Assembly (NCBI GenBank): GCA_001600635.1
Contig: BCKL01000015.1
Coordinates: forward strand, 342,942 to 406,941
Origin: Leucosporidium creatinivorum
Taxonomy: Eukaryota > Basidiomycota > Microbotryomycetes > Leucosporidiales > Leucosporidiaceae
Length of the DNA stretch: 64,000 bases
Reading direction: 5' to 3'
In this document: piece by piece, positions 1 through 64,000 of the stretch
How the letters are laid out: each line of letters opens with the position of its first letter
How positions within the stretch are numbered: the first letter of the stretch is position 1
Made by a program: the position numbers and the translations under genes
The notes under the pieces: model-generated
The model's database searches: none
The model's input: only the letters and a program-made list of their open reading frames with translations
Told to the model about the DNA's origin: nothing

Positions 1-1979
1 GCGTGCCGGGGACTGGGGGGAGACCGTTGCCCAGCGCTGAGGCGGAGTTGGCGCCGGCGGGAGGGGGTGGTGGGAGTTGATGAGAGGAGGCAGAGGTGGA
101 GTAGTGTTGAGAGGATTTTGAAGGGTCGAAGTGGGATTCTTCGGTGTAGGGAGAGGCGGCGAGACCGGAGTGAGAAGGAGGGTTGGGAGAATGGCCCGAA
201 AGATGCTCGCCGAAGACGCTCTGCACCGAGCTGGACTGAGTTGGCGGTGCCGAGAAGTCGTCGCCTCCTGCTCCTGCTGCCCCAGAGAAGAGCCGTCGAC
301 CCTTCATTCCCATCCCCTCCATTCCCTCGCCCAGCGCCGGCCGAACCGCTCCCGTGCGGACTTGGACAGGCGAAGGCGAGGCAGCGAGGAAGAGCATGAG
401 CTCTGCTGCTCCTTCTGCGCTCGACTCGCCACCCGTTCCTCCTGCTCCCGTACGCTCGAGCATCCTCTTCGCTCCCGCTTCTGGCGTGCGAGGTCGCTCG
501 ACCGCTTCGCCAGTTCCGTTCGGCTGTGGTCGATCCTGACGCGCTCCTCGCGGCGGGGCGTCGTCGCCCTCCTCGCCACTGTGCGTACTCGGGTCTGATG
601 GCGCTCTTGAGAGGCCGGTGAGCGCTGCAGCGGCGTCGACAAAGGAGGAGAAGCCGGGGTCGGCGGTCGAGAGAGGAGCGCCGTTGGCTGCTCGACCGCT
701 GCTGCCGTTGGTCCGTGACTGAGAGCGAAACGCATGTGCGTTAGAAGAGGAGTGCGGTGGTGGTCGAGGGACTGGTGGTGAAGGCTCGGCGTCGCCGTTC
801 GAATCGTCCGGATGCCGTCGCTTGCGAGTGTCATGGGTCGGTGCGTCGAGGCTGAACGCAGCCGCGCCAGGAGGGTACGGCTCGAAGGCTGTCGAGATGT
901 ATCCCGACTGCTGCATCTCCTGCTGGTACTGGTTCTGGTCGTAGAGGAGTCCCGGGCCGCTCCTCATCACCGAGGCGTTGGGCGGCGGGGGAACGAAGGG
1001 GACCGGAGCGGGGGGAGGGGCGGGGTCTTGGTAGACTTGCCCGTGCTGCTGACTGTGGTAGATCTCCTGGGACTGCTGCTCCTGCTCCTTGCGCTTGATG
1101 GCCTCTTGCTCGAGGTGCTGCTCGATGGTGTCGAGCGCGACGTCCTGCCATCCTCGTTGAGCCTTGTAGGCAGCGAGCGCCAATCGGTTCATAAAGTTGC
1201 GAGTGGTCTGCAGTATCAGAACGGATCAGCATGCATGTTTGGACCCCGAGACGGTGGTCGGCCCTCTCATCTGAGAGCCCATCTCTAGCTCCGTCGACGA
1301 GCTCAAGAAGAGCCCTCGGCAGCGAGCAGCAGTCGACAAGTATTGCTACAATGACCATGTACACGCCGCCGGCGGTCTCTGCCTCCCTCCCAGCCAGCGA
1401 ACGCGTCTGCAGTAGCTCGCGCGTCGCCCTTGGGGCTCAGCTGCTCCCAGCCCGCGCCTTCTCCAGCCAGTCCAGCAGCGCAAGCAAGCTCACCTTGACA
1501 ACCTCGGACCTTTTCAGCACCTTGTCGATAATCTTCTGCCGTTCTGCTTCGTCCACCTTGTCCTGCTCCTCCTTGCTCAGTGAAGGCGTCTCGTCCCTCT
1601 GCACGCCCTTGCCCTTGTCGGCGGCCGTCAGCGGTCGAGCAGCTGCTAACGGTGCAGCGGCATCGAGATTGAGCGCATCGGCGTCTACGTCGCCATCCTC
1701 GACCATGCTTTGCTCGTCGTCCTCCCCAGTCGCGTCCTGCCCGTCAGCGCGTTGGGCAGCCGATTCCGATTCCTCGGCGCTTGCAAGGGCGGGGGAAGGC
1801 GCCGTTCGGGTGTGATCTGCACTCGAATTGACTGAGGGCAAGAAGCTGCCGTTCGGCGGTGCGGGAGAGGCTGATTGGAGGTGCGAAGGAGCGCGGGCAG
1901 AGGAGGCAGCTGAGGAGGGATTGAAGGCTGGTAGGAGGGAAGTGGTCACTGTTGGCGGGGGCGACGCGAATGAAGCCAT
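1..1979 (-). CDS. Whi5/Nrm1-like G1/S transcriptional repressor, C-terminus cut by window edge
   Basis: Two exons are seen, 1979-1494 and 1207 to beyond the left edge; intron 1493-1208 has a GTGAGC donor and CAG acceptor. The join reads ...RSEVVK|TTRNFMNRLA... and creates RLALAAYKAQRGWQ, which resembles the GTB motif (Whi5 family, PF08528) that binds SBF/MBF-type G1/S transcription factors. The rest is low-complexity and rich in S, P, A and Q, with an acidic N-terminal stretch, the KRRHPDD basic patch and a later LFLAASPSPVQ segment. Whi5/Nrm1 proteins repress G1/S genes until phosphorylated by CDK; that role is inferred here from one short motif. I chose the Met at 1979 because the open frame upstream to 2492 looks like 5' leader (low complexity, no motif). 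The next gene rightward is the divergent AMT pair. Family assignment is moderate; that this is a real spliced gene is strong. Confidence 0.62.
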
Positions 1980-4192
1980 GTCCTGCTCTGCTTCGTGTAT
2001 AGCCGACTCGGCGTTCGGCGCAACGACGGCGAGTTGAGACGAGGCGAGGCGAGGAAGAGAGCGCAGATGGCGCGTCGCTTGCTGATGTTGTTTGAGGTGT
2101 CTAGTGTTGTACGAGAGACGAGGGGCGCGTAAAGGAGCCTCGAATCGAGTGTTGGAGGTCTGTAGTTCAATACAGCCTTTCGTCGCGAAGAAGCGGGAGG
2201 AGGAAGAGAGAGATCTTTGACGCGCCCCCTTGGTCTCTTCCTCTTCGGTGTGTAGGTCTTCGCTGAGCTCTGACTGGCGGTAGTTGAGGTACAGCAGTCT
2301 TTCAGAGCTGTCCTGGCTCGTCTCTCGCTGCCTGTTGGCCGCAGTTGCTTTGCTGCCGAGCCACGCGCCGTCGAGCTGGTTTCGGTTGAAGAAGGGATCG
2401 AGTAGGCGAGATGTTGGGCCAGGCAGAGCGGGATGGGTATGCTGGCGGACAATGAACTTCCTCCTTTGTCCTTTTACGCGCGAGACACTCATTGGCGGGC
2501 GCAGGAGCAGAGCTCGGCGAGAAGCTTGGGTCTCGGCAGGCTTCAGGACTTCTGCAGGGCTCCTAGCGCCTGGTAGACGAGTCTGGAGTAGCTACAGTCG
2601 TTCCCACCCTCTACAGGATCACTGAAGAGTGTTTTAGAGGAGCGGAGGAGCGCCGGACCGGGCACCAGCTTCTGCTCGCTTCGGAGTCTGCTCGGCGCCG
2701 AGCTCGGGGAGCCTTCTGGCATCAACAGCATCTCAGGGAGCACCGTCGTGAAGTATAAGCTACTTTTGCTTCCCTCTCACCGTTTCCTCCAGTCGATTAG
2801 GTTCCCAGTAGCTGGGCCAGATGGCGACTCCGTGACCCTCGGCGAGGCTTTCGCTCGGCTTGAATACTCAAAGGCGGGTCGAGCGAGTGCCAGAACAGCC
2901 TCTGTGAGACAGAGAGATAACAGAACATGGAGTGCTCGGAGGAAGGCAACAGCAAGCAACCTTTGCGGAGGAAAGTGGCGAGACTTGCGGAACCCGAGCA
3001 GCCTGACAGCCCCGAGTCGATGGTCTTCGCCAGTTCAGGGGAGGCCGAGCAGCAGGTCAAGTCATCGTCGGTTGCTGAATAGTGTACCGAGCGTTGTGTG
3101 ACCTCTTGACCCTGCCCTCTGGGCTGCACCGCTCCGCGCGAAGGAGTTGAGATGAGAAGCCCGCTGAGCTCAACCCTTTCTGTACGCCTGTGCAGACAGA
3201 TCTGTCTCGTCGTCCTCCTCCTTACAGCGTTGGAATACGAGCACTGAATTCCCGCATAACCTTGACTAGCCTTGCCCATCGCTGTGGAGCACCTACGCTA
3301 TCTTTCGCCGGAGCTTGAAGGATCGCCGAACTTGACGGGAGCAGCGAGCACCATTCGGTCGACCTGAGCTCGGTACTGGAGTCTCGCACTGCTCTCAGTT
3401 CCCCCGCTGTAGCTTTTAAGTCCCCAACTCCGCTACATGCACCTTATCGCGCTCGCCGAAGGTGAAGCCGTTCCGGCATGTCTCTCGCTTGCTCGTCTTG
3501 GTCGAACCACGCGAGGCTGCCTCTGATCCTGGGATTTTTTTGAATCGTACGTTCTGCACCCTTGGGCATCGGCTGACAGTCGTTATCTGCCGTTAATCGA
3601 GAAGAGATTCTGCTGGTTGAGAAAGGGGTGAAGCGCTTTCGAGTGCTCCCAGTCTCTGAGAGGTGTCGTCAGTCCCCTGCCAAGCCGGTCGTTCGACTGA
3701 GGTGGCTCTGAGAAAGTTGAAGAGAGCAAGCGTTGGCTTTCCCGTCAAGCTGCAGGAAGAGCGAGGGGGAGGAGAGTGACCTCGGCGAAGGAAGGACCAA
3801 AACTTGTACATCTCTCGGACCTTTATCCCTGCTTGCTCAACTACAGAATATATTGCTGCCTTCCTTGTCTGGCGAAGAATGAGGGTGATAGATAAGGAGT
3901 GACCGATTTAGTTGCGGCGCCGAGGTACGCGAGAGCCGCGCTCCCATTCTCTCTCTTTCCTTCCTACCACTCGCTTCCTCGTACTCGCTCGCGCTCGGCT
4001 CAGCACCAAACGGATTGTCTGCTCCGGATCGAGCTACTGCACCCACCCGTAAGCTACAGCTCGCCCTTGTGAGGCCGACTCAGCCGTCGATAGCGAGGAG
4101 AGGCAAGTTGCTAATCTCTGGCCCAATCTCGCCTCTGCCTGCTCTTCGACAGACCCAGCACCTTCACAGACTCAAGCTCTACATATCCCACT
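1980..4192. other. Long divergent intergenic region (Whi5-like gene / AMT1)
   Basis: About 2.2 kb between divergent genes. Several open frames of 60-180 codons occur on both strands, but none shows a recognisable motif or believable intron structure. The right part holds paired GATA sites and must contain the AMT1 promoter and leader. Confidence 0.6.
3887..3896 (+). promoter_or_regulatory. Paired GATA-factor sites upstream of AMT1
   Basis: GATA directly followed by GATAAG, about 300 bp before the AMT1 start. Fungal ammonium transporters are typically activated by GATA factors (AreA/Nit2/Gln3 type) under nitrogen limitation. The sites are seen; the regulation is inferred. Confidence 0.45.
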
Positions 4193-6620
4193 ATGGTCAA
4201 CGCCTCCTACGACGCTTCGGGCTCGTTAATCGCCATCTACGATCAGGCGGCCTTTGACTCCTCGGCGGGTGCAGAGGGCGTAATCACCTACAGCGGAGGC
4301 GACATGTCCTATATCATGATCTGCGCTGTCTTGGTCATGATTATGAGCCCCGGCGTAGGCTTCTTGTGTAAGTTTCGGCGGAGCTTTCGGCGGTTTCTGA
4401 GCTCTTCCGGACGATAGGCTGACTTTCCCACCTCGACAGACTCGGGACTGCTTCGTAGGAAAAACGCACTGTCCATGATCTTCCTGTCGCTCGCCGTGTA
4501 GGTCTCTATCTGCCCCAGATCGCTCGGCGGCCTCCATCTCGCTCGGCGTCGAAGGCTGACCCTTTCCGACACTCCAGGTACTCGGTCGCCACGATCCAAT
4601 GGTTCTTCTGGGGATTTTCATTGGCCTTCTCGGAGACGGGATCACTCTTCATCGGCAACCTAAAGCACTTCGGCCTCATGAACGTCCTCGATGTGAGTCG
4701 ATGTGCTGGGTCGGCTCGGAGTGCACTCCTTGTACTCTGGAGATACGCTTTGATAGTTCAACTCGAGCTACTACAATCCGCATGAGCTCTTAGAATCGTC
4801 GGACTGACTTTTCTCGTGTCTTTCGCAGGCTCCCTCGCAGGGCTCGACCAAGATCCCGGCCCTGCTCTTCTGTATCTATCAGCTCATGTTCGCGACAGTA
4901 ACGCCTGTCCTTGTAGGTCATTCTGGGTTATCCTGAGCTGTCTGGGAGGTCCTAAAGTGTGTTTGGGAGGGTTTCAAAACGCTCACATCGTCGCCGAGCA
5001 TCGGACTTAATCTCTCAAGGGCCTCCGAAGTCCGGGTCGCTGACTACAGCCCTTCTTCTTCGTATTTGTAGGTCATTGGTGGATGTGCTGAGCGCGCTCG
5101 CCTGCTTCCTATCCGTAAGCTCCCCCATGCGCGGTTCTCGGCGCTCGGTGCTCGGCGGTCGTCTCGCTCTTGACCTGACGCGATCTCGCCGTCTTTCACC
5201 TCCAGTCGTTGTTACATTTCTATGGTGCACCTTAGTCTATGATCCCGTCGCCTGCTGGACGTGGAACTCGACCGGCTGGGGCTTCATCAACGGCGTGCTC
5301 GACTTCGCCGGAGGAGGACCCGTCCACATGACCTCGGGAACTGCCTCGCTCGCTTGGGCGCTCTACCTTGGAAAACGCAGAGGTGAGTGATATCTACCAG
5401 CCCAGCTCAAACCTCCCAAGCTGACCCCTTCCCCCCCCTCTCCAAGGTTACGGCACCGAGAAGCTCGCCTACCGCCCTCACTCCGTCTCTCACGTCGTTC
5501 TCGGTACAGTCCTCCTGTGGTTGTGCGTCTCTTCTCCTTCCTTATACCCTCTTGTTCACGTGCTAACCCTCCTATGTCACTACAGCGGATGGTTCGGCTT
5601 CAACGGAGGATCTGAGCTCGCCATGAACCTTCGCGCCGTCCAGGCCTCGATGGTCACCAACATTGCCGCCGCCATGGGAGGTCTCACCTGGCTGTTCATG
5701 GACTACTTCCGTACCGGCAAGTACTCTGCCGTGTCGCTCTGCTCTGGTATCGTCGCTGGACTCGTCGGGTGAGTCGGCTTCGGCGTTCGTCTACACCTCT
5801 CGCAGCCGCTGACGATGCCTTCGCAGTATCACTCCCGCTGCTGGATTCGTCGGTTCGCCTGCTGCCCTCGCCATCGGCTTCGTCACTGCCATCGCCGCCA
5901 ACTACGCGACCGGACTCAAGAACCTCCTCCGTATCGACGACGCCGTTGATGGCTTTGCCCTGCACGGAGTCGGAGGATTCACCGGCGCCATTCTCACTGG
6001 ACTCTTCGCCGACTCGCGTGTCGCTGGTTTCGATGGCTACACTGTGATTGCTGGTGAGTTGGTTCTCGGCGCGCTTCAACTCCAGCGCCGAGCTGACGAG
6101 TCTCTCTCCATAGGCGGCTGGATCAACCACAACTACAAGCAGCTCGGATGGCAGCTCGCTTCCGCCGTCTCGGTCATCTCCTGTAGGTCTTCCGTTCACA
6201 GCTCTTATCTTCGCAGCCGGAAACGCCTGCTGACCGCTCGACTCGCAGACACCTTCGTCATGACCTACCTCATCCTGTTCGTCGTCGACCACATTCCCGG
6301 ACTCAAGCTTCGCTCCTCTGAGGATGCCGAGATCCTCGGTATCGACGAGACCGAGGTGAGGGCTGCTCGGCGCTCCTCGGCGGACAATCGATGCTGACTT
6401 TTCGCGCCGCTTCCCACAGTGCGGCGAGACTGGATACGACTTTGTCTACATGAACCGCGACCTCGAGTCGCCCGAAGACGTCCACGGCCTCGACCACAAG
6501 ACCCCCGTCGGCATCTCCTCGAGCCACAACTCGTCTCGCGAGAAGGTCGCTCACCGCGCCAACCCTCCCGTGGACCACTCGGCGCAGGAGGTGCAGGCCT
6601 CTGGCGCCTCTGCCGTCTAA
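4193..6620 (+). CDS. Ammonium transporter (Amt/Mep family), upstream tandem copy
   Basis: Encodes a multi-span plasma-membrane ammonium permease of about 490 residues, built from 12 exons (11 introns), from [10 protein letters not shown] to [10 protein letters not shown]. Family signatures are clear: [18 protein letters not shown] carries the pore Asp and first His, [11 protein letters not shown] the second pore His, and [15 protein letters not shown] and [11 protein letters not shown] follow in the usual order. The C-terminal ETGYDF motif of eukaryotic Amt tails is present. Nine introns match positions in the downstream copy (7212-9491); two are unique: 4913-5071 (between TPVL and VIGG) and 6183-6248 (inside the Tyr codon before TFVMTY). 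The pair probably arose by tandem duplication and lies head to tail with a 0.6-kb spacer. Paired GATA sites lie about 300 bp upstream. Mep1-, Mep2- and Mep3-type roles cannot be told apart from this sequence. Confidence 0.96.
4911..5077 (+). repeat. AMT1-specific intron bounded by 12-bp direct repeats
   Basis: TTGTAGGTCATT occurs at 4911-4922 and again at 5066-5077. The donor GT (4913) is in the first copy and the acceptor AG (5070-5071) in the second, so the 159-nt intron 4913-5071 is bounded by the repeat. The paralogue at the same codon (III-GG) has no intron. Confidence 0.75.
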
Positions 6621-7211
6621 TCGGTCGGCCGGTCAAGGGTCGCCATTCGTCGGTCGACTTTCGAAAAGGGTTCGGCGCCAGGCAGGGCGCTTATCTACCA
6701 GCTGTTCTCGTTGTTGTGCATTTGGGAGGGACTTGTGTGTGTAGTCAAGGAGGGCCTCGTAATATTAGTGATGCTTCTACCCGTTTTCCTGCAGTCGCGC
6801 TCACTCTCTCGGCTCTCCCGCCCAGCTCCTCCTCGCCGCCCTGCTCGGCTCGCTCTGTCGGCAGATATCGTCCTTGCCGGGCAACACTCGAATCGGCAAC
6901 AATCACACCACCCCCATTCCTCGAATCAACAGGTCAATCGGTCAAACTCGGCGACTCGTCCTGAGACTTGCCCAATCGACTGCGCCAAGCCAGATAAGCT
7001 GGAGAGCCTTCAAGTGTTCGGAATCTCTCCCTCCTCGCTTGTCTTCCTTTCCTCTTCATCTCGCACCTCGACTCGTACGTTTAGCCCTCTTCACTAGCCC
7101 CTGCCGATCCCTTTCTACCCCCTCTTGCTCCTGCACTGCGCCAACCATACAACTCGCCCGCTGCGCTTCGGCCGTCGCTGACATTCGTTCTCGCTTCGCC
7201 AGATCTCCAAC
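6621..7211. promoter_or_regulatory. Spacer between AMT copies with GATA sites
   Basis: Holds the AMT1 3' end and the AMT2 promoter. CTTATC at 6690-6695 (GATAAG on the minus strand) and GATAAG at 6993-6998 are candidate nitrogen-regulatory GATA sites. No other gene is seen. Confidence 0.4.
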
Positions 7212-9491
7212 ATGGTCAACGCTTCCTACGACGCCTCGGGCGCCTACATTGCCATCTATGATCAAGCAGCTTTTGATTCCAGTGCAGGAGTAGAGGGCTC
7301 AGCCGTCTACTCGGGCGCCGACATGGGGTGGGAGCTCATCGCCGCCGTGGGCTTCTCGCTCGTCTCGAGGCTGCAAGCGGCTGCTGATCTCGCACACTAC
7401 GCTACAGGTCCTGGTCATGATCATGGCTCCCGGTGTCGGCTTCCTCTGTACGTCGATTTCACACGCAAAGGCCCCCGAGATGCTCTTGAAGCTGTTTGGC
7501 TTGGCAGAGATAGCGAGGTCGAGATAGCTGACCTCGAGTTCCTCATCGACAGACTCGGGACTTCTGAGGCGCAAAAACGCTCTCAGCATGATCTTCCTCG
7601 CCCTCGCTGTGTAAGCCTGCAGCGAGATGCCCTCGTCTGGCCGCGGCTAACCCTACCCCCTTCCCCAGGTACTCGGTCGCCGTGATTCAATGGTGCGCGG
7701 GGTCCTCTGCTGGCCAGCAATCAGCGAGCTGATTCTGGTCTATTACAGGGTCTTGGTGGGATACAGTCTCACGTTTGGAGAAGGATCCGCGTTTATCGGC
7801 AACCTCAAACACTTCGGCCTCATGAACGTCCTCGATGTGAGTCGATGTGCTGCTGCTGGGTACTTGTCGGGCTCGGAGTGCACTCCTGATACACTGGAGA
7901 TACGCTTTAATTGCTCAATCCGAGCTACTACAATGCACATGAGCTCTTAGAAGCGCCGAACTGACCCTCCTCCTCCTCCTTCTCGCAGGCTCCCTCCGTC
8001 GGGTCGGCCAAAATCCCCGCCCTGCTCTTCGCTTTCTTTCAGAGTATGTTTGCTGGGGTGACATCTTGTATAATCATTGGTGGCTTTGCCGAGAGGGCGC
8101 GTATCCTGCCAATTCGTACGTTTTTCGGCGCTCGGCGACGATTTCGGCGCCTGAAGCTGACCCTCAACCTCCTACAGTCGTCGTCAGCTTCGTGTGGCTC
8201 ACATTATGCTACAACCCTGTCGCTTGCTGGACTTGGAACGCCACAGGATGGGCCTACCTTCACGGTGTCCTCGACTTCGCTGGAGGAGGACCCGTCCATA
8301 TGACCTCGGGAACCGCCTCGCTGGTCTGGTCTTTCTACCTCGGCAAGCGCAGGGGTGAGTGATATCCACCAGCCCAGCTCAAACCTCCCAAGCTGACCCC
8401 TTCCTCCCCTCTCCAAGGATACGGCACTTCGAAGCTCGCCTACCGCCCTCACTCGGTCTCGCACGTCATTATCGGCACCACTCTTCTCTGGTTGTACGTT
8501 CGAGGTAGAGGGAGCGGGAAAGGGAGAGGCGGAATTAGGAGCTGACTCTCTGTGCCACAGCGGATGGTTCGGCTTCAACGGAGGATCTGAGCTCGCCATG
8601 AACCTTCGCTCGGTCCAGGCTTGCATCGTTACCAACATCGCCGCCGCCATGGGAGGACTCACTTGGCTCATCATGGACTACATCTACACTGGAAAGTACT
8701 CGGCCGTCTCCCTCTGCTCTGGTGTCGTCGCCGGTCTCGTCGGGTGAGCTTCGTTTGTTCTCTGGCCCTCCCCTGCGCCGAAGCTGACTTTCTCCTCACG
8801 CATTAGAATCACTCCCGCCGCTGGATTCGTCGGAGCTCCCGCAGCTCTCGCCATCGGTCTCCTCGCCGCCATCGGAGCCAACTACGGCACAGGCATCAAG
8901 GTCCTTCTCAAGATTGACGACGCCGTCGACGGTTTCGCTCTTCACGGAGTCGGAGGATTCATCGGGTCGCTCCTTACTGCCCTCTTCGCCGACTCGCGCG
9001 TCGCTGGATTTGACGGCTACACCGAGATCCCCGGTGAGTCCTTCCGACCATCTCTTCGTCTCGCTCGGCGCTGACCTTTCTCGACTCGCAGGCGGCTGGA
9101 TCAACCACAACTACGAGCAACTCGGATGGCAACTCGCCGGCTCCGTCGCCACCGTCGCCTACACCGCCGTCATGACCTACATCATCCTCTTTGTCGTTGA
9201 CCACATCCCTGGACTCAAGCTTCGCGCTTCGGAGGAGTCTGAGATTCTCGGCATCGACGAGACCGAGGTGAGTTGCTTGGTTGCACGTCTCTCTCCGACC
9301 GACAGCTGACCTTGATCTCTACTGCACAGCTCGGAGAGACCGGCTACGACTTTGTCTACCTCCGCCGCGACCTCGAGTCGCCCGAGGAGCACTCCGAGTG
9401 GAAGGCAGGCGGAGGCGCTTCGACCGCTGTGCACTCCAACTCGTCGCAGGAGAAGGTCGACAAGTCGGCTGCCGCTGCCGAGTCGGTCTAA
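7212..9491 (+). CDS. Ammonium transporter (Amt/Mep family), downstream tandem copy
   Basis: Paralogue of the gene at 4193, starting [17 protein letters not shown] and ending KSAAAAESV. It keeps the pore motifs [10 protein letters not shown] and [11 protein letters not shown], the [15 protein letters not shown] segment and the C-terminal [12 protein letters not shown]. There are 12 exons. Nine introns are shared with the upstream copy. Two are unique here: 7347-7407 (between LIAA and VLVMI) and 7693-7748 (inside the Trp codon of VIQW). It lacks the two introns unique to the upstream copy, at 4913-5071 and 6183-6248. The tail is Ser/Ala-rich and differs from that of copy 1, so regulation at the cytoplasmic C-terminus may differ. 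It converges on AUR1 downstream. Confidence 0.96.
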
Positions 9492-9930
9492 TCGCCTTCA
9501 GCTCTCCCCCAAAAATCCTCTTTCTTCTGTAGTCTCACTTCTCGTCGCTCGCTTGGGAACGACGAGAGAAGCGCTCTGCCGCTGGACCTTTGTTGTCTCT
9601 CTCCCCTTTACTTCAGCTTTACTTTTAATTGTCTGCAACACCTCGTACATAGTCAGCCACAGCCTCGCCGACTCGAGAGCAGGCAGCGAGGCGCAGATCC
9701 GAGAGCCGAGAGCGAAGAGCGAAGAGCAAAGAGCAGACGAGGTCGATCCAAACTGTAGGGAATCAAGCTTCGCAAGCGGCTCAGCAACGGACAAGATAGC
9801 ATATGTAGTAGATGAAGAAGCGACAAGGGCGCACGCTCCATTACGATGGTATAAAACGAGCTAATCGCGACCCTCGGCGTTCCCTCCTCGGCCTACCTCC
9901 GCTCCTCCAACCCTCCCTGCGCCGCTCCAC
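9492..9930. other. Convergent intergenic region AMT2/AUR1
   Basis: Holds the 3' ends of two convergent genes. A short purine-rich near-repeat of GAGAGCGAAGA-type words lies near 9700-9735. No gene is seen. Confidence 0.5.
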
Positions 9931-11787
9931 CTACACACCCTTACTACTCCTATACGGTGCACCCTCCTTATCAATGCTACTATCCCGCATCAAGCCCGTG
10001 TTGGCCTCTGGCAGCTCGAACCCGTCGTCGTCGTCGCCGCCGACGCTCCCGCCCCATCCACCAAAGTTGTGGTTGTCCAGCGCCGCTTCTGGGTCCTCCT
10101 GTAGTGCATTGCCGTTGCTATGGCTTGCGGTAACGCCGTTGGGGTGCCGGAGCTCGTCCGGGACTCGGGAGAGGAAGAAATAAAAAAAGGCGCATGATAG
10201 GGACCCTCCCGCGACCAAGTCGATGAGGTAATGGTGGGTTAAGTACGAGTATAGCATCATAACGTTAGTCCGAGGTCCTATTCCGGTGTAAATCGAGCGA
10301 AACGGGCCCTCACCATGGTCGACCAGTAGAGCACGAACGTGTAGGTCCAGTAGAAGGGACGTCCTTTCGGGAAGAAGTGACTGAGGAACAGCGCCTCGAG
10401 TGTTGCGCATCCTGCATGAAGACTAGGGAAGGCGCCGAAGGGGACGGGCGCGTTGGAGAAGGTGTTCTCATATCCGTTGCCGCCGAAGATCTTGTCGATA
10501 CGGGCGAGTCCTCCTGCTGAGCCCTTCATGAGGTAGTTGGCTGGTACCAGGCCGTTGCGGAGCTCGTACCCTGTAACCAGAGGAGAGGGAGGGTCAGCGA
10601 AGGGATCGCCGAGGTTCGGCGCTTGTCGCTAGCTTTCTGGCGAGAGCGTAGCAGCCTCGCAGACGTGTAGGTCGGTGGAGGGAAGGAAAAGATGAAAATA
10701 CAGCGAAATGCAAACGTACATGGCGGTGCGCAGGGGAAGAGGATCTGGATCATGACGCCGACGATGTTGACGTATCCGAAAGCGGCTCCCCAGAACTTGA
10801 CGGCGCCTGGTGGCGAGAAGACGAACAAGAAAGCGGCAACGACGAAGGGGATGACAAAGTGCAGGACGCCGTAAGGAATCCACGCGACGATATCGAGGAC
10901 GGGGTTGGTGAAGCGGGTGAGGATGTCCGAGATGTTGGCGCCGTAGAGGACCGACTCGAGGGTAGGGAGGACGGAGACCCAGATGTGAGGTCGGTAGTCG
11001 CGGGGGATGAATTGAGAGGAGTAGAAGAGGAGGAGCCAGGAGAAGATGGGGGTCGCTGGCAGGACGAATTGGCCGGTGAAGGGGATGAGGAGGCCGAGGG
11101 TGTAGACCGTTACGAGAAAGACCTTGAAGAGGAAGGGTTGTGCCATGACGCTCAGGGAGAAGACGGCGAGCTGTAGGCGACGAGAGGTGAGGTCAGTCGA
11201 TGGGCTCGGCGAGGGGCTCGGTCTTGCTAATCCGCGCTCGGGGGGTGCGATCGAGTCGTCGTAGGTGGAGGAGAATTCGTCTGGGATGCTACAGCTTCGT
11301 AAAGGACTCGAAACCGTCAATCTGCAGCATCTCAGACCTATTGAACGCTGCCCTCCCCTCGCTACTCGGCCCTTTCTTCCCTCGCAAGGCCTCCCAGCGC
11401 GCCGTCGAGCATGCAGGGGCGCCCAATCCCTCTATAAGATCCCTACACCCTCTCGGTGACCCTCCACACCTTCAGATAACCCCAGCGACCGCCCAAACGT
11501 GCTCCAGAGCTGAGCGCGTCTGCTCCTTCGCCGTCGCGCCGGCAGCTCCTTCGACGCGTCTGCAGCCTTCCCCATTTCTCCCAGATCTGCATAGACCCTC
11601 CAGGTAGCCCCTGCCGAAGCGCCATCCGACTTACGACTCCCAGAAAAGCATACTGAGCGTCTCTCTTCCAGCTCCAGCCATGGCGCTTGATCCGCCGTAC
11701 GCCGACGCTGGGGTCAAAGTTAATCTCTAGTCTTCCTACAGCATTGATTAATGGTGTTTGGATCGCCGCTGGCAGCTGGATCCGCAT
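9931..11787 (-). CDS. AUR1: Inositol phosphorylceramide synthase (aureobasidin A target)
   Basis: Transfers phosphoinositol from phosphatidylinositol to ceramide in the Golgi. Exons 11787-11635, 11170-10720, 10570-10314 and 10245-9931 sum to 1176 nt, 391 residues, close to yeast Aur1. The first junction gives AFLGV|LAVFSLSVMAQPFLFK, matching the yeast membrane segment at this place. DYRPHIWVSVLPTLESVLYG, LDIVAWIPYGVLHF, GGLARIDKIFG, the FGAFPSLHAG catalytic block and YLTHHYLIDLVAG (catalytic His/Asp, PAP2-type) follow in order. The start at 11787 (MRIQLPAAIQ) gives the expected N-terminal length; intron 1 is unusually long (464 nt). The third intron (10313-10246) has a GTGAGG donor and a CTAAC branch site but ends CG rather than AG, although STM|YLTHHY is exactly the family sequence. 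A base error or a non-canonical acceptor is possible. Confidence 0.93.
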
Positions 11788-12390
11788 GCCGATGAGAAAC
11801 GAGAGCGAGCGGGGAGGCGGAAGCGAGGGTTGAAAGGGAGAGCTGAGTGGTTGTAGTAAGGCGAAGGGTGAGTTTCCTGTACCAGAGCGAGTTGGAGGCG
11901 ATGCAAGACGAGAAAGCGAGCGAGATGAGATGAAAGTAGGAAGTTGACCCTTGCGCTGCTTCGAACGGCTCACAAGCCCGAGCGAGCGGAGCCTGACGCC
12001 AGGGGTTCGGCTTGGGCCTCGGCCAGCGCTGGGAAGGACTTTGATTGGTATTCGAGGCTTGTAGTGCGTCATATTGTGCTTCTCAGCCATCTGTAGGGCT
12101 CTACTGCCTTCTCATCTCTTGTTGACCTGCGAGATTTCGAGCCCTTCGCTCCTTCCTCTCCGCCCGTCTCCTGCTTGAACTTCGTCTTGTCTCTGCACCT
12201 CGATACTGGTCGGACTCCATCTGGACGAGATCCCCACGCTACTCGGCTACACTCAGTCTTCACGCCTTCGCTCCAGCTCCAAGCACCAGTCGTGAGCTTC
12301 TCTCTCGGCTCTAACTCGCTTAGACCGTTGATTGACCCTGCACTTACCCGGTAGTAACTCCTTTACCTCTACTCGCTTCCCTCTGCCACC
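11788..12390. promoter_or_regulatory. Divergent promoter region AUR1 / MYND protein
   Basis: About 600 bp between divergent starts; pyrimidine-rich toward the MYND gene, as is common before fungal start codons. The open frame upstream of the AUR1 Met shows no motif. Confidence 0.5.
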
Positions 12391-13744
12391 ATGCCCCCCG
12401 CTACCGGCGCCGAACTGGACGCCATGCTCGCCCGCCGACCTTGCGCCGGTTGCTTAGGTCTCTGTACGTCGTTGGCTCTCTTTCTTTCTCTCCTGCATTC
12501 CACGACTGACTGTGTGCTCCACTCTCACCTTCCATCTATCCCCCCGCCGCCTCGCTCGCCCGTCTCAGTTTCGCCGAAGGAGCTCAAGAAGTGCTCGGGC
12601 TGCCATTCGACGCAATATTGCTCCGTCGGCTGCTCCAAGGAGAACTGGAAGGCGCACCGCGATGCGTGCAGATACAACAAGGCCGTCGGGGACAGTATCG
12701 AGATCCTTACGATCGACCAGCCCTACGAGACCGTCCTCAAGGAGCAGTTCAAGAAGTTCAACGAGCACGAAGCCATCATACCTCAGATTGCTGGTGCTGC
12801 TGCTCAAGCTTATGGTCTACGTGCTGATGGTGCCGAGCGGCCAAAGTCTGGTGAGTCCGAGAGCGGCCGACTCGGCGATTCGGCGGGGCTGAAAATGTCC
12901 CAGAGTGGCCGACTCGGCGATTCGGCGAGGCTGAAATTCTCGGACTACACTGATCTCGCTCTCGCCCGACCACAGGCAACGCCGTCGACGGCAAGAGCGG
13001 ACCTCTCCCCGACCCTTCGAGCCACGTACTCGCACTGTTCTTCGCCTTCGATATGCGGCAACGCGAGCTCCTCCGGCAGTTCGTCTTTGAAGGCGCCGTC
13101 ACGGTCCCTCTCGAGGACTGGCAGAGGCGTAACCGAGGCTTCCACGACCAGAAGCTCCCCCCACCTCCACCAGACGTCTTCTCCCGCCTCTGGCTGGACA
13201 ACCATATCGGCATGTCCAAGCTCCCTGCCGAGATGCCTCGCATTCCCATCGCCATCGAGGCTCACTTCTCGAGGGACATTTGGAACAAGACGGGCGGAGC
13301 AAGCTACACCGCGCACCATACCGGTCTCTCCGTCAACCTCCCTTCCCCTGGCGCCATGTTCCCGGCTCCTGCTCCCGAGACGTGGGTCAAGGATCTCGGC
13401 GATCGTTTGGCGGCGATGCAGCAGGTGGGATGGAAGGAGAAGAGGGAGATCCGGACGGCGAGGGTCAAGAAGGAGATGAGGGAGCAGCTGGTTGGGCCTC
13501 AACTCACTGAGGCGCAATTTGAGGATGTTTGGGGGTGGCGGCAGCATGCTCAGCGGTTCTTTGGACAAGTGAGCTCTTCTTCTCCTTTCTCCAGCTCACT
13601 CCTCTCCCATTTCCTCCATCCCTTTACTCGTGTCCTCGCCCCGACTCCCGCCGTGTCTATCCCTTGCCGCCAACTCGACTTCGGCGATGGCTGGCGACTC
13701 GGCGCTGACCCTTCATCCTCTTTCTCCTTTCGCAGAATGATTGA
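12391..13744 (+). CDS. MYND zinc-finger protein
   Basis: Exons 12391-12463, 12569-12850, 12976-13568 and 13736-13744 sum to 957 nt (318 residues); the last exon adds only Asn-Asp-stop. The MYND finger lies at about residues 15-55: CAGC...CSGCHSTQYCSVGC, then KAHRDAC, with the expected C-x2-C, C-x2-C-x4-YC-x3-C and H-x3-C spacing. MYND fingers usually mediate protein contacts. The rest has no domain I recognise; it includes a PPPPPDVFSRLW segment and a Lys/Arg-rich helix (EKREIRTARVKKEMREQLVG). It is not a SET-MYND enzyme as far as I can see. The third intron of the pair flanking exon 3 (12851-12975) contains a tandem duplication. A second MYND gene lies at 61176-63184 and shares only the finger. 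Confidence 0.85.
12861..12942 (+). repeat. Tandem duplication inside a MYND-gene intron
   Basis: Two approximately 41-bp imperfect copies (about 12861-12900 and 12902-12942), each with GGCCGACTCGGCGATTCGGC followed by a GGCTGAAA word, lie in the intron 12851-12975. Confidence 0.7.
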
Positions 13745-14051
13745 GCGGTCGACAGGGCATAAATCATGACCTGTAGCATTCGAGTATGTATACATACGCT
13801 GGTCGTATCGTCCTTTGCCGCTGTAAGCTGCAGAGCAGTAGGAGAAGCGAAGGATCGAGTCGCGTTCACTCTTTCGCCTTGCCCTGCTTCTGCTATGGTA
13901 CATATTGCTGTCAGGCGACTCGAACGTACTCGCTCAGACTATTTCCACCTCTCTGAGCTCCTCTCTCGCTCAACGCTATCCTCGCTGTCGAAGGAGATGA
14001 GTCAGCTTCTCGGGCGACTCCCCTCTCTCCGCCGAGGCTCAACTTACCGAC
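13745..14051. other. Convergent intergenic region
   Basis: About 300 bp between two convergent genes; no gene or repeat seen. Confidence 0.5.
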
Positions 14052-15344
14052 TCAAGCCGCCCCATCCTTCCTCTCGCTCTTGCCCTTAGCGTACCCCATC
14101 CCTACGCCCCTCCAATCGACGACCCTCTTCATAGCCTGCAAGGGATCCCACTGCAATCGGTCCGCATGAACATATTCCTCGCTCAAAGTCGGCGAAGCGA
14201 GGTAGGTGATCCTTGTCCAGGTGACCGAGTTGGGCGTCTCGATGGTGGTGTACGAGCTGTCGTCGTCGGAGATCGTGTGGGTCGTCGTCTGAGGAGGAGG
14301 GAGCGAGGAGATGAGCTGGTCCGACGAGGTAGCCGACTTGAAGGGGTGAGCGGGTTCGTTCTGCTGGGCCGTAGTAGGAGTGGTCTCGTCGGTGGCGCAC
14401 TCGGGAGTAGGAGCGGTAGGCTGAGCCGTCTTGAAACCGGCGAGCGAGGGGCTGTAGGGCTGCAAGTCAGCGAGCGGCTCGGCGAGGCGAGGAGAGCGAA
14501 ATCACCTGTAGGGAGACTGCGAGAAGGGCAGCAAGAGACGGCAGCTACTCGAGCGAGACTTGTAGCACTGCATGGTGTTGCTGTACAGGCGGAAGAGCAT
14601 GACGAGACGGAGCGAGTGAAACGCAAGAGGGAGAGAGGCGAGCTCGATTTTGAGCGCCGAGGAGGCGAGTCGGGGTCGAGTTGCTGTAGCAGAGCAGGGG
14701 TCGAGTCCTGGCGCACCATCGAGCTTGTCCGATACCCTGCAGCACTCCCAAGCTTTCCCTCTGCTGCATCGAACGCCCTTCGCAGCTCTCGGACTCCTCT
14801 CGGCGAAGCAGCTCTTTCCCCATCGAATCTGACCAAAAGCACGGCGTATTTTGTTTCGGTACAATTGCTTCTACTGGTACAGACAGCAGCTGAGCTCCTT
14901 CCTAATTCTGTAAAGCACCGGAATCAGCTCCCTGCGTCATCAAGCGAGATGCTCCGCCGCTCACCTTGAGGCCAGTAGCATCCTTGACCTTCTCGGCGAC
15001 CTTCTCGGCGACATCCTCGGCGGTCTTCTTGACATTGTCCCAGGCAGTCTTAGAGCTGGAACCGCCGACCTTCTCGTGAGGAGCAAGGGGATCGTGGGAG
15101 TGCTTGTCGCTGTGTACCGCTTCTTCTGAGGCGCTGGGGTTTTCCAAGTGCTCGATATCGCTCTTGCCGGGGTGCTGAGCGGTAGGCTCCGATCCAGAGC
15201 AGCGCGCGGGCGTGCTGGAGATGAAACGGGCGGCGGGGGCGCGACTGAGGGTGGGAGAACGGCAGCGTTAGCTCTTGTGCGCTGTAGAGAGTTGCAGGCG
15301 AGTACTCACGTGGAGCGAAGAGTGAGACGAGTAGCAGCGAACAT
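14052..15344 (-). CDS. Probable mitochondrial protein of unknown function
   Basis: Starts at 15344 with MFAATRLTLRSTRAPAARF, then ISSTPAR: a typical arginine-rich, acid-free presequence with a likely cleavage site. Exons 15344-15310, 15244-14965 and 14459-14052 join in frame. The middle part has amphipathic helix repeats (DVAEKVAEKVKDA) of the LEA-like or apolipoprotein-like kind. The C-terminal third is a more ordered domain (VTWTRITYLASPTLSEEYVH, then VDWRGVGMGYAKGK) that I do not recognise. The 505-nt gap between the last two exons is long for this genome and contains a candidate extra exon ending near 14511. The C-terminal part could therefore be longer, and the exact acceptor (14459 or two codons later) is open. 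Confidence 0.62.
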
Positions 15345-15789
15345 GGTGTAGATGATGAGCAGACGGGAGATGCGAGTGGGAGGAAGCCAACCAGCCGCCC
15401 GGACTTCGCCAGATGCCAGCGACTTGAGTGACATCACCTGCAAGGCGCTTTCAACGGCTCCAGGCAAGCCCCGGTATATGCTACCAGCGTCACCGAGTGC
15501 AGTTCGGTACAACCGGACGCAGAGGATGGTAACAGCCAATCAAACGAACGACAGGGGTCGGCTCACCTCGGCGATCGCTTTCGGCGATAACGTGAGGTCT
15601 GTAGGTCGTTAGGGACGCCGGCAGGACGCAAAGCAGCTTTCGTTCAATACACTGGTGCTTCTCAGGTCTCTCCAACTGCCCCTCTCGACACTTTACGCTC
15701 ACATAGAGCTGCTCGGCGAAAGTTCAAACGTTCAACAGTATGTACGTAGCTACGGAGTCGTATATGCTCCTCCTCCTCTCTACTACTCC
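15345..15789. other. Intergenic region
   Basis: Lies upstream of the mitochondrial-protein gene and downstream of the aquaglyceroporin gene. Contains several CTGTAG/CTACAG and TCGGCGA words but no gene. Confidence 0.45.
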
Positions 15790-17963
15790 TCAGTAAGTCT
15801 TCCCACCAAACACCTTACCCTCCTCAGCCCTCCCTCCATTGAAAGTCGAGCCCGAGAACCTCGTCTCCCTCTCGGCGGGCGCTCCGACCATCGCCTGCTG
15901 ACCGTGAGGGTAGTTGTGACCCTGCTGACCAGCGTGAAGGCTCTCCTGATCTTTCTCGTACTTGCGGCGCTGGGCGCGAGCGCGCTTGGCTCGGCGAGAG
16001 AAGTTGGCGTTGAGGGGGGAGCTGGAGCGAGAGCGCAGGTCAGCGAGCGCCGAGGATGAAACGGAAGGGTAGCTCACTCTCGGCCGTTGTAGATCAGCAT
16101 GTCGTAGACGAAGTTGCCGAAGCATGCACCGGTGGTAGCGGCGACGGTGGGGATCCTGCGTGGGCGGGAAAGGAACAGTCAGCGAGTGCCGAGCGAGCAA
16201 GAAGGGGAAGAGAAGCTCACCAGATTCCGTAGGCGTTGTTGTCGAGCCACAGCGCGCGCCCCCCTGATCCCGTTGCCCAGACAAGAAGACGAGGACCGAG
16301 ATCACGAGCGGGGTTGAGAACGAAACCGCTGGGAAGGGGCGTGGAGGTCAGCGACGAGCGCTGAGACTGGGAGATGGGCAAGCTCACGTTTGATAGCCAA
16401 ACGAGGAGGCGATACCAACCATTACGAGACCGAGGAGAAGCGGAGTGAGACCCTGTAGGCGGTAGGGAGAGCGTTAGCTCGAACGCCGAGCTCGAGAGCG
16501 AGTCGGCGAGGACGTACCGGAGTCGCAGGGTTGTTTCCGGTATCGGTAAACGCGCTGATTGCTCCCACTACGAGCCTCGAAGATGTCAGCAACAGTTCAA
16601 GTGTAGAGACGGGCGAGCAAGCTCACTGAGAAGAGCAGCGCCGATGAAGACCGAGAAGAAGGCGGAGACAGCGGAAGGGACGAGATCGGCAGGTCCTGTA
16701 GTCAAGACACTGGCGTAGCCTCCTTCGAGCGAGTGGAGAGGGCCGTAGTATACACCTACTTGAGACGAGTCAGCACCCAGCCATCGCAGCGAAATGGGGA
16801 ACGAGCGAGAGCCCACCGAAGATGATCGCGGCAGCCGTGAAAGCTCCGAGTAATTGTGCTAGGATGTAACCGGGGGCCTGTGGATGAAGTCAGCTTGCCG
16901 TCAAGTTAGCCAATACGATACAAGCTGACCTTCTTCCAGTGGAATCGTCGAAAGATGGCCAAGCTGATAGTCACCGCCTGCAGGGTCAGGCAGGTCAGCA
17001 CGAGAGGCAGGAAGGGAGCTGAGTGGTTCATACAGGATTCAAATGTGCACCGCTGATGCCCGAGGCCACGTAGATAGCTAACATGAAGCCTACGCCCCAT
17101 CCCCAAGCTACTGAGAGGTAGTCGCCGGGCTGCTTGCGAGAGGCTACGACTTGAGCTTGGGTCTGAGAGCGAGGCGGATGAGCGCGAAGGGTGGGAATGA
17201 AGGGATAAAAGAGGGTTAACCATGTGAGGGAAGGGAGGAAGGGAGAGGTGGCAGGGAAGGGAAAAGGGAGGAGGGAGAGGTCAGCGCCGTCGAGTCGGAG
17301 ACGAACGCCGAAAGACAGCTCACCCCTTCGCCCCAGAGCACAAGAATGAGCGTTCCCAAGAACTCGGCGAAGTAGACCCTCATCCAGGATCGAGTCGAGA
17401 ACCACGGGTTCATGTCTGGTCAATCGCATGAAGGTCAGCGGCGCTTCTCCGAAGGCGGTCGACGAGCCGGGCGCGCTTCCACTCCAGGGGACGAGATGAA
17501 GCTACTCACAGTGCTCCTCATCCTCATCATAGTACTCTCCTGCCCCACCAACCCCAGCACCACCCGACATGGGCGTCTCAGCCCCCGTTCCCGCCGGGCT
17601 ACGAATATCGACCATCTTCTCGGGATTGTTGGCAATGTCCTCCCTACTAGGAACCATCGCCGGTACGACCGAAGGTGGCCCCTCAGCTACACCGAACGGC
17701 CTACTGCTGCGCCTCTGCGATTGGGAAGCGCGAGAGAGGAAGGGAGGGCCTGCTTCGGTGTTGGCGTTGTTGCTAGAGTAGGAGCGGGAGGGCTCGTTCT
17801 GGTATGAGTTCGAGTTGGAAAGATGTGAGTTGGTAGGTGCTTGTTGACCCGCGTCGCCGGTGCCGGGGATGAAGGTGCCAGTGCTGGATTGCTGATTGTT
17901 GAAGACGCGGCTCGCCTCGGCGAACGACATCACGAGTGAGTCCTCTTGAGGGATGACCGACAT
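15790..17963 (-). CDS. Aquaglyceroporin (MIP family)
   Basis: Membrane channel for glycerol/water, split into about ten exons. After a long hydrophilic N-terminus rich in Ser, Asn and Gln (start MSVIPQEDSL at 17963), the MIP core begins with MRVYFAEFLGTLILVLWGEG. The first NPA loop is GISGAHLNPAVT and the second GFVLNPARDLGPR. The Asp after the second NPA box (NPARD) is typical of glycerol-conducting members. Six membrane segments can be followed, ending at VYDMLIYNGRE, and a basic His-, Gln- and Gly-rich tail ends GGKTY. The upstream frame stays open to 18314, so a longer N-terminus is formally possible, but it has no motif. Yeast Fps1-type channels regulate glycerol export under osmotic stress through long N- and C-terminal extensions, and both are present here. 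Confidence 0.92.
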
Positions 17964-18316
17964 GGTGGCGGTGGATGGGGTGAAGCGTAGAGTTGCAGAA
18001 AGAGAGAGCCAGAGAAGCGAGAAGCTGGAGGTAGGTGACGGCGGCCAGAGCGAAAGCGAAATACGGCCCCAGTTGCCCATGACGGTGGAAAGTGAGATTG
18101 GTATTGAACGGAGGCGGTTCTGTGGGATCGTAGCATGTGGTGGACGGAGGCGGGAGATCGCAGCATGTCTTGAGTCGAAGCGTGGCGCAGAAGACATGGC
18201 CTGGTTGCGCGTGTCAGCGCCGCCGCTCGGTCCCCTTGCCCAACGCCGAGGGAGGGGGGGAAGCTGGTCACTGAAGCTTGGGAGGAAGGCGGGAGAGTGT
18301 GCATTCTGCAGCATGA

Positions 18317-18957
18317 CTACAGAGTCGCCTCGTCGGGGTCGGGGAGTTGTAGCGCGTCTCGTAGGGTCTTGGCGACCTGTAGGAGGGCGAGCAACGGAGG
18401 GTGAAGAGCGAGAGGGTCAGCGAGACGAAGTAACAGGCAATGTCAGACAGTCAGCGAACCAATGCATACTCCTCCTTGAGCTTCTTTATCGGCTCCTCCA
18501 GCCCAGCTGATCGCCTGCAGAACGAGAGAAGAAAGGTCAGCACTCTCCCCTTCGCAGGCCTCGCCGAGCCGCTCTGAACTCACTTCTCCAGTATCCGAAG
18601 CTTCTTCTCAGCGAAGTCCCTTGCCTTCTCTAGCTCCAGCTCAACCCACAGATCCTGCACGCCCATGCTGGTAATCATCCCACTCGTGTCCTCGCTGCTC
18701 GTTTCGCTCGGTCAGCCCTTTTGCGCGCCTTCTGCACCTCGGTAAGCTCCTAAGAGCACTCACACTACACCCTCAACGCTGTATCCCATTCCCAGCTCCA
18801 CCGGCAGCTCCATCTTTCCATGGCCTTGCGCCCGAGCGTCGAGAAGAGAAGCGAGACGAGCGAGGAGGTCCTGGTGCTGAGCGATGGATTGCTGTAGTGC
18901 AGCATGTTGAGCGAGCAGTGTCCGTAGCTCGGTAGGAAGGGGTAGTGTTGGATCCAT
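18317..18957 (-). CDS. UXT-like prefoldin-family protein
   Basis: Exons 18957-18764, 18694-18584, 18514-18460 and 18376-18317 sum to 420 nt, 139 residues. An N-terminal coiled coil (LRTLLAQHAALQQSIAQHQD) leads into MELPVELGMGYSVEGVVEDT, which aligns with the central beta-hairpin of UXT/ART-27 (metazoan ...[21 protein letters not shown]). The second helix is LWVELELEKARDFAEKKLRI, then KKLKEEYALVAKTL. UXT belongs to the R2TP/prefoldin-like complex that helps assemble RNA polymerases and PIKK kinases, in cytosol and nucleus; that role is inherited from the family. The last intron uses a GTTCGC donor; frame closure requires it. It overlaps nothing and diverges from SYS1. Confidence 0.82.
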
Positions 18958-19440
18958 CGGCGAGAGCTGATGAGGTGCAGAAATCGAGCGAGTTGGTAGA
19001 AGTCAAGAAGCGCCGGAGCGGGTTGAGCGGCTACCACCTACTCGTCTCACTTCCAATCGCTTGTTACTGCTTCTCGTGCACCTTAATCCGACAGCTACTC
19101 GGACAGAACTGGAAAGTTGCCTCACTGGACTACAGAACGGGCTCCGACCGGCTCCAAACGGTGCGTCTCGTGGCTCGCTTGTTTGGCAGGTTTCTCTAGC
19201 TCGGTAAAGAGTAGGGCGGGGCTAGCAAGGGCGTGAGAGTGATGCAGCTTGCTACAGGAGCGCAGAAAGGGCTGAGAACGAGCACGAGAAGCGCGAGCCG
19301 GCGTAGGAGCGACGCGCCTCGAGCTCGAAGGGCGGGGCAGCAGTTCGGTGCAGGGCCTTGTTGATTTTTAGCTGACCAGTATGCTCTCCTACAGATCTTA
19401 CGGCTACTAGGGACAGATCACCTCCGCCGCCCGCTCGGCC
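18958..19440. promoter_or_regulatory. Divergent promoter region UXT / SYS1
   Basis: About 480 bp between divergent start codons; no coding signal and no site I can name. Confidence 0.4.
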
Positions 19441-20441
19441 ATGGCACCAGCAGCTCGCCTCTCGCTGCCCTACGGCAAGCGCCTGCCTAGCATCTCTATC
19501 GCTCCCGCTCGGTTTCGTGTACAAGGCTGGGATCCATTATTGATTATCTCTCAGGTGGGTGAGCGGTACCTTCAACCGACTCTGTACGCTTTGATCTGAC
19601 CTTCTCGGCGCACAGATCGTCGCCCTCCAATGCCTGCACTACCTCACCATGTCCCTCATCCTCCCCATTCTTCTGCACCTCTTCACCGATCCAACACTGC
19701 TCTCTTACGAAGGCGGCGCCACCTCCGTCTCCCTCCTCATGGACTGGCGAGAGTTTACCGGCTCGCCGACCGTTTCGCTCGCTCCGGCGTTCAAGAAAGG
19801 GTTGAAGGTTGGGTTGGTGGGGCTGAGCAGTGTGGTGACACGACGAGGACCTGGTGGGACGGGAACTGGGGGAGAGCTGGTACTGGGAGATATCAAGCGA
19901 GGCCTGATACGGGTGGTTGAGAGGGATTCGGCGAGGGGGTGGACCGTCGCGGTGGGCTGGGTTGGCGCTTCTATGGTCGAGTGAGTTTCGTCGTCGCTTG
20001 GTCTCATCGAGCGCAAACTCACCTTGCACCTCCAACAGCGTCCTATACCTCTACCACCTCATCCGTCGCCCAACCCACATCCTCGACTTCTCCCTCACCC
20101 TCCTCTTCAACCACCTCCTCCTGACCACCTACTACTCCTCCTCCTTTCCCTCCTCCTTCTTCTTCTGGCTCGTCCTCTCCCTCTCCACCGTCGCCCAAAT
20201 CGTCATCGCCGAGCAATGGTGTGTCCGGAGGGAAATGAGGGAAGGCTTCCAGATTGATACAATGAGCGCGGCCAATACGCCGATTCCGGGGACGCCGAGC
20301 ACACCGAGGAGGAAGGATGATATTGAGATGGGCAAGATGAGGGTGGATGGGATGTTGAGCGCTGGGAATGGGGCCAGTGGGAGTGGGAGCGGAGGAGGGG
20401 GAAGTTATGAGCGGGTATCGTCGAACGATGATAGGAGCTGA
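19441..20441 (+). CDS. SYS1: SYS1 Golgi trafficking protein
   Basis: Exons 19441-19554, 19616-19980 and 20039-20441 sum to 882 nt, 293 residues. Family hallmarks in order: FRVQGWDPLLIISQIVALQ, LHYLTMSLILPILLH, the SLLMDWREF segment, then YLYHLIRRPTHILDFSLTL and LLLTTYYSSSFPSSFFFW. Four membrane spans are visible. SYS1 is the Golgi receptor that recruits the Arl3/ARFRP1 GTPase and so Arl1 and GRIP golgins. The C-terminal about 75 residues are a cytosolic Ser/Gly-rich tail (PIPGTPSTPRRKDD...) longer than in yeast. Between spans 2 and 3 a Gly/Val-rich loop is expanded. It is followed closely (about 150 bp) by the Zn2Cys6 regulator on the same strand. Confidence 0.94.
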
Positions 20442-20592
20442 GGTCCTTGTTGTGTACTGCGGCTCAATAGATCTGGCTTTCGAGGGACGTCTCGAGCTGC
20501 GAGCCGAGATAACGGCCGAGCTTCGCTTCCGCTTCTTGCTCTCTTTCCTCGCCTCGCTGTTCTCGTCTCTTGCGGTTCCGTCATTCGGTCGG

Positions 20593-23500
20593 ATGGAAGA
20601 CCTACAAATGTCTCCAGTCCTTTCCTCTGCCTCGCCCTCGTTTCCCGCCATCAACCCCGCCGCGCTGAACGGACGCGCTGGGCCGTCAGCCTCAGGAATC
20701 GCCAACCCCGAAGCAGGAGCAGGCGACCCTACCGAAGCAGGCAAGCCCGACAAACGCCGAAACAAGACCGGCAAGCGGAACGCCCGCCCAAGCTGGTCTT
20801 GTTCCAATTGCACTCGTCGCAAGGTGCGCCGTCTCTCGCTCTTTACTCGCCGGCTCCCGCTGACATTTAGCTCGTCCGACAGATCCGCTGTGACAAGGTG
20901 GTCCCCTGCGCCCCTTGTCGGAAGCGCGGATTCGCCTCAGAATGCCATCTCGCAGCGGAAGAGCCGGGAGCGACTCGCGACCCTCTCCTGCTCGCTTCCT
21001 CGTTACCTCCCAGCGCCGCCGGAGCAGCAGCGATGGGAAGAGGACAAGCTGCTACAGATGCCGAGTATCGCATCATCAAGGACAGTGTGGTCGGGCTGAG
21101 GCAGCGGCTCTTTCATGTCGAGAGCATGTTGGCGAGGTTCACGCCGTTGGAGGATGAGGAGGCAGGCGATGAGAAGGGTGCGAGGTGGATTATGCAGTCA
21201 AGGAGAAGGGGGAGTGAGTTGGAGGCGCTCAAGGAGGAGCAGGAAGCCGAGGAGCGGGAGGGGAAGCGGAGGAGGGTCGACCGAGGCGAGAGCTTGGGAG
21301 GTGGAGAGGAGGGAGTTCCTGTGGGTACGATCACAGCAACGAATGCGACCGGTCAGCAGGAGAGTGATGAAGAGGTGGAAGCAGCTGTGAGGCTCGAGTT
21401 CGTGGTGAGTCGCTGTCCTCGCCTCTCCTGACTCGGCCGAGCTGACTTCGCTTGCCTATCTCTTGAAAGGCTCTCGGTCGTGACCGGAAAGACGACCATC
21501 TCGGTCGCTCCGGCGTTCGTTGTCTTGACGCCTCGACCTCCGCCACCGCCGACATTCCTCACTGGCAATCGCGCCTCCCCTCGGCCCTCAGCGGCTCGAC
21601 TTCTCAGACCTCGCCAGCCTTTCCCCACTCGCTCAACCATCCTCAGCCATCCCTATCCCTCCCTCATCACCCATCTCACCCTACTGGCGCTCCTCCTACC
21701 CCTCAAAGAGTACCTCCCACCTATCCTCCCCGTGCCCTTTCCGAAGCCATCGTCTCCTACGCCCTCGATCACGTAGCATGGCACTTCGGGTGCATCCACT
21801 CTGATACCTTCAGAGCCGAGTGCGCTGAATTCTTCGAAATGGTGGGAGAGGAAGATGCCGAGGGGAGGGCAGAAGGAGGAGGGGCGGGAGTGAATCAGAG
21901 TTGGCAGGCGTTTTTCTTTGCGATACTGTGTGCTGGCGTACAGCATATGAGTCGGTCGGCCGCTGCTCTGTGTGGACTGACTGAGGGTGAGCATCAGTTA
22001 CTTGCAATGGACGAGTCGGCGGCTGACCGCCGTTCGGCGCTCCCCTCGCAGACGACCTTCGAACGCTACCCAAGCAGTACTTTGACGCTTCGGTGGACTC
22101 GCTCTACCGCGGCGACTTTCTCGCCAAGCACAGTCTTCTCGCTGTACAAGCTGTAAGCTCCTTCGCTGTGTCCCTCGTCCCCCTCCCCTTCGCCCCTCAA
22201 CGCCGGCTCCAGCTGACTCGTCTCCCCTCCCTCGCCCACAGATCGTCGTCCTCGTCGTCACCTGCCAATCCCTCGGTCCCTCCGATCTCGTCGCCACCCT
22301 TCTCTCCATCGGCATCCGAACAGCTCAGCACCTCAACCTACACCGACTCGGCGACGATGCTTCGTGGCAAGCAAAGCGGACGAGGATGGGCATCGACCCG
22401 TTCAGTGAGGAGGGTATCAAGGGTTTGATTGATAGGGAGGTCAGGAAGAGAATCTGGTGTGCTTTGACGACTGAGTGAGTGGAGCCTTGGCGCGAGTTCG
22501 CCGACTAGCTGACCGTCTGGCTCGCAGGGATTGGTACTCCGTCATCTATCGCCGATCCTATTCGATTCTCCCACTACACGTTACCACACCCCTCCCCACC
22601 AACCTGCACGACTCGGACCTCTCTCGCGGCAGCTACCTCCCTCGGCCCTCGAGCGAAGCCACCGTAGTCTCCAAGCTCCTCCTCTCGCTGCAAATCGCTT
22701 CGTGCATTCGGAGGCTGTTTGACGGGATTACTGAGGCGGGGAAGCATACCTATGAGGGGTTGATGCGGATTGATAAAGAGGTTAGGGAGCTGATGGCGGG
22801 AGTGCCGGCGTATCTGAGGGAGGGGACCGAGTTGGGCCATCTGCCGTCCTATGTCGAGGTGAGGTTTTGACCAATTTCATCTACGTTGGACCTCGCTAAT
22901 CGCCTCCTCGTTTGTCTAGTGGCAACGCTTCAACTGGGTCTTTCAGATCCGCCATACCATCCTCGTGATCCATCGCCCTTTCCTCGGTCGAGCCTTCAAG
23001 GATACTCGCTACGCCTACTCTCGTACAGCCGCCTCGGACGCCGCGCGAGCCATCCTGCATCAGTTGGCGAGCGGAAGCGGTCGCGAGGTTCCTCATCTCT
23101 GGACGTGAGTATTGCTCCTTCCTCACTAAGAAAACTCTCAAGGATATCTCTGATGATTCTGTACACCCAGCGTCCCCTACCACGCCATCGCCGCTGCCAC
23201 CTGCCTCACCCTGGACGTCTTCCAATCCGCTTCCTCCCCCTCCTCTCCCGCTCAAGCACACGAAACCTCCATCAAACGCAACGAGATTCGCCTCGCGGTC
23301 GAAGCTCTTCGCATCCTCGCCGATACGAGCCCCATCGCTGCTCGAGGTGTGCAGCTTCTCGACTCGTTGCTGCTGGAGGAGAGGAAGCGGATGTTAGCGG
23401 CGGCGCATCAGCAGCAGCAGGTCATGTTGCAGCAGAGGTCTGAGGTGGCGGTCAGTAATGTGAGGTCGCAGCCTGGTGCTGGTGGAGCCTACGAAGGAGG

Positions 23501-23897
23501 AGGAGGGGACAGCAGCTTCCGCAACGTCGCCCACCGAGCTTCTCTCGCTCTCTCCGATCCCTACGGCAACCACTCCACCTCTCCCTCCACCGCCACTCCT
23601 CCCTCTCCCGCCGGTCTCAACCCTCACCCCGCCTTCCAGCTCTCTCCCGACCCCGCCCTCCCCTCCAGCATGACCTTCGCCGAACCCTCGGCGCTCACTC
23701 AGTCGATGCTCGATCAGATCCTCTTCAGCGGGATGGGAGCGCCGTTGGGAGGGGCAGAGACGCCGGTATATACGGGTGGAGGGGTGGAGGGTGAGCAGGG
23801 CGTCGACTTTTGGGGGATGATGGCTGGTGGTGGAGGAGGGGGCGGGGCAGAGTTCGGCGCTGGGTGGATCGGCGAGGAGGGCTTTGGTGGGTTCTAG
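20593..23897 (+). CDS. Zn2Cys6 fungal transcription factor
   Basis: Start MEDLQMSPVL at 20593. The zinc cluster, at about residues 70-98, is C-x2-C-x6-C-x5-C-x2-C-x8-C (SCSNCTRRKIRCDKVVPCAP, then CRKRGF...EC), interrupted by an intron between RRK and IRCDK. A linker with a leucine-rich dimerisation helix (YRIIKDSVVGLRQRLFHVES) follows. The middle homology region begins near YALDHVAWHFGCIHSDTF and includes IGIRTAQHLNLHRLGDDASW and EVRKRIWCALTT, the signature of fungal_trans (PF04082). About nine exons are needed. The C-terminus is Gln-, Ser- and Gly-rich and ends EEGFGGF. It sits just upstream of an MFS exporter on the same strand, a common regulator-transporter pairing, so the exporter may be its target (inference). 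Confidence 0.92.
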
Positions 23898-24239
23898 AGT
23901 TGCCAGTGGGGGTGTAGAGCGTTAGAAATGTTGTCGTAAAGGATACTGAGGTATCTTCTGTGCGTGGAAAATCCTCTGCAGGACAGCGAAGGCCAACTCC
24001 GACGACCTTCGGGCGATCCGAGCGAGAGCAGCTGAGTCGACTGCGACCTCCACCAGACAAACGCGTCTGCTGATCTGTTGGCTTTCTTGCCTTCGCTTTG
24101 TCTACCATCAAGCAGCTTCCAGCTCCGCCGAGTCATCAGAAAGGCTCAACCACTCGCCCCTCTCCCTTCTTCTTATCTCTCGCTCTCTCCGTCACGTCCA
24201 GCTCCGTCGCCTCGCCGAGCCCGAGCAGGAGGAGCAGGA
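23898..24239. promoter_or_regulatory. Promoter region of the MFS transporter
   Basis: 342 bp between the regulator stop and the exporter start; pyrimidine-rich near the start. A CGG-triplet pair for the Zn2Cys6 factor could not be convincingly picked out. Confidence 0.4.
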
Positions 24240-26989
24240 ATGACAACACTAGACATCACCGCCATTGACGATATCGAGCTGGTCCCCGTTCCAATTAGCC
24301 CTCGAGGTCGAACGGCGGAGCTTCGAGCAGAGCACGCGGCGGGAGCGGTCGAGCGAGATGGGAGCCCTTCGAAGAGGGAGAAGTTCGAGCTGCAGAATCA
24401 GACTCTACTGCTGCCTAGGAAGCAGCTGATAGTGTGCTTCTGTGCGCTGTCGCTGGCGTTGGTGAGTTCCCCACTGGAGGGCGGCTGAGATCGACCTGCT
24501 GGGCTGGCAAGATGCAAGAGCTAACCTGAGATAAACCGACACCAGGCTGTAGCATTTCTGGACCAACTGATCATCACGACGGGTGAGCAGGCGCGACGAG
24601 AAGACGGCCGAGCTTTCGAGCTAACCTCTGAATCCCTGCAGCACTTCCCGTCATCTCTGCTGAGCTGGGGAGTGGGCGTCTATCATCTTACGTCGGCAGC
24701 GTGTACGTCGTGACCAGCGTACGTTCCTTCCCGCCTTTCGGATCTCGAGTTCGGCGCTCGTCGTCTGGCTTCGGCGCTCCCTCTCCCGCGTCTCGAATCT
24801 CGCTGACCCGCGCCAAAGCGCTCTCTACCACAGGCCGCATGTCAACCCGCGTACGGTCGAGTCGGCGACATCCTCGGTCGAAAGGCCGTCCTCCTCGGCT
24901 CCCTCGCCATCTTCATGATCTGGTCGCTCGCCTGCGCTCTCTCCAAGACGATGTTTCAACTCATCATCTTTCGAGCACCTCAAGGCATTGGTGGAGGAGG
25001 CCTCGTCACCTCCGTCTGGATCATCAGCTCGGACATCGTCTCGCTGAGGGAGAGAGGCGTCTACCAGTCGATCCTTCAGCTTGTCATCCTCATCAGTACA
25101 AGTCTGGGGCCGATTCTGGGCGGAGCTTTATCGTCGGTGTCATGGACTCGTAAGTTTGGACGGATCAGCTTGCCCGCGCGAGCTCGGCGCGGGCTGGACT
25201 CATCTCGGCTTAGGCTAATCTCTGCGCTGCACAGTCATCTTCTGGATCAACCTACCGGTTGGAGCTGTGGCTTTCGGAGTCATCTGGTACTTCGTCCCAG
25301 CGAGGAAGGTCGATGGACACTGGAAGCAGTGAGTCGCGCCCTCGCTGGATGTGGGGTCGGGAAGCTCGGCTAATCTCTCGCCATGATCTGCAGAAAGCTA
25401 GCAGCTATCGAGTAGGTTTCCCGCCTCACCTCTCGCCCACTCCGTCCTGCCCCTCGACTGGCGGCGCCAGGATTCCTCGCCGAGCATCTGCACTGAACTG
25501 ACCTCTTCGACCTGCAGCTCTGCGGGGACCTTCTTGACGGTTGCTGGAGCAGTTCTAGTCCTAGTGAGCTGATTTTCGCGCGCTCTTATGGGTATAAAGC
25601 TGACTCTGCCGCTCGAAACAGCTGGCGCTCAACTGGTGCGCTCGCCCTTCACCGCCGACACTCATAAGCTGACACCTCTAGACCATGCAGGGGCGGTGTA
25701 TTCTATCCTTGGAGCAGTGGCCACGTCCTCGTGCCCCTCTTCGTTGGCATAGCAACTACCAGCGCCTTCGTCTTCTGGGAGTGGAAAGGCGCCCGATTGC
25801 CCATCGTCCCTCTCGCGACCTTCAAGGAGCCCTCGATCGTCACGAGTTACATCCTTGGATTCCTTGTTGGCTCAGCCTACATGAGCAACGTCTACACGCT
25901 GCCCCAGCTGTTTCAGGTCACGATGGGCTACTCGGCGGTCAAGTCGGGCGTGCCCCTCTTGCCCTTACAGATCGTGTCGAGTAAGTTGGAGAGCTTATAT
26001 AGCCCCTCGAATGGGCTTCACTGACCTTCTCTCGCGCTGCAGGCTTTGCTGTCATGGGCTCCGGCTTTGCCTTGCAGTGGACAGGGAGGTACAAGGTGCG
26101 CTGCCTTCGCCGAGCCTCTCGAAGCTGTCGCTGACCCCCTCCTCCGCAGCTCTGCATCGTGCTCGGCCTCTCCTTCTACTCCATCGGCCTCGGTCTGCAA
26201 TCGCTGTCCAACAGCGTGTCCCTCGGTGCCGTCGGAGGCTTTCTAGGTGAGTCGTCGCCTGCCGCAGCGCTTGGCTCTCTCCCGCGCCTGATCACCGTTC
26301 GCTCCCTCTGCGCCAAACCACAGCCATCACTGGATTGGGCATGGGAATGACCTTCCTGACGACCCTCACCTCGGCACAAGCTGCTGCGAAGCCAGAGGAT
26401 GTGGCTTGCGTGACTTCGATCCGAGAATGTGAGCTGTTCGCCTTTGCCGAGCTCTCCTCGACTTGCTGTGCAGGAAAGTTGTAACTAACCAGGTTCGTGT
26501 TTCTCTTCGCAGACGTCGGAGGTATGGGAGGCGCACTCGGCTTGGCCGTCTCGGTTGGTCTCTCCCTCTCGCTCGGTGGAAGCTCGAGCTGACCCTCACA
26601 CCGCTTTCGCAGGGCACCCTCGTCAACAATGAGCTTCGCTCGTCCATGACTCGCGTCAATCTGCCCACTGCCGTCGTTGACAGCATCCTAGACGACCCCG
26701 TTTCAATCTTCCACTCGACGACGCTGAGCGCCGAAGCGCGAGCGATCGCAATTGCGGGTGAGTCACCTCCTACCTCCCTCGCCTCGTCGCCTCGGAGCTG
26801 AGCCATCTCTCACCTATAGGCTACTCCAAAGGCTTCCGCACCGTCTTCTTCTTCAACGGCGCTTGCATCGCCCTCGCTGCCGTGCTCGCTATCCTTTTCA
26901 TTCGCGAGTTCCCGCTGACGAGGGAGGATGAGATGGATCAGAAGGAGAGTGCAAAAGTGTGGCTGAGGGATAAGGGTAAGAACGCTTAG
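24240..26989 (+). CDS. MFS transporter, DHA2-type (14-span drug exporter)
   Basis: About 15 exons. After a hydrophilic N-terminus (MTTLDITAIDDIELVPVPIS), span 1 reads CFCALSLALAVAFLDQLIIT with the Asp typical of motif D1. Motif A appears as YGRVGDILGRKAVLLGS, and motif C as LVILISTSLGPILGGALSS. INLPVGAVAFGVIW and the later span pairs fit a 14-span H+ antiporter of the DHA2 group (drug, dityrosine or siderophore relatives). The C-terminus is charged (EFPLTREDEMDQKESAKVW). The substrate cannot be read from sequence. The neighbouring Zn2Cys6 factor is a plausible regulator. Very short exons are present around 25392-25525 and 25621-25690, so exact boundaries there are less certain. Confidence 0.9.
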
Positions 26990-27838
26990 CGAGTAGAGCA
27001 TCGAGGTGCAATAGAGAGCAGTGAGCTGAACCTGGAGGGGTGAACGCCGAGCGAGAGAAGGCTGTAGCCGACGCTGTACGGCGGCAGAGCCTGTGCGAGA
27101 TATCGGATCAGACTTGCCTGTTGCACCCTTCTACTCTTCTCTAGCTCGTGCTCGCTCCCGCTGTGCACACCAAGTCGAGCTCGACCTCTCGCCGACTCCC
27201 GACTCCCGAGCACGGCACCTCTCTTGCTCTCTCCACTCGCTTCGTTCTCCGCCTCTGCGTGTCTCTTCTCTTCGCTCGTTGACCCGTGCAGCTACACATA
27301 CGTTGAGCGCCGCTCTCTACACTCCTCCATCGACTGCTCGCCTTCCTGCACCTCATCGACCTCGCTTCTCGCTTCCAATTCTCGCCTCCCTCCCGCCTTT
27401 CTTCTCTCCTCGCTCTCCTCGCTTACCTCTCAGCAAGGCTCTCTGTCGGAGGACGGATAATCTGGTGCACGGCCGCCAGTGGGGCGAGGGAGTGTAGTAC
27501 AGGTCAGTCTCGTGCGAAGCGGCAGGAGGAGTCGTCGAGGAAGGGCGAGGGAGATGAGGGCTGTTTGGTGAGTCGCTATGACGCGAGCGCTGAGCTGGGC
27601 TGGTCTGGTGCAGAGTCAGAGCTAAGCGAGCAAGTATGAGTTAGCTGGGAGGCAAGCTAAGCTGTAGCTGACCAGGGGCAGCCGAGCGCCGAGCCGAGCG
27701 GGGAGGGGAGTCGCTGGAAGGTGCTGCTTCCCTCTCCTCTGTGACGGTAGTACTCGGTGCTCTTTTGCAAAGAGAGGTAGGGCGACTTGCGCTCACACGA
27801 AGGTGCACGGCAGCACACTGCCAACCAGCCGAGCCTCA

Positions 27839-29140
27839 CGCCGAGGTGGGCGAGCGGTAGCCGAGGTCGCTGCTGCTCTCCGCTTCTGTCGCGCGCCTGA
27901 TGTCCGCTCCTGGCCCGCTAAGCTGCTCACCCGGGACTTCATCTAAGACGAGTGTGCACAGCAGGAGGAAGACATCCAGCTCAGAGCTCAGCGAGCCTCG
28001 CCATTCGCCGAAGGCTGAAGTGGGGAGCAGCTGAGCTGCTGTCTGCTTCGCTTCTGCGGCTTGGCAGTGGAGCGTACAGCTGTAGACTAGATTCATTCTT
28101 CTGCTCTGCTCCGACGCTGAAGATAAGTGAGGAGCAGGAGCAGCAAGCGAGCGTTCGGCGCCGAGTCGAGGCAGGGAGGAGCGGCTCGGCGAGCTGCTTC
28201 TGCTTCGCTGTTTCTCTTGTTGCGCTTGTTGCTACCGTCTACTCCCAGCGCGTCTTGCGTCGCACGGGGGAGCTGAACACAGCTACCAGAAAGACAGGGA
28301 AAAGCCGGCGAGCAGACGTCCGAGCAGGCGCCGGCGGCCGAGCAGAAGCGGCAAGTGGAGCGGCTGTGAAGGCCGTTCCCTTGCTTTTGGCTTCGTCGGT
28401 GTGATTCCGCCCCTTATATCTCCGGGAACTCTGATGTGAAGATCGTGACTCTGAGCAGAACGCAAAGCTTCCAGCCGAGCGACTCCAGCCTGCGCCGAGG
28501 TGGACGGCGGGAGTAGCTGAGCTGCTCTCGCGTTTGCTTCTGGTGAGCAAGAGTGCTACCTCGACCCGAAAAGTGATATTAAGAGACCGTGCTGGGTTGG
28601 CTCGTTGTAGCCAATACTGGAGGAGAAGGAGGAGCCGCCGAGCAGAGACGGATTGGCCAGCTTCTGGAGGCGGCTTGTCGCTTCGCTATTTCTTCTGCGT
28701 CTTTATGCCCTCTCATCATGTCATGCTAGCCTCCAGTTGGACGTGGGAAGGAAGAAGAGCTCGCAGCTAGCAGTCGGAGCGTTGACGCCGAACAGATTCT
28801 CAGAGGTGGAGGGAGGCAGACGTCGTGTGCCGCCTTTCGCTTCTGTCGCCCGGCTCATCGTCGTCCGGACTGCTCGGTATACCGCAGTAGGATGTGGGAG
28901 GAGTGGGAAGGCTACCAGAAGCAGCAGCAGCAGCAGCAGCATCAGACCAGGTGCGCCAGTCGGCCTGAGGCGGGCGAAGGACAGCCGAGGGCTGCTCTGC
29001 GCCTGGCTCTCATCGCCGTCTACTTGGTTTTGGAACTCACTGCACATTTATTTGTGGGAGGATCATGGGCCAGCTGAGGGCAGTGAGATCAGCTATCACT
29101 GGCTGGAGGCCGCCGAGGGACTAGAGCTGGGCCGAGGTGG
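27839..29140 (-). repeat. Dispersed CCACCTCGGCG word in arm A
   Basis: CGCCGAGGTGG occurs at 27839-27849 and 28493-28503 and as GCCGAGGTGG at 29131-29140, with looser copies between. Each lies beside a GTAGCTGAGCTGCT/GCTTCTG-like context of about 50 bp. The same word, inverted, recurs in arm B at 56634, 57114, 57285 and 57893. This looks like an older short repeat array within the arms. Confidence 0.5.
28921..28941 (+). repeat. CAG-trinucleotide microsatellite
   Basis: Six to seven CAG units in noncoding sequence of outer arm A. Confidence 0.85.
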
Positions 29141-30645
29141 TTGGAAGCAGCTCGAGGGCTGTTGCTGCCGCTTCTACTTGGTCCATCCTTGCCACTGCTT
29201 CCGTTTTGTGCTCTGACTCATCCATCGGAACCTCAGGTGAAGCGACAGGAACCAGCAGCTGGCCAGGCAGCCCTCGCCGAGATCAGGGTCGGTGCGCTCG
29301 GAGCGTTCTTGCCTCGTCCTCGCACTTGCCTAATACGCCAGCAGCTAGCAGACATCCGTCCGGATTGAGATCCTGGTAGAATGTGGCTCGAGCAGAACTC
29401 CTGAGTCGCTGGCCAAGTGAAGCAGCGCCGAGCCCTTCGCCGAGGTTGCTCGCTCTCGTTTCTCCTGCTCTTGCCGGTCTGCAGAGGCAAGCTGGAAGAG
29501 TGGCGATACGAGAGTGTAGAAGTGCTTCGGACACCGCTCAGCCTGGGTCCAGCTTTCGCTGTTGTGAGCTCCCTCCCGCAGTCTCGAGCCGCCCTCCGCC
29601 GGTCAAGATCTCACCCATTCGCTCGTTGGCGGCGATGGCTGCTGGTGGGCCGATGGCTAGTTGAACTCTTAGAAACAGAGAGTGTGCAGACCGAATATGT
29701 TCTCTAGCAAGTTGTTGGACGCCGCTGGCTCATATCTCGGCGATCACCTTCGCCCGACTCTCGCTGCTCTGCGCCAGCAGGGCGGCGGGGCGGGCTGAGA
29801 GGTCTGAGCAACGAGGATAAAAGAGTATTTGGACTTGTACGACCTCCTGGGAGTGTGCACACTCGCGTCTGGTAGCGGCTGCCGCCCCCCGGCGATGCGT
29901 GCTCTCGGGGTTCCCTCGTCTTGACGGCTCGCAGAAGCAGGCTGAGAGCTTGGGATGCCATTGAAAGAAGAGATAGCTGGGTGTAATCATCAATGCCGCC
30001 TGCAGCTCAGCAGCATCTGGTCAAGTTGCATTATGAAGGAGGAGAAGTATCCTTTCGGCCCCGGCTGGCGCACTCCTCTTGCTGGCCTCGTTCAAGCCGA
30101 CGGGGTGAGCGCTGACGCTGTGGGACCCCAAGGAGCACTGCACGCTACATTGCAAGCTATGTGCAGGTCTGCGAAGGGCTCGGCACGTCGCTTTCGGCGA
30201 TCCTCAGCTCGGCTTGGCTCGGCTCGTTTGCAAGGCAGGCGGACGGTCTTAGCTATTAAACAAGTCAGGCTTCACCAGAGAGGGTGTACCAGCACGTAGT
30301 CTCGCGCACCCTGTGGAACCGCTAGACACCCTCACTGCCTTTCACTTCCCTCCGCAAGCTGAGTCTGACCCTCCTAGACCTCCTTGGAGCTGCCTTGCGA
30401 GAGCAGCGTACAGCTGGGGGACTTGCGAAGCAGATATAGGGGAGGCTGGAAAGGGCAGGGTGGCACCATCATAGTCTTTGCAGTAGTAGCTTGCCTTGCA
30501 AGACGAGAGCAGTCTCCGCCAGCCGTGCTCAATCCTTCGCCCGGTCCGCCGCGAAGGGAGCAAGCCGACGCCTCACTCTTCGCTCTATGCTCTACGGCTC
30601 AAGGTAAGCAGCAAAAGGGGACGACAGCAGCAAAAAAAAAATCGA

Positions 30646-30844
30646 AAGAGAAGCCCTGACATCGCACGCCAGGAGTGGAAGAGCGCGGACATCGCGACCG
30701 AGCAGGAGAGCAAGCTCGAGAACCGCAAGGTCAGGCAGGGTAAAGATAAGATTTGATTTGTGACCCACAATGTGGGTCTACCAGTAATCAAAACTGATAA
30801 GAACAGATACTACACTTGATCTAAGCCAAAAGGCCAGAAAGGAT
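30646..30844 (-). ncRNA. U2 spliceosomal snRNA, copy A
   Basis: Read on the minus strand from about 30844: GGCCTTTTGGCTTAGATC, then AAGTGTAGTATCTGTTCTT. The second contains GUAGUA, the branch-site recognition sequence, embedded in the near-invariant U2 5' domain. Stem IIa (ATCAGTTTTGATTACTGGT) and a stem-loop GACCCACATTGTGGGTC follow. The 199 bp are identical to copy B (54520-54718), after which the copies diverge, which sets the 3' limit approximately. The RNA pairs with intron branch sites in the spliceosome. The Sm site is not obvious (TCTTATCTTTACC region). A T9 run follows in this copy only. Confidence 0.93.
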
Positions 30845-31145
30845 CGCAAAATGGTGGTCCAGGGGATTGGATACTCAACGCCGAAGGGGTGGGAGAGGCA
30901 AAGGCGTGGTATGTTTGTAGGGTCTTCGAGGTTGGGATTTAGATGTGGCAATGTGAGGGTACAGCTGGGTTGAATTGGCGTCTTATGTACCGACGAGGAA
31001 GATTGTGAAATGGTCAAGTCGAGGTGGACCCCCTCTCGGCGGACGTCTGACACCTCAGCAGCTAGCAAGGCGAGAGTGTCGAGGTGTGGGAGAGGGATCA
31101 GGTGGCGTCGGAGGTGTTGTGTGAAAGACCTGATAGACAACAGAC
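30845..31145 (-). promoter_or_regulatory. Conserved U2 upstream region, copy A
   Basis: About 300 bp directly upstream of U2 are roughly 90% identical by eye to the same region of copy B (54220-54519), while sequence beyond U2 is far less alike. This fits a selected or gene-converted promoter. Confidence 0.55.
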
Positions 31146-31375
31146 TGGCTCATCTTCGGAAGATGTCAAGACCGAGCCATGTACCCTCCTCAGCCACTTC
31201 GGCGATGCTCAGGCGGGTGTAGCTGCGCTCGCTGCAGGCTAGTTGGCGGTGGCACAGGCATTCCAGATTAATGCGATCCACCCCCCGCGTAACTACAGTA
31301 CCTCGGCCGACCAAAGGGACTCAAGCGAGGGCAGCGAGGTGGTCGCCGAGCAGGCGCTCATCTCCGAAGCCACAT

Positions 31376-32479
31376 CACGCTTGCAGAGTGGCTTGTATCG
31401 CACGAGAGAGGCTAACAAGAGCTTTGGAACATTCTCAGGAGTGCTTTCCAGCGTGCTTCAACCGCTTCTGCGCACCAGCGGCTCGTCCACAAAGCTGATT
31501 CGGCGCTCGGCGAAGGATCACTGCTCGTTCGAGAGCCGAGCGGGAGCCCTGAAAGTCCTGCCACACCGGGCAGCTGCTTTGCAGCTGCTTTGCCTATCCT
31601 GCACAGCCATTCCCAGGTGCTGTATCGCTACCTCCACGCTTTCGGCACTCTTTCTTCGCCACTCTGCGCGAAAGGAGGTCGTCCTCGGCTTTCATTTTGA
31701 GCGATCCGAGCAGCTGAGAGTAGTGTGCATCATTTCAGTCTGACTTCGGAGCAGCTGAGCGCATCGGCGAGAAGACCGACCACCGACGCGAGATTCAGCA
31801 GCGAGTGGCTCGAGTGGTACTTGAGCCGGCTCCTCTTGCTCTCGCCACATCTTACCTCGCTTGCCCGTTTCGTCCCGACCGCTCTTTCACACTTGCTGCT
31901 CACCTCGCAAGCTACACCAGGTAAGCCTACAACTACCGCTCCTCCCTGCCAGGCTGCACGCGCCCGAGTCTGTTGATTTTCGGGGCAGCTCAACGCTGGC
32001 CACAACAAAGAGCAATCGAGCTGACTGAGCTCTTCGTGTACAGGACTACCTCACTCACGAGGCTTCTTTCGACTTTCTTCCGGCCATCGCCCGTCGTCTT
32101 GTACGCTTCGCTCTTCGCTTGCTGCACCTCAAAGCCGAGCCGGCACACTCCCTCCCCCTCAGCTTCACCTAAAACTCAGCGTGAGTCTCGGATTAGGCGA
32201 TCCAGAGAGATACATGGTTGGAGACGCTGTATGAAGCTGCTGTTGGAGCTTCAAAGCTGTACTGGGACAAGCTCGCGATGGGCAGAACACGCGCGGCATG
32301 GAGGGATCGCGGACGTTCGGCTAGCTTCGCAGATGGAAGTGAAGGGAAGAGGGCAGGGCGTAGATGGGATGGATTTGCTGGGAAGGAGCGACCGATCAAA
32401 GCTACAGCGCCGAGATGCAGAGAGCTGACCTTCGGTTCCCTTTCTCCCCTCCCTCTCGTGCCCCTGCAGCTCTACCGCC
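31376..32479. other. Intergenic region before ERG3
   Basis: About 1.1 kb, pyrimidine-rich toward ERG3. Open frames of 60-170 codons exist but have no motif or splice support. It probably holds the ERG3 promoter and leader. Confidence 0.5.
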
Positions 32480-34085
32480 ATGGACATCGTTCTGGACTGT
32501 AGGTAGACGCGTCACTCGCTTCTCCAATTTGCTCTGCTGACCCGCTTGCTCCCCTACAGTCTTCGATGAGCACGTTGGCGACGCGCTCTACTCCAAGCTG
32601 CACAACCCCTTCGCGAAGCTCGCCTTATCAGCATCGCCAACAGAGTGGGCCAGCTACGCCGCTTCCAACCTCACCTCTTCACCATCATCACCTACATCAC
32701 TGAAGAGCGTCACGACCTTCCTCGCTGAGCTGCCAGGACTCGACACCCTTCCCCGAGACAACATCATCCGGCAGTCGCTTTCCCTCTATGTCATCACCTA
32801 CATCGGTGAGTCTGAGCACATCGGTCGAGCTTCTTGAACCATAGCTGACCTCTTTGCCTACAGGCATTCTGCTGCTGTACTTCGGCGTTGCTACGGGCGC
32901 CTACTTCTTCATTTTCGATCACCGAAGTGAGTCCATTATCACTCATCTACGCTCGCCCTTGGCTCACCTTCTTCTCACGCAGTGAAATTCCATCCTCGCT
33001 TCCTGAAGAACCAGGTCAGGAAGGAGATCATGTTCTCGCTCGACGCCTTCCCCCTCCTCGACCTCCTCACCCTCCCCTGGTTCGTCGGAGACGTTCGCGG
33101 TCACAGTATGCTCTACGACACTATCGCCGAGGGTCCTTTCGGCGCCTCATCCTCGGCATGGAAGCCTTGGGCTTACATGTTCTTCTCGGCGGCCCTCTTC
33201 CTCTGGTTCACCGACATGTGCATCTACTGGATCCATCGCTGGCTGCACCTTCCCGTCTTCTACAAGAAGCTGCACAAGCCTCATCACAAGTGGATCAGTG
33301 AGTTGACTGACCTTCGTCGGTGCCGACTACCGCTGACCCTCGCCCGCCCTCGCAGTCCCTACCCCCTTCGCTTCGCATGCCTTCCACCCAGTCGATGGCT
33401 ACCTGCAGTCGCTGCCCTACCACATGTCGTGCTACATCTTCCCTATCCACAAGTACATGTTCATTGGGCTCTTCTCCTTCGTCAACCTCTGGAGTATCTT
33501 CGTGAGTCCTCGCTCGGCCCCTTCCCCCGCCGCCGCCGATGCTGACCTCGGCCTGATGCAGATCCACGACTCGGACATGCTCTGCGGTCACCCTCTCGAG
33601 CACTACATCAACGGCCCTGCTCACCATGTGAGTTATCAGATCTCGGGCTCGTCTTTCCGGATTAGCCGACTGACCTCGTCCTCCCTTCGCAGACCCTGCA
33701 CCACGTAGGTTCCTCTCCCGACTCGATCTCGTGTAGCTCATAGCTGACTGTGCACCTTCCCTCCTACAGATCTTTTTCAACTGCAACTGTTCGTCTTTCT
33801 CGCTTTGCCTTCGCCTCTGACATCTCGCTGACCGCCCCTCCCTCCTCAGACGGCCAATACTTCACCTGGGCCGACAAAGTCGGTGGCTCCTTCCGCGTCC
33901 CCGCCAAGGGCGACGATCCCATGGACGCCGTCCTCGCCATCATCGAGGCCAAGAAGGCCAACGGCGGCAAGATTACCAAGGCCGAGGTGCTCAAGATTGT
34001 GGAGGAGGAGGGCGATCGCACGATGCTGATACCGTCGTCGGAGGAGGATTCGGATGGAGTGTCGGAGACGAAGAAGATGCAGTAG
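32480..34085 (+). CDS. ERG3: Sterol C-5 desaturase
   Basis: Introduces the C-5(6) double bond in late ergosterol synthesis in the ER. Nine exons: 32480-32498, 32560-32805, 32864-32926, 32983-33297, 33356-33501, 33562-33627, 33693-33704, 33770-33788 and 33850-34085; sum 1122 nt, 373 residues. Diagnostic segments: RDNIIRQSLSLYVITYIG, KFHPRFLKNQVRKEI, histidine boxes HRWLH and HKPHHKW, then PTPFASHAFHPVDGYLQSLP and HYINGPAHHTLHH, and YGQYFTWADKVGGSFR. These are ERG3, not ERG25, signatures. The third histidine box is assembled across a 12-nt exon (TLHH) and a 19-nt exon. The intron before the last exon uses a GTTCGT donor. The lysine-rich C-terminal tail (KKANGGKITKAEV) is cytosolic. ERG3 loss changes azole response in many fungi. 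Confidence 0.96.
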
Positions 34086-34637
34086 TTGGAGGAGGGAGGG
34101 CGCTGCCTCGTGTAGATGGCGCGCGGGCTAGAGACGGGGGAGCCACCTATCTATGGACTTTAATCTAACCCCTGGCGATTTCGATACCCAACAACGTCGT
34201 CGAGACTCTTAAGTGAGCTGCGAAGCGCGAGAGGAGTCGAGTCGAGTTGAAGGGTTGCTGTGAACTTGCAGGTTCGAGGTTTGAGACTTCATAGCGTGCT
34301 GTAGACGGCTATTATCCGCGCCCGACAAGCTACAGCCAGCTACAGCTGGGGTGCAGCCAAGCTCGCTCTTCGCAAGTGAGCTCTCCCCTTCGCCGAGCAG
34401 TCGCCGACTTGAGATCCAACGAAGGCAAGTCTAGACAATGAGGGCGACGGGGATGGGTGCTGCTAGGTATTGCTAATGTATGAAATGCCCCTCTTTCTTG
34501 CTGGTCTCCTACCACATACGATCAGTCGAGCCTGAGCCCATCCTCGGCGTTGGTACACGGCGAGAACAGCTCCGAGCAAGACTCGCCGTCTCGCGGAACG
34601 CTATACCGAGGTTTCCTTCACTTTGCACCCCTTCAGC
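34086..34637. other. Convergent intergenic region ERG3 / oxidoreductase
   Basis: Contains copy 1 of a roughly 140-bp direct repeat (34360-34500). Otherwise no gene. Confidence 0.6.
34360..34500. repeat. Direct repeat flanking the oxidoreductase gene, copy 1
   Basis: Matches 36324-36460 in the same orientation: AGCTCGCTCTTCGCAAG, TTCGCCGAGCAGTCGC, AAGTCTAGACAA and TGCTAGGTATTGCTAATGTA are shared in order with small indels. Confidence 0.85.
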
Positions 34638-36150
34638 TCAGCCTTGAGCCACCTCTACAGGCAAGCCCGTTTCCATACTCTCCCGAATCGCTTCCAACAT
34701 GATGATCGTCTTGAGCGCCTCCAACCCACTGCAGTTCGGCTCGGCTTCCCCCTCACAGACCTGAGCGAAATGGCGAAGCTGTAAGGTGAAAGGCGGGGTG
34801 GGGTCGACCGGTGCCGCCTCGTCGACTTGCAGCTCGTCGGTCCAGCTCTCCGAGGGCGAGTTGTAGTGCCACAGCTTGAGCTCGGGGAAGGACACGGAGC
34901 CGGTTGTGCCCATTATGGTGTACACGTTTTGGCTCTGCGCGGGGGTAGCAGCGTCAGCGCAGCAGGGAGGAGTGGATTGAGCGCCGAGCTCACCTTCTTC
35001 GGCATGAGAGGATTCTCGCCCGTCGCGCTCTCAAAGCTGTGAGGTGATGCAGAGGCGCTAATGGAGTAGTTAGGTCAGCTGTCGCAACAACGAGACCGCT
35101 TGAGCTCACTCGGAGAAGATGAACGTCCCGACGGCGCCGGAAGCGAACTTGAGAGTGCAGGCGCCCGTCTCCTCAACGGCGTGACCTCGAGTCGATACTC
35201 CTGGCTCGCAGTATACGCGAACGATGTCTCCAAAGAGGTAGCGCATGAGGTCAATATCGTGGACCTGGAAGAAGGGAGGAGGATCAGCGCCGAGAAGGCA
35301 ATGTAGAGTCGGCGCTGGCCGGGACGGCAACATACGAGGTTGATGAGCACCACACCACCCGTCTTCGGGACTTTGCGCCATTCAGTCGGAGCCTCAAAGT
35401 AAGTCGGTGGCTTGAGCGTCGTCCACTGGCCTTGAACGGCGAGAACTGAGCTCGGCGCAATCGCCGAGGTCAGCGCGATCCTCGTCGAGAGCTGGGAGGC
35501 AGAGCTCACCTCTACCGAGAGCACCAGAAGCGAGGATACGTCTTGTGTTGATGATGTAGGGGTTCTGAGAGAGGAGCAGAGTGGTCAGCGCGATCACCGA
35601 AAAGGAGCCGAAGTGAGCGCCGGGACCTACGAAACGGCGATGATGTCCAACCAGGAGCTTGGTCGAGTACTCTAAAGCAGCAGCGACGAGGGCTCTGTGC
35701 GAGTGCAGCTGGTGAGCCGCGGTTCTCGGCGACGAAGAGGGAGGACGAGCGAAGTTCACCTCCCCGAAGCAATGTCGGTGCTCATAGGCTTCTCTACCAG
35801 CGCCGAGACACCAGCTTCAGCGAGTTGAATCCCGATTGGCACATGCGAAGTGTTGGGAGTAGCGACGATGGCTCCAGCGACCTTAACCTCTCCAGCCTTG
35901 CGCGCGGCGAGCATGTCAACGACGCTGGTGTACAGCGGGACCTGTAGAGCAGTAGTCGATGAGTATCGAGCTGTTGACTCGCCTTCAAGCTCGCCCGGCT
36001 CACCTTGATCTTCTCGGAAAGCGCCAGACCAGCGGGTGTCGGATCGACAATGCAAGTGAGCTCGACTGTAGGCTCGTCGAGGCAGTGCTGGGTATGGCGT
36101 AGGCCGATGAGTCCTGGTGCGCCGATGACTGCGATGGGCGTGGGTGACAT
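34638..36150 (-). CDS. Gfo/Idh/MocA-family NAD(P)-dependent oxidoreductase
   Basis: About seven exons. The Rossmann N-terminus is PTPIAVIGAPGLIGLRHTQH (glycine-rich loop), followed by VAGAIVATPNTSHVPIGIQL and the family's EKPMSTD (EKP) motif. The C-terminal sheet domain includes VLINLVHDIDLMRYLFGDI, where His-Asp matches the usual active-site HxxD, and FASGAVGTFIFSDASASPHS. The protein ends GLPVEVAQG. Members oxidise sugars, inositol or related polyols; the substrate here is unknown. The gene is bracketed by two copies of a direct repeat (34360 and 36324), which hints that it was inserted or tandemly duplicated between ERG3 and the Hsp110 gene. It lies downstream of, and on the same strand as, the chaperone gene. 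Confidence 0.9.
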
Positions 36151-36477
36151 GAGATTCGAGAGCCGAAGTCGGGGTATGGGGAAGAAGGAGATGAGCGGAG
36201 GGGCGGCGAGGGGTGGGGGTTGCTATTGAACTTTCTGCCGAGGATCGACGCTGTGTAGTTCGCTGTGGCCGAGTATCAGCTACGTTCAGTAAGCTCCAGC
36301 GATCAACAGCTACTGTACAGTTGAGCTCGCTCTTCGCAAGCGGCTCTCCTCTTCGCCGAGCAGTCGCGCCGAGTTGAGCTCCAACGAAGGATTTTCAAGT
36401 CTAGACAAATGAGGGGCGATGCTAGGTATTGCTAATGTATAAAACTGCCCCTCTTCTTTTCTTCTTCACGCCAACAA
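36151..36477. other. Intergenic region oxidoreductase / Hsp110
   Basis: Contains copy 2 of the direct repeat (36324-36460), placed at the 3' end of the Hsp110 gene and upstream of the oxidoreductase. Confidence 0.6.
36324..36460. repeat. Direct repeat flanking the oxidoreductase gene, copy 2
   Basis: Same orientation as 34360-34500, spacing about 1.96 kb. It lies where the Hsp110 3' UTR should be. Confidence 0.85.
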
Positions 36478-39445
36478 TTAGTCCAGCTCCTCAACGGTCG
36501 CCGTGCCCTCGGGCTGCTCCTCGGCAGCATCCTCCATCTCGACCTCGGGGGCCTCCTCCGCCTTGGTCTCGTCAGCCTTAGGGGTCTCCTCAGCCTTGGG
36601 CGCCTCAGTCTTGGGGGCCTTGGGCTTGGGGCGAGTCATGATGGGGATGGCGATGTTGTTGAGCCTGAAGGGGGAGGGCGCCGAGAGGTCAGCGAGGGAA
36701 AGCGGGCAAGAACGAGACGCTGCGAACTCACTCGTCTCCCTTCTTGGCGATGTCGGCCGAAGTGATCACCGGCTTGGCCGTCAAAGGCTTCTCCTGCTGC
36801 GAGTACAGCTTGTTTCCAAGCCATGCCTCGGCGTTGGCGCAAGCCTCGATGACGGTGGTGAGATCCTTCTCCTCGATGTGGCTGTACTTCTCATCTCCAC
36901 CCTGCGCCTGATCCTGGAACTTGGTGATGGTCTCACGGAGAACGGCGGTGGCGCGGGGGCGGTCCTCGTGCTCGCGGAAGCGAAGGTGGATGGGGTCGCC
37001 GAGGGCCTTGAGGCCATCGAGGCGGGCGACGTAAGCCGACTTGGTGGCGTCCTCACCTGTGGTAGAGCGAAGAGAGTCAGCAGAGCTTCTAAGAGGTCGA
37101 GAAAGAGACGACTCACCCTCCTCAGTGTAGAGCCAGTCCTCGGCCTCTCCTGCCAGAGCACGGAGCTTCTCCTTGTCCTCCTCGGTAACGTACTTCTTCC
37201 ATGCGCCCTCGAGCTTGTCGCGGACGTCGTAAACGTACTCCTCGAGGGCGTTCTTGCGGTCCTGTGTGCGCGGAGAAGAGAGCGTCAGCGAACCGCTCTT
37301 CAGATTCGAGCAAGTCGATCTCAACTCACCTCGGTCTCGAGAACGAGCTTGTCGGCAGAGGCCATCTGTCCCTCCTTCTCCCTGTACTCGTTGATGAGCG
37401 AAGAGTCGAGCGAGGTCGAGGAAGCGACGGCGGGAAGGGGAGTCTTGATGGTCTTCTTCGCCTTCTTGACGGGGGCGGGAGCGGCCTCGGGGGCAGCATC
37501 CTCACCCTCGGCAACGGGGGCGGCCTCCTCGGTCTCCATAGCCTCGGGCTCGGGCTCCTCGGGGGCGTCCTCGATGGCGGTGGCGCCCTCGAACGAGAGA
37601 ATACCGGAGAGGTTGAGCTTGGCCTTGATCTTGACGGCCTGCTTGCCCTCCTTGTTCAGGCTCTTCACGGTGTACTTTCCGATCCAAGGGGCGACTCCAC
37701 CGGGGAGGTTCGAGGGGTCGGCGTACTGGGCCTCGACGTCGAAGGCTTGCGAGCGGGAGAAGGAGAGGACCTTGGCCGAGGGGATTGCGTTGCCCTGGTC
37801 GAACGCGACGAGCTCGGTTCCCTCATCCGCCTCAGCGTCGGGGGAAGCCTCCCACACGAACTTGATAGGGTAGAGCTGCGAGTCGGTGGTCGAGAAGTCG
37901 CGGACCTTGAAGACGGGCGAGAGCATGGCGCAGGCGAGGGTGGCTCCACGGGCGATGGCCTCCTCCTGGTTGCAGGTGAAGGAGAGGGGGCGACCGAAGA
38001 AGTCCTGGATGCGAGTCTTGAGGGCGGGGACACGGGTCGATCCTCCGATGAGCTCGACGGCCTCGATCTCGTCCTTGGAGATGCCGGCCTGCTTGAGAGC
38101 AGCCTCGAGGGGAGCGACGGTGCGCTCGAGGAGAGGGGCGATGAGGGCCTCGAACTCCTCGCGCTTGAGCTGCGAGGAGGCGTCGATGTCCTCCATGATG
38201 GACTCGACGGAAAGGGGAGCGAGGGCGTTGGCGGAGAGGATCTTCTTCAGCTTCTCGACGGCGGCCGAGAGGCGGAAGACGGCCTTCTTGTTGCTCTTGA
38301 CATCGATCTTGTACTTGGTCTTGAACTCTTCGGCGAAGTGGTCGAGGAGAGCGAGGTCGAGATCACGTCCTCCAAAGTGGCGGTCGTAGGCGGTTCCCTT
38401 GACAACGAGCTGTCCCTTGTTGAACTGGACGATCGAGACGGTGTAGTCCGAGTGTCCAATGTCGACGAAGGCGATGTACTTGGCGGGCTCTCCGACGGCA
38501 GGGAGGTCGGTCTTGGTGATTCCGTAGCCGAGGGCGGTGGCGGTGGTGTCGTTGATGAGGCGGAGGGGGTTGAGGCCGGCGATATCGGCGGCGTCGATAA
38601 CAGCGCGGCGCTGAGCGTCGGTGTACCAGACGGGGACAGCGATGACAACGTCGTTGACGGCCGACTTGAGCTCGACGGCGGCGGTGTCCTTCAGGCGACC
38701 GAGGAACATGGCGTAAAGCTGGGTAGCCGAGAAGACGGTGGGCTCTCCGAGGTAGTTGACCTGTGTAGTGAAATCGAGGTTAGTACAGCAGCTCTCGTGC
38801 GAAACCGAAAGCTCGGCGAAGGGAGGGCGAGCGCACCTGGACTCCGACAGTGTTGCCAGACTTGACAATCTCGGCCGACATGAACTTCTTCTCGACGTCG
38901 ACATCAGGGTCGCTATAGTGCAGAGGAAGCGAGTCAGCTCAAGCTCTTCGGGCGAAAGTCGGCGCTTAGAGAGCTCACTCAATGGTGCGGCCGATGAGCC
39001 TCTTGAGGGATCCGACGGTGTTGCGGAAGTTGGAGGTCTCCTGGGTCTTGGCCGACTCTCCAAGGACACGCGAACGGGGGCCGAAAGCGACGAGGGAGCT
39101 GCATGAAAACACGTTCGTCGGTCAGCTTTCGAGCCTGTTGACGTCGGCGCTCTTTTGTGCTGGGAACGTACGGAGTCTGACGGTTGGAGACCTCGTTGAT
39201 GAGGATGTCAATTCCACGGTTACGGGCAGCTCCGATCTGTAGTTCAAAACGCGAGTCAGCTTCGTGCGCCGAACCGTCGTCGCCATCGTCTCGTCGAGAT
39301 GCGCTCGCTCTCTCCGCCAAACTCACCTTGGATCCGGACTGTCCGATATCTAGCAGAGCACGGGCGAAATTCTGGTCAGCTACAGATCCCTTTCAGCTGC
39401 TGCCATGCCCTGCTACGACTCACCGAAACCGATAACGCTGGTCAT
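36478..39445 (-). CDS. SSE1: Hsp110/SSE-type Hsp70 nucleotide-exchange chaperone
   Basis: Nine exons (39445-39424, 39349-39327, 39236-39172, 39098-38979, 38912-38837, 38760-37330, 37261-37117, 37056-36732 and 36664-36478) sum to 2394 nt, 797 residues. The N-terminus [20 protein letters not shown] is the ATPase P-loop region, followed by [33 protein letters not shown] and IELIGGSTR-like [14 protein letters not shown]. The substrate-binding part has the acidic insertion of Hsp110 ([15 protein letters not shown]) and an extended alpha-helical lid ([15 protein letters not shown]). The C-terminus ends [10 protein letters not shown] rather than EEVD. Sse proteins release ADP from cytosolic Hsp70 and hold unfolded clients. 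The first exons are tiny (22 and 23 nt). Its upstream region abuts inner repeat arm A. Confidence 0.96.
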
Positions 39446-40086
39446 GTTGATTGCTTGCTGAGCGAAAAGTTAAGGGGAGAGCTTTTGAAGGGGGCTTCGA
39501 CGAGGCGGGAGTGGCCGGGCGAAGATGTAATGTACCGAAGTGAAGCGGTAGAAGGAGCGAAAAGCGGAAGGTGTGCTGGTTGTCAAAGGGTTGACGGGTG
39601 AGGGAGGAGCGCAAGGGAATCGCAAAGAGTCTCGTCGAAGGACCCTCAGCTTCCCCGGCTGCGTCACCTCCTTTTGCTCGGCAGCGCTTCTGCAGTCTTC
39701 TGAACGCTCTAAAAGGCTACATATTCGTCCTCGGGGTATCTTGCATCACTACAGCACTTTGCCGGACCCTCCTCCTCTTTCGCCGAAGTCCCTGGCCCGA
39801 GCTGCACGGGGAGCATCTACGTGTGCGGTAAATGGGCTCCAGCGTATTTTGGAAGGTGAAAGATGCTTTTGAAAACGTATTTGCGTGGTCACGAGACCGA
39901 TTTCACCGAGTCTTGGCGCCGAGCAGTCAAGTCAGGCGGACCTCGGTGATGGCGGGCGGCTCGGCGGTTTCGCTCTCCCTGTTGCCGAGGTGTTGCCTGT
40001 AGGTGTAGCTGTGTAGGTGACCAGATTTACCTGTCTTTCACCTCCACTCGAAGTCCAGCTGCTCCCCAACAGAGCCGAGATGACAG

Positions 40087-40130
40087 CTTAGTGCGCCCAG
40101 CTCGGCGACTTAGTGCGCCCAGCTCGGCGA
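40087..40130 (+). repeat. 22-bp perfect tandem duplication
   Basis: Two adjacent 22-bp units that begin CTTAGTGCGCCCAGCTC; the same pair is at 46208-46251 in arm B. Confidence 0.9.
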
Positions 40131-40762
40131 AGTGCTCCTTTCCCCTGTTCTCGCTTCGAATCGCTCTGAATGGGGTAGGCGAGCCGCAGGTTTAGTTCAG
40201 ATATGATTTGCTTCTACTCGCCATCCTCACGGTACTCTGCACCCCTCCACCACAAACTGGACGATACTTCGGCGTTCGACCTGGAAGCGACGACGTGCAA
40301 GAGCACAGGCTGCTAGTGAGGGGCCGATCAAGCGTCACACCAGCTCCACTTCAAAGAATAGCAAGCACGGCACAGGCAGCAGTGAAACTCCAGTCGCCCA
40401 AGTAACTGCTCCCTCAAGGCGCGCTCGGTTCGGCGAAGTGCTGCTCTCGGCCGTTTCCACTGAAGGTCGTTCTGAGCAGCTGTAGAGGAGTGTCGTCGCT
40501 ACTCTCGAATAGCGTAAGTAATGACTTGCCACCCCAGAAGTGCTCTGCACCCTTCCACGACGACGAGGAAGCGACCTCGGCGATTCGACCTGGGAGCGCC
40601 TAGGGCAAGACCGTGGGCTGCGAGCTTCGGTGAACCTGTCGGTGACAGGCAGGAATAAGATGCAGCCTTGCCTCTGATCAAAGGAGCACGAGCAGAGCTA
40701 CAGAACAGCAAAAAGAAAAGATCTTTATCCGAAGAAACGGAGGAAAGGGAGAGGGAGAGCTG

Positions 40763-40894
40763 AGTGACCCAGGGTCGAAAGATTCGCGAAGATCATAAGA
40801 TCTTGCAGATTGCGGATTGTAGTTTGCAACTAGCAAATGGCCATGACTCGGTTATAAACCTCACTGTCTACGGCGCGTGCCCGAGCACAAAGAT
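40763..40894 (-). ncRNA. U4 spliceosomal snRNA, copy A
   Basis: On the minus strand: ATCTTTGTGCTCGGGCA (stem II with U6), then GTGAGGTTTATAACCGAG (5' stem-loop, 15.5K/Snu13 k-turn region) and TTTGCTAGTTGCAAACT (stem I with U6). These match the order and spacing of known U4 RNAs. AATCTTTCG is a candidate Sm site, followed by a GACCCTGGGTC terminal hairpin. Ends are estimated; about 132 nt. U4 chaperones U6 before spliceosome activation. Confidence 0.88.
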
Positions 40895-41186
40895 AGGAAG
40901 AAAGCAAATTTCCAAGTCCCGGCACGATTGCACCGCAAAATGCGCGGTACTGGGGGTGGTATATGGCTGTATTACTGTATCTAGGTGCAGCGGGCATCGA
41001 GGAGGCCTCCCGGGAGGGCCGTGGCCGTCTTTCGGCGCTCTCGGCGATGCTGTTGAGCGTCAAAGTGTCGCCTTCTCAGGAGCATCAGGCGTGCAGTAGA
41101 CCGCCGAGCTCCATTTTGAGCATCAGAAGGGATGACTGCCGTCCCAGAGCTCGTACAGCAGGTGCGTCGGGAGGTGAGAGAGCGGT

Positions 41187-41809
41187 CTGAGGCGCGGCGA
41201 AGGTCCTCAGCTTCGCGACGCGCTTGGGTTGCCTCGGAGCCCTCGGAATATTGCTGCAGCACTATGCTGGACTATTTGTGCGAGCTCCGGTGTGAGCTGC
41301 GAGGAGAGTGTAGGCCCTTGGGCGAACGAGCCGGATCGTGGCTGTCGTCGGCAGAGGTGAGTAGGGCCTTCGGGCTGAGCAGATTGGAGTTTCCTTTCTC
41401 GGCTTTCGATTCTTTCGTGACATCACTCCCTTATTCTCATAATCCCCAGATGTAGCTCTTTCTTAGTCTCCATCTCCTCACATAGTGACCCTCGAGCGAC
41501 CGTCGCCTTTCATCTTTAGTCCACTCGATCCCCTCTCGGACCGATAGCTGAGTAGCGACCGTTAGGTATGTTAATGAGATACAGTCCACTCGATCCCCTC
41601 TCGGACCGATAGCTAAGTAGCGACCGTTAGTCTCATCGACTACAGAACTCAGCACGAAAGTGGCCAGCCCCGAGCACTCGTTCGTCGAGCATCTCTCGAC
41701 TCCGAGCCTCTCTCGAGCAGCGGGCTGTAGTCGCGCAGAGAAGCAAAGCGAGTTCATATCGGTTCCAAGGCACTATCACGAGCAAGCGAAGCTACCTCGA
41801 CTCTCCATC
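41187..41809. other. Region between arm A and the F-box gene
   Basis: Holds the 48-bp repeat pair at 41518-41630. No gene recognised; an 80-codon frame near 41183-41455 has no motif. Confidence 0.5.
41518..41630 (+). repeat. Pair of 48-bp direct repeats
   Basis: Copies 41518-41565 and 41583-41630 begin AGTCCACTCGATCCCCTC and end GCGACCGTTAG with one mismatch, 17 bp apart. They lie just beyond the F-box stop codon. Confidence 0.95.
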
Positions 41810-44723
41810 TCAATCCTCAGCCGACGACTGCTCGCTCTCGGCGCCAGCGTCGGCGTCCTCGAGCTCCTTCATCTCCTTGTCCTCCGCCTTGACGTAGTCG
41901 CAGACGATATTGGGCGTAGGGTAAGGCAGAGTCGGCTTGTCTTTGATGCGGTTGACGATCTCGCGAATCTGCGCGGCGAGAGACTGGTCAGCTCCAGGGG
42001 CGAGAAGCGAATGGAGAAAGACAAACTCACCAGCTGACGCCACTCCCAGCACTCCCTCTCCTTCGCGAAGACGGGGTAGTCGAGCCAGCGGAAGGTCTTG
42101 CCCCTCTCGTCGAGCTGCTTCATCGTCGCCGTCTCCTCGTCGAGCTCGGCCGCCGAGAGTATAGCCTTGAGTACGGTGATGTAGCTCCTTCCCGAGCCTT
42201 CGACGATGTCTACGGGAGAGTCCTCGTCCTGGTCGCGATCCCTATGCGCGAGCATCTTGGGGTAGGGCTGCACATCGATGCCGTCGGAGGAGTGGCGACC
42301 GCCGTTCCACCAGCGCTCGAAGAAGAAGAAGTGCGACGTGATGCGCTTGCAGAAGGCGGGGATGTCCTTGTCGGTAGGGAACTCGTCGAGGTTGTTGAAC
42401 GCCATGTCACGGAGGGCGCCGAGCGTCACGTCGGGCTTGACGAAATGACCGCGCTGGGCGGCTCCGAGAAGGCAAACGACCCAGGCGACGTCGAGCCGGA
42501 TCTCCCCCTCACTCTGCTCCTTGATGATGGGCTGTTTGCACCGCCAGAGATCCTCGTCGACGAAGCTGTAGTCCGACTCCCAGAGCTTGACGATGGTGTC
42601 GAGTCCGAGGAACGCGTCAAAGCGGGGAAACGTAAGCTTCTCCTTCTCGGTCTTGAGGTCGGCGACGAGGCGGTCGTAGTAGGGGCGGACGAGCTCTTGA
42701 CGGTCGCCCTGCCTGGTGAGAAGAGCTCGTTCCTCGGCCTCCTTCGCCTGGGCGTTCTCCTCCTCAGCGAGAGTCTGAACGATCTCGGCGTGGAGCTGGC
42801 GCCAAGCTGTCGGGGGAGGGATCAGCCATCTCGCCGGCGGAGAGAGGCGAGCAGTTGGTAGAGCACTCACCTTCGTGATCCTCTGCAGGCGGCGCACTGG
42901 GGGCCTTCGGGCCCCAGAATCCGAAGCGGCCGCGATCCGCCCAAAAGGCCGTCCTGCGAGCGAGAAGGAGATGAGGAGGGATTCCTGCAAGTCGTCAGGA
43001 CGAGTACTCACTCTCTGTCGGTCCATCCGAGCGATCTGAGCTCGGTCTTGCGTCTGTGGGTAGCGAGAGGAGGTGAGCCAAATGCTCGTAGAGGAGAGGC
43101 GACGACTTACGTCTCCTTGTCAAACGCCCGCGTCAGCTCACGGCGCTTCCTCTCGTCATCGCGAGCACGAGAGATGTCTTCCTGTCGCTTCTTGAGAGCA
43201 CGAGCGAGCTGGTCCGACTCCTGATTGTGCAACGAAATCAGCGAGCTCCCAGTCGTGGCCCTCCCGAGTCTGCTCACTTACCTTGTACAGCCTGGCGCTC
43301 TCGATGACCTTCTCCTTGACGAACGCCTCGACATGACTGTCCTTCTCGTGCGCATCCTCTGGACCAAGGTGACGAGTGCGAGTCCGCGACGACTTGGCCT
43401 TCCCATAGGCCATCGACTCAAACTCGGCTTGCTCGTCTTCCTCCTCTAGCTCGAGCAGCTTGACCGTCATGGCTTCGAGCTCGGGGATGAAGCAGTAGGC
43501 TGCTCGAGGAAGGCGATCAGCGTGGACTCGAAGGGTGAAAGAGGGACGACTGACGAGCACGATGCCAGTCGGGCGGAGGAACGAGGAGGTCGACGTAGTC
43601 TTCGCCAGCGACTGTAGGAAGCAGGAGCTGTCAGCTGCGATTCGAGCCGACTACGCGAGAAAGACGTACAGCGAGTAGTCAGGCAGCACTCGGCCGCGCG
43701 AGCGTGGGCGGTAGGGACTCGGCTCTTAGCGTGACTCTTTGCAACGACGCTGCGAGAGGCAGAAGGTGAGCACGACAGCAAGGAGTCAAGGTGAGCGATA
43801 ATCAGCTACAGCTGCTTCCTGCAAGTCCTGCAGAGCCGGGTGCGGAGGTAGCAGTCGAGGTCGCCGTTCTTCTCGGCGCACTCCTGCGAGCCACCGACGT
43901 GTAAGCGGCGCTTTGAAAAGCGAGAGCCACTACTCACCCAGCAGGTACGACCGAACACCAGCACGGCGAGCTCGATCTCGTTGTAGTCGGCGAGCAGAGG
44001 CAGCTTCTCGCGGTGACGAGCAGCGGCCCAAATCGCTCGGGCGGGGAGGGAGAAGAGGAACGTGCGGCAGGTGCGGCAGGTACGGCAGAGGTTCAGAAGA
44101 TCCTTCGGCTCCAGGTGAGTGCAGATCTGAGGGCAGAGCGAGGTCAGCGCCCTCTCGAAGCGCTGGAGAACGACTCGGAGCTCACCTCGGCCTGAATGTC
44201 GAGGGGGAGGGCCATGATGAGGTCCAGGGAGAGCGCGGGTTTACTCTCCTCTTTCTCTTGCACATGCGCTGCATTGGTCGCCTCCTTGCCCTTCGCCTTG
44301 TTGCGCGCCTTGGTCTTGGCCGCTTTCGCTGCGAAGGCCGAGAGTAGGTCAGCGCGAGTTTCGGGGCCACTGGGCGCAGAATGACAGAGCCGAAGCGCTA
44401 CCATGTAGCCGTAGACTCTGTAGCTGCTCTGCTGAAGCCTGAGCCACTACTGCACAGCAGCGCACGAGCCCGCGAAACGCGTCCCGCCGCTCTGACGGGC
44501 TCCCCTGCAGCACGATAGGACAAGCGAGAGCAGCACAGAGCTATCCACAGCTCCTATTGATCCTGCAGCTATGCGACTCCTCTTCCGACTCGTCGGACAG
44601 CCCGTTCACGCCGGACTCACCTTTCTTGGCCTCGACGCGCTCTTCCTGGTTCATGTCGACGTCGCTGTCGATTTCCTGGTAGCTAGTAGAAGCTTTGGTA
44701 CTGCTGCGACGAGATCCCGCCAT
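41810..44723 (-). CDS. F-box protein
   Basis: Starts MAGSRRSSTKAST (44723), then a basic linker (EAKKAKAAKTKARNKAKG), and the F-box at about residues 70-110: LIMALPLDIQAEICTHLEPK, DLLNLCRTCR, LFSLPARAIWAAARH. A Cys cluster follows (CWEC, CRTCRK), as in the large basidiomycete family where an F-box is followed by a zinc-binding cysteine block. The C-terminal two thirds are mixed charged (KELEEEDEQAEFESMAYG-type stretches, an RNG-free region with FFFFERWWNGGRHSSDG) and end EDADAGAESEQSSAED. F-box proteins recruit substrates to SCF ubiquitin ligases; the target is unknown. About ten exons. It is the only gene inside the 3965-bp spacer between the nearly identical inner arms, so it could be inverted by recombination between them. 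Confidence 0.82.
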
Positions 44724-45151
44724 CGCTATCGATAGACGAGTGAGAGACGAGGTTGTGCGGGGAGCGAGAGAGGCGAAAGGCGGTTCGAGCTGCAGGTGAG
44801 TCGACTTTAGGGAAGGCCGAGGGCTGTACATAGCGGAGTAGAGTTACCTTCCGACACTGCTACACTTTCGAACACCCCTTCCACCCGCTACAAGCAGCAA
44901 ATCACGAACTCGGCGACGGCTCGGCGGAGGTCCAGCGAAAGTCAGTTTTGGCGGCTTCCTGCTCTACAGATGCTCGAGACGTAAGAAACACTTCGCGATT
45001 CCTACGCAACTTTGGGCAAAAAAACACACGCTGAAGTCAGTCGCGTCTTTTATCGCGCGAAGGTCAATTTCGGCGCGTTTTGAACCCCCTCGGCGCAGCT
45101 CAGGAGCAAGGGGATGAAGCACGAGAAGGCGAGAGAATGCATATATCTAAA
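44724..45151. other. Promoter side of the F-box gene, up to arm B
   Basis: 428 bp with no gene; AT-richer patch near 44985-45060. Confidence 0.45.
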
Positions 45152-46650
45152 ACCGCTCTCTCACCTCCCGACGCCCCTGCTGTACGAGCTCTGGGACGGC
45201 AGTCATCCCTTCTGATGCTCAAAATGGAGCTCGGCGGTCTACTGCACGCCTGATGCTCCTGAGAAGGCGACACTTTGACGCTCAACAGCATCGCCGAGAG
45301 CGCCGAAAGACGGCCACGGCCCTCCCGAGAGGCCTCCTCGATGCCCGCTGCACCTAGATACAGTAATACAGCCATATACCACCCCCAGTACCGCGCATTT
45401 TGCGGTGCAATCGTGCCGGGACTTGGAAATTTGCTTTCTTCCTATCTTTGTGCTCGGGCACGCGCCGTAGACAGTGAGGTTTATAACCGAGTCATGGCCA
45501 TTTGCTAGTTGCAAACTACAATCCGCAATCTGCAAGATCTTATGATCTTCGCGAATCTTTCGACCCTGGGTCACTCAGCTCTCCCTCTCCCTTTCCTCCG
45601 TTTCTTCGGATAAAGATCTTTTCTTTTTGCTGTTCTGTAGCCCTGCTCGTGCTCCTTTGATCAGAGGCAAGGCTGCATCTTATTCCTGCCTGTCACCGAC
45701 AGGTTCACCGAAGCTCGCAGCCCACGGTCTTGCCCTAGGCGCTCCCAGGTCGAATCGCCGAGGTCGCTTCCTCGTCGTCGTGGAAGGGTGCAGAGCACTT
45801 CTGGGGTGGCAAGTCATTACTTACGCTATTCGAGAGTAGCGACGACACTCCTCTACAGCTGCTCAGAACGACCTTCAGTGGAAACGGCCGAGAGCAGCAC
45901 TTCGCCGAACCGAGCGCGCCTTGAGGGAGCAGTTACTTGGGCGACTGGAGTTTCACTGCTGCCTGTGCCGTGCTTGCTATTCTTTGAAGTGGAGCTGGTG
46001 TGACGCTTGATCGGCCCCTCACTAGCAGCCTGTGCTCTTGCACGTCGTCGCTTCCAGGTCGAACGCCGAAGTATCGTCCAGTTTGTGGTGGAGGGGTGCA
46101 GAGTACCGTGAGGATGGCGAGTAGAAGCAAATCATATCTGAACTAAACCTGCGGCTCGCCTACCCCATTCAGAGCGATTCGAAGCGAGAACAGGGGAAAG
46201 GAGCACTTCGCCGAGCTGGGCGCACTAAGTCGCCGAGCTGGGCGCACTAAGCTGTCATCTCGGCTCTGTTGGGGAGCAGCTGGACTTCGAGTGGAGGTGA
46301 AAGACAGGTAAATCTGGTCACCTACACAGCTACACCTACAGGCAACACCTCGGCAACAGGGAGAGCGAAACCGCCGAGCCGCCCGCCATCACCGAGGTCC
46401 GCCTGACTTGACTGCTCGGCGCCAAGACTCGGTGAAATCGGTCTCGTGACCACGCAAATACGTTTTCAAAAGCATCTTTCACCTTCCAAAATACGCTGGA
46501 GCCCATTTACCGCACACGTAGATGCTCCCCGTGCAGCTCGGGCCAGGGACTTCGGCGAAAGAGGAGGAGGGTCCGGCAAAGTGCTGTAGTGATGCAAGAT
46601 ACCCCGAGGACGAATATGTAGCCTTTTAGAGCGTTCAGAAGACTGCAGAA
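45152..46650. repeat. Inner inverted-repeat arm B (carries U4)
   Basis: Partner of 39688-41186, same 1499-bp length. The right limit is at CTGCAGAA (46650), after which sequence differs completely from arm A. Confidence 0.95.
45444..45575 (+). ncRNA. U4 spliceosomal snRNA, copy B
   Basis: Same RNA as copy A within the inverted arm; the U6-pairing regions, the GAGGTTTATAACCGAG stem-loop and the GACCCTGGGTC hairpin are intact, so both copies look functional. Transcribed away from the F-box gene, as is copy A. Confidence 0.88.
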
Positions 46651-47059
46651 TTGCTAAACCGGCGAGGTCGCTGCCTGCCTTCACCGAGCTCCGAACCTGC
46701 AACCCATCCAACTCTTTCACACCTTCCTAACGCGCTGTAAGACAACGATGTCAAAATCTCACACCCAGCCTCGGCTGCCGACGCTGTAGCTCTTGCCAGG
46801 GCTGCTCGCCTAAAATAAGGTCGAGGCTGGGCGACTCGCCTCCTTCTGTCTCACCAGCCCATTTCGCTTCGCGTCTCGCCAACCTGTCGCAAGACACCTG
46901 ACGCTCGTCTTTCTTCCTCTTGCCATCTCGTCTGCACCTCTACTCGCGTCTCCTGCTCGCCTACAGCACCACCGGCGTTTCTGCACCCGTTTGCTCGAGC
47001 TCAAAAGCAGCTCCTTCGCCCGCCGATCCAGCAACTCCGACGCGCCTTTCATTTGCATC
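46651..47059. promoter_or_regulatory. Spacer between arm B and the first SGNH-like gene
   Basis: About 400 bp, no gene; presumably promoter of the gene at 47060. Confidence 0.4.
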
Positions 47060-49200
47060 ATGCTGTCGCTACCACGGTTCTACACTCGCCAGTCGCCACA
47101 ATTCCTCTGTCTGCTGGCGCTCAACCTGGGATTCCTCGTCTACACTCGAATGAGCCCAGCCGCCGGCGGCGCACACCTCGACACCTCCTCGCTCGTTCAA
47201 TCCCTCCCCGACCATCTGCCGAGCCTCTACCCTCACCAGCACTCGAGCACCAACAGTCACAACCACACCAGCGACTTCGCCTCCCGAGCTCACGCCAAGA
47301 AGAAGCGAGTCGCCCGAGCTTTCTCGTCCGGCGCTCCCCTCGTCCTTTCGCCGTCAAGACATGTCCCGACAGGCGCACATACTCTCTCCCATCCCACTGC
47401 CACCTGCGAGGTATGCGTAGCAACCCCCGACGATCCTCTGTGCGAGTATGGACTCGACAATGTTCGGCTCTCAAGGTCTTACGAAGGCAGCGGACACCGA
47501 GTTCGCAAGTTCTTGGAGAAGGCGTTGAGGGGAGACAAGGTTCGCATCGGGTGAGTTGCTACAGTCGCTCTGATTATCACCAACACCGGAGACGGTGCAC
47601 CTCGACATCAAGCTGACCTCTCGCTCGCCGCAGAATCATCGGCGGCTCGGTCACGGCAGGGCACGGCCTCGGCGGCAAGCCCAGTTGGCACCAACGCTTC
47701 TTCACCGAGTTCCAGCAAGCGTTCCCCAACTCGGAGATCTTTGACGGCTCGGTACCCGCCATGGGCAGTGGTGAGTTCGGAGCCTGTCCGAGCCACTCCC
47801 TCTGTCGCTGACCGAGTCCCTCGCCTCACAGCCTTCTTCTCCTACTGCTTTGAGTCGCTCATCCCGAACGATCTCGATCTCTACATCGCTGAGCTCGACA
47901 TCAACAACGAGGGTTCGTCCCGTTCTCTTTCACGCCAAAACGCCTCGAGCGCCGAGCTCACCCTCTCTTTCTGCAGCCCTCGACCGTACCTTCGGAGAGG
48001 ATGATGCGCTCTTCCGAGGACTACTAGGTCTGCCGCAAGAGCCTGCTGTCATTCGTTTGAGCGTTGTAGCGACGTCGTTCCCGGATCTCGCGCTCGGTGA
48101 GTTTGTTGAGCTCGACTCGTTCAAGCGAGTCCAGCTGACATCCTACCTTCGACTACAGGACACGTCTCGGATCTCATCATGTCGACCTACTTCGACACGC
48201 CCATCATCTCGTGAGTTTCAAGTTCGAGTCTGAGCAGAAGGTTCAGAGGTGGCTGGTCCTTCGGCGTTGCAGCGGGCTGACCTGTCTCGCCATCCTGCAG
48301 CATTCGCAACTTCCTTCTCCCTCACTTCATCGCCCATCCTGAGCTCTCAATTCCCTACTTCTCGAAGCTGGATGATGGTAGCCCCGACTACGTGAGTTCT
48401 CTCCCCTCTCGACCTCCGGAGCGACGCCGAAGCTGACCTTCGATCCCTCCGACAGCGTCACATCTCGCACCTCGGTCACAACGCTCTCGCCGACATGCTA
48501 ACGCTCTACATGCGCGAGCAAACCTGTGAGGCGAGGCGTCGCATGGAGCACCCGGTTCCGCCAGCCAAGTCTCACTGGCCCAAGAGCGACATCCTCGGCA
48601 TGGTCCCTCGTCTGTACAGTGCGTCTATCGCTCCTCATGCTCGCTCTACCATCGCCTGACCTCTCCTTTCATCCCGCAGTGTGGCAACCTTTCTCCACCA
48701 CCAAAGTCGCCCCTCCCGTTCGCCCCCACTGCGAGTTCATGGGCTCGGAGCGCCGTCCTCTTACACCCATCGCCGAGTCGACCTCTCCTTCCTGGAAGCG
48801 CATCGACTGGAACGGCAAGCACGCTCTCGTCTCCAACGAGGTCGGCGCTCGCGTCTCCTTCCCCTTCACCGGCACCAAGATCGGACTCTTCCTCCTTCAG
48901 ACGAACGGAAAGAAGAACACGGAGTTCCCTGGGAAGCTCGGCTGCTGGATGGACGACGAGACGGATGTGCCGAAGGTCCCGGTGGATGCTTGGTACGCCG
49001 ATGACGCCAACCGCGCGTACTGGCATATGGTCAAGGACGGAGTGCCCTTCGCCGAGCAGTGAGTTTGAGCGATGCGCTCGCCCGCGCGAGGAGTTTGGCT
49101 GACCCTTCTCTTCGCTTCTAGTGTTCTTCATTGCGAGATTCTGGAGGAGTCATCAACGAGTGGGCACGAGGTTCGCATTCTCGGCGTCGCCAGTCAGTGA
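47060..49200 (+). CDS. SGNH/GDSL-like protein with signal anchor, tandem copy 1
   Basis: Start MLSLPRFYTR at 47060, then a hydrophobic signal anchor (FLCLLALNLGFLVYTRM) and a Ser/His-rich luminal stem. The conserved core begins with CEVCVATPDDPLCEYGLDN and GSGHRVRKFLEKALRG, then IGIIGGSVTAGHG, a GDSL block I variant with candidate nucleophile Ser. FPNSEIFDGSVPAMGS, DLDLYIAELDINNE, PAVIRLSVVATSFPD and HISHLGHNALADMLTLYM (candidate catalytic Asp/His block) follow. The C-terminal half (SWKRIDWNGKHALVSNEVGA, FTGTKIGLF) forms a beta-rich domain ending LGVASQ. Likely a type II Golgi or secreted carbohydrate esterase/acyltransferase-like protein of fungi; activity is unproven. About ten exons. The intron 47771-47831 is absent from the next copy. 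Confidence 0.82.
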
Positions 49201-49821
49201 GCGGAGGTCCGACGCAAGGAGGGGAATCTGTCGTTTGCTTGGAGGTCGTCTGTACGCATTCCTGTTGCCACTGTTACGCAATCACTTTCCCGTTACACTC
49301 CCTCCGCTGCTGGCGAGGACTCGACGAGATCAGCGACTGCGAAGGCCATCGCCGAACGAGGTTCACGGATCGCGGCGTGTCGTGATAGAGATGAGCGGGG
49401 GATCCGAGACGGGGATGTAGGGCTGCAGAGTAGATGTGACCGCCCCAGCAGCTGTACGGCGTGATGATCTGCAGCTCGATAAGATCGACTCTTTGACGTT
49501 CGGCGAGGAGGCGGGGGAGGCTGGGTTCGTCGCCAGGAAAAGGAGGAGCGGGAAAAGTACAGTAGTCGGCGAAAGTCGTCGCTTGAGTACTCGGCTGCCG
49601 ACAATATTGCTTCAGGAGCTCGTCGACCTCGAAAGCGGAAGGTCCACGACGCTACTTGGGCAGCCGAGGCCGAGCCGAAATGAGGGGCCGAGCTCTAACT
49701 ACGTTTCCTCCCCTCGCCTGTCGAGGGCAAGAGGTCGCCATTTTGCGTGTTCCCAGTGATCTGCTTCTCTCCTCGTTTCTTCTCCTCACTTCGTACATCG
49801 CTACAGCTAGCGCCGGTCGCC
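49201..49821. promoter_or_regulatory. Spacer between SGNH-like copies
   Basis: About 620 bp; no gene. Holds the copy 1 terminator and copy 2 promoter. Confidence 0.4.
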
Positions 49822-52005
49822 ATGCTTCGTTCAGGATTGATGCTGCAGTCGCCGGCCTTCCTCCTCCTCCTCGGCGCCAACCTCTTGCTCCTCGCCTACC
49901 ACCAGCTGGACCCCACTCAGCCCCACCACCTCGATCCTGCAGCGCTCCTCGAGCACGTTGGGCTCGCTCGTCCTGCTTCGCTCCACCTGCATCGACAGCC
50001 CAGCAGCGCCGAACTCGACGAGATCGCCTCTCCCGCCGACCCCGTTCTCAGGAAGAACAACAAGCAGGCTCGCCCCTTCTCGTCGGGTCGGCATCAGAAC
50101 GCTCTTGGTTCAGTCACCTCCACCCAACGACATGCAGCAAGCGCTCTGAAGCAGCAGCAGGCGACTCAGACGTGCGAGGTCTGCGTGGCGAGCCCCGACG
50201 ATCCGCTCTGCGAGTATGGGCTGGACAACATCCGACTATCAAGGGCGTACCAGGGAAGCGGGCATCGTGTGAGGAAGATGCTGGAGAAGGCGTTGAGAGG
50301 GGAGAAGATTCGTGTGGGGTGAGTTGGCCTGCTCGGCGATCGTTCGTCGTCGGCGCCGAGCTGATACGTTCGCCTTCGCTTCACGCCTGCGCAGGATCAT
50401 CGGTGGATCGGTATCCACAGGTCATGGTCTCCAACCCGGCCAGGATACGTGGCATTCGCACTGGTTCAAGGCGTTTCAGAAGGAGTTCCCCAACTCGGAG
50501 CTGTTCAACGGCGCGCTACCAGCTTCAGGCTCCAACTTCTTCGGCTGGTGCTTCCCTGCACTCATCCCGGAAGATCTTGATCTCTATCTGATAGAAGTTG
50601 ACGTCAACAACGAGCGAGTTCGGGCGCTTTTGGATGTTCGGCGAGGACAGCGCTGACCTTCGCCTCGCAGGGGAGACGCCAAGAACGAGCTGGACGATGA
50701 TGCGCTTCATCGCGCGATTCTAAATTTGCCGCAAGAGCCTGCTCTCATTCGACTGACTGTCGTAGCGACCTCGTTCCCAGACCTGTCTCGAGGTGAGTTC
50801 TCCGAGCATCGGTCTTGCGAAGGAGAAGCGAGGCTGACCCTTCCTGTGTGCGCAGGATTCACCTCCAACCTCGCAATGTCCTCCTACTTCGACACGCCCA
50901 TCATCTCGTGCGTTTTGGCCTCTCGCTGGGCCTTCGAGGTCTTCGCCGAACTCCGAGTTGACCGCTGTTCACCTTCTCAGCGTCCGCAACTTCCTCCTAC
51001 CACATTTCATTGCTCATCCAGAAGTAGGAAAGGACTTCTTTGGCTACTTTCCCGACGGAAAGCTGGACTACGTGAGTTGTTTCGCTACCTCTCCTCGTTC
51101 GTCGCCGAAGCTGACTCGCTCCCTCGGTCTCTAGCGCCACATGGCTACGCTTGGACACTCGGCTCTCGGGGACATGCTTACGCTCTATCTCAAGGAGCAA
51201 ACCTGCGAGACCCGTCGTCGTCAAGCCCATGCCATCGCCCTGCCGACTTCGCGCTGGCCGCAAGTCGACATCTTGGGGATGGTCCCTCGACTCTACCGTA
51301 CGTGCTCGAGTGTTTGGAATCACTCTCATGTTCCTTCAGAGCTGACCCACCCTTGATCCTTCCCCTCACCACAGTCTGGGAGCCCTACTCGGCGAGCAAG
51401 GTTGCGCCGAGAGTGCACCCCGCCTGCGCCTTCACCGGCTCCGAACGAAGCCCTCTTACCCCTCTCGACACTCACACGTCCCCTTCTTGGACCCGAGTCG
51501 ACTGGAACGGCAAGGCGGCCTACCACTCCAACGAGGTCGGCTCGCGAGTCTCGTTCGCCTTCAACGGGAACAAGATCGGCATGTTCGTGTATCAGAGCTC
51601 GGGCGCTGGGCATGCGGAGAAGCCGGGGAGGATGGTGTGCTGGATTGACGAGCCGGTAGAGGGGCAGCAGACGTTTGTGGATGCTTGGTGGCCTCATTCT
51701 ATCGCTCAGCCGCTGTTTCATCTCGTCAAGGAGGGGATCGAGACTGGTCCTCAGTGAGTTCTGCCTCTCTCATGCGGGATTGTATACGGGTATGCTCGTC
51801 GTCGAGCGTACCTGCTAGCCAAGAGGAGTTCCTTCTAGGCTTGTCAGCCGAGGACTTCAGCGCCGCGCCCATCGCCGAAGTCTCCACTTCCTCGACGCTG
51901 ATCTCGTTCTCTCGCACTCTCCCCAGTATCCTCCACTGCGAGATCCTTGCAGATTCGTCAACGGATGGACATGAGATCCGTATCATTGGTGTAGCATCGC
52001 AGTAG
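49822..52005 (+). CDS. SGNH/GDSL-like protein with signal anchor, tandem copy 2
   Basis: Paralogue of the gene at 47060. Start MLRSGLMLQS, signal anchor SPAFLLLLGANLLLLAYHQL, then CEVCVASPDDPLCEYGLDN, IGIIGGSVSTGHG, PNSELFNGALPASGSNFFGW, DLYLIEVDVNNE, PALIRLTVVATSFPDLSR and RHMATLGHSALGDMLTLYL, and it ends RIIGVASQ. The shared order and a matching C-terminal domain (SWTRVDWNGKAAYHSNEVGS) show a tandem duplication. The acyl-hydrolase-like serine block is kept. One intron of copy 1 (at PAMGS|AFFSY) is missing here. The final intron is much longer than in copy 1 (about 51757 to 51925). Confidence in exon borders near 50610-50670 and at the end is lower. Confidence 0.82.
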
Positions 52006-52827
52006 CGGGCCCGGCGCGGTCCGAGTAGTCCCCTTCGTCCTCATTAGTGCTGTTTGTAATCACCAGGGGCTCATCTGTTGACTGTTGTAGAGTAGAGTAG
52101 CACAAGTGACTGAGAGCCAGCGTGAGGGCTTACAGCACTGTACCCTAGCTCGCCCCCGGCTCGGCGGCGAGGGACTCGGAGCTTTCCACCGAGCCAGCTC
52201 CAGCTGTGCATTGCAGCACGTAGCGCCGACGCCGAAGCATTGAAAGAAGCAGAGCAATTCCGGGAGCTCCTCAGCACCCTAGAAAACTAAGCCACCCGTC
52301 CTGAGCTGAGCGAGGAGAAAGGAGAACACGGCCGAGCTCGAGCTTCGGCGCTCGTAAGTCTGAGCAGGCAGGAGGTCATTGGGCGCGTATCGTTGCTCGA
52401 CGACGAGTAGCAAAAGAAGAGAAGCAGCCAGCCAAGCTGCAGCACTACCTGAGTCACCCTTCGGCACCGAGAAGTGCCAAAAAAAAAGTACGGGAGGGGA
52501 AGCGAAAGATTGATAAAGAGCGTTGCTGAGACGAATCTCTGGATACTATCAGTAAAAGGCGGATGGTATGGTCTTGAGACTCAACTCCGCTCGGTGATTT
52601 TGGAGGGCGGTTTCCAGAGTTGGACAATTTAGACAAGCTCTTTAGCCGGCGCAAGGGCGTGGTAGCTATAGAAAGCTTCTCAGGCAAGTCGAATATGTTG
52701 CAGTAGCGAGGCTCAGATGTAAGAGAATCGACAGAAAGTAAGATGCAGCTTGAGTTCACCTTCGACTCGACCGAAAGGAGCGACTCTCCGAGCTCGAGCC
52801 TCTGTCGCTTCTCTCGCTCCCCCCACA
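52006..52827. other. Intergenic region before DFR1
   Basis: About 820 bp without a recognised gene. A short segment near 52310-52460 resembles the AGAAGC/GCAGC...CTACCTGAGTCACCCTTCGGC style of the outer arms, but too weakly to call a copy. Confidence 0.4.
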
Positions 52828-53656
52828 ATGTCGCTTGAGACTGAGATGAAGCCGGTGGGTAGGAAGCCAAAAGCAGCACCAATCCATGCTAACATACTAC
52901 ACTACAGATCCCTCTCATCCTCATCGTTGCCGCCACGCCTTCCCATGCGATTGGACGCTCCTCCGCTCTTCCCTGGCGCCTGCCGAAGGAGATGGCCTAC
53001 TTTGCGCGCGTGACCAAGGGCGAGCAGCCAGAGCAGGATGGTCTCAACGCCGTGATCATGGGTAGGAAGAGCTGGGAGGGGATTCCGGCGCGTTGGAGGC
53101 CGCTGCAGGCAAGGATCAATGTTGTCGTCTCGAGGCAGGACACTTTCGGCTTGTGAGTAGAGCGGGACCCGTTGCAGCTGTGCAGCGGACTGTAGCGCCA
53201 GGGTGTAGCTGTATACCGAACCACACTGACGCGACTTGCTTCCGCAGAGGCGATGCACCCCATTCGCACCTCGCGTCGTCCCTTCCCTCCGCCGTCTCGC
53301 TTCTCTCCTCCATTCCCTCGACCACCAGCTCACCTACACCACCCAAGGTCAACCGCACCTTCCTCATCGGCGGCGCCCAACTTTACTCCCACGGCCTCAC
53401 AACACCTCATCCCTCCTACACTGCCGACCGAATCCTCCTCACACGCCTCAAGACCGACTTCCCGGACTGCGATGCGTTCCTACCGCCCATCCCTTCGGCT
53501 ACGGAGGGAGAGTGGAAGCAGGCTAGTCATAGGGAGCTTTGCGAGTGGGTTGGATGGGAGGTGCCCGAGGGAGATCAGACCGAGAAGGATAGGACGGGAG
53601 GTGAAGAGGTGGTGTACGAGTTCCAGATGTGGACCAGGGATTCGAGGGCACAGTAG
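52828..53656 (+). CDS. DFR1: Dihydrofolate reductase
   Basis: Reduces dihydrofolate to tetrahydrofolate with NADPH. Exons 52828-52854, 52908-53152 and 53248-53656 sum to 681 nt, 226 residues. Key motifs: LILIVAATPSHAIGRSSALP-WRLPKEM (substrate loop with catalytic acid), NAVIMGRKSWEGIP (NADPH binding), INVVVSRQ and the FLIGGAQLYSHGL glycine pair. ILLTRLKTDFPDCDAFLP and a C-terminal VVYEFQMWTRD strand complete the fold. Like other basidiomycete enzymes it carries insertions, here a Ser/Pro/Thr stretch before the IGGAQLY block. The bisected start (27-nt first exon MSLETEMKP) is well supported by splice signals. Confidence 0.94.
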
Positions 53657-53984
53657 AGGTGAGTTTCCGCGGCCACCAGAGTCATCTCGGCGATACACGT
53701 ATCTCGGCGCGGCTCGACTGACCCGACCTCGCCTCGCAGTCTTATGTCGCGATAGATTGACTCCGCACAGCCCACTGCACCCCTCATCTTCTCGGAACCT
53801 TTTCTCCTACTGGACTGGCACCGGCTGCGCTCCCCTAAGACCCCGTCGAGCGGCGCAGCGTTGACCTCGGCGAGGGCAGCTCATCGAGGTGCTCCGAGAA
53901 GGCGACCCTTGCACGGTCGAGAGTACACCATTCAGATCTTCAGTGTGAGATTGCTGCCTTCGTTTTGTCCTCTGAGCTGCTGAG
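53657..53984. other. Spacer between DFR1 and outer arm B
   Basis: About 330 bp without a gene. Confidence 0.4.
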
Positions 53985-54219
53985 GAGTGTGAAAGATCAC
54001 TCGGAGCAAAGCATCTGCTCGGCGACTACCTCGCTGCTCCGCCTGAGTCGCCTCGGTCGGCTGAAGTGCTGTAGTTACACGGCGGGAAGGTTTCATAAGT
54101 CTGGAATGCCTGTGGGACCGCCGACTAGCCTACAGCGAGCCCATCCTCACGCGCCAGAGCATCGCCGAAGTGGCTGAGAGGGTACATGGCTCGGTCTTGA
54201 CAGCTTCTGAAGATGAGCC

Positions 54220-54519
54220 AGTCTGTTGTTGATCAGGTCTTTCACACAACACCTTCAACGCCACCTGATCCCTCTCCCACACCTCGACACTCTCGCCTCG
54301 CTAGCTGCTGAGGTGTCAGACGTCCGCCGAGAGGGGTCCGACACGAGTTGGCCATTTGGCCATCTTCCTCGTCGATACTTGAAACGCCAATTCAACCTAG
54401 CTGTACCCTCACATCACCGCATCCAAATCCCAACCTCGAAGACCTACAAACATACCACGCCTTTGCCTCTCCCACCCCTTCGGCGTTGAGTACCCAATCC
54501 CCTGGACCACCATTTTGCG
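54220..54519 (+). promoter_or_regulatory. Conserved U2 upstream region, copy B
   Basis: Matches the copy A upstream region. CCACCATTTTGCG lies immediately before the RNA start; the shorter CATTTTGCG also occurs about 60 bp upstream of both U4 genes, a possible shared snRNA promoter word. Confidence 0.45.
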
Positions 54520-54718
54520 ATCCTTTCTGGCCTTTTGGCTTAGATCAAGTGTAGTATCTGTTCTTATCAGTTTTGATTACTGGTAGACCCACATTGTGGG
54601 TCACAAATCAAATCTTATCTTTACCCTGCCTGACCTTGCGGTTCTCGAGCTTGCTCTCCTGCTCGGTCGCGATGTCCGCGCTCTTCCACTCCTGGCGTGC
54701 GATGTCAGGGCTTCTCTT
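54520..54718 (+). ncRNA. U2 spliceosomal snRNA, copy B
   Basis: Same 199 bp as copy A: GGCCTTTTGGCTTAGATC, the GTAGTA branch-site recognition sequence, stem IIa and the following GACCCACATTGTGGGTC hairpin. The 3' domain (GAGCTTGCTCTCCTGCTC and following) is also identical. The body looks intact, so both copies may be expressed. Confidence 0.93.
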
Positions 54719-56633
54719 CTGATTCTTTTTGCTGTCCTTGTTGCTGTAGCTCAGCCTTCACAGTTGGCCGAGGCAGTAGAGTGAATCATGAGACGCCGGC
54801 TTGCTTCTCGGCGAGAGAAAGCCCAGGCGGCCGCCGTCTCGAAGAAGCACAAGCTGGGACTTGCGATATACTGTATGTGAAGCACTGTATATCTGAAGCT
54901 ACTCGTTCCAATTGTCGCCCGCTCGTCTGCTTTGCAGCCGAGCCAAGCCGAGCAGAGGATCGCCGAAAGCGACGTACCGAGCCCTTCGCTGACCTGCACA
55001 TAGCTTGCAATGTAGCGTAAAGTGCTCCTTGGGGTTCCACAGCGTCAGCGCTCGCCCCGTCGGCTTGAACGAGGCCAGCAAGAGGAGTGCGCGAGCCGGG
55101 ACCGAAAGGACACTTCTCCTGCTTCAGAATGCAACCTGACCAGGCGCTGTTGAGCTGCAGGCGGCAATTACACCGTGCGAGTCTCCTACTCAACGCCGTC
55201 CCAGGCTGCCAGCCTGCCTCTGCAAACCGGCAAGCCGAGGGATGCCTGAGCAGACATCGCCGAGGGAGCAGAAGCAGTCGCAAGCGGGGTCATGCAAGCT
55301 ACCATTAGCACATACATCTTAGCCGTTCCGTCTGCTCTACTCGCGTCGCCGAACCTTTGTAACCCGCCTTGCCGCCCTGCCACCGTAGAGCAGCGAAAAA
55401 CGGGCAACGGTGGCGGCCGAGAAGAGGGCCAGCAGTGTCAACCATCCTCTGAGAACGCTAGCCGGTACATGGAGTCTTCAGCACGTTTTAGATCTGCTAT
55501 CCACCAGCACGCCAGCAGCCATCGCCGCCAATGAGCGAATTGGCGAGATCTTGACCGGCAGAGGGCGACCCGAGACGCGGGGGAGAGAGCTCACAACAGC
55601 AAGAGATGAACCCAAGCTGAGCTGTGTGCGAGGCGAATTCACAAGTTCGCATCGCCACTCTTCCAGCTTGCCTTGCAGACCGGCAAGAGCAGGAGAAGCG
55701 AAAGCGGGCAACTCGGCGACGAGCTCGGCGCTGCTTCACTTGGCCTTGGCTAGCGAGTCAGGAGGTCTGCTTGAGCCACATTCTATCAGACCTCAAAAAA
55801 TCTGAGCGGGTATCTGCCAGCTGTTGGTGGATCGGGCAACTGCAGAGACGAGGCAAGAACGCTCCGAGCGCACCCACCCCATCCCAGCGAGGGCTGCCTC
55901 GCCAGCTACTGGTCCCTTCTGTGTCCTGCGAGGGTGGTAGATACGACTCGTACCGATCAAAATCTAGACAGGAGGTGATCAAACCCGTCAGAGGTGGCAG
56001 AAGCAGCCCCTTGGACAGCTTCCGACCGCCTCGGCTCAGATCTCGGCGCTCCCGAGCGAGAACTTGCTGGCCCCACTACCCTCGCACAGGTCCTGAGTCT
56101 TGCACGGATGCATGTACAGTGTCTGACAAGGGCGCCCGTCATGTAGAGACTGGGGCAGAGCAGTCCTCGGCTATCCCTTCGACCGCCTTAGGCCGACTGG
56201 CGCTGCTTGCCAGCTGCTGCTGCTGCTTCGGATCGCCGTCTGCTTCCTTAGGAGTGTTGCTAATGCTAGATAGTCAGATTGTGCTACAACCTGCGAGGCA
56301 GAAGCCAAGGCCGACACACAACGACGCCTCACTCCCATCTCTGCTCGGCGCGAGCGCTCCGACTGCCAGCGCCCAGCTCTCGTTCCTCCAGCACGTCCAG
56401 CAGCTCCGCGCAGCTAGAGGACATAGCTTTAAAACCGTGATCTGTATGCCAACCGACAAACAGCCTCCAGCTGCCTTGCGATCCGGTTCAGCTCGGCTCG
56501 ATGGGCTCCTCTTGCTTATCCTGCACAGACCAAGGCCTCCTCCCCAGCTCGAGTCTCAGCGCAGCAAAGCTGGCATCGAGTGCGGCGACCCAACCAGAAG
56601 CAAAAGTAAGAGCAGCTTAGCTACTCCCCCTTT

Positions 56634-57903
56634 CCACCTCGGCGCAGGCTCCCGTCGCTCGACACGGCTGCAAATCTGCTGCGACTCCTGGGAGAATCCG
56701 GCGCAGAGCAGACAGCTCCATTAACAACGCCGCCTCGCAGAGTAGAAGAAGTAGGAGAACAGCCTCCAGGCTGCTCCCCTTACCGCCTCTGCTCAGTCGG
56801 CTGCTCGGTCGCCTGCTGCTGCCAGCTGCCGCTTCGTGTCCTCGTCCATTTGTCTGACTTCACAATTCAGCAGTAGGACTGAATGGAGCGTATCAAGCCG
56901 GCATCTCCTTCAAAGCAAAGAGGCAGAGCAGGAACCGCCCCGCGAGCCGCTCCTCCCTACCTCACCTCGGCACCGAACGCTCGCTCGGTGCTCCTTCTCT
57001 TCACCATCTTCGGCAGCTCCGCATGGCACGAGGCAGCTCCTAGTGTGAAGCAGCGAGCTTGCAACTGGACCTCTATAGAAGCGAAGCAGAAAGCAGCTCG
57101 GCCGCGTCCACTTCCACCTCGGCGAGGTGGCGGGGCTCGCTGAGCTCTGCGCTCGTCAACTGCCCTCGTTGCCATGCGACTCGTGTGTTCAAAAAAGACA
57201 TTCAACAGAAGTTCCGCTGCCCAACATGCAACGCACAGCAACACGAAGAAGAGGAGAGCAGCAGCCAGCTCGGCTACCTCTCGTCCACCTCGGCGTGAGG
57301 GGTCGGCTGGTTTGCAGTGTGCTGCTCTGCACCTTCCAAGGCAACGGGGAGGGGCCAACGGCAGAGGCAAGGGCGAAACAGCCCCCCTTAGCTGCTCCCC
57401 TCCCCGCTCAAGATCGGCGCTCGGCTGTCCCTTGTCAGCTACAGCTCTGCTCTTGCCCTCAGCTACTCTGCACCAGCTCATCTCCCCTGAATCTCATTCC
57501 AGCTTGCCCAGCCCAGCTCCAGCCCTCGCATCATGGAGACTCACCGCACAAACCTCATCTCCCTCGCTCTCCTCCTTCCCTCGCGGCTGGCTGAGTGCGC
57601 TGTACCTCACTCCCCTCGCTTCCACTGACCGTGCACTAGACCCTCCAGTGGACAGAGTAGCTTGCTGAGACGTGAGAAGAGAGGCGCGAGAGGCGTGAGA
57701 GCTTGAGAGGAGAGAGAAAGGTGAGAGAGGTGATGAGGTGCAGATATGGCCGAGATGAGAGGGTACAGCGCTGTAGGAGAGTGCGAAGCTGTAGCCGAGT
57801 GAGATCCCTTTTTGATCGGGTTGAGAGAGATGAAGAGAGGGGACAAGGGGAGCAGGAGAGGGAGAGAGAGGGAGCGGGAGAGAGCAAGTCGACCACCTCG
57901 GCG
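56634..57903 (+). repeat. Dispersed CCACCTCGGCG word in arm B
   Basis: Occurs at 56634-56644, 57114-57124, 57285-57295 and 57893-57903, the inverse of the copies in arm A. Several sit in a context like AGAAGC...AGAGCAGC...CTCGGCTAC. Confidence 0.5.
57059..57298 (+). other. Small open frame with zinc-ribbon-like motif in arm B
   Basis: A 79-codon frame contains NCPRCHATRVFKKDIQQKF then RCPTCNAQQH, a C-x2-C-x15-C-x2-C pattern. The partner segment in arm A (around 27850-28000, minus strand) has about the same length, is also open and ends at the matching stop (GYRSPTSA against GYLSSTSA), but lacks the cysteines. It may be chance in GC-rich DNA. No start context or splice support. Confidence 0.2.
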
Positions 57904-57960
57904 AAGGGGAGCGGTCAAGTCGAGTCGGAAAATGACGCTGAGTATTTGCGACTGAGTCTG

Positions 57961-58539
57961 CAGTGATACAGCTATACTGCGGCTCTCTAGCCTCCCTCTC
58001 ACTGAAGCTCTACCATCCTACAGCACGCCTCGGGGGGCTCAGCCGCCTCGGCGCCGTTGGGCTCGGCGTTGGTTCTCCCACCTCTACCTACCTGATACAG
58101 TACAAGCTTCTCACCATCGATCTCTACACCACTCTTTCACACTCTCCTCCTACTGTGCCTGGTCCTTTCCCGCCTCCGGAGCGACAAGAACCAGCGCCGA
58201 GCGCCGAGTGGGTGAGGCTGAGCGCTGTACGCGATCTGTCGAAGAGGTAACAATCAATAAGGGAATCAGAGTACTCTACAGCGCCCTGCGAAGCAGAAAG
58301 ACCCAATCTTCCTGCTCTCGAACAACCCACCCCCTTCGCGCGAAACCTCCGCTCGCGGGTTGGCCTTCCGCGCTACACTCTTCACCTCGTCTCGCTTTCT
58401 CGACTCGCAAGGCTTTCGTAGTGCATCTCAATACCCGGCAAATCTCTCTGTCGCCCTACAACCCATTCGACTACAACTTGAACCCGCCACTGCTTGATCA
58501 GCTCTCTCTCAGCAGTCTCCGTCCGAAGCGCGTTTGAGG
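57961..58539. promoter_or_regulatory. Intergenic region before NAR1
   Basis: About 580 bp with no gene; pyrimidine-rich toward 58540. Confidence 0.45.
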
Positions 58540-61007
58540 ATGTCGCTCTCATCGGGTCTGGTGAGTTGTTGTACCTCTTCACTGGTAGCTCAGATGTACT
58601 AGGAAGCTGTAGGAACAGCAGCCGGAGCTTGTTGTAGCTTAACAGGAGCGAGGGCAAAATGCGGCTCAGCGTCGAGTCGAGGGCGGAGCAGCTGTAGCAC
58701 AGTGGGCCGGCTGGAATGCTAGGGGGAGCAGGAGCAGGAGCGGGCTTTGTTATGCTACGTCTACCAGCTGTGCGTGTGCTACAGCCGACTAATCGCCCCT
58801 CTCTCTCGCACTCGGCAGACCCTCGCCGATCTGTCCGACTACCTCGCTCCCTCACAACTATGTATCAAACCCGTAACAATGGTCGAGGACACCTCGGAGC
58901 CTGCTGTCGATGAGGACAAGGAGTCCAAGCCGAGGGATGCTGCAGCTGCTGCTGTGAGTTGCTCGTCTCGGGGACTCCTCCAGGCGCTTAAGCTGACCTC
59001 TTCGCGTGGGGTGGTACAGACCGAGATCATGATTGACGCCGAGACGCTCGCTTATTATGAAGCTGGAGAGAAGGGAACCAAGGGCAAGAAGCTCAAGAAG
59101 GCGGAGATTACCCTCAATGACTGCTTGGCTTGCTCGTGAGTCGTTCATGTCGCGGTGGGAGTACAAAGAGCTGTGCTGACATCTCTCTCACCCTCAGAGG
59201 ATGTATCACCTCCGCCGAGTCGGTCCTCGTGTCAATGCAGTCGCACGAGGAGGTCTACCGAGTCCTCGCCGAGCGGCCTGTACGTCTCCCTCGCTTCTCT
59301 CGCCCATCGGCTTGATAGCTGACGCTTCTCTTCGCATACAGGACCTCGTCCCCGTCCTCTCGGTCTCGCCTCAATCCATCGCCAGTCTCGCCGCGCTGCA
59401 CGAGCTGAGCCTCGCCGAGACGATGCGCGGTCTGCGCCTCTTCTTCAAGCAGTACCTCGGCTTCCGGTATGCTAGCCTGCCATCCCCATCGTCCCTCACA
59501 CTTGACGGACCCTTTCGCTAACAATCCCGTCCCGACTTGCAGCCTCGTCTTCGACACGACCTTCGCCCGCGAGATCTCGCTCGAGGAGAACCGGCGCGAG
59601 TTCATTGAGCGTCGAGCACAAGCTTCCACGTCCGACTCCGCCTCCACCTCCGCGCTCGCACCCACCAGCACCGAAATCAACACCCCTTCGACCTCGCCCA
59701 TCGGGCCTCTTCCCATCCTCTCCTCCTCCTGCCCCGGATGGATCTGCTACGCCGAGAAGACGCACGGAGAGCTACTGCCGTTCGTTAGCAATGTCAAGAG
59801 TCCTCAGGCCGTGATGGGTACTATTGTCAAGGGTGGGGATGTCGCCAATGGTCTTGAACTGAGGTGAGCTTTGGCGGTGGAGGGCTTTCCTTCTCGCGCA
59901 GGAGCTAATCTCGCGCCTCGGATACACCACAGACCCGACCAAATCTACCACGTCACCGTCATGCCCTGCTACGACAAGAAGCTGGAAGCCTCCCGCCCCG
60001 ATTTTGCCACTCCCTTCGCCTCCCCTTCCACCTCCTCAGCACCTCCCGCCGTCGACCCCGTACGGGACGTCGACTGCGTCCTCACCACCGGCGAGGTCGA
60101 AAGGATGCTCAGCGACAAGAATCTCTCTCTCCGCACTCTCGCGTCCTCCTCCACCGACTCGTCCGAGCTGGAGATCCAAGGCCACACCGAATCGACCTAC
60201 CTCCCCTCCCTCCTCCTCCAACCCTCCTTCGGCACCTCCTCGGGCGGTTACGTCCATAACGCCCTTCGCGCAGTCATCTCCTCGCTCCCCTCTCCCTCAC
60301 TCTACTCCGCCCAACTCACAGAAAAGAGGGTCCGAAGCGACGATTACGTCGAATTCACTCTCTCGGTCGATGGGGAGGTCCAACTCAAAGCAGCCAAGTG
60401 CTATGGGTTTAGGAATTTGCAGAATGTGGTGAGGAAGATTGGGAGGGACGCGGGGATTGCCGTTACACGAGGAGCGGCGGGGAAGATGGTGAGAAAGGGC
60501 CCTCCACCGAAGAAGGGAGGGAGGGGAAAGGAGGTGGAGTTTGTTGAGGTCATGGCCTGTCCTTCTGGGTGCGTGAATGGAGGTGGACAGATCGCGCCGC
60601 CGAAAGAGAGTAAAGGGGAGAGGAGGAGGAGGATTAAGAGTGGGAGGGTCGATGAGGAGGGGATGCCGGAGGTGGGGGATACGGTCATGCCTGATGAGGA
60701 GGACGAGAGAGTCTTGAGTCCGAAGGAGTGGGTCGCCGAGGTCGAGAGGGTGTATTGGAGTGGGAGGGGGAGCGCCGAGGAGGGAGGGGACGCCGAGATG
60801 GAGGGTGAGGTCGATTTGGAAAAGGTTCACCCTTCCCTCCGGCCGTATCTTAGTGGTGGTGTACGACAAGCGGCGTTGGTTGAGAGCGTAGTAGCTGGGT
60901 TGGTGAGGGGAGCGGAGGACGGCGAGACTCGGCGGAGGGAGTTGCTAAGGTCGAGCTATAGGGCTGTTGAGAGTGAGGAGGTCAACGGGCTAGCCGTCAA
61001 GTGGTAG
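58540..61007 (+). CDS. NAR1: Cytosolic Fe-S cluster assembly factor NAR1
   Basis: Exons 58540-58560, 58819-58953, 59020-59135, 59198-59279, 59342-59466, 59543-59863 and 59933-61007 sum to 1875 nt, 624 residues. The N-terminus [20 protein letters not shown] is followed by LCIKPV, whose Cys is the first cluster ligand, and NDCLACSGCITSAE (C-x2-C-x2-C). The hydrogenase-like domain holds [66 protein letters not shown] and [16 protein letters not shown]1 binds two [4Fe-4S] clusters and, with CIA1, passes them to cytosolic and nuclear apoproteins. The Ser/Ala-rich insertion after RRAQ and the basic/acidic insertion near residues 490-560 are longer than in yeast. Upstream is the outer repeat arm B. 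Confidence 0.95.
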
Positions 61008-61175
61008 ACTAGTTATCATATGCACTCATGCAGCCGACCTTGGAGCGGGAGAGGTGTACAACTTGAGCGAGTTGATCGACCGACGAGAAACTCAAAGCGA
61101 GCTCGACCGCGCCAGCACAGCTTTCGCTCCTCCCACTCACTCATTTCTTGCCACTTCTCCTCGACGCTCGTGCAC

Positions 61176-63184
61176 ATGGCTCTAGGCGAAGATCAGCAGG
61201 AGTACGATGGATCGCTGCTCTCGCAGCTCCGCGCAAAGCAGGGAAGGAAGGCGACGAGCGGATCGTCGACGTCGAGCTCTGCCCCGCGCGCGGGAGCGCA
61301 GGCGACTTCAGGAGCGCCAAAGGCTAGCTACAGCTCGCATGGAGGTGCGTATGATCTTTCGAGCTTGGATGCACCCTACGGATCGCCTCGAGGGGAGCGT
61401 GGCTCGGGAGGAGAGGCCAGCTGACAGCGAGGGCTCTACAGGCCAGCCGCCTTCTGCAGGCCCGCTACCGTTCACCGGAGGCCCTCTCCCCGAAGCTCTC
61501 ATTCGTCGCGCCCTCGCCAAGTACACTTCTCACCCTCAAGTGACGACAGCGATCTCGGCGGCCGCCTACATGTCGACCGAGCCGAAGCAAGGCCACCGCC
61601 CTCAAGAGCCTCTCGACATGATCGTCACCCTCTCCTTCGATCGCAACAACGCAGACGACGTCCTCTCCTCCTTCCAAGTCGAGAGCCTCCGCTTCGCTAC
61701 CTTCTCACAGATCGAGCGCGAGTTCGGCTGGGTTCGATGGGACGCGCCTGGAGGCCCGTACCGCGATCTCCGAGGCAGATGAGGAAGCCCATCGCGCTTC
61801 CGCCCAAGATGAGGATCTGCGGCGTCTTCTACTACATTGGCAAGGGCGCGGAGCATCTCGTCAACTCGTTTGCTTGGACCGGCATCGCCGTTCCCACGCT
61901 AGGCTCGGGCTTCTCGATGTGGGCGGCTCCCTTCGAGATGGCTGGCACGCTCAACGAGTACGGGGGCATCGAGGAGATGGTACGCCTCGCCCTCACCAAG
62001 GACGAGTTCGCTTCGGTGAGTAGCCTCCGCCGTCCGACTCTATAGCTCGGCGCTGCTACTGACGACGCCCGCGCCTGCAGAACCGCGCCAAGAGACTCGA
62101 GATCAACCGCAATCTCGTCAAGGATCCTCGTTGCCTCAACTGCCTCAAGCCTTGTGAGCCAGTCCGCGCCTTCTGTTTCAAGTCGGCGACGCTGGCCCTC
62201 CTTCCTCGCAACAGTCCCGGACCAGAAGCTTCAGAAGTGCTCTCGCTGCCTCGAAGCGACCTAGTAAGTCTTTGAACTTCGCTACATGCTCGCTCTGTTT
62301 GATGTCGAAGGGAACTCGCTCACTTCCATCGCCTCCGCTTCCCGACAGCTGCTCGGCGCAATGTCAGCGTGAAGACTGGCGCTTCCACAAGCTATGCTGC
62401 GTGATGATGAACGATGGTAAGCTTCAATATGGTGAGCTTGCTGCTCATGTTTCAAACACCTCCGCTGACGCTGTACCTCCCAGTGAGCGAGCACTTCGAG
62501 GGAATCGCGCTCAGCGACCGTCGCCAGGTCCGCACCTACCACTCGCTCGTCACCTTCATCAAGTACATCGATCCCGACCTCCTCTCCTTCCTTCACGCCG
62601 GTCTCCAGCTTCTCACCTCCCACCCACTCCACACTACGCACACCGCCGTCGTCAAAGTCGCCCGAACCGGCAGCGACGACCCGAGCCTCGCCTTCTCCAT
62701 CGTCTCCGCCGAAGTCGTCCCGCACCGCCAGCTCGACAAGATCCTCCCCAAAGACATCCGCATCCACGGCGAGCGCTTCTCGGACACGGTCACCCAAGAC
62801 GGCCTTCGCAAGCATTGGGGGCTCGGGCTCCTCCCTCAGCATCTCATCGGCATGGCCGTCTTTATCGACGTCAACACCAAGTTCACCATCGGCGTACCAC
62901 TCTCGTTCAGCGACATCAAGATGTTGCGCGAGACGACGTCGGAGCGTAGGCGGTTGTCGAGGTGTGGAGCGAGGGCGGTGGATTCGAGGTGGGCTGAGAG
63001 GTTGATGGAGAGGGCTAAGGTGTCGGATACGGTCTGGCAGGAGGGTGCTGTACCTCAGATGACAAAGAGAGAGTACGCGAGGTGGAGCGAAGGGGTGAGT
63101 CTTGCTTGTATCGAGGTCGGCGGATGACGAGACAGAGCGCCGAGCTGATCGCTTCTTTCCGAATCGCAGACTGAGCCGGTCTGA
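61176..63184 (+). CDS. MYND zinc-finger protein, larger
   Basis: Start MALGEDQQEYDGSLLSQLRA (61176). A central domain includes LPEALIRRALAKYTSHPQVT, MIVTLSFDRNNADD, ICGVFYYIGKGAEHL and GIAVPTLGSGFSMWAAPFEM. The MYND finger follows across three exons: CLNCLKP, KCSRCLEATYCSAQC, DWRFHKLCC. A C-terminal domain then has RTYHSLVTFIKYIDPDLL and PHRQLDKILPKDIRIHGERF, and it ends SEGTEPV. At about 61720-61790 the reading frame must change between EREFGW and MRKPIAL. A 47-nt intron with a GTTCGA donor would do it but lacks the CTGAC branch word, so a sequence error is also possible. Function unknown; only the finger resembles the gene at 12391. At least seven exons. Confidence 0.8.
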
Positions 63185-63509
63185 GGGACGTACGTTCGCT
63201 GAGAGAGAGATGTCGTCTGTTCTTGCTATGCATTCCTATCCCCCCCGCTTCAGCAAAGCGTCACAGCCCTCAGCAAAACTCGGTCCTCCTGCTCGGCTCG
63301 AGCGCTTCGGCGAAGAGCGTCTCTCGCGCTCTTAGTCAAGCTGTTATCTCGCCAATATCTCCTCTGTACTTGGGAGCGTTTAGGTACAAGTCACGGGGTT
63401 ATATTTCGTCGATACGTCTCGCGTCTCCTACTCCTCCCGCTCGGCGCTTCCCTCCTGCAACGCATTGTCCGTCTATCGATGCTGCAGCCTCCTACTTATC
63501 ATCTCCTGC
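63185..63509. other. Convergent intergenic region
   Basis: About 325 bp between convergent genes; nothing recognised. Confidence 0.45.
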
Positions 63510-64000
63510 TCAGGCGAACTCGGCAGCCTTTCCGCTCTGCGAGGGTGGCGAGACGGCAAGTCAGCTCGACTCGGCTCGGCGGACACAGACGATCAAAACT
63601 CACCACCAGCAGACCGACGATGAGGCCAAAGAGTCCGAGGATGGAGCTGAAGACTTCGATGACGAGGATCTTGACGAAGAGGGCTGTTGGTAGAGGGGGA
63701 GATGTTAGCGATGGCTCGGCGAAGAGGAGGCGCAGGGCGAGTTGGCACCGCGCGTAGCTCAAGGTCTGGCAGAGCTGTATCAACCCAGCTTCGTCGGCCT
63801 GCGAGCGCAGAGCAGCGAGGGACAGGCAAGAGGTGTCGCCGAGACCGAGAAGCTGTCGTTCATCCGAGAAGCGCCGACACCCGCGAGCGAGTAGCTCCAA
63901 ACAGCTCAGCTCGAGATCATGAATCTGCTCCCTCGTCGGCTGCACCCGCGCCGACAAGCGAAGAGATGCGACTTCGAGCGGCGCCGAGCTGGAGAGCCAA
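63510..64000 (-). CDS. V-ATPase proteolipid subunit c''-like, 3' end only
   Basis: The last two exons are certain: 63683-63604 encodes LFVKILVIEVFSSILGLFGL then IVGLLV, and 63536-63510 encodes SGKAAEFA-stop. This is the C-terminal membrane helix of the c'' (Vma16) proteolipid. Yeast VMA16 forms the proton-carrying ring of the vacuolar ATPase membrane sector. Upstream, 63798-63786 (GCCGACGAAGCTG, ADEA then G) would join in phase to give ADEAALFVKIL as in the family, a 13-nt exon, but a similar GCCGACGAGG lies further upstream at about 63940 and could compete. Earlier exons lie beyond the window. A V-ATPase c or c' subunit is a less likely alternative, judged from the GLLVSGKA ending. Confidence 0.8.

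Follow-up and report, generated by a model that had tools for sequence, protein, structure and literature searches.

Two Inverted Repeats with U2 and U4 snRNA Genes and a Single U5 Gene

The window, a stretch of 64,000 nucleotides of the Leucosporidium creatinivorum contig C15, was scanned with Rfam at the gathering threshold. Five matches were obtained, two to U2, two to U4 and one to U5, and all of them were above the cut-off of the respective family, which identifies them as spliceosomal snRNA genes. The U2 and U4 genes had been proposed at the same four loci by the initial annotation, and Rfam confirmed them, including the outward orientation of all four; only their ends moved by a few bases. 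The U5 gene had been overlooked and was added by Rfam, and no second U5 copy was found in the genome with a family search and a DNA search. The genes and the repeats around them are as follows:

30651..30844, minus: U2 snRNA gene U2B1, left copy (RF00004, 116.6 bits, cut-off 46)
54520..54713, plus: U2 snRNA gene U2B2, right copy (RF00004, 116.6 bits, cut-off 46)
40760..40894, minus: U4 snRNA gene, left (RF00015, 70.2 bits, cut-off 46)
45444..45578, plus: U4 snRNA gene, right (RF00015, 70.2 bits, cut-off 46)
52475..52593, minus: U5 snRNA gene, between the outer arms (RF00020, 46.4 bits, cut-off 40)
39683..41191: inner inverted-repeat arm, left (self-comparison, 1509 bp)
45147..46655: inner inverted-repeat arm, right (self-comparison, 1509 bp)
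27346..31367: outer inverted-repeat arm, left, hairpin array and U2 (blastn pieces of 67.5, 74.6 and 91.1%)
54001..57743: outer inverted-repeat arm, right (blastn pieces)
30634..30921, minus: near-identical U2 core, left (99% over 288 bp)
54443..54730, plus: near-identical U2 core, right (99% over 288 bp)

The inverted diagonals that were expected from a self dot-plot were found by self-comparison for the inner and the outer pair, with E-values of 0 or 6e-54 for the inner-arm match and three outer-arm pieces. The inner arms around the U4 genes are 99.8% identical, with three internal differences over 1509 bp, they have sharp ends, they are separated by 3955 bp, and their sequence occurs twice in the genome. 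The outer arms are about 4 kb long and patchy; their identity is 99% at U2 but drops to 67% at the distal side. It is 91.1% for the piece 30634-31367/54001-54730, 74.6% for 28929-30224/54936-56227, and 67.5% for 27346-28204/56927-57743. As had been claimed, each outer arm carries a U2 gene, but about 3 kb of each arm consist of an apparently noncoding hairpin array. A dispersed transposon was rejected as the source of the arms, since at the DNA level the outer arm occurs only three times, within a stretch of about 49 kb, and the inner arm only twice. The word CGCCGAG was also rejected as their origin, because its 160 occurrences are spread over 60 of the 64 1-kb bins of the window.

The two pairs had been described as nearly concentric. 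The midpoints are indeed only 0.5 kb apart, but by our arithmetic the probability of this arising by chance is about 5%. The idea that the nested geometry is meaningful was not borne out: the inner arms have no notable sequence in common with the outer ones, and no clear similarity was found between the spacers 31400-39680 and 46660-54000 (lowest E 0.019 with tblastn and 0.015 with blastn). This agrees with the earlier view that the protein genes between the arms are not palindromic, and a palindrome of the whole 30 kb was rejected for this reason. The location of the U4 pair inside the U2 pair is probably a coincidence. Among the protein genes that the initial annotation had named, the frames of the ERG3-like FA_hydroxylase and of HSP70 reached the Pfam cut-off, but DHFR fell short of it; for the SGNH pair and the oxidoreductase, no Pfam family was matched by the frames examined. 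Regional centromeres of the S. pombe type have a gene-free core between inverted repeats; here, the HSP70 and FA_hydroxylase frames occupy the DNA between the outer arms, and a centromere of this kind was discarded.

Hairpin Arrays in the Outer Arms

The arrays of the window are:

27640..30140, plus: hairpin array L (model matches; 16 conserved hairpins predicted at intervals of 130-196 nt)
54936..57430, minus: hairpin array R, a copy of L (predicted conserved hairpins; model matches)
63767..64000, minus: end of the diverged array F, the fourth one, which extends beyond the window edge (C15:408056-406708)

A further copy of the outer-arm array, T, lies outside the U2B pair. Four arrays are thus present within about 49 kb, with about 16 predicted hairpins each in L, R and T and at least six in F. 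Array F has about 55% identity to the other three; six model matches spaced 148-157 nt were found beyond the window edge, and one weak match (8.1 bits) inside the window. Judged from one exact pattern, the arrays are not clustered elsewhere in the genome. Two pattern matches on contig C12 were considered as another array pair, but 10 kb at that site had no model match at E<=1.

The search of 4227 Rfam families yielded nothing except U2 in the region 27000-32500 (E<=0.5), nothing except U2, U4 and U5 in 31000-64000 (E<=0.5), and no match in the DNA pieces L020 and L021 (E<=1). A U2 relic beside array T or F was likewise not detected at E<=1 in L020/L021 or at E<=0.5 in the window. Open frames of 367 codons in R (antisense to the array), 201 in L and 220 in T were inspected for coding potential, and none reached the Pfam cut-off. 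Windows of 70 nt from the arms did not have a lower mean folding energy than shuffled sequences.

Duplicated snRNA Genes in the Genome

The genome was found to contain four U2 genes, two U4, two U1, one U5, and two U6 genes on different contigs. These counts are lower bounds, as the same search missed 5S rRNA. In the control searches U3, 5S and SRP RNA gave no match, and because a 5S gene must exist, the sensitivity of the search is limited. tRNA pairs were intended as another control, but 0 genes were reported by ARAGORN for the 245 kb that were sampled. Older work reportedly described introns in snRNA genes of Rhodotorula. The additional pairs are:

C15:277154, plus, and C15:280985, minus: second U2 pair, U2A (Rfam 118.1 bits)
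C17:49102, minus, and C17:51041, plus: U1 pair (U1 family model, below the cut-off)

All duplicated Sm-class snRNA genes that were found are inverted pairs, i.e., U1, the two U2 pairs and U4, with copies of the same RNA 1.8-23.7 kb apart. The initial annotation had considered repeated inverted duplication of snRNA loci, and the pairs outside the window support this. The U2A pair is convergent around an assembly gap, and its homology is confined to a 297-bp core. The two copies on C17 scored 30.3 bits each, below the Rfam cut-off of 69.5, and the U1 family gives below-cut-off matches also in 3 of 14 control genomes. U1 RNA is characterized by the 5' end AUACUUACCU, four stem-loops and an Sm-type site. 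The C17 pair has these hallmarks in its sequence and predicted fold, which shows four stem-loops and AAUAUUUGG (z -3.46), and thus it can be regarded with high confidence as U1-like, though it is not a family member by the Rfam cut-off. An F-box/LRR identity was considered for the family of genes that surrounds the U1 pair and was dropped, as 0 of 4 frames reached a Pfam cut-off.

Local duplications are common in both orientations, with 17 direct and 13 inverted matches on C15 and 3 and 8, respectively, on C17 (one duplication can give several matches, and the snRNA copies are counted). Therefore, the probability that four of four snRNA pairs are inverted is about 0.06 by our arithmetic. Two further nested inverted repeats without snRNA genes (87-88% identity) were found on C15. 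Both points count against the explanation favored below. When the sampled parts of C15 (205 kb) and C17 (40 kb) were compared with themselves, matches of >=95% identity and >=100 bp were restricted to the snRNA copies.

A candidate promoter element was found upstream of the snRNA genes:

30906..30911, minus: TACCAC, U2B1 (sequence)
54453..54458, plus: TACCAC, U2B2 (element test)
40956..40961, minus: TACCAC, left U4 (sequence; the element test used the right copy)
45377..45382, plus: TACCAC, right U4 (element test)
52659..52664, minus: TACCAC, U5 (element test)

ACCAC near -70 is present at seven of seven independent snRNA loci, with the U1 pair having it at -69; one of the U2A copies lacks it.

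Identity within the Pairs and Divergence of the Flanks

Within each pair the RNAs are identical (differences: U1 0/177, U2A 0/192, U2B 0/194, U4 0/135), and the promoter spacer from -56 to -1 is nearly so (U1 1/56, U2A 2/56, U2B 1/56, U4 0/56). When the two U2 pairs were compared with one another, the RNAs differed by two substitutions and two gaps, and the spacers could not be aligned (32 matches, 9 substitutions, 30 gaps). The flanks have diverged much more, by 157 substitutions in 1078 aligned sites (15%) for U1 and 210 in 1222 (17%) for U2B, gaps aside, and the divergence of both rises further out, to as much as one third for U2B. The difference between flanks and spacers was significant (Fisher p 0.004 for U1, 0.0007 for U2B), and near-identity over kilobases is absent outside the core in both pairs. 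The divergence of the flanks indicates that both duplications are old. In addition, the patterns of sites shared by the arms L, R and T (LR/LT/RT) change from 211/221/319 distally to 211/74/87 near U2 (chi-square 87.9). The best breakpoint is near 29980 and was equalled in 0 of 500 permutations, which ignore the correlation among neighboring sites and possible conserved blocks.

These results suggest local inverted duplications with snRNA cores homogenized by gene conversion. The best explanation overall, to which we assign a probability of roughly two thirds, is that inverted snRNA pairs had their cores converted while the flanks drifted, and that the nesting is coincidental. The window would then contain the U4 locus and one of the two U2 loci of the genome, all with two copies. 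Each locus would go back to inverted duplication on a local scale, and for U1 and U2B, at least, the duplication is old. Ectopic gene conversion would keep each snRNA gene and its promoter nearly identical between the arms, and the converted unit would begin at the ACCAC element close to -70 and end slightly beyond the 3' end. All copies are presumably expressed. The mirror orientation may allow mutual correction and spare the locus the deletions that arise when direct copies cross over, and we propose that lasting pairs tend to be inverted for this reason. In fission yeast, however, inverted repeats can yield dicentric and acentric chromosomes, so that they carry a cost of their own, and direct repeats convert too.

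If the copies were alike only through youth, i.e., by recent independent inverted duplications and without conversion, the sharp-ended U4 arms with three differences in about 1.5 kb and the U2A pair without homology beyond its core would be accounted for equally well, because neither pair has a diverged homologous flank. For U1 and U2B this is contradicted by homologous flanks that are 15% and 17% diverged next to spacers with one difference in 56 each, by the U2B divergence of up to one third further out, and by the mosaic site patterns, and thus youth is rather unlikely as the general explanation. Purifying selection alone, acting on old duplicates whose gene and promoter are unable to change, would fit the identical RNAs and the ACCAC element shared by the seven loci. 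It is very unlikely, because the letters between ACCAC and the RNA start are unrelated between the two U2 pairs, and thus not constrained, yet they are 96-100% identical within all four pairs.

Assembly error is one main limit of this analysis; the other is that it covers one genome without relatives. A short-read assembler may have duplicated or misoriented arms, and isolated Ns suggest that short reads were used. The U2A pair encloses a 3.5-kb N run and has single Ns at mirrored places, so that a single consensus may have been placed there twice. However, the window is free of N, every arm is joined to different unique flanks, the outer arms and the U1 arms have diverged, and the same pattern occurs on two contigs, which makes an artefact highly improbable. 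One large ancestral palindrome with U2 and U4, eroded until only the arms match, would explain two inverted pairs with such close midpoints. It can hardly be reconciled with spacers that show no clear similarity in DNA or protein, with the lack of similarity between U4 and U2 arms, with 99.8% identity of the U4 arms versus 67-75% across most of the outer arms, and with further array copies outside the pair.

Comparison with Known Systems and Significance

How multi-copy snRNA genes stay identical is an old question that has been studied mainly in tandem arrays. Among the papers listed in the literature searches, with most subscription journals outside their scope, no snRNA genes in inverted pairs and no hairpin arrays of this type appeared, and no fungal snRNA promoter elements were recognized. 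One close parallel is human Y-chromosome palindromes such as P6, for which PMC3723533 describes inverted arms kept alike through arm-to-arm gene conversion. Inverted arms would be kept alike in this way here as well, but conversion is deduced from one genome only, the arms are 0.3-4 kb long and lie on fungal contigs, and, with the exception of U4, high identity hardly extends beyond each snRNA gene with its promoter. According to PMC545797, Arabidopsis has seven U1-U4 clusters, one U2-U5 cluster and tandem U2 and U5 genes. Several snRNA genes over a short stretch and local duplication are common to both organisms, but different RNAs are joined, or tandem, in Arabidopsis, whereas mirror pairs of the same RNA were found here. 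The U3-U5 linkages of Euglena gracilis, described in PMC2784804, are similar in that small nuclear/nucleolar RNA genes are linked in opposite orientation and multiplied by duplication; they differ in joining different RNAs and in being always convergent, in contrast to the same-gene inverted pairs of this fungus.

The hairpin arrays offer a lead toward an RNA family not known so far. It is quite unlikely that the outer arms represent an undescribed long noncoding RNA gene family of tandem hairpins around the U2-U4-U5 cluster, with one array pair duplicated together with U2 and possibly serving the snRNA locus; if true, the array pair might build a nuclear body at this locus or yield hairpin-derived small RNAs. 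The candidate element common to Pol II snRNA genes and U6 offers a starting point for studying how this fungus transcribes its snRNA genes. Four small, separate mirror pairs in a compact genome could be used to test whether inverted pairs persist via conversion without deletion.

snRNA Genes in the Window and in the Genome

A covariance scan with Rfam families detected five RNAs above the cut-off in the window, i.e., two U2, two U4, and one U5. The scan confirmed the positions of the U2 and U4 genes proposed in the initial annotation, shifted by a few bases only, as well as their outward direction, and self-comparison of the window yielded two inverted diagonals in the dot-plot. The U5 gene had been overlooked. 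The search was extended to the whole genome (27.7 Mb, 63 contigs; C15, C17, C16, and C2 are contigs, and the window is C15:342942-406941).

snRNA pairs and the U5 gene
Inner inverted arms (U4 pair), 1509 bp each with sharp ends, 3955 bp between the arms (self-comparison)
Outer inverted arms (U2 pair of the window, U2B), ~4 kb, cores (snRNA gene plus promoter region) 23.5 kb apart (self-comparison)
52475-52593 (-), U5 snRNA gene, single copy, inside the outer pair
C15:277154 (+) and 280985 (-), second U2 pair (U2A), convergent (family search)
C17:49102 (-) and 51041 (+), U1 pair, divergent (family search)

The genome-wide family searches placed all four U2 loci on C15 (U2A and U2B), U4 in the window pair only, U5 in one gene, and U6 in two genes on different contigs. 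The U6 genes (C16:398696, minus; C2:408034, plus) have the central part in common and unlike 3' ends, and one of them may contain an intron. The U1 pair scored 30.3 bits, under the cut-off of 69.5; sequence and fold nevertheless showed the hallmarks of U1, with AUACUUACCU at the 5' end, an Sm-type site, and four stem-loops. Each of the four duplicated Sm-class loci detected is an inverted pair, with 1.8 to 23.7 kb between the copies, and 121 kb of C15 contain seven of the 11 detected snRNA genes. These counts are lower bounds, as the best candidates alone were scored and 5S rRNA was missed by the same tool.

The element ACCAC was present at -65 to -76 in all seven independent loci (U1, U2A, U2B, U4, U5, and both U6; one copy counted per pair), and TACCAC in six of them. 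When sets of seven random 150-mers were drawn 1000 times from C15, none had a 6-mer common to five of the seven within 16 bases. In one U2A copy GCCACGC replaces ACCAC, because the arm boundary cuts through the element. ACCAC is a candidate proximal element common to both presumed classes of snRNA genes, those of Pol II and those of Pol III. On the 3' side of the Sm-class RNAs, a run of T with GCTG or a similar word behind it appears to recur.

Identity of the Cores and Divergence of the Flanks

The two RNAs of each pair were identical, with 0/177, 0/192, 0/194, and 0/135 differences for U1, U2A, U2B, and U4, respectively; two substitutions and two gaps separate the U2A RNA from the U2B RNA. 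The spacer, the 56 bases between ACCAC and the RNA start, had one difference within the U1 pair, two within U2A, one within U2B, and none within U4. Between U2A and U2B the spacer could not be aligned, and therefore its letters are unconstrained. In the outer flanks, gaps aside, 157 of 1078 aligned sites differ for U1 (Fisher p 0.004 versus the spacer) and 210 of 1222 for U2B (p 0.0007), and from these flanks both duplications are judged to be old. The U4 and U2A pairs may simply be young, because no diverged sequence remains beside their cores.

Identity of the outer arms was 99% in the 288 bp at U2, 91.1% in the 734 bp containing that stretch, and 74.6%, then 67.5%, further away. Per 50 bases, U2B identity was 0.96-1.00 from -100 through the RNA end, 0.78-0.98 at -500 to -100, 0.47-0.56 upstream of -500, and, in the same pairwise alignment, 0.45-0.71 3' of the RNA.

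Background of Local Duplications

Self-comparison gave 30 matches in 205 kb of C15 (13 inverted) and 11 in 40 kb of C17 (eight inverted), in regions picked non-randomly around snRNA genes, where one duplication can give several matches. Two further inverted repeats of 87-88% identity (3.9 and 2.2 kb) are nested between the U2A and U2B pairs (C15:308047-311988/321161-325089 and 287494-289620/329091-331242). Both contain open frames, and the genome-wide family searches placed no snRNA gene in them. Inverted local duplication, nested too, is therefore ordinary here. Matches of at least 95% and at least 100 bp in both regions were snRNA copies only; high identity is the feature that sets the snRNA pairs apart.

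Other repeats were also observed. C17:36208-65252 contains multi-copy sequence in both orientations; two mirrored copies enclose the U1 pair, and the other copies had no U1 match. A tandem duplication at 41518-41630 (65-bp spacing, 48 bp at 98%) adjoins the left U4 arm, and two more (4183-9388 and 47402-51579) have roughly 66-79% identity. The window (1-64000) contains 160 occurrences of CGCCGAG or its complement, spread over 60 of 64 1-kb bins.

Hairpin Arrays of the Outer Arms

The outer arms consist of conserved islands with diverged spacers between them, and many islands fold as a hairpin on the strand running towards U2. Four related arrays fall within ~49 kb.

Arrays of regularly spaced hairpins
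27640-30140 (+), left array (L)
54936-57430 (-), right array (R)
63767-64000 (-), end of the fourth, diverged array (F)
C15:416329-418880, third outer-arm copy without U2 (T)

The outer arms seem noncoding: their longest open frames span 201 (L), 220 (T), and 367 codons (R, antisense to the array), and no frame of the three reached a Pfam cut-off. The arrays matched no Rfam family. RNAalifold predicted 16 non-overlapping hairpins from the three-copy alignment (381 pairs, with 32 two-sided changes and 93 broken cells) and 10 on the opposite strand (204, 10, and 51, respectively). For 24 hairpins, eight of the 16 from each of three arrays, with the structure drawn from the same rows as tested, the covariation score was 0.476 versus 0.304 ± 0.028 for shuffles (0/500), and slid structures scored 0.14-0.20; two of five measures failed to exceed shuffles (58/500 and 81/500). 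The base-pair cells included 53/234 G-U and 4/234 A-C, a composition indicative of RNA and not of DNA, although RNAalifold prefers G-U.

A model of the 24 hairpins gave 87 matches to E 5 in 264 kb. The 28 below E 0.001 were the 24 themselves, one more in L, and three in F, which has six hairpins just beyond the window edge (148-157-nt spacing), three of them matched more weakly (E 0.008 to 0.05). Outside the arrays, the strongest match stood by itself (C17:46412, E 0.0012), at a distance of 2.7 kb to the U1 pair. The four arrays consisted to 8-18% of 60-nt windows with MFE < -26, versus 0.2-2.7% in 20 control stretches. Among 556 scanned bins, the top five belonged to L, F, and an intron-like stretch, and R and T had at most three per bin. 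The mean folding energy of the arms was no lower than that of shuffles, which counts against the hairpin arrays. A hairpin pattern built on the arrays had 20 exact genome matches. Nine fell within the four arrays, and the 11 others were all at least 4.4 kb from one another; the reversed control had 45, and therefore clustering alone is meaningful. An array elsewhere with just one pattern match is conceivable.

A 1.5-kb stretch of strong hairpins with a tandem repeat of ~139 bp (C15:292800-291240, minus) lies between two coding blocks, one reaching the Pfam glutaredoxin cut-off and the other matching below it. It is a probable ~1.5-kb intron of a glutaredoxin gene, and hairpin-rich introns may therefore be a wider feature.

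Sites shared by L-R, L-T, and R-T numbered 211, 221, and 319 distally (27350-29260) and 211, 74, and 87 near U2 (29260-30230). The best breakpoint, ~29980, was equalled in 0/500 permutations, which disregard the correlation of adjacent sites. R-T sharing predominates in two of 15 200-base blocks (27300 and 28300). This mosaic fits conversion between arms.

Implications of the Inverted Pairs

Clustered snRNA genes (PMC545797, PMC2784804) and converting palindromes (PMC3723533) are already known, each apart from the other. Same-snRNA inverted pairs as a genome-wide rule were not described in the literature searched, which says little given its limited coverage. Nothing further supported the nested, nearly concentric geometry emphasized by the initial annotation: neither the arm types nor the spacers are related, and midpoints of the U2 and U4 pairs 0.5 kb apart have a chance of ~5%. 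The main risks are that the finding comes from one genome, without relatives for comparison, and the assembly, especially at U2A, where a 3.5-kb gap (C15:277389-280941) with isolated Ns at mirrored positions has U2 copies on both sides.

Taken together, the duplicated Sm-class snRNA genes found form inverted pairs with identical RNAs and near-identical, unconstrained spacers, next to older flanks in U1 and U2B and with mosaic sharing in U2B. Ectopic gene conversion between the arms probably maintains this identity. In fission-yeast assays, as summarized in a review, direct repeats give deletion and conversion, and inverted repeats next to stalled forks give gene conversion plus dicentric or acentric chromosomes (PMC7016768); inverted pairs therefore carry some cost. 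Crossing over between inverted copies would invert, not delete, so that inverted pairs would survive, and the paired copies would provide extra dosage.
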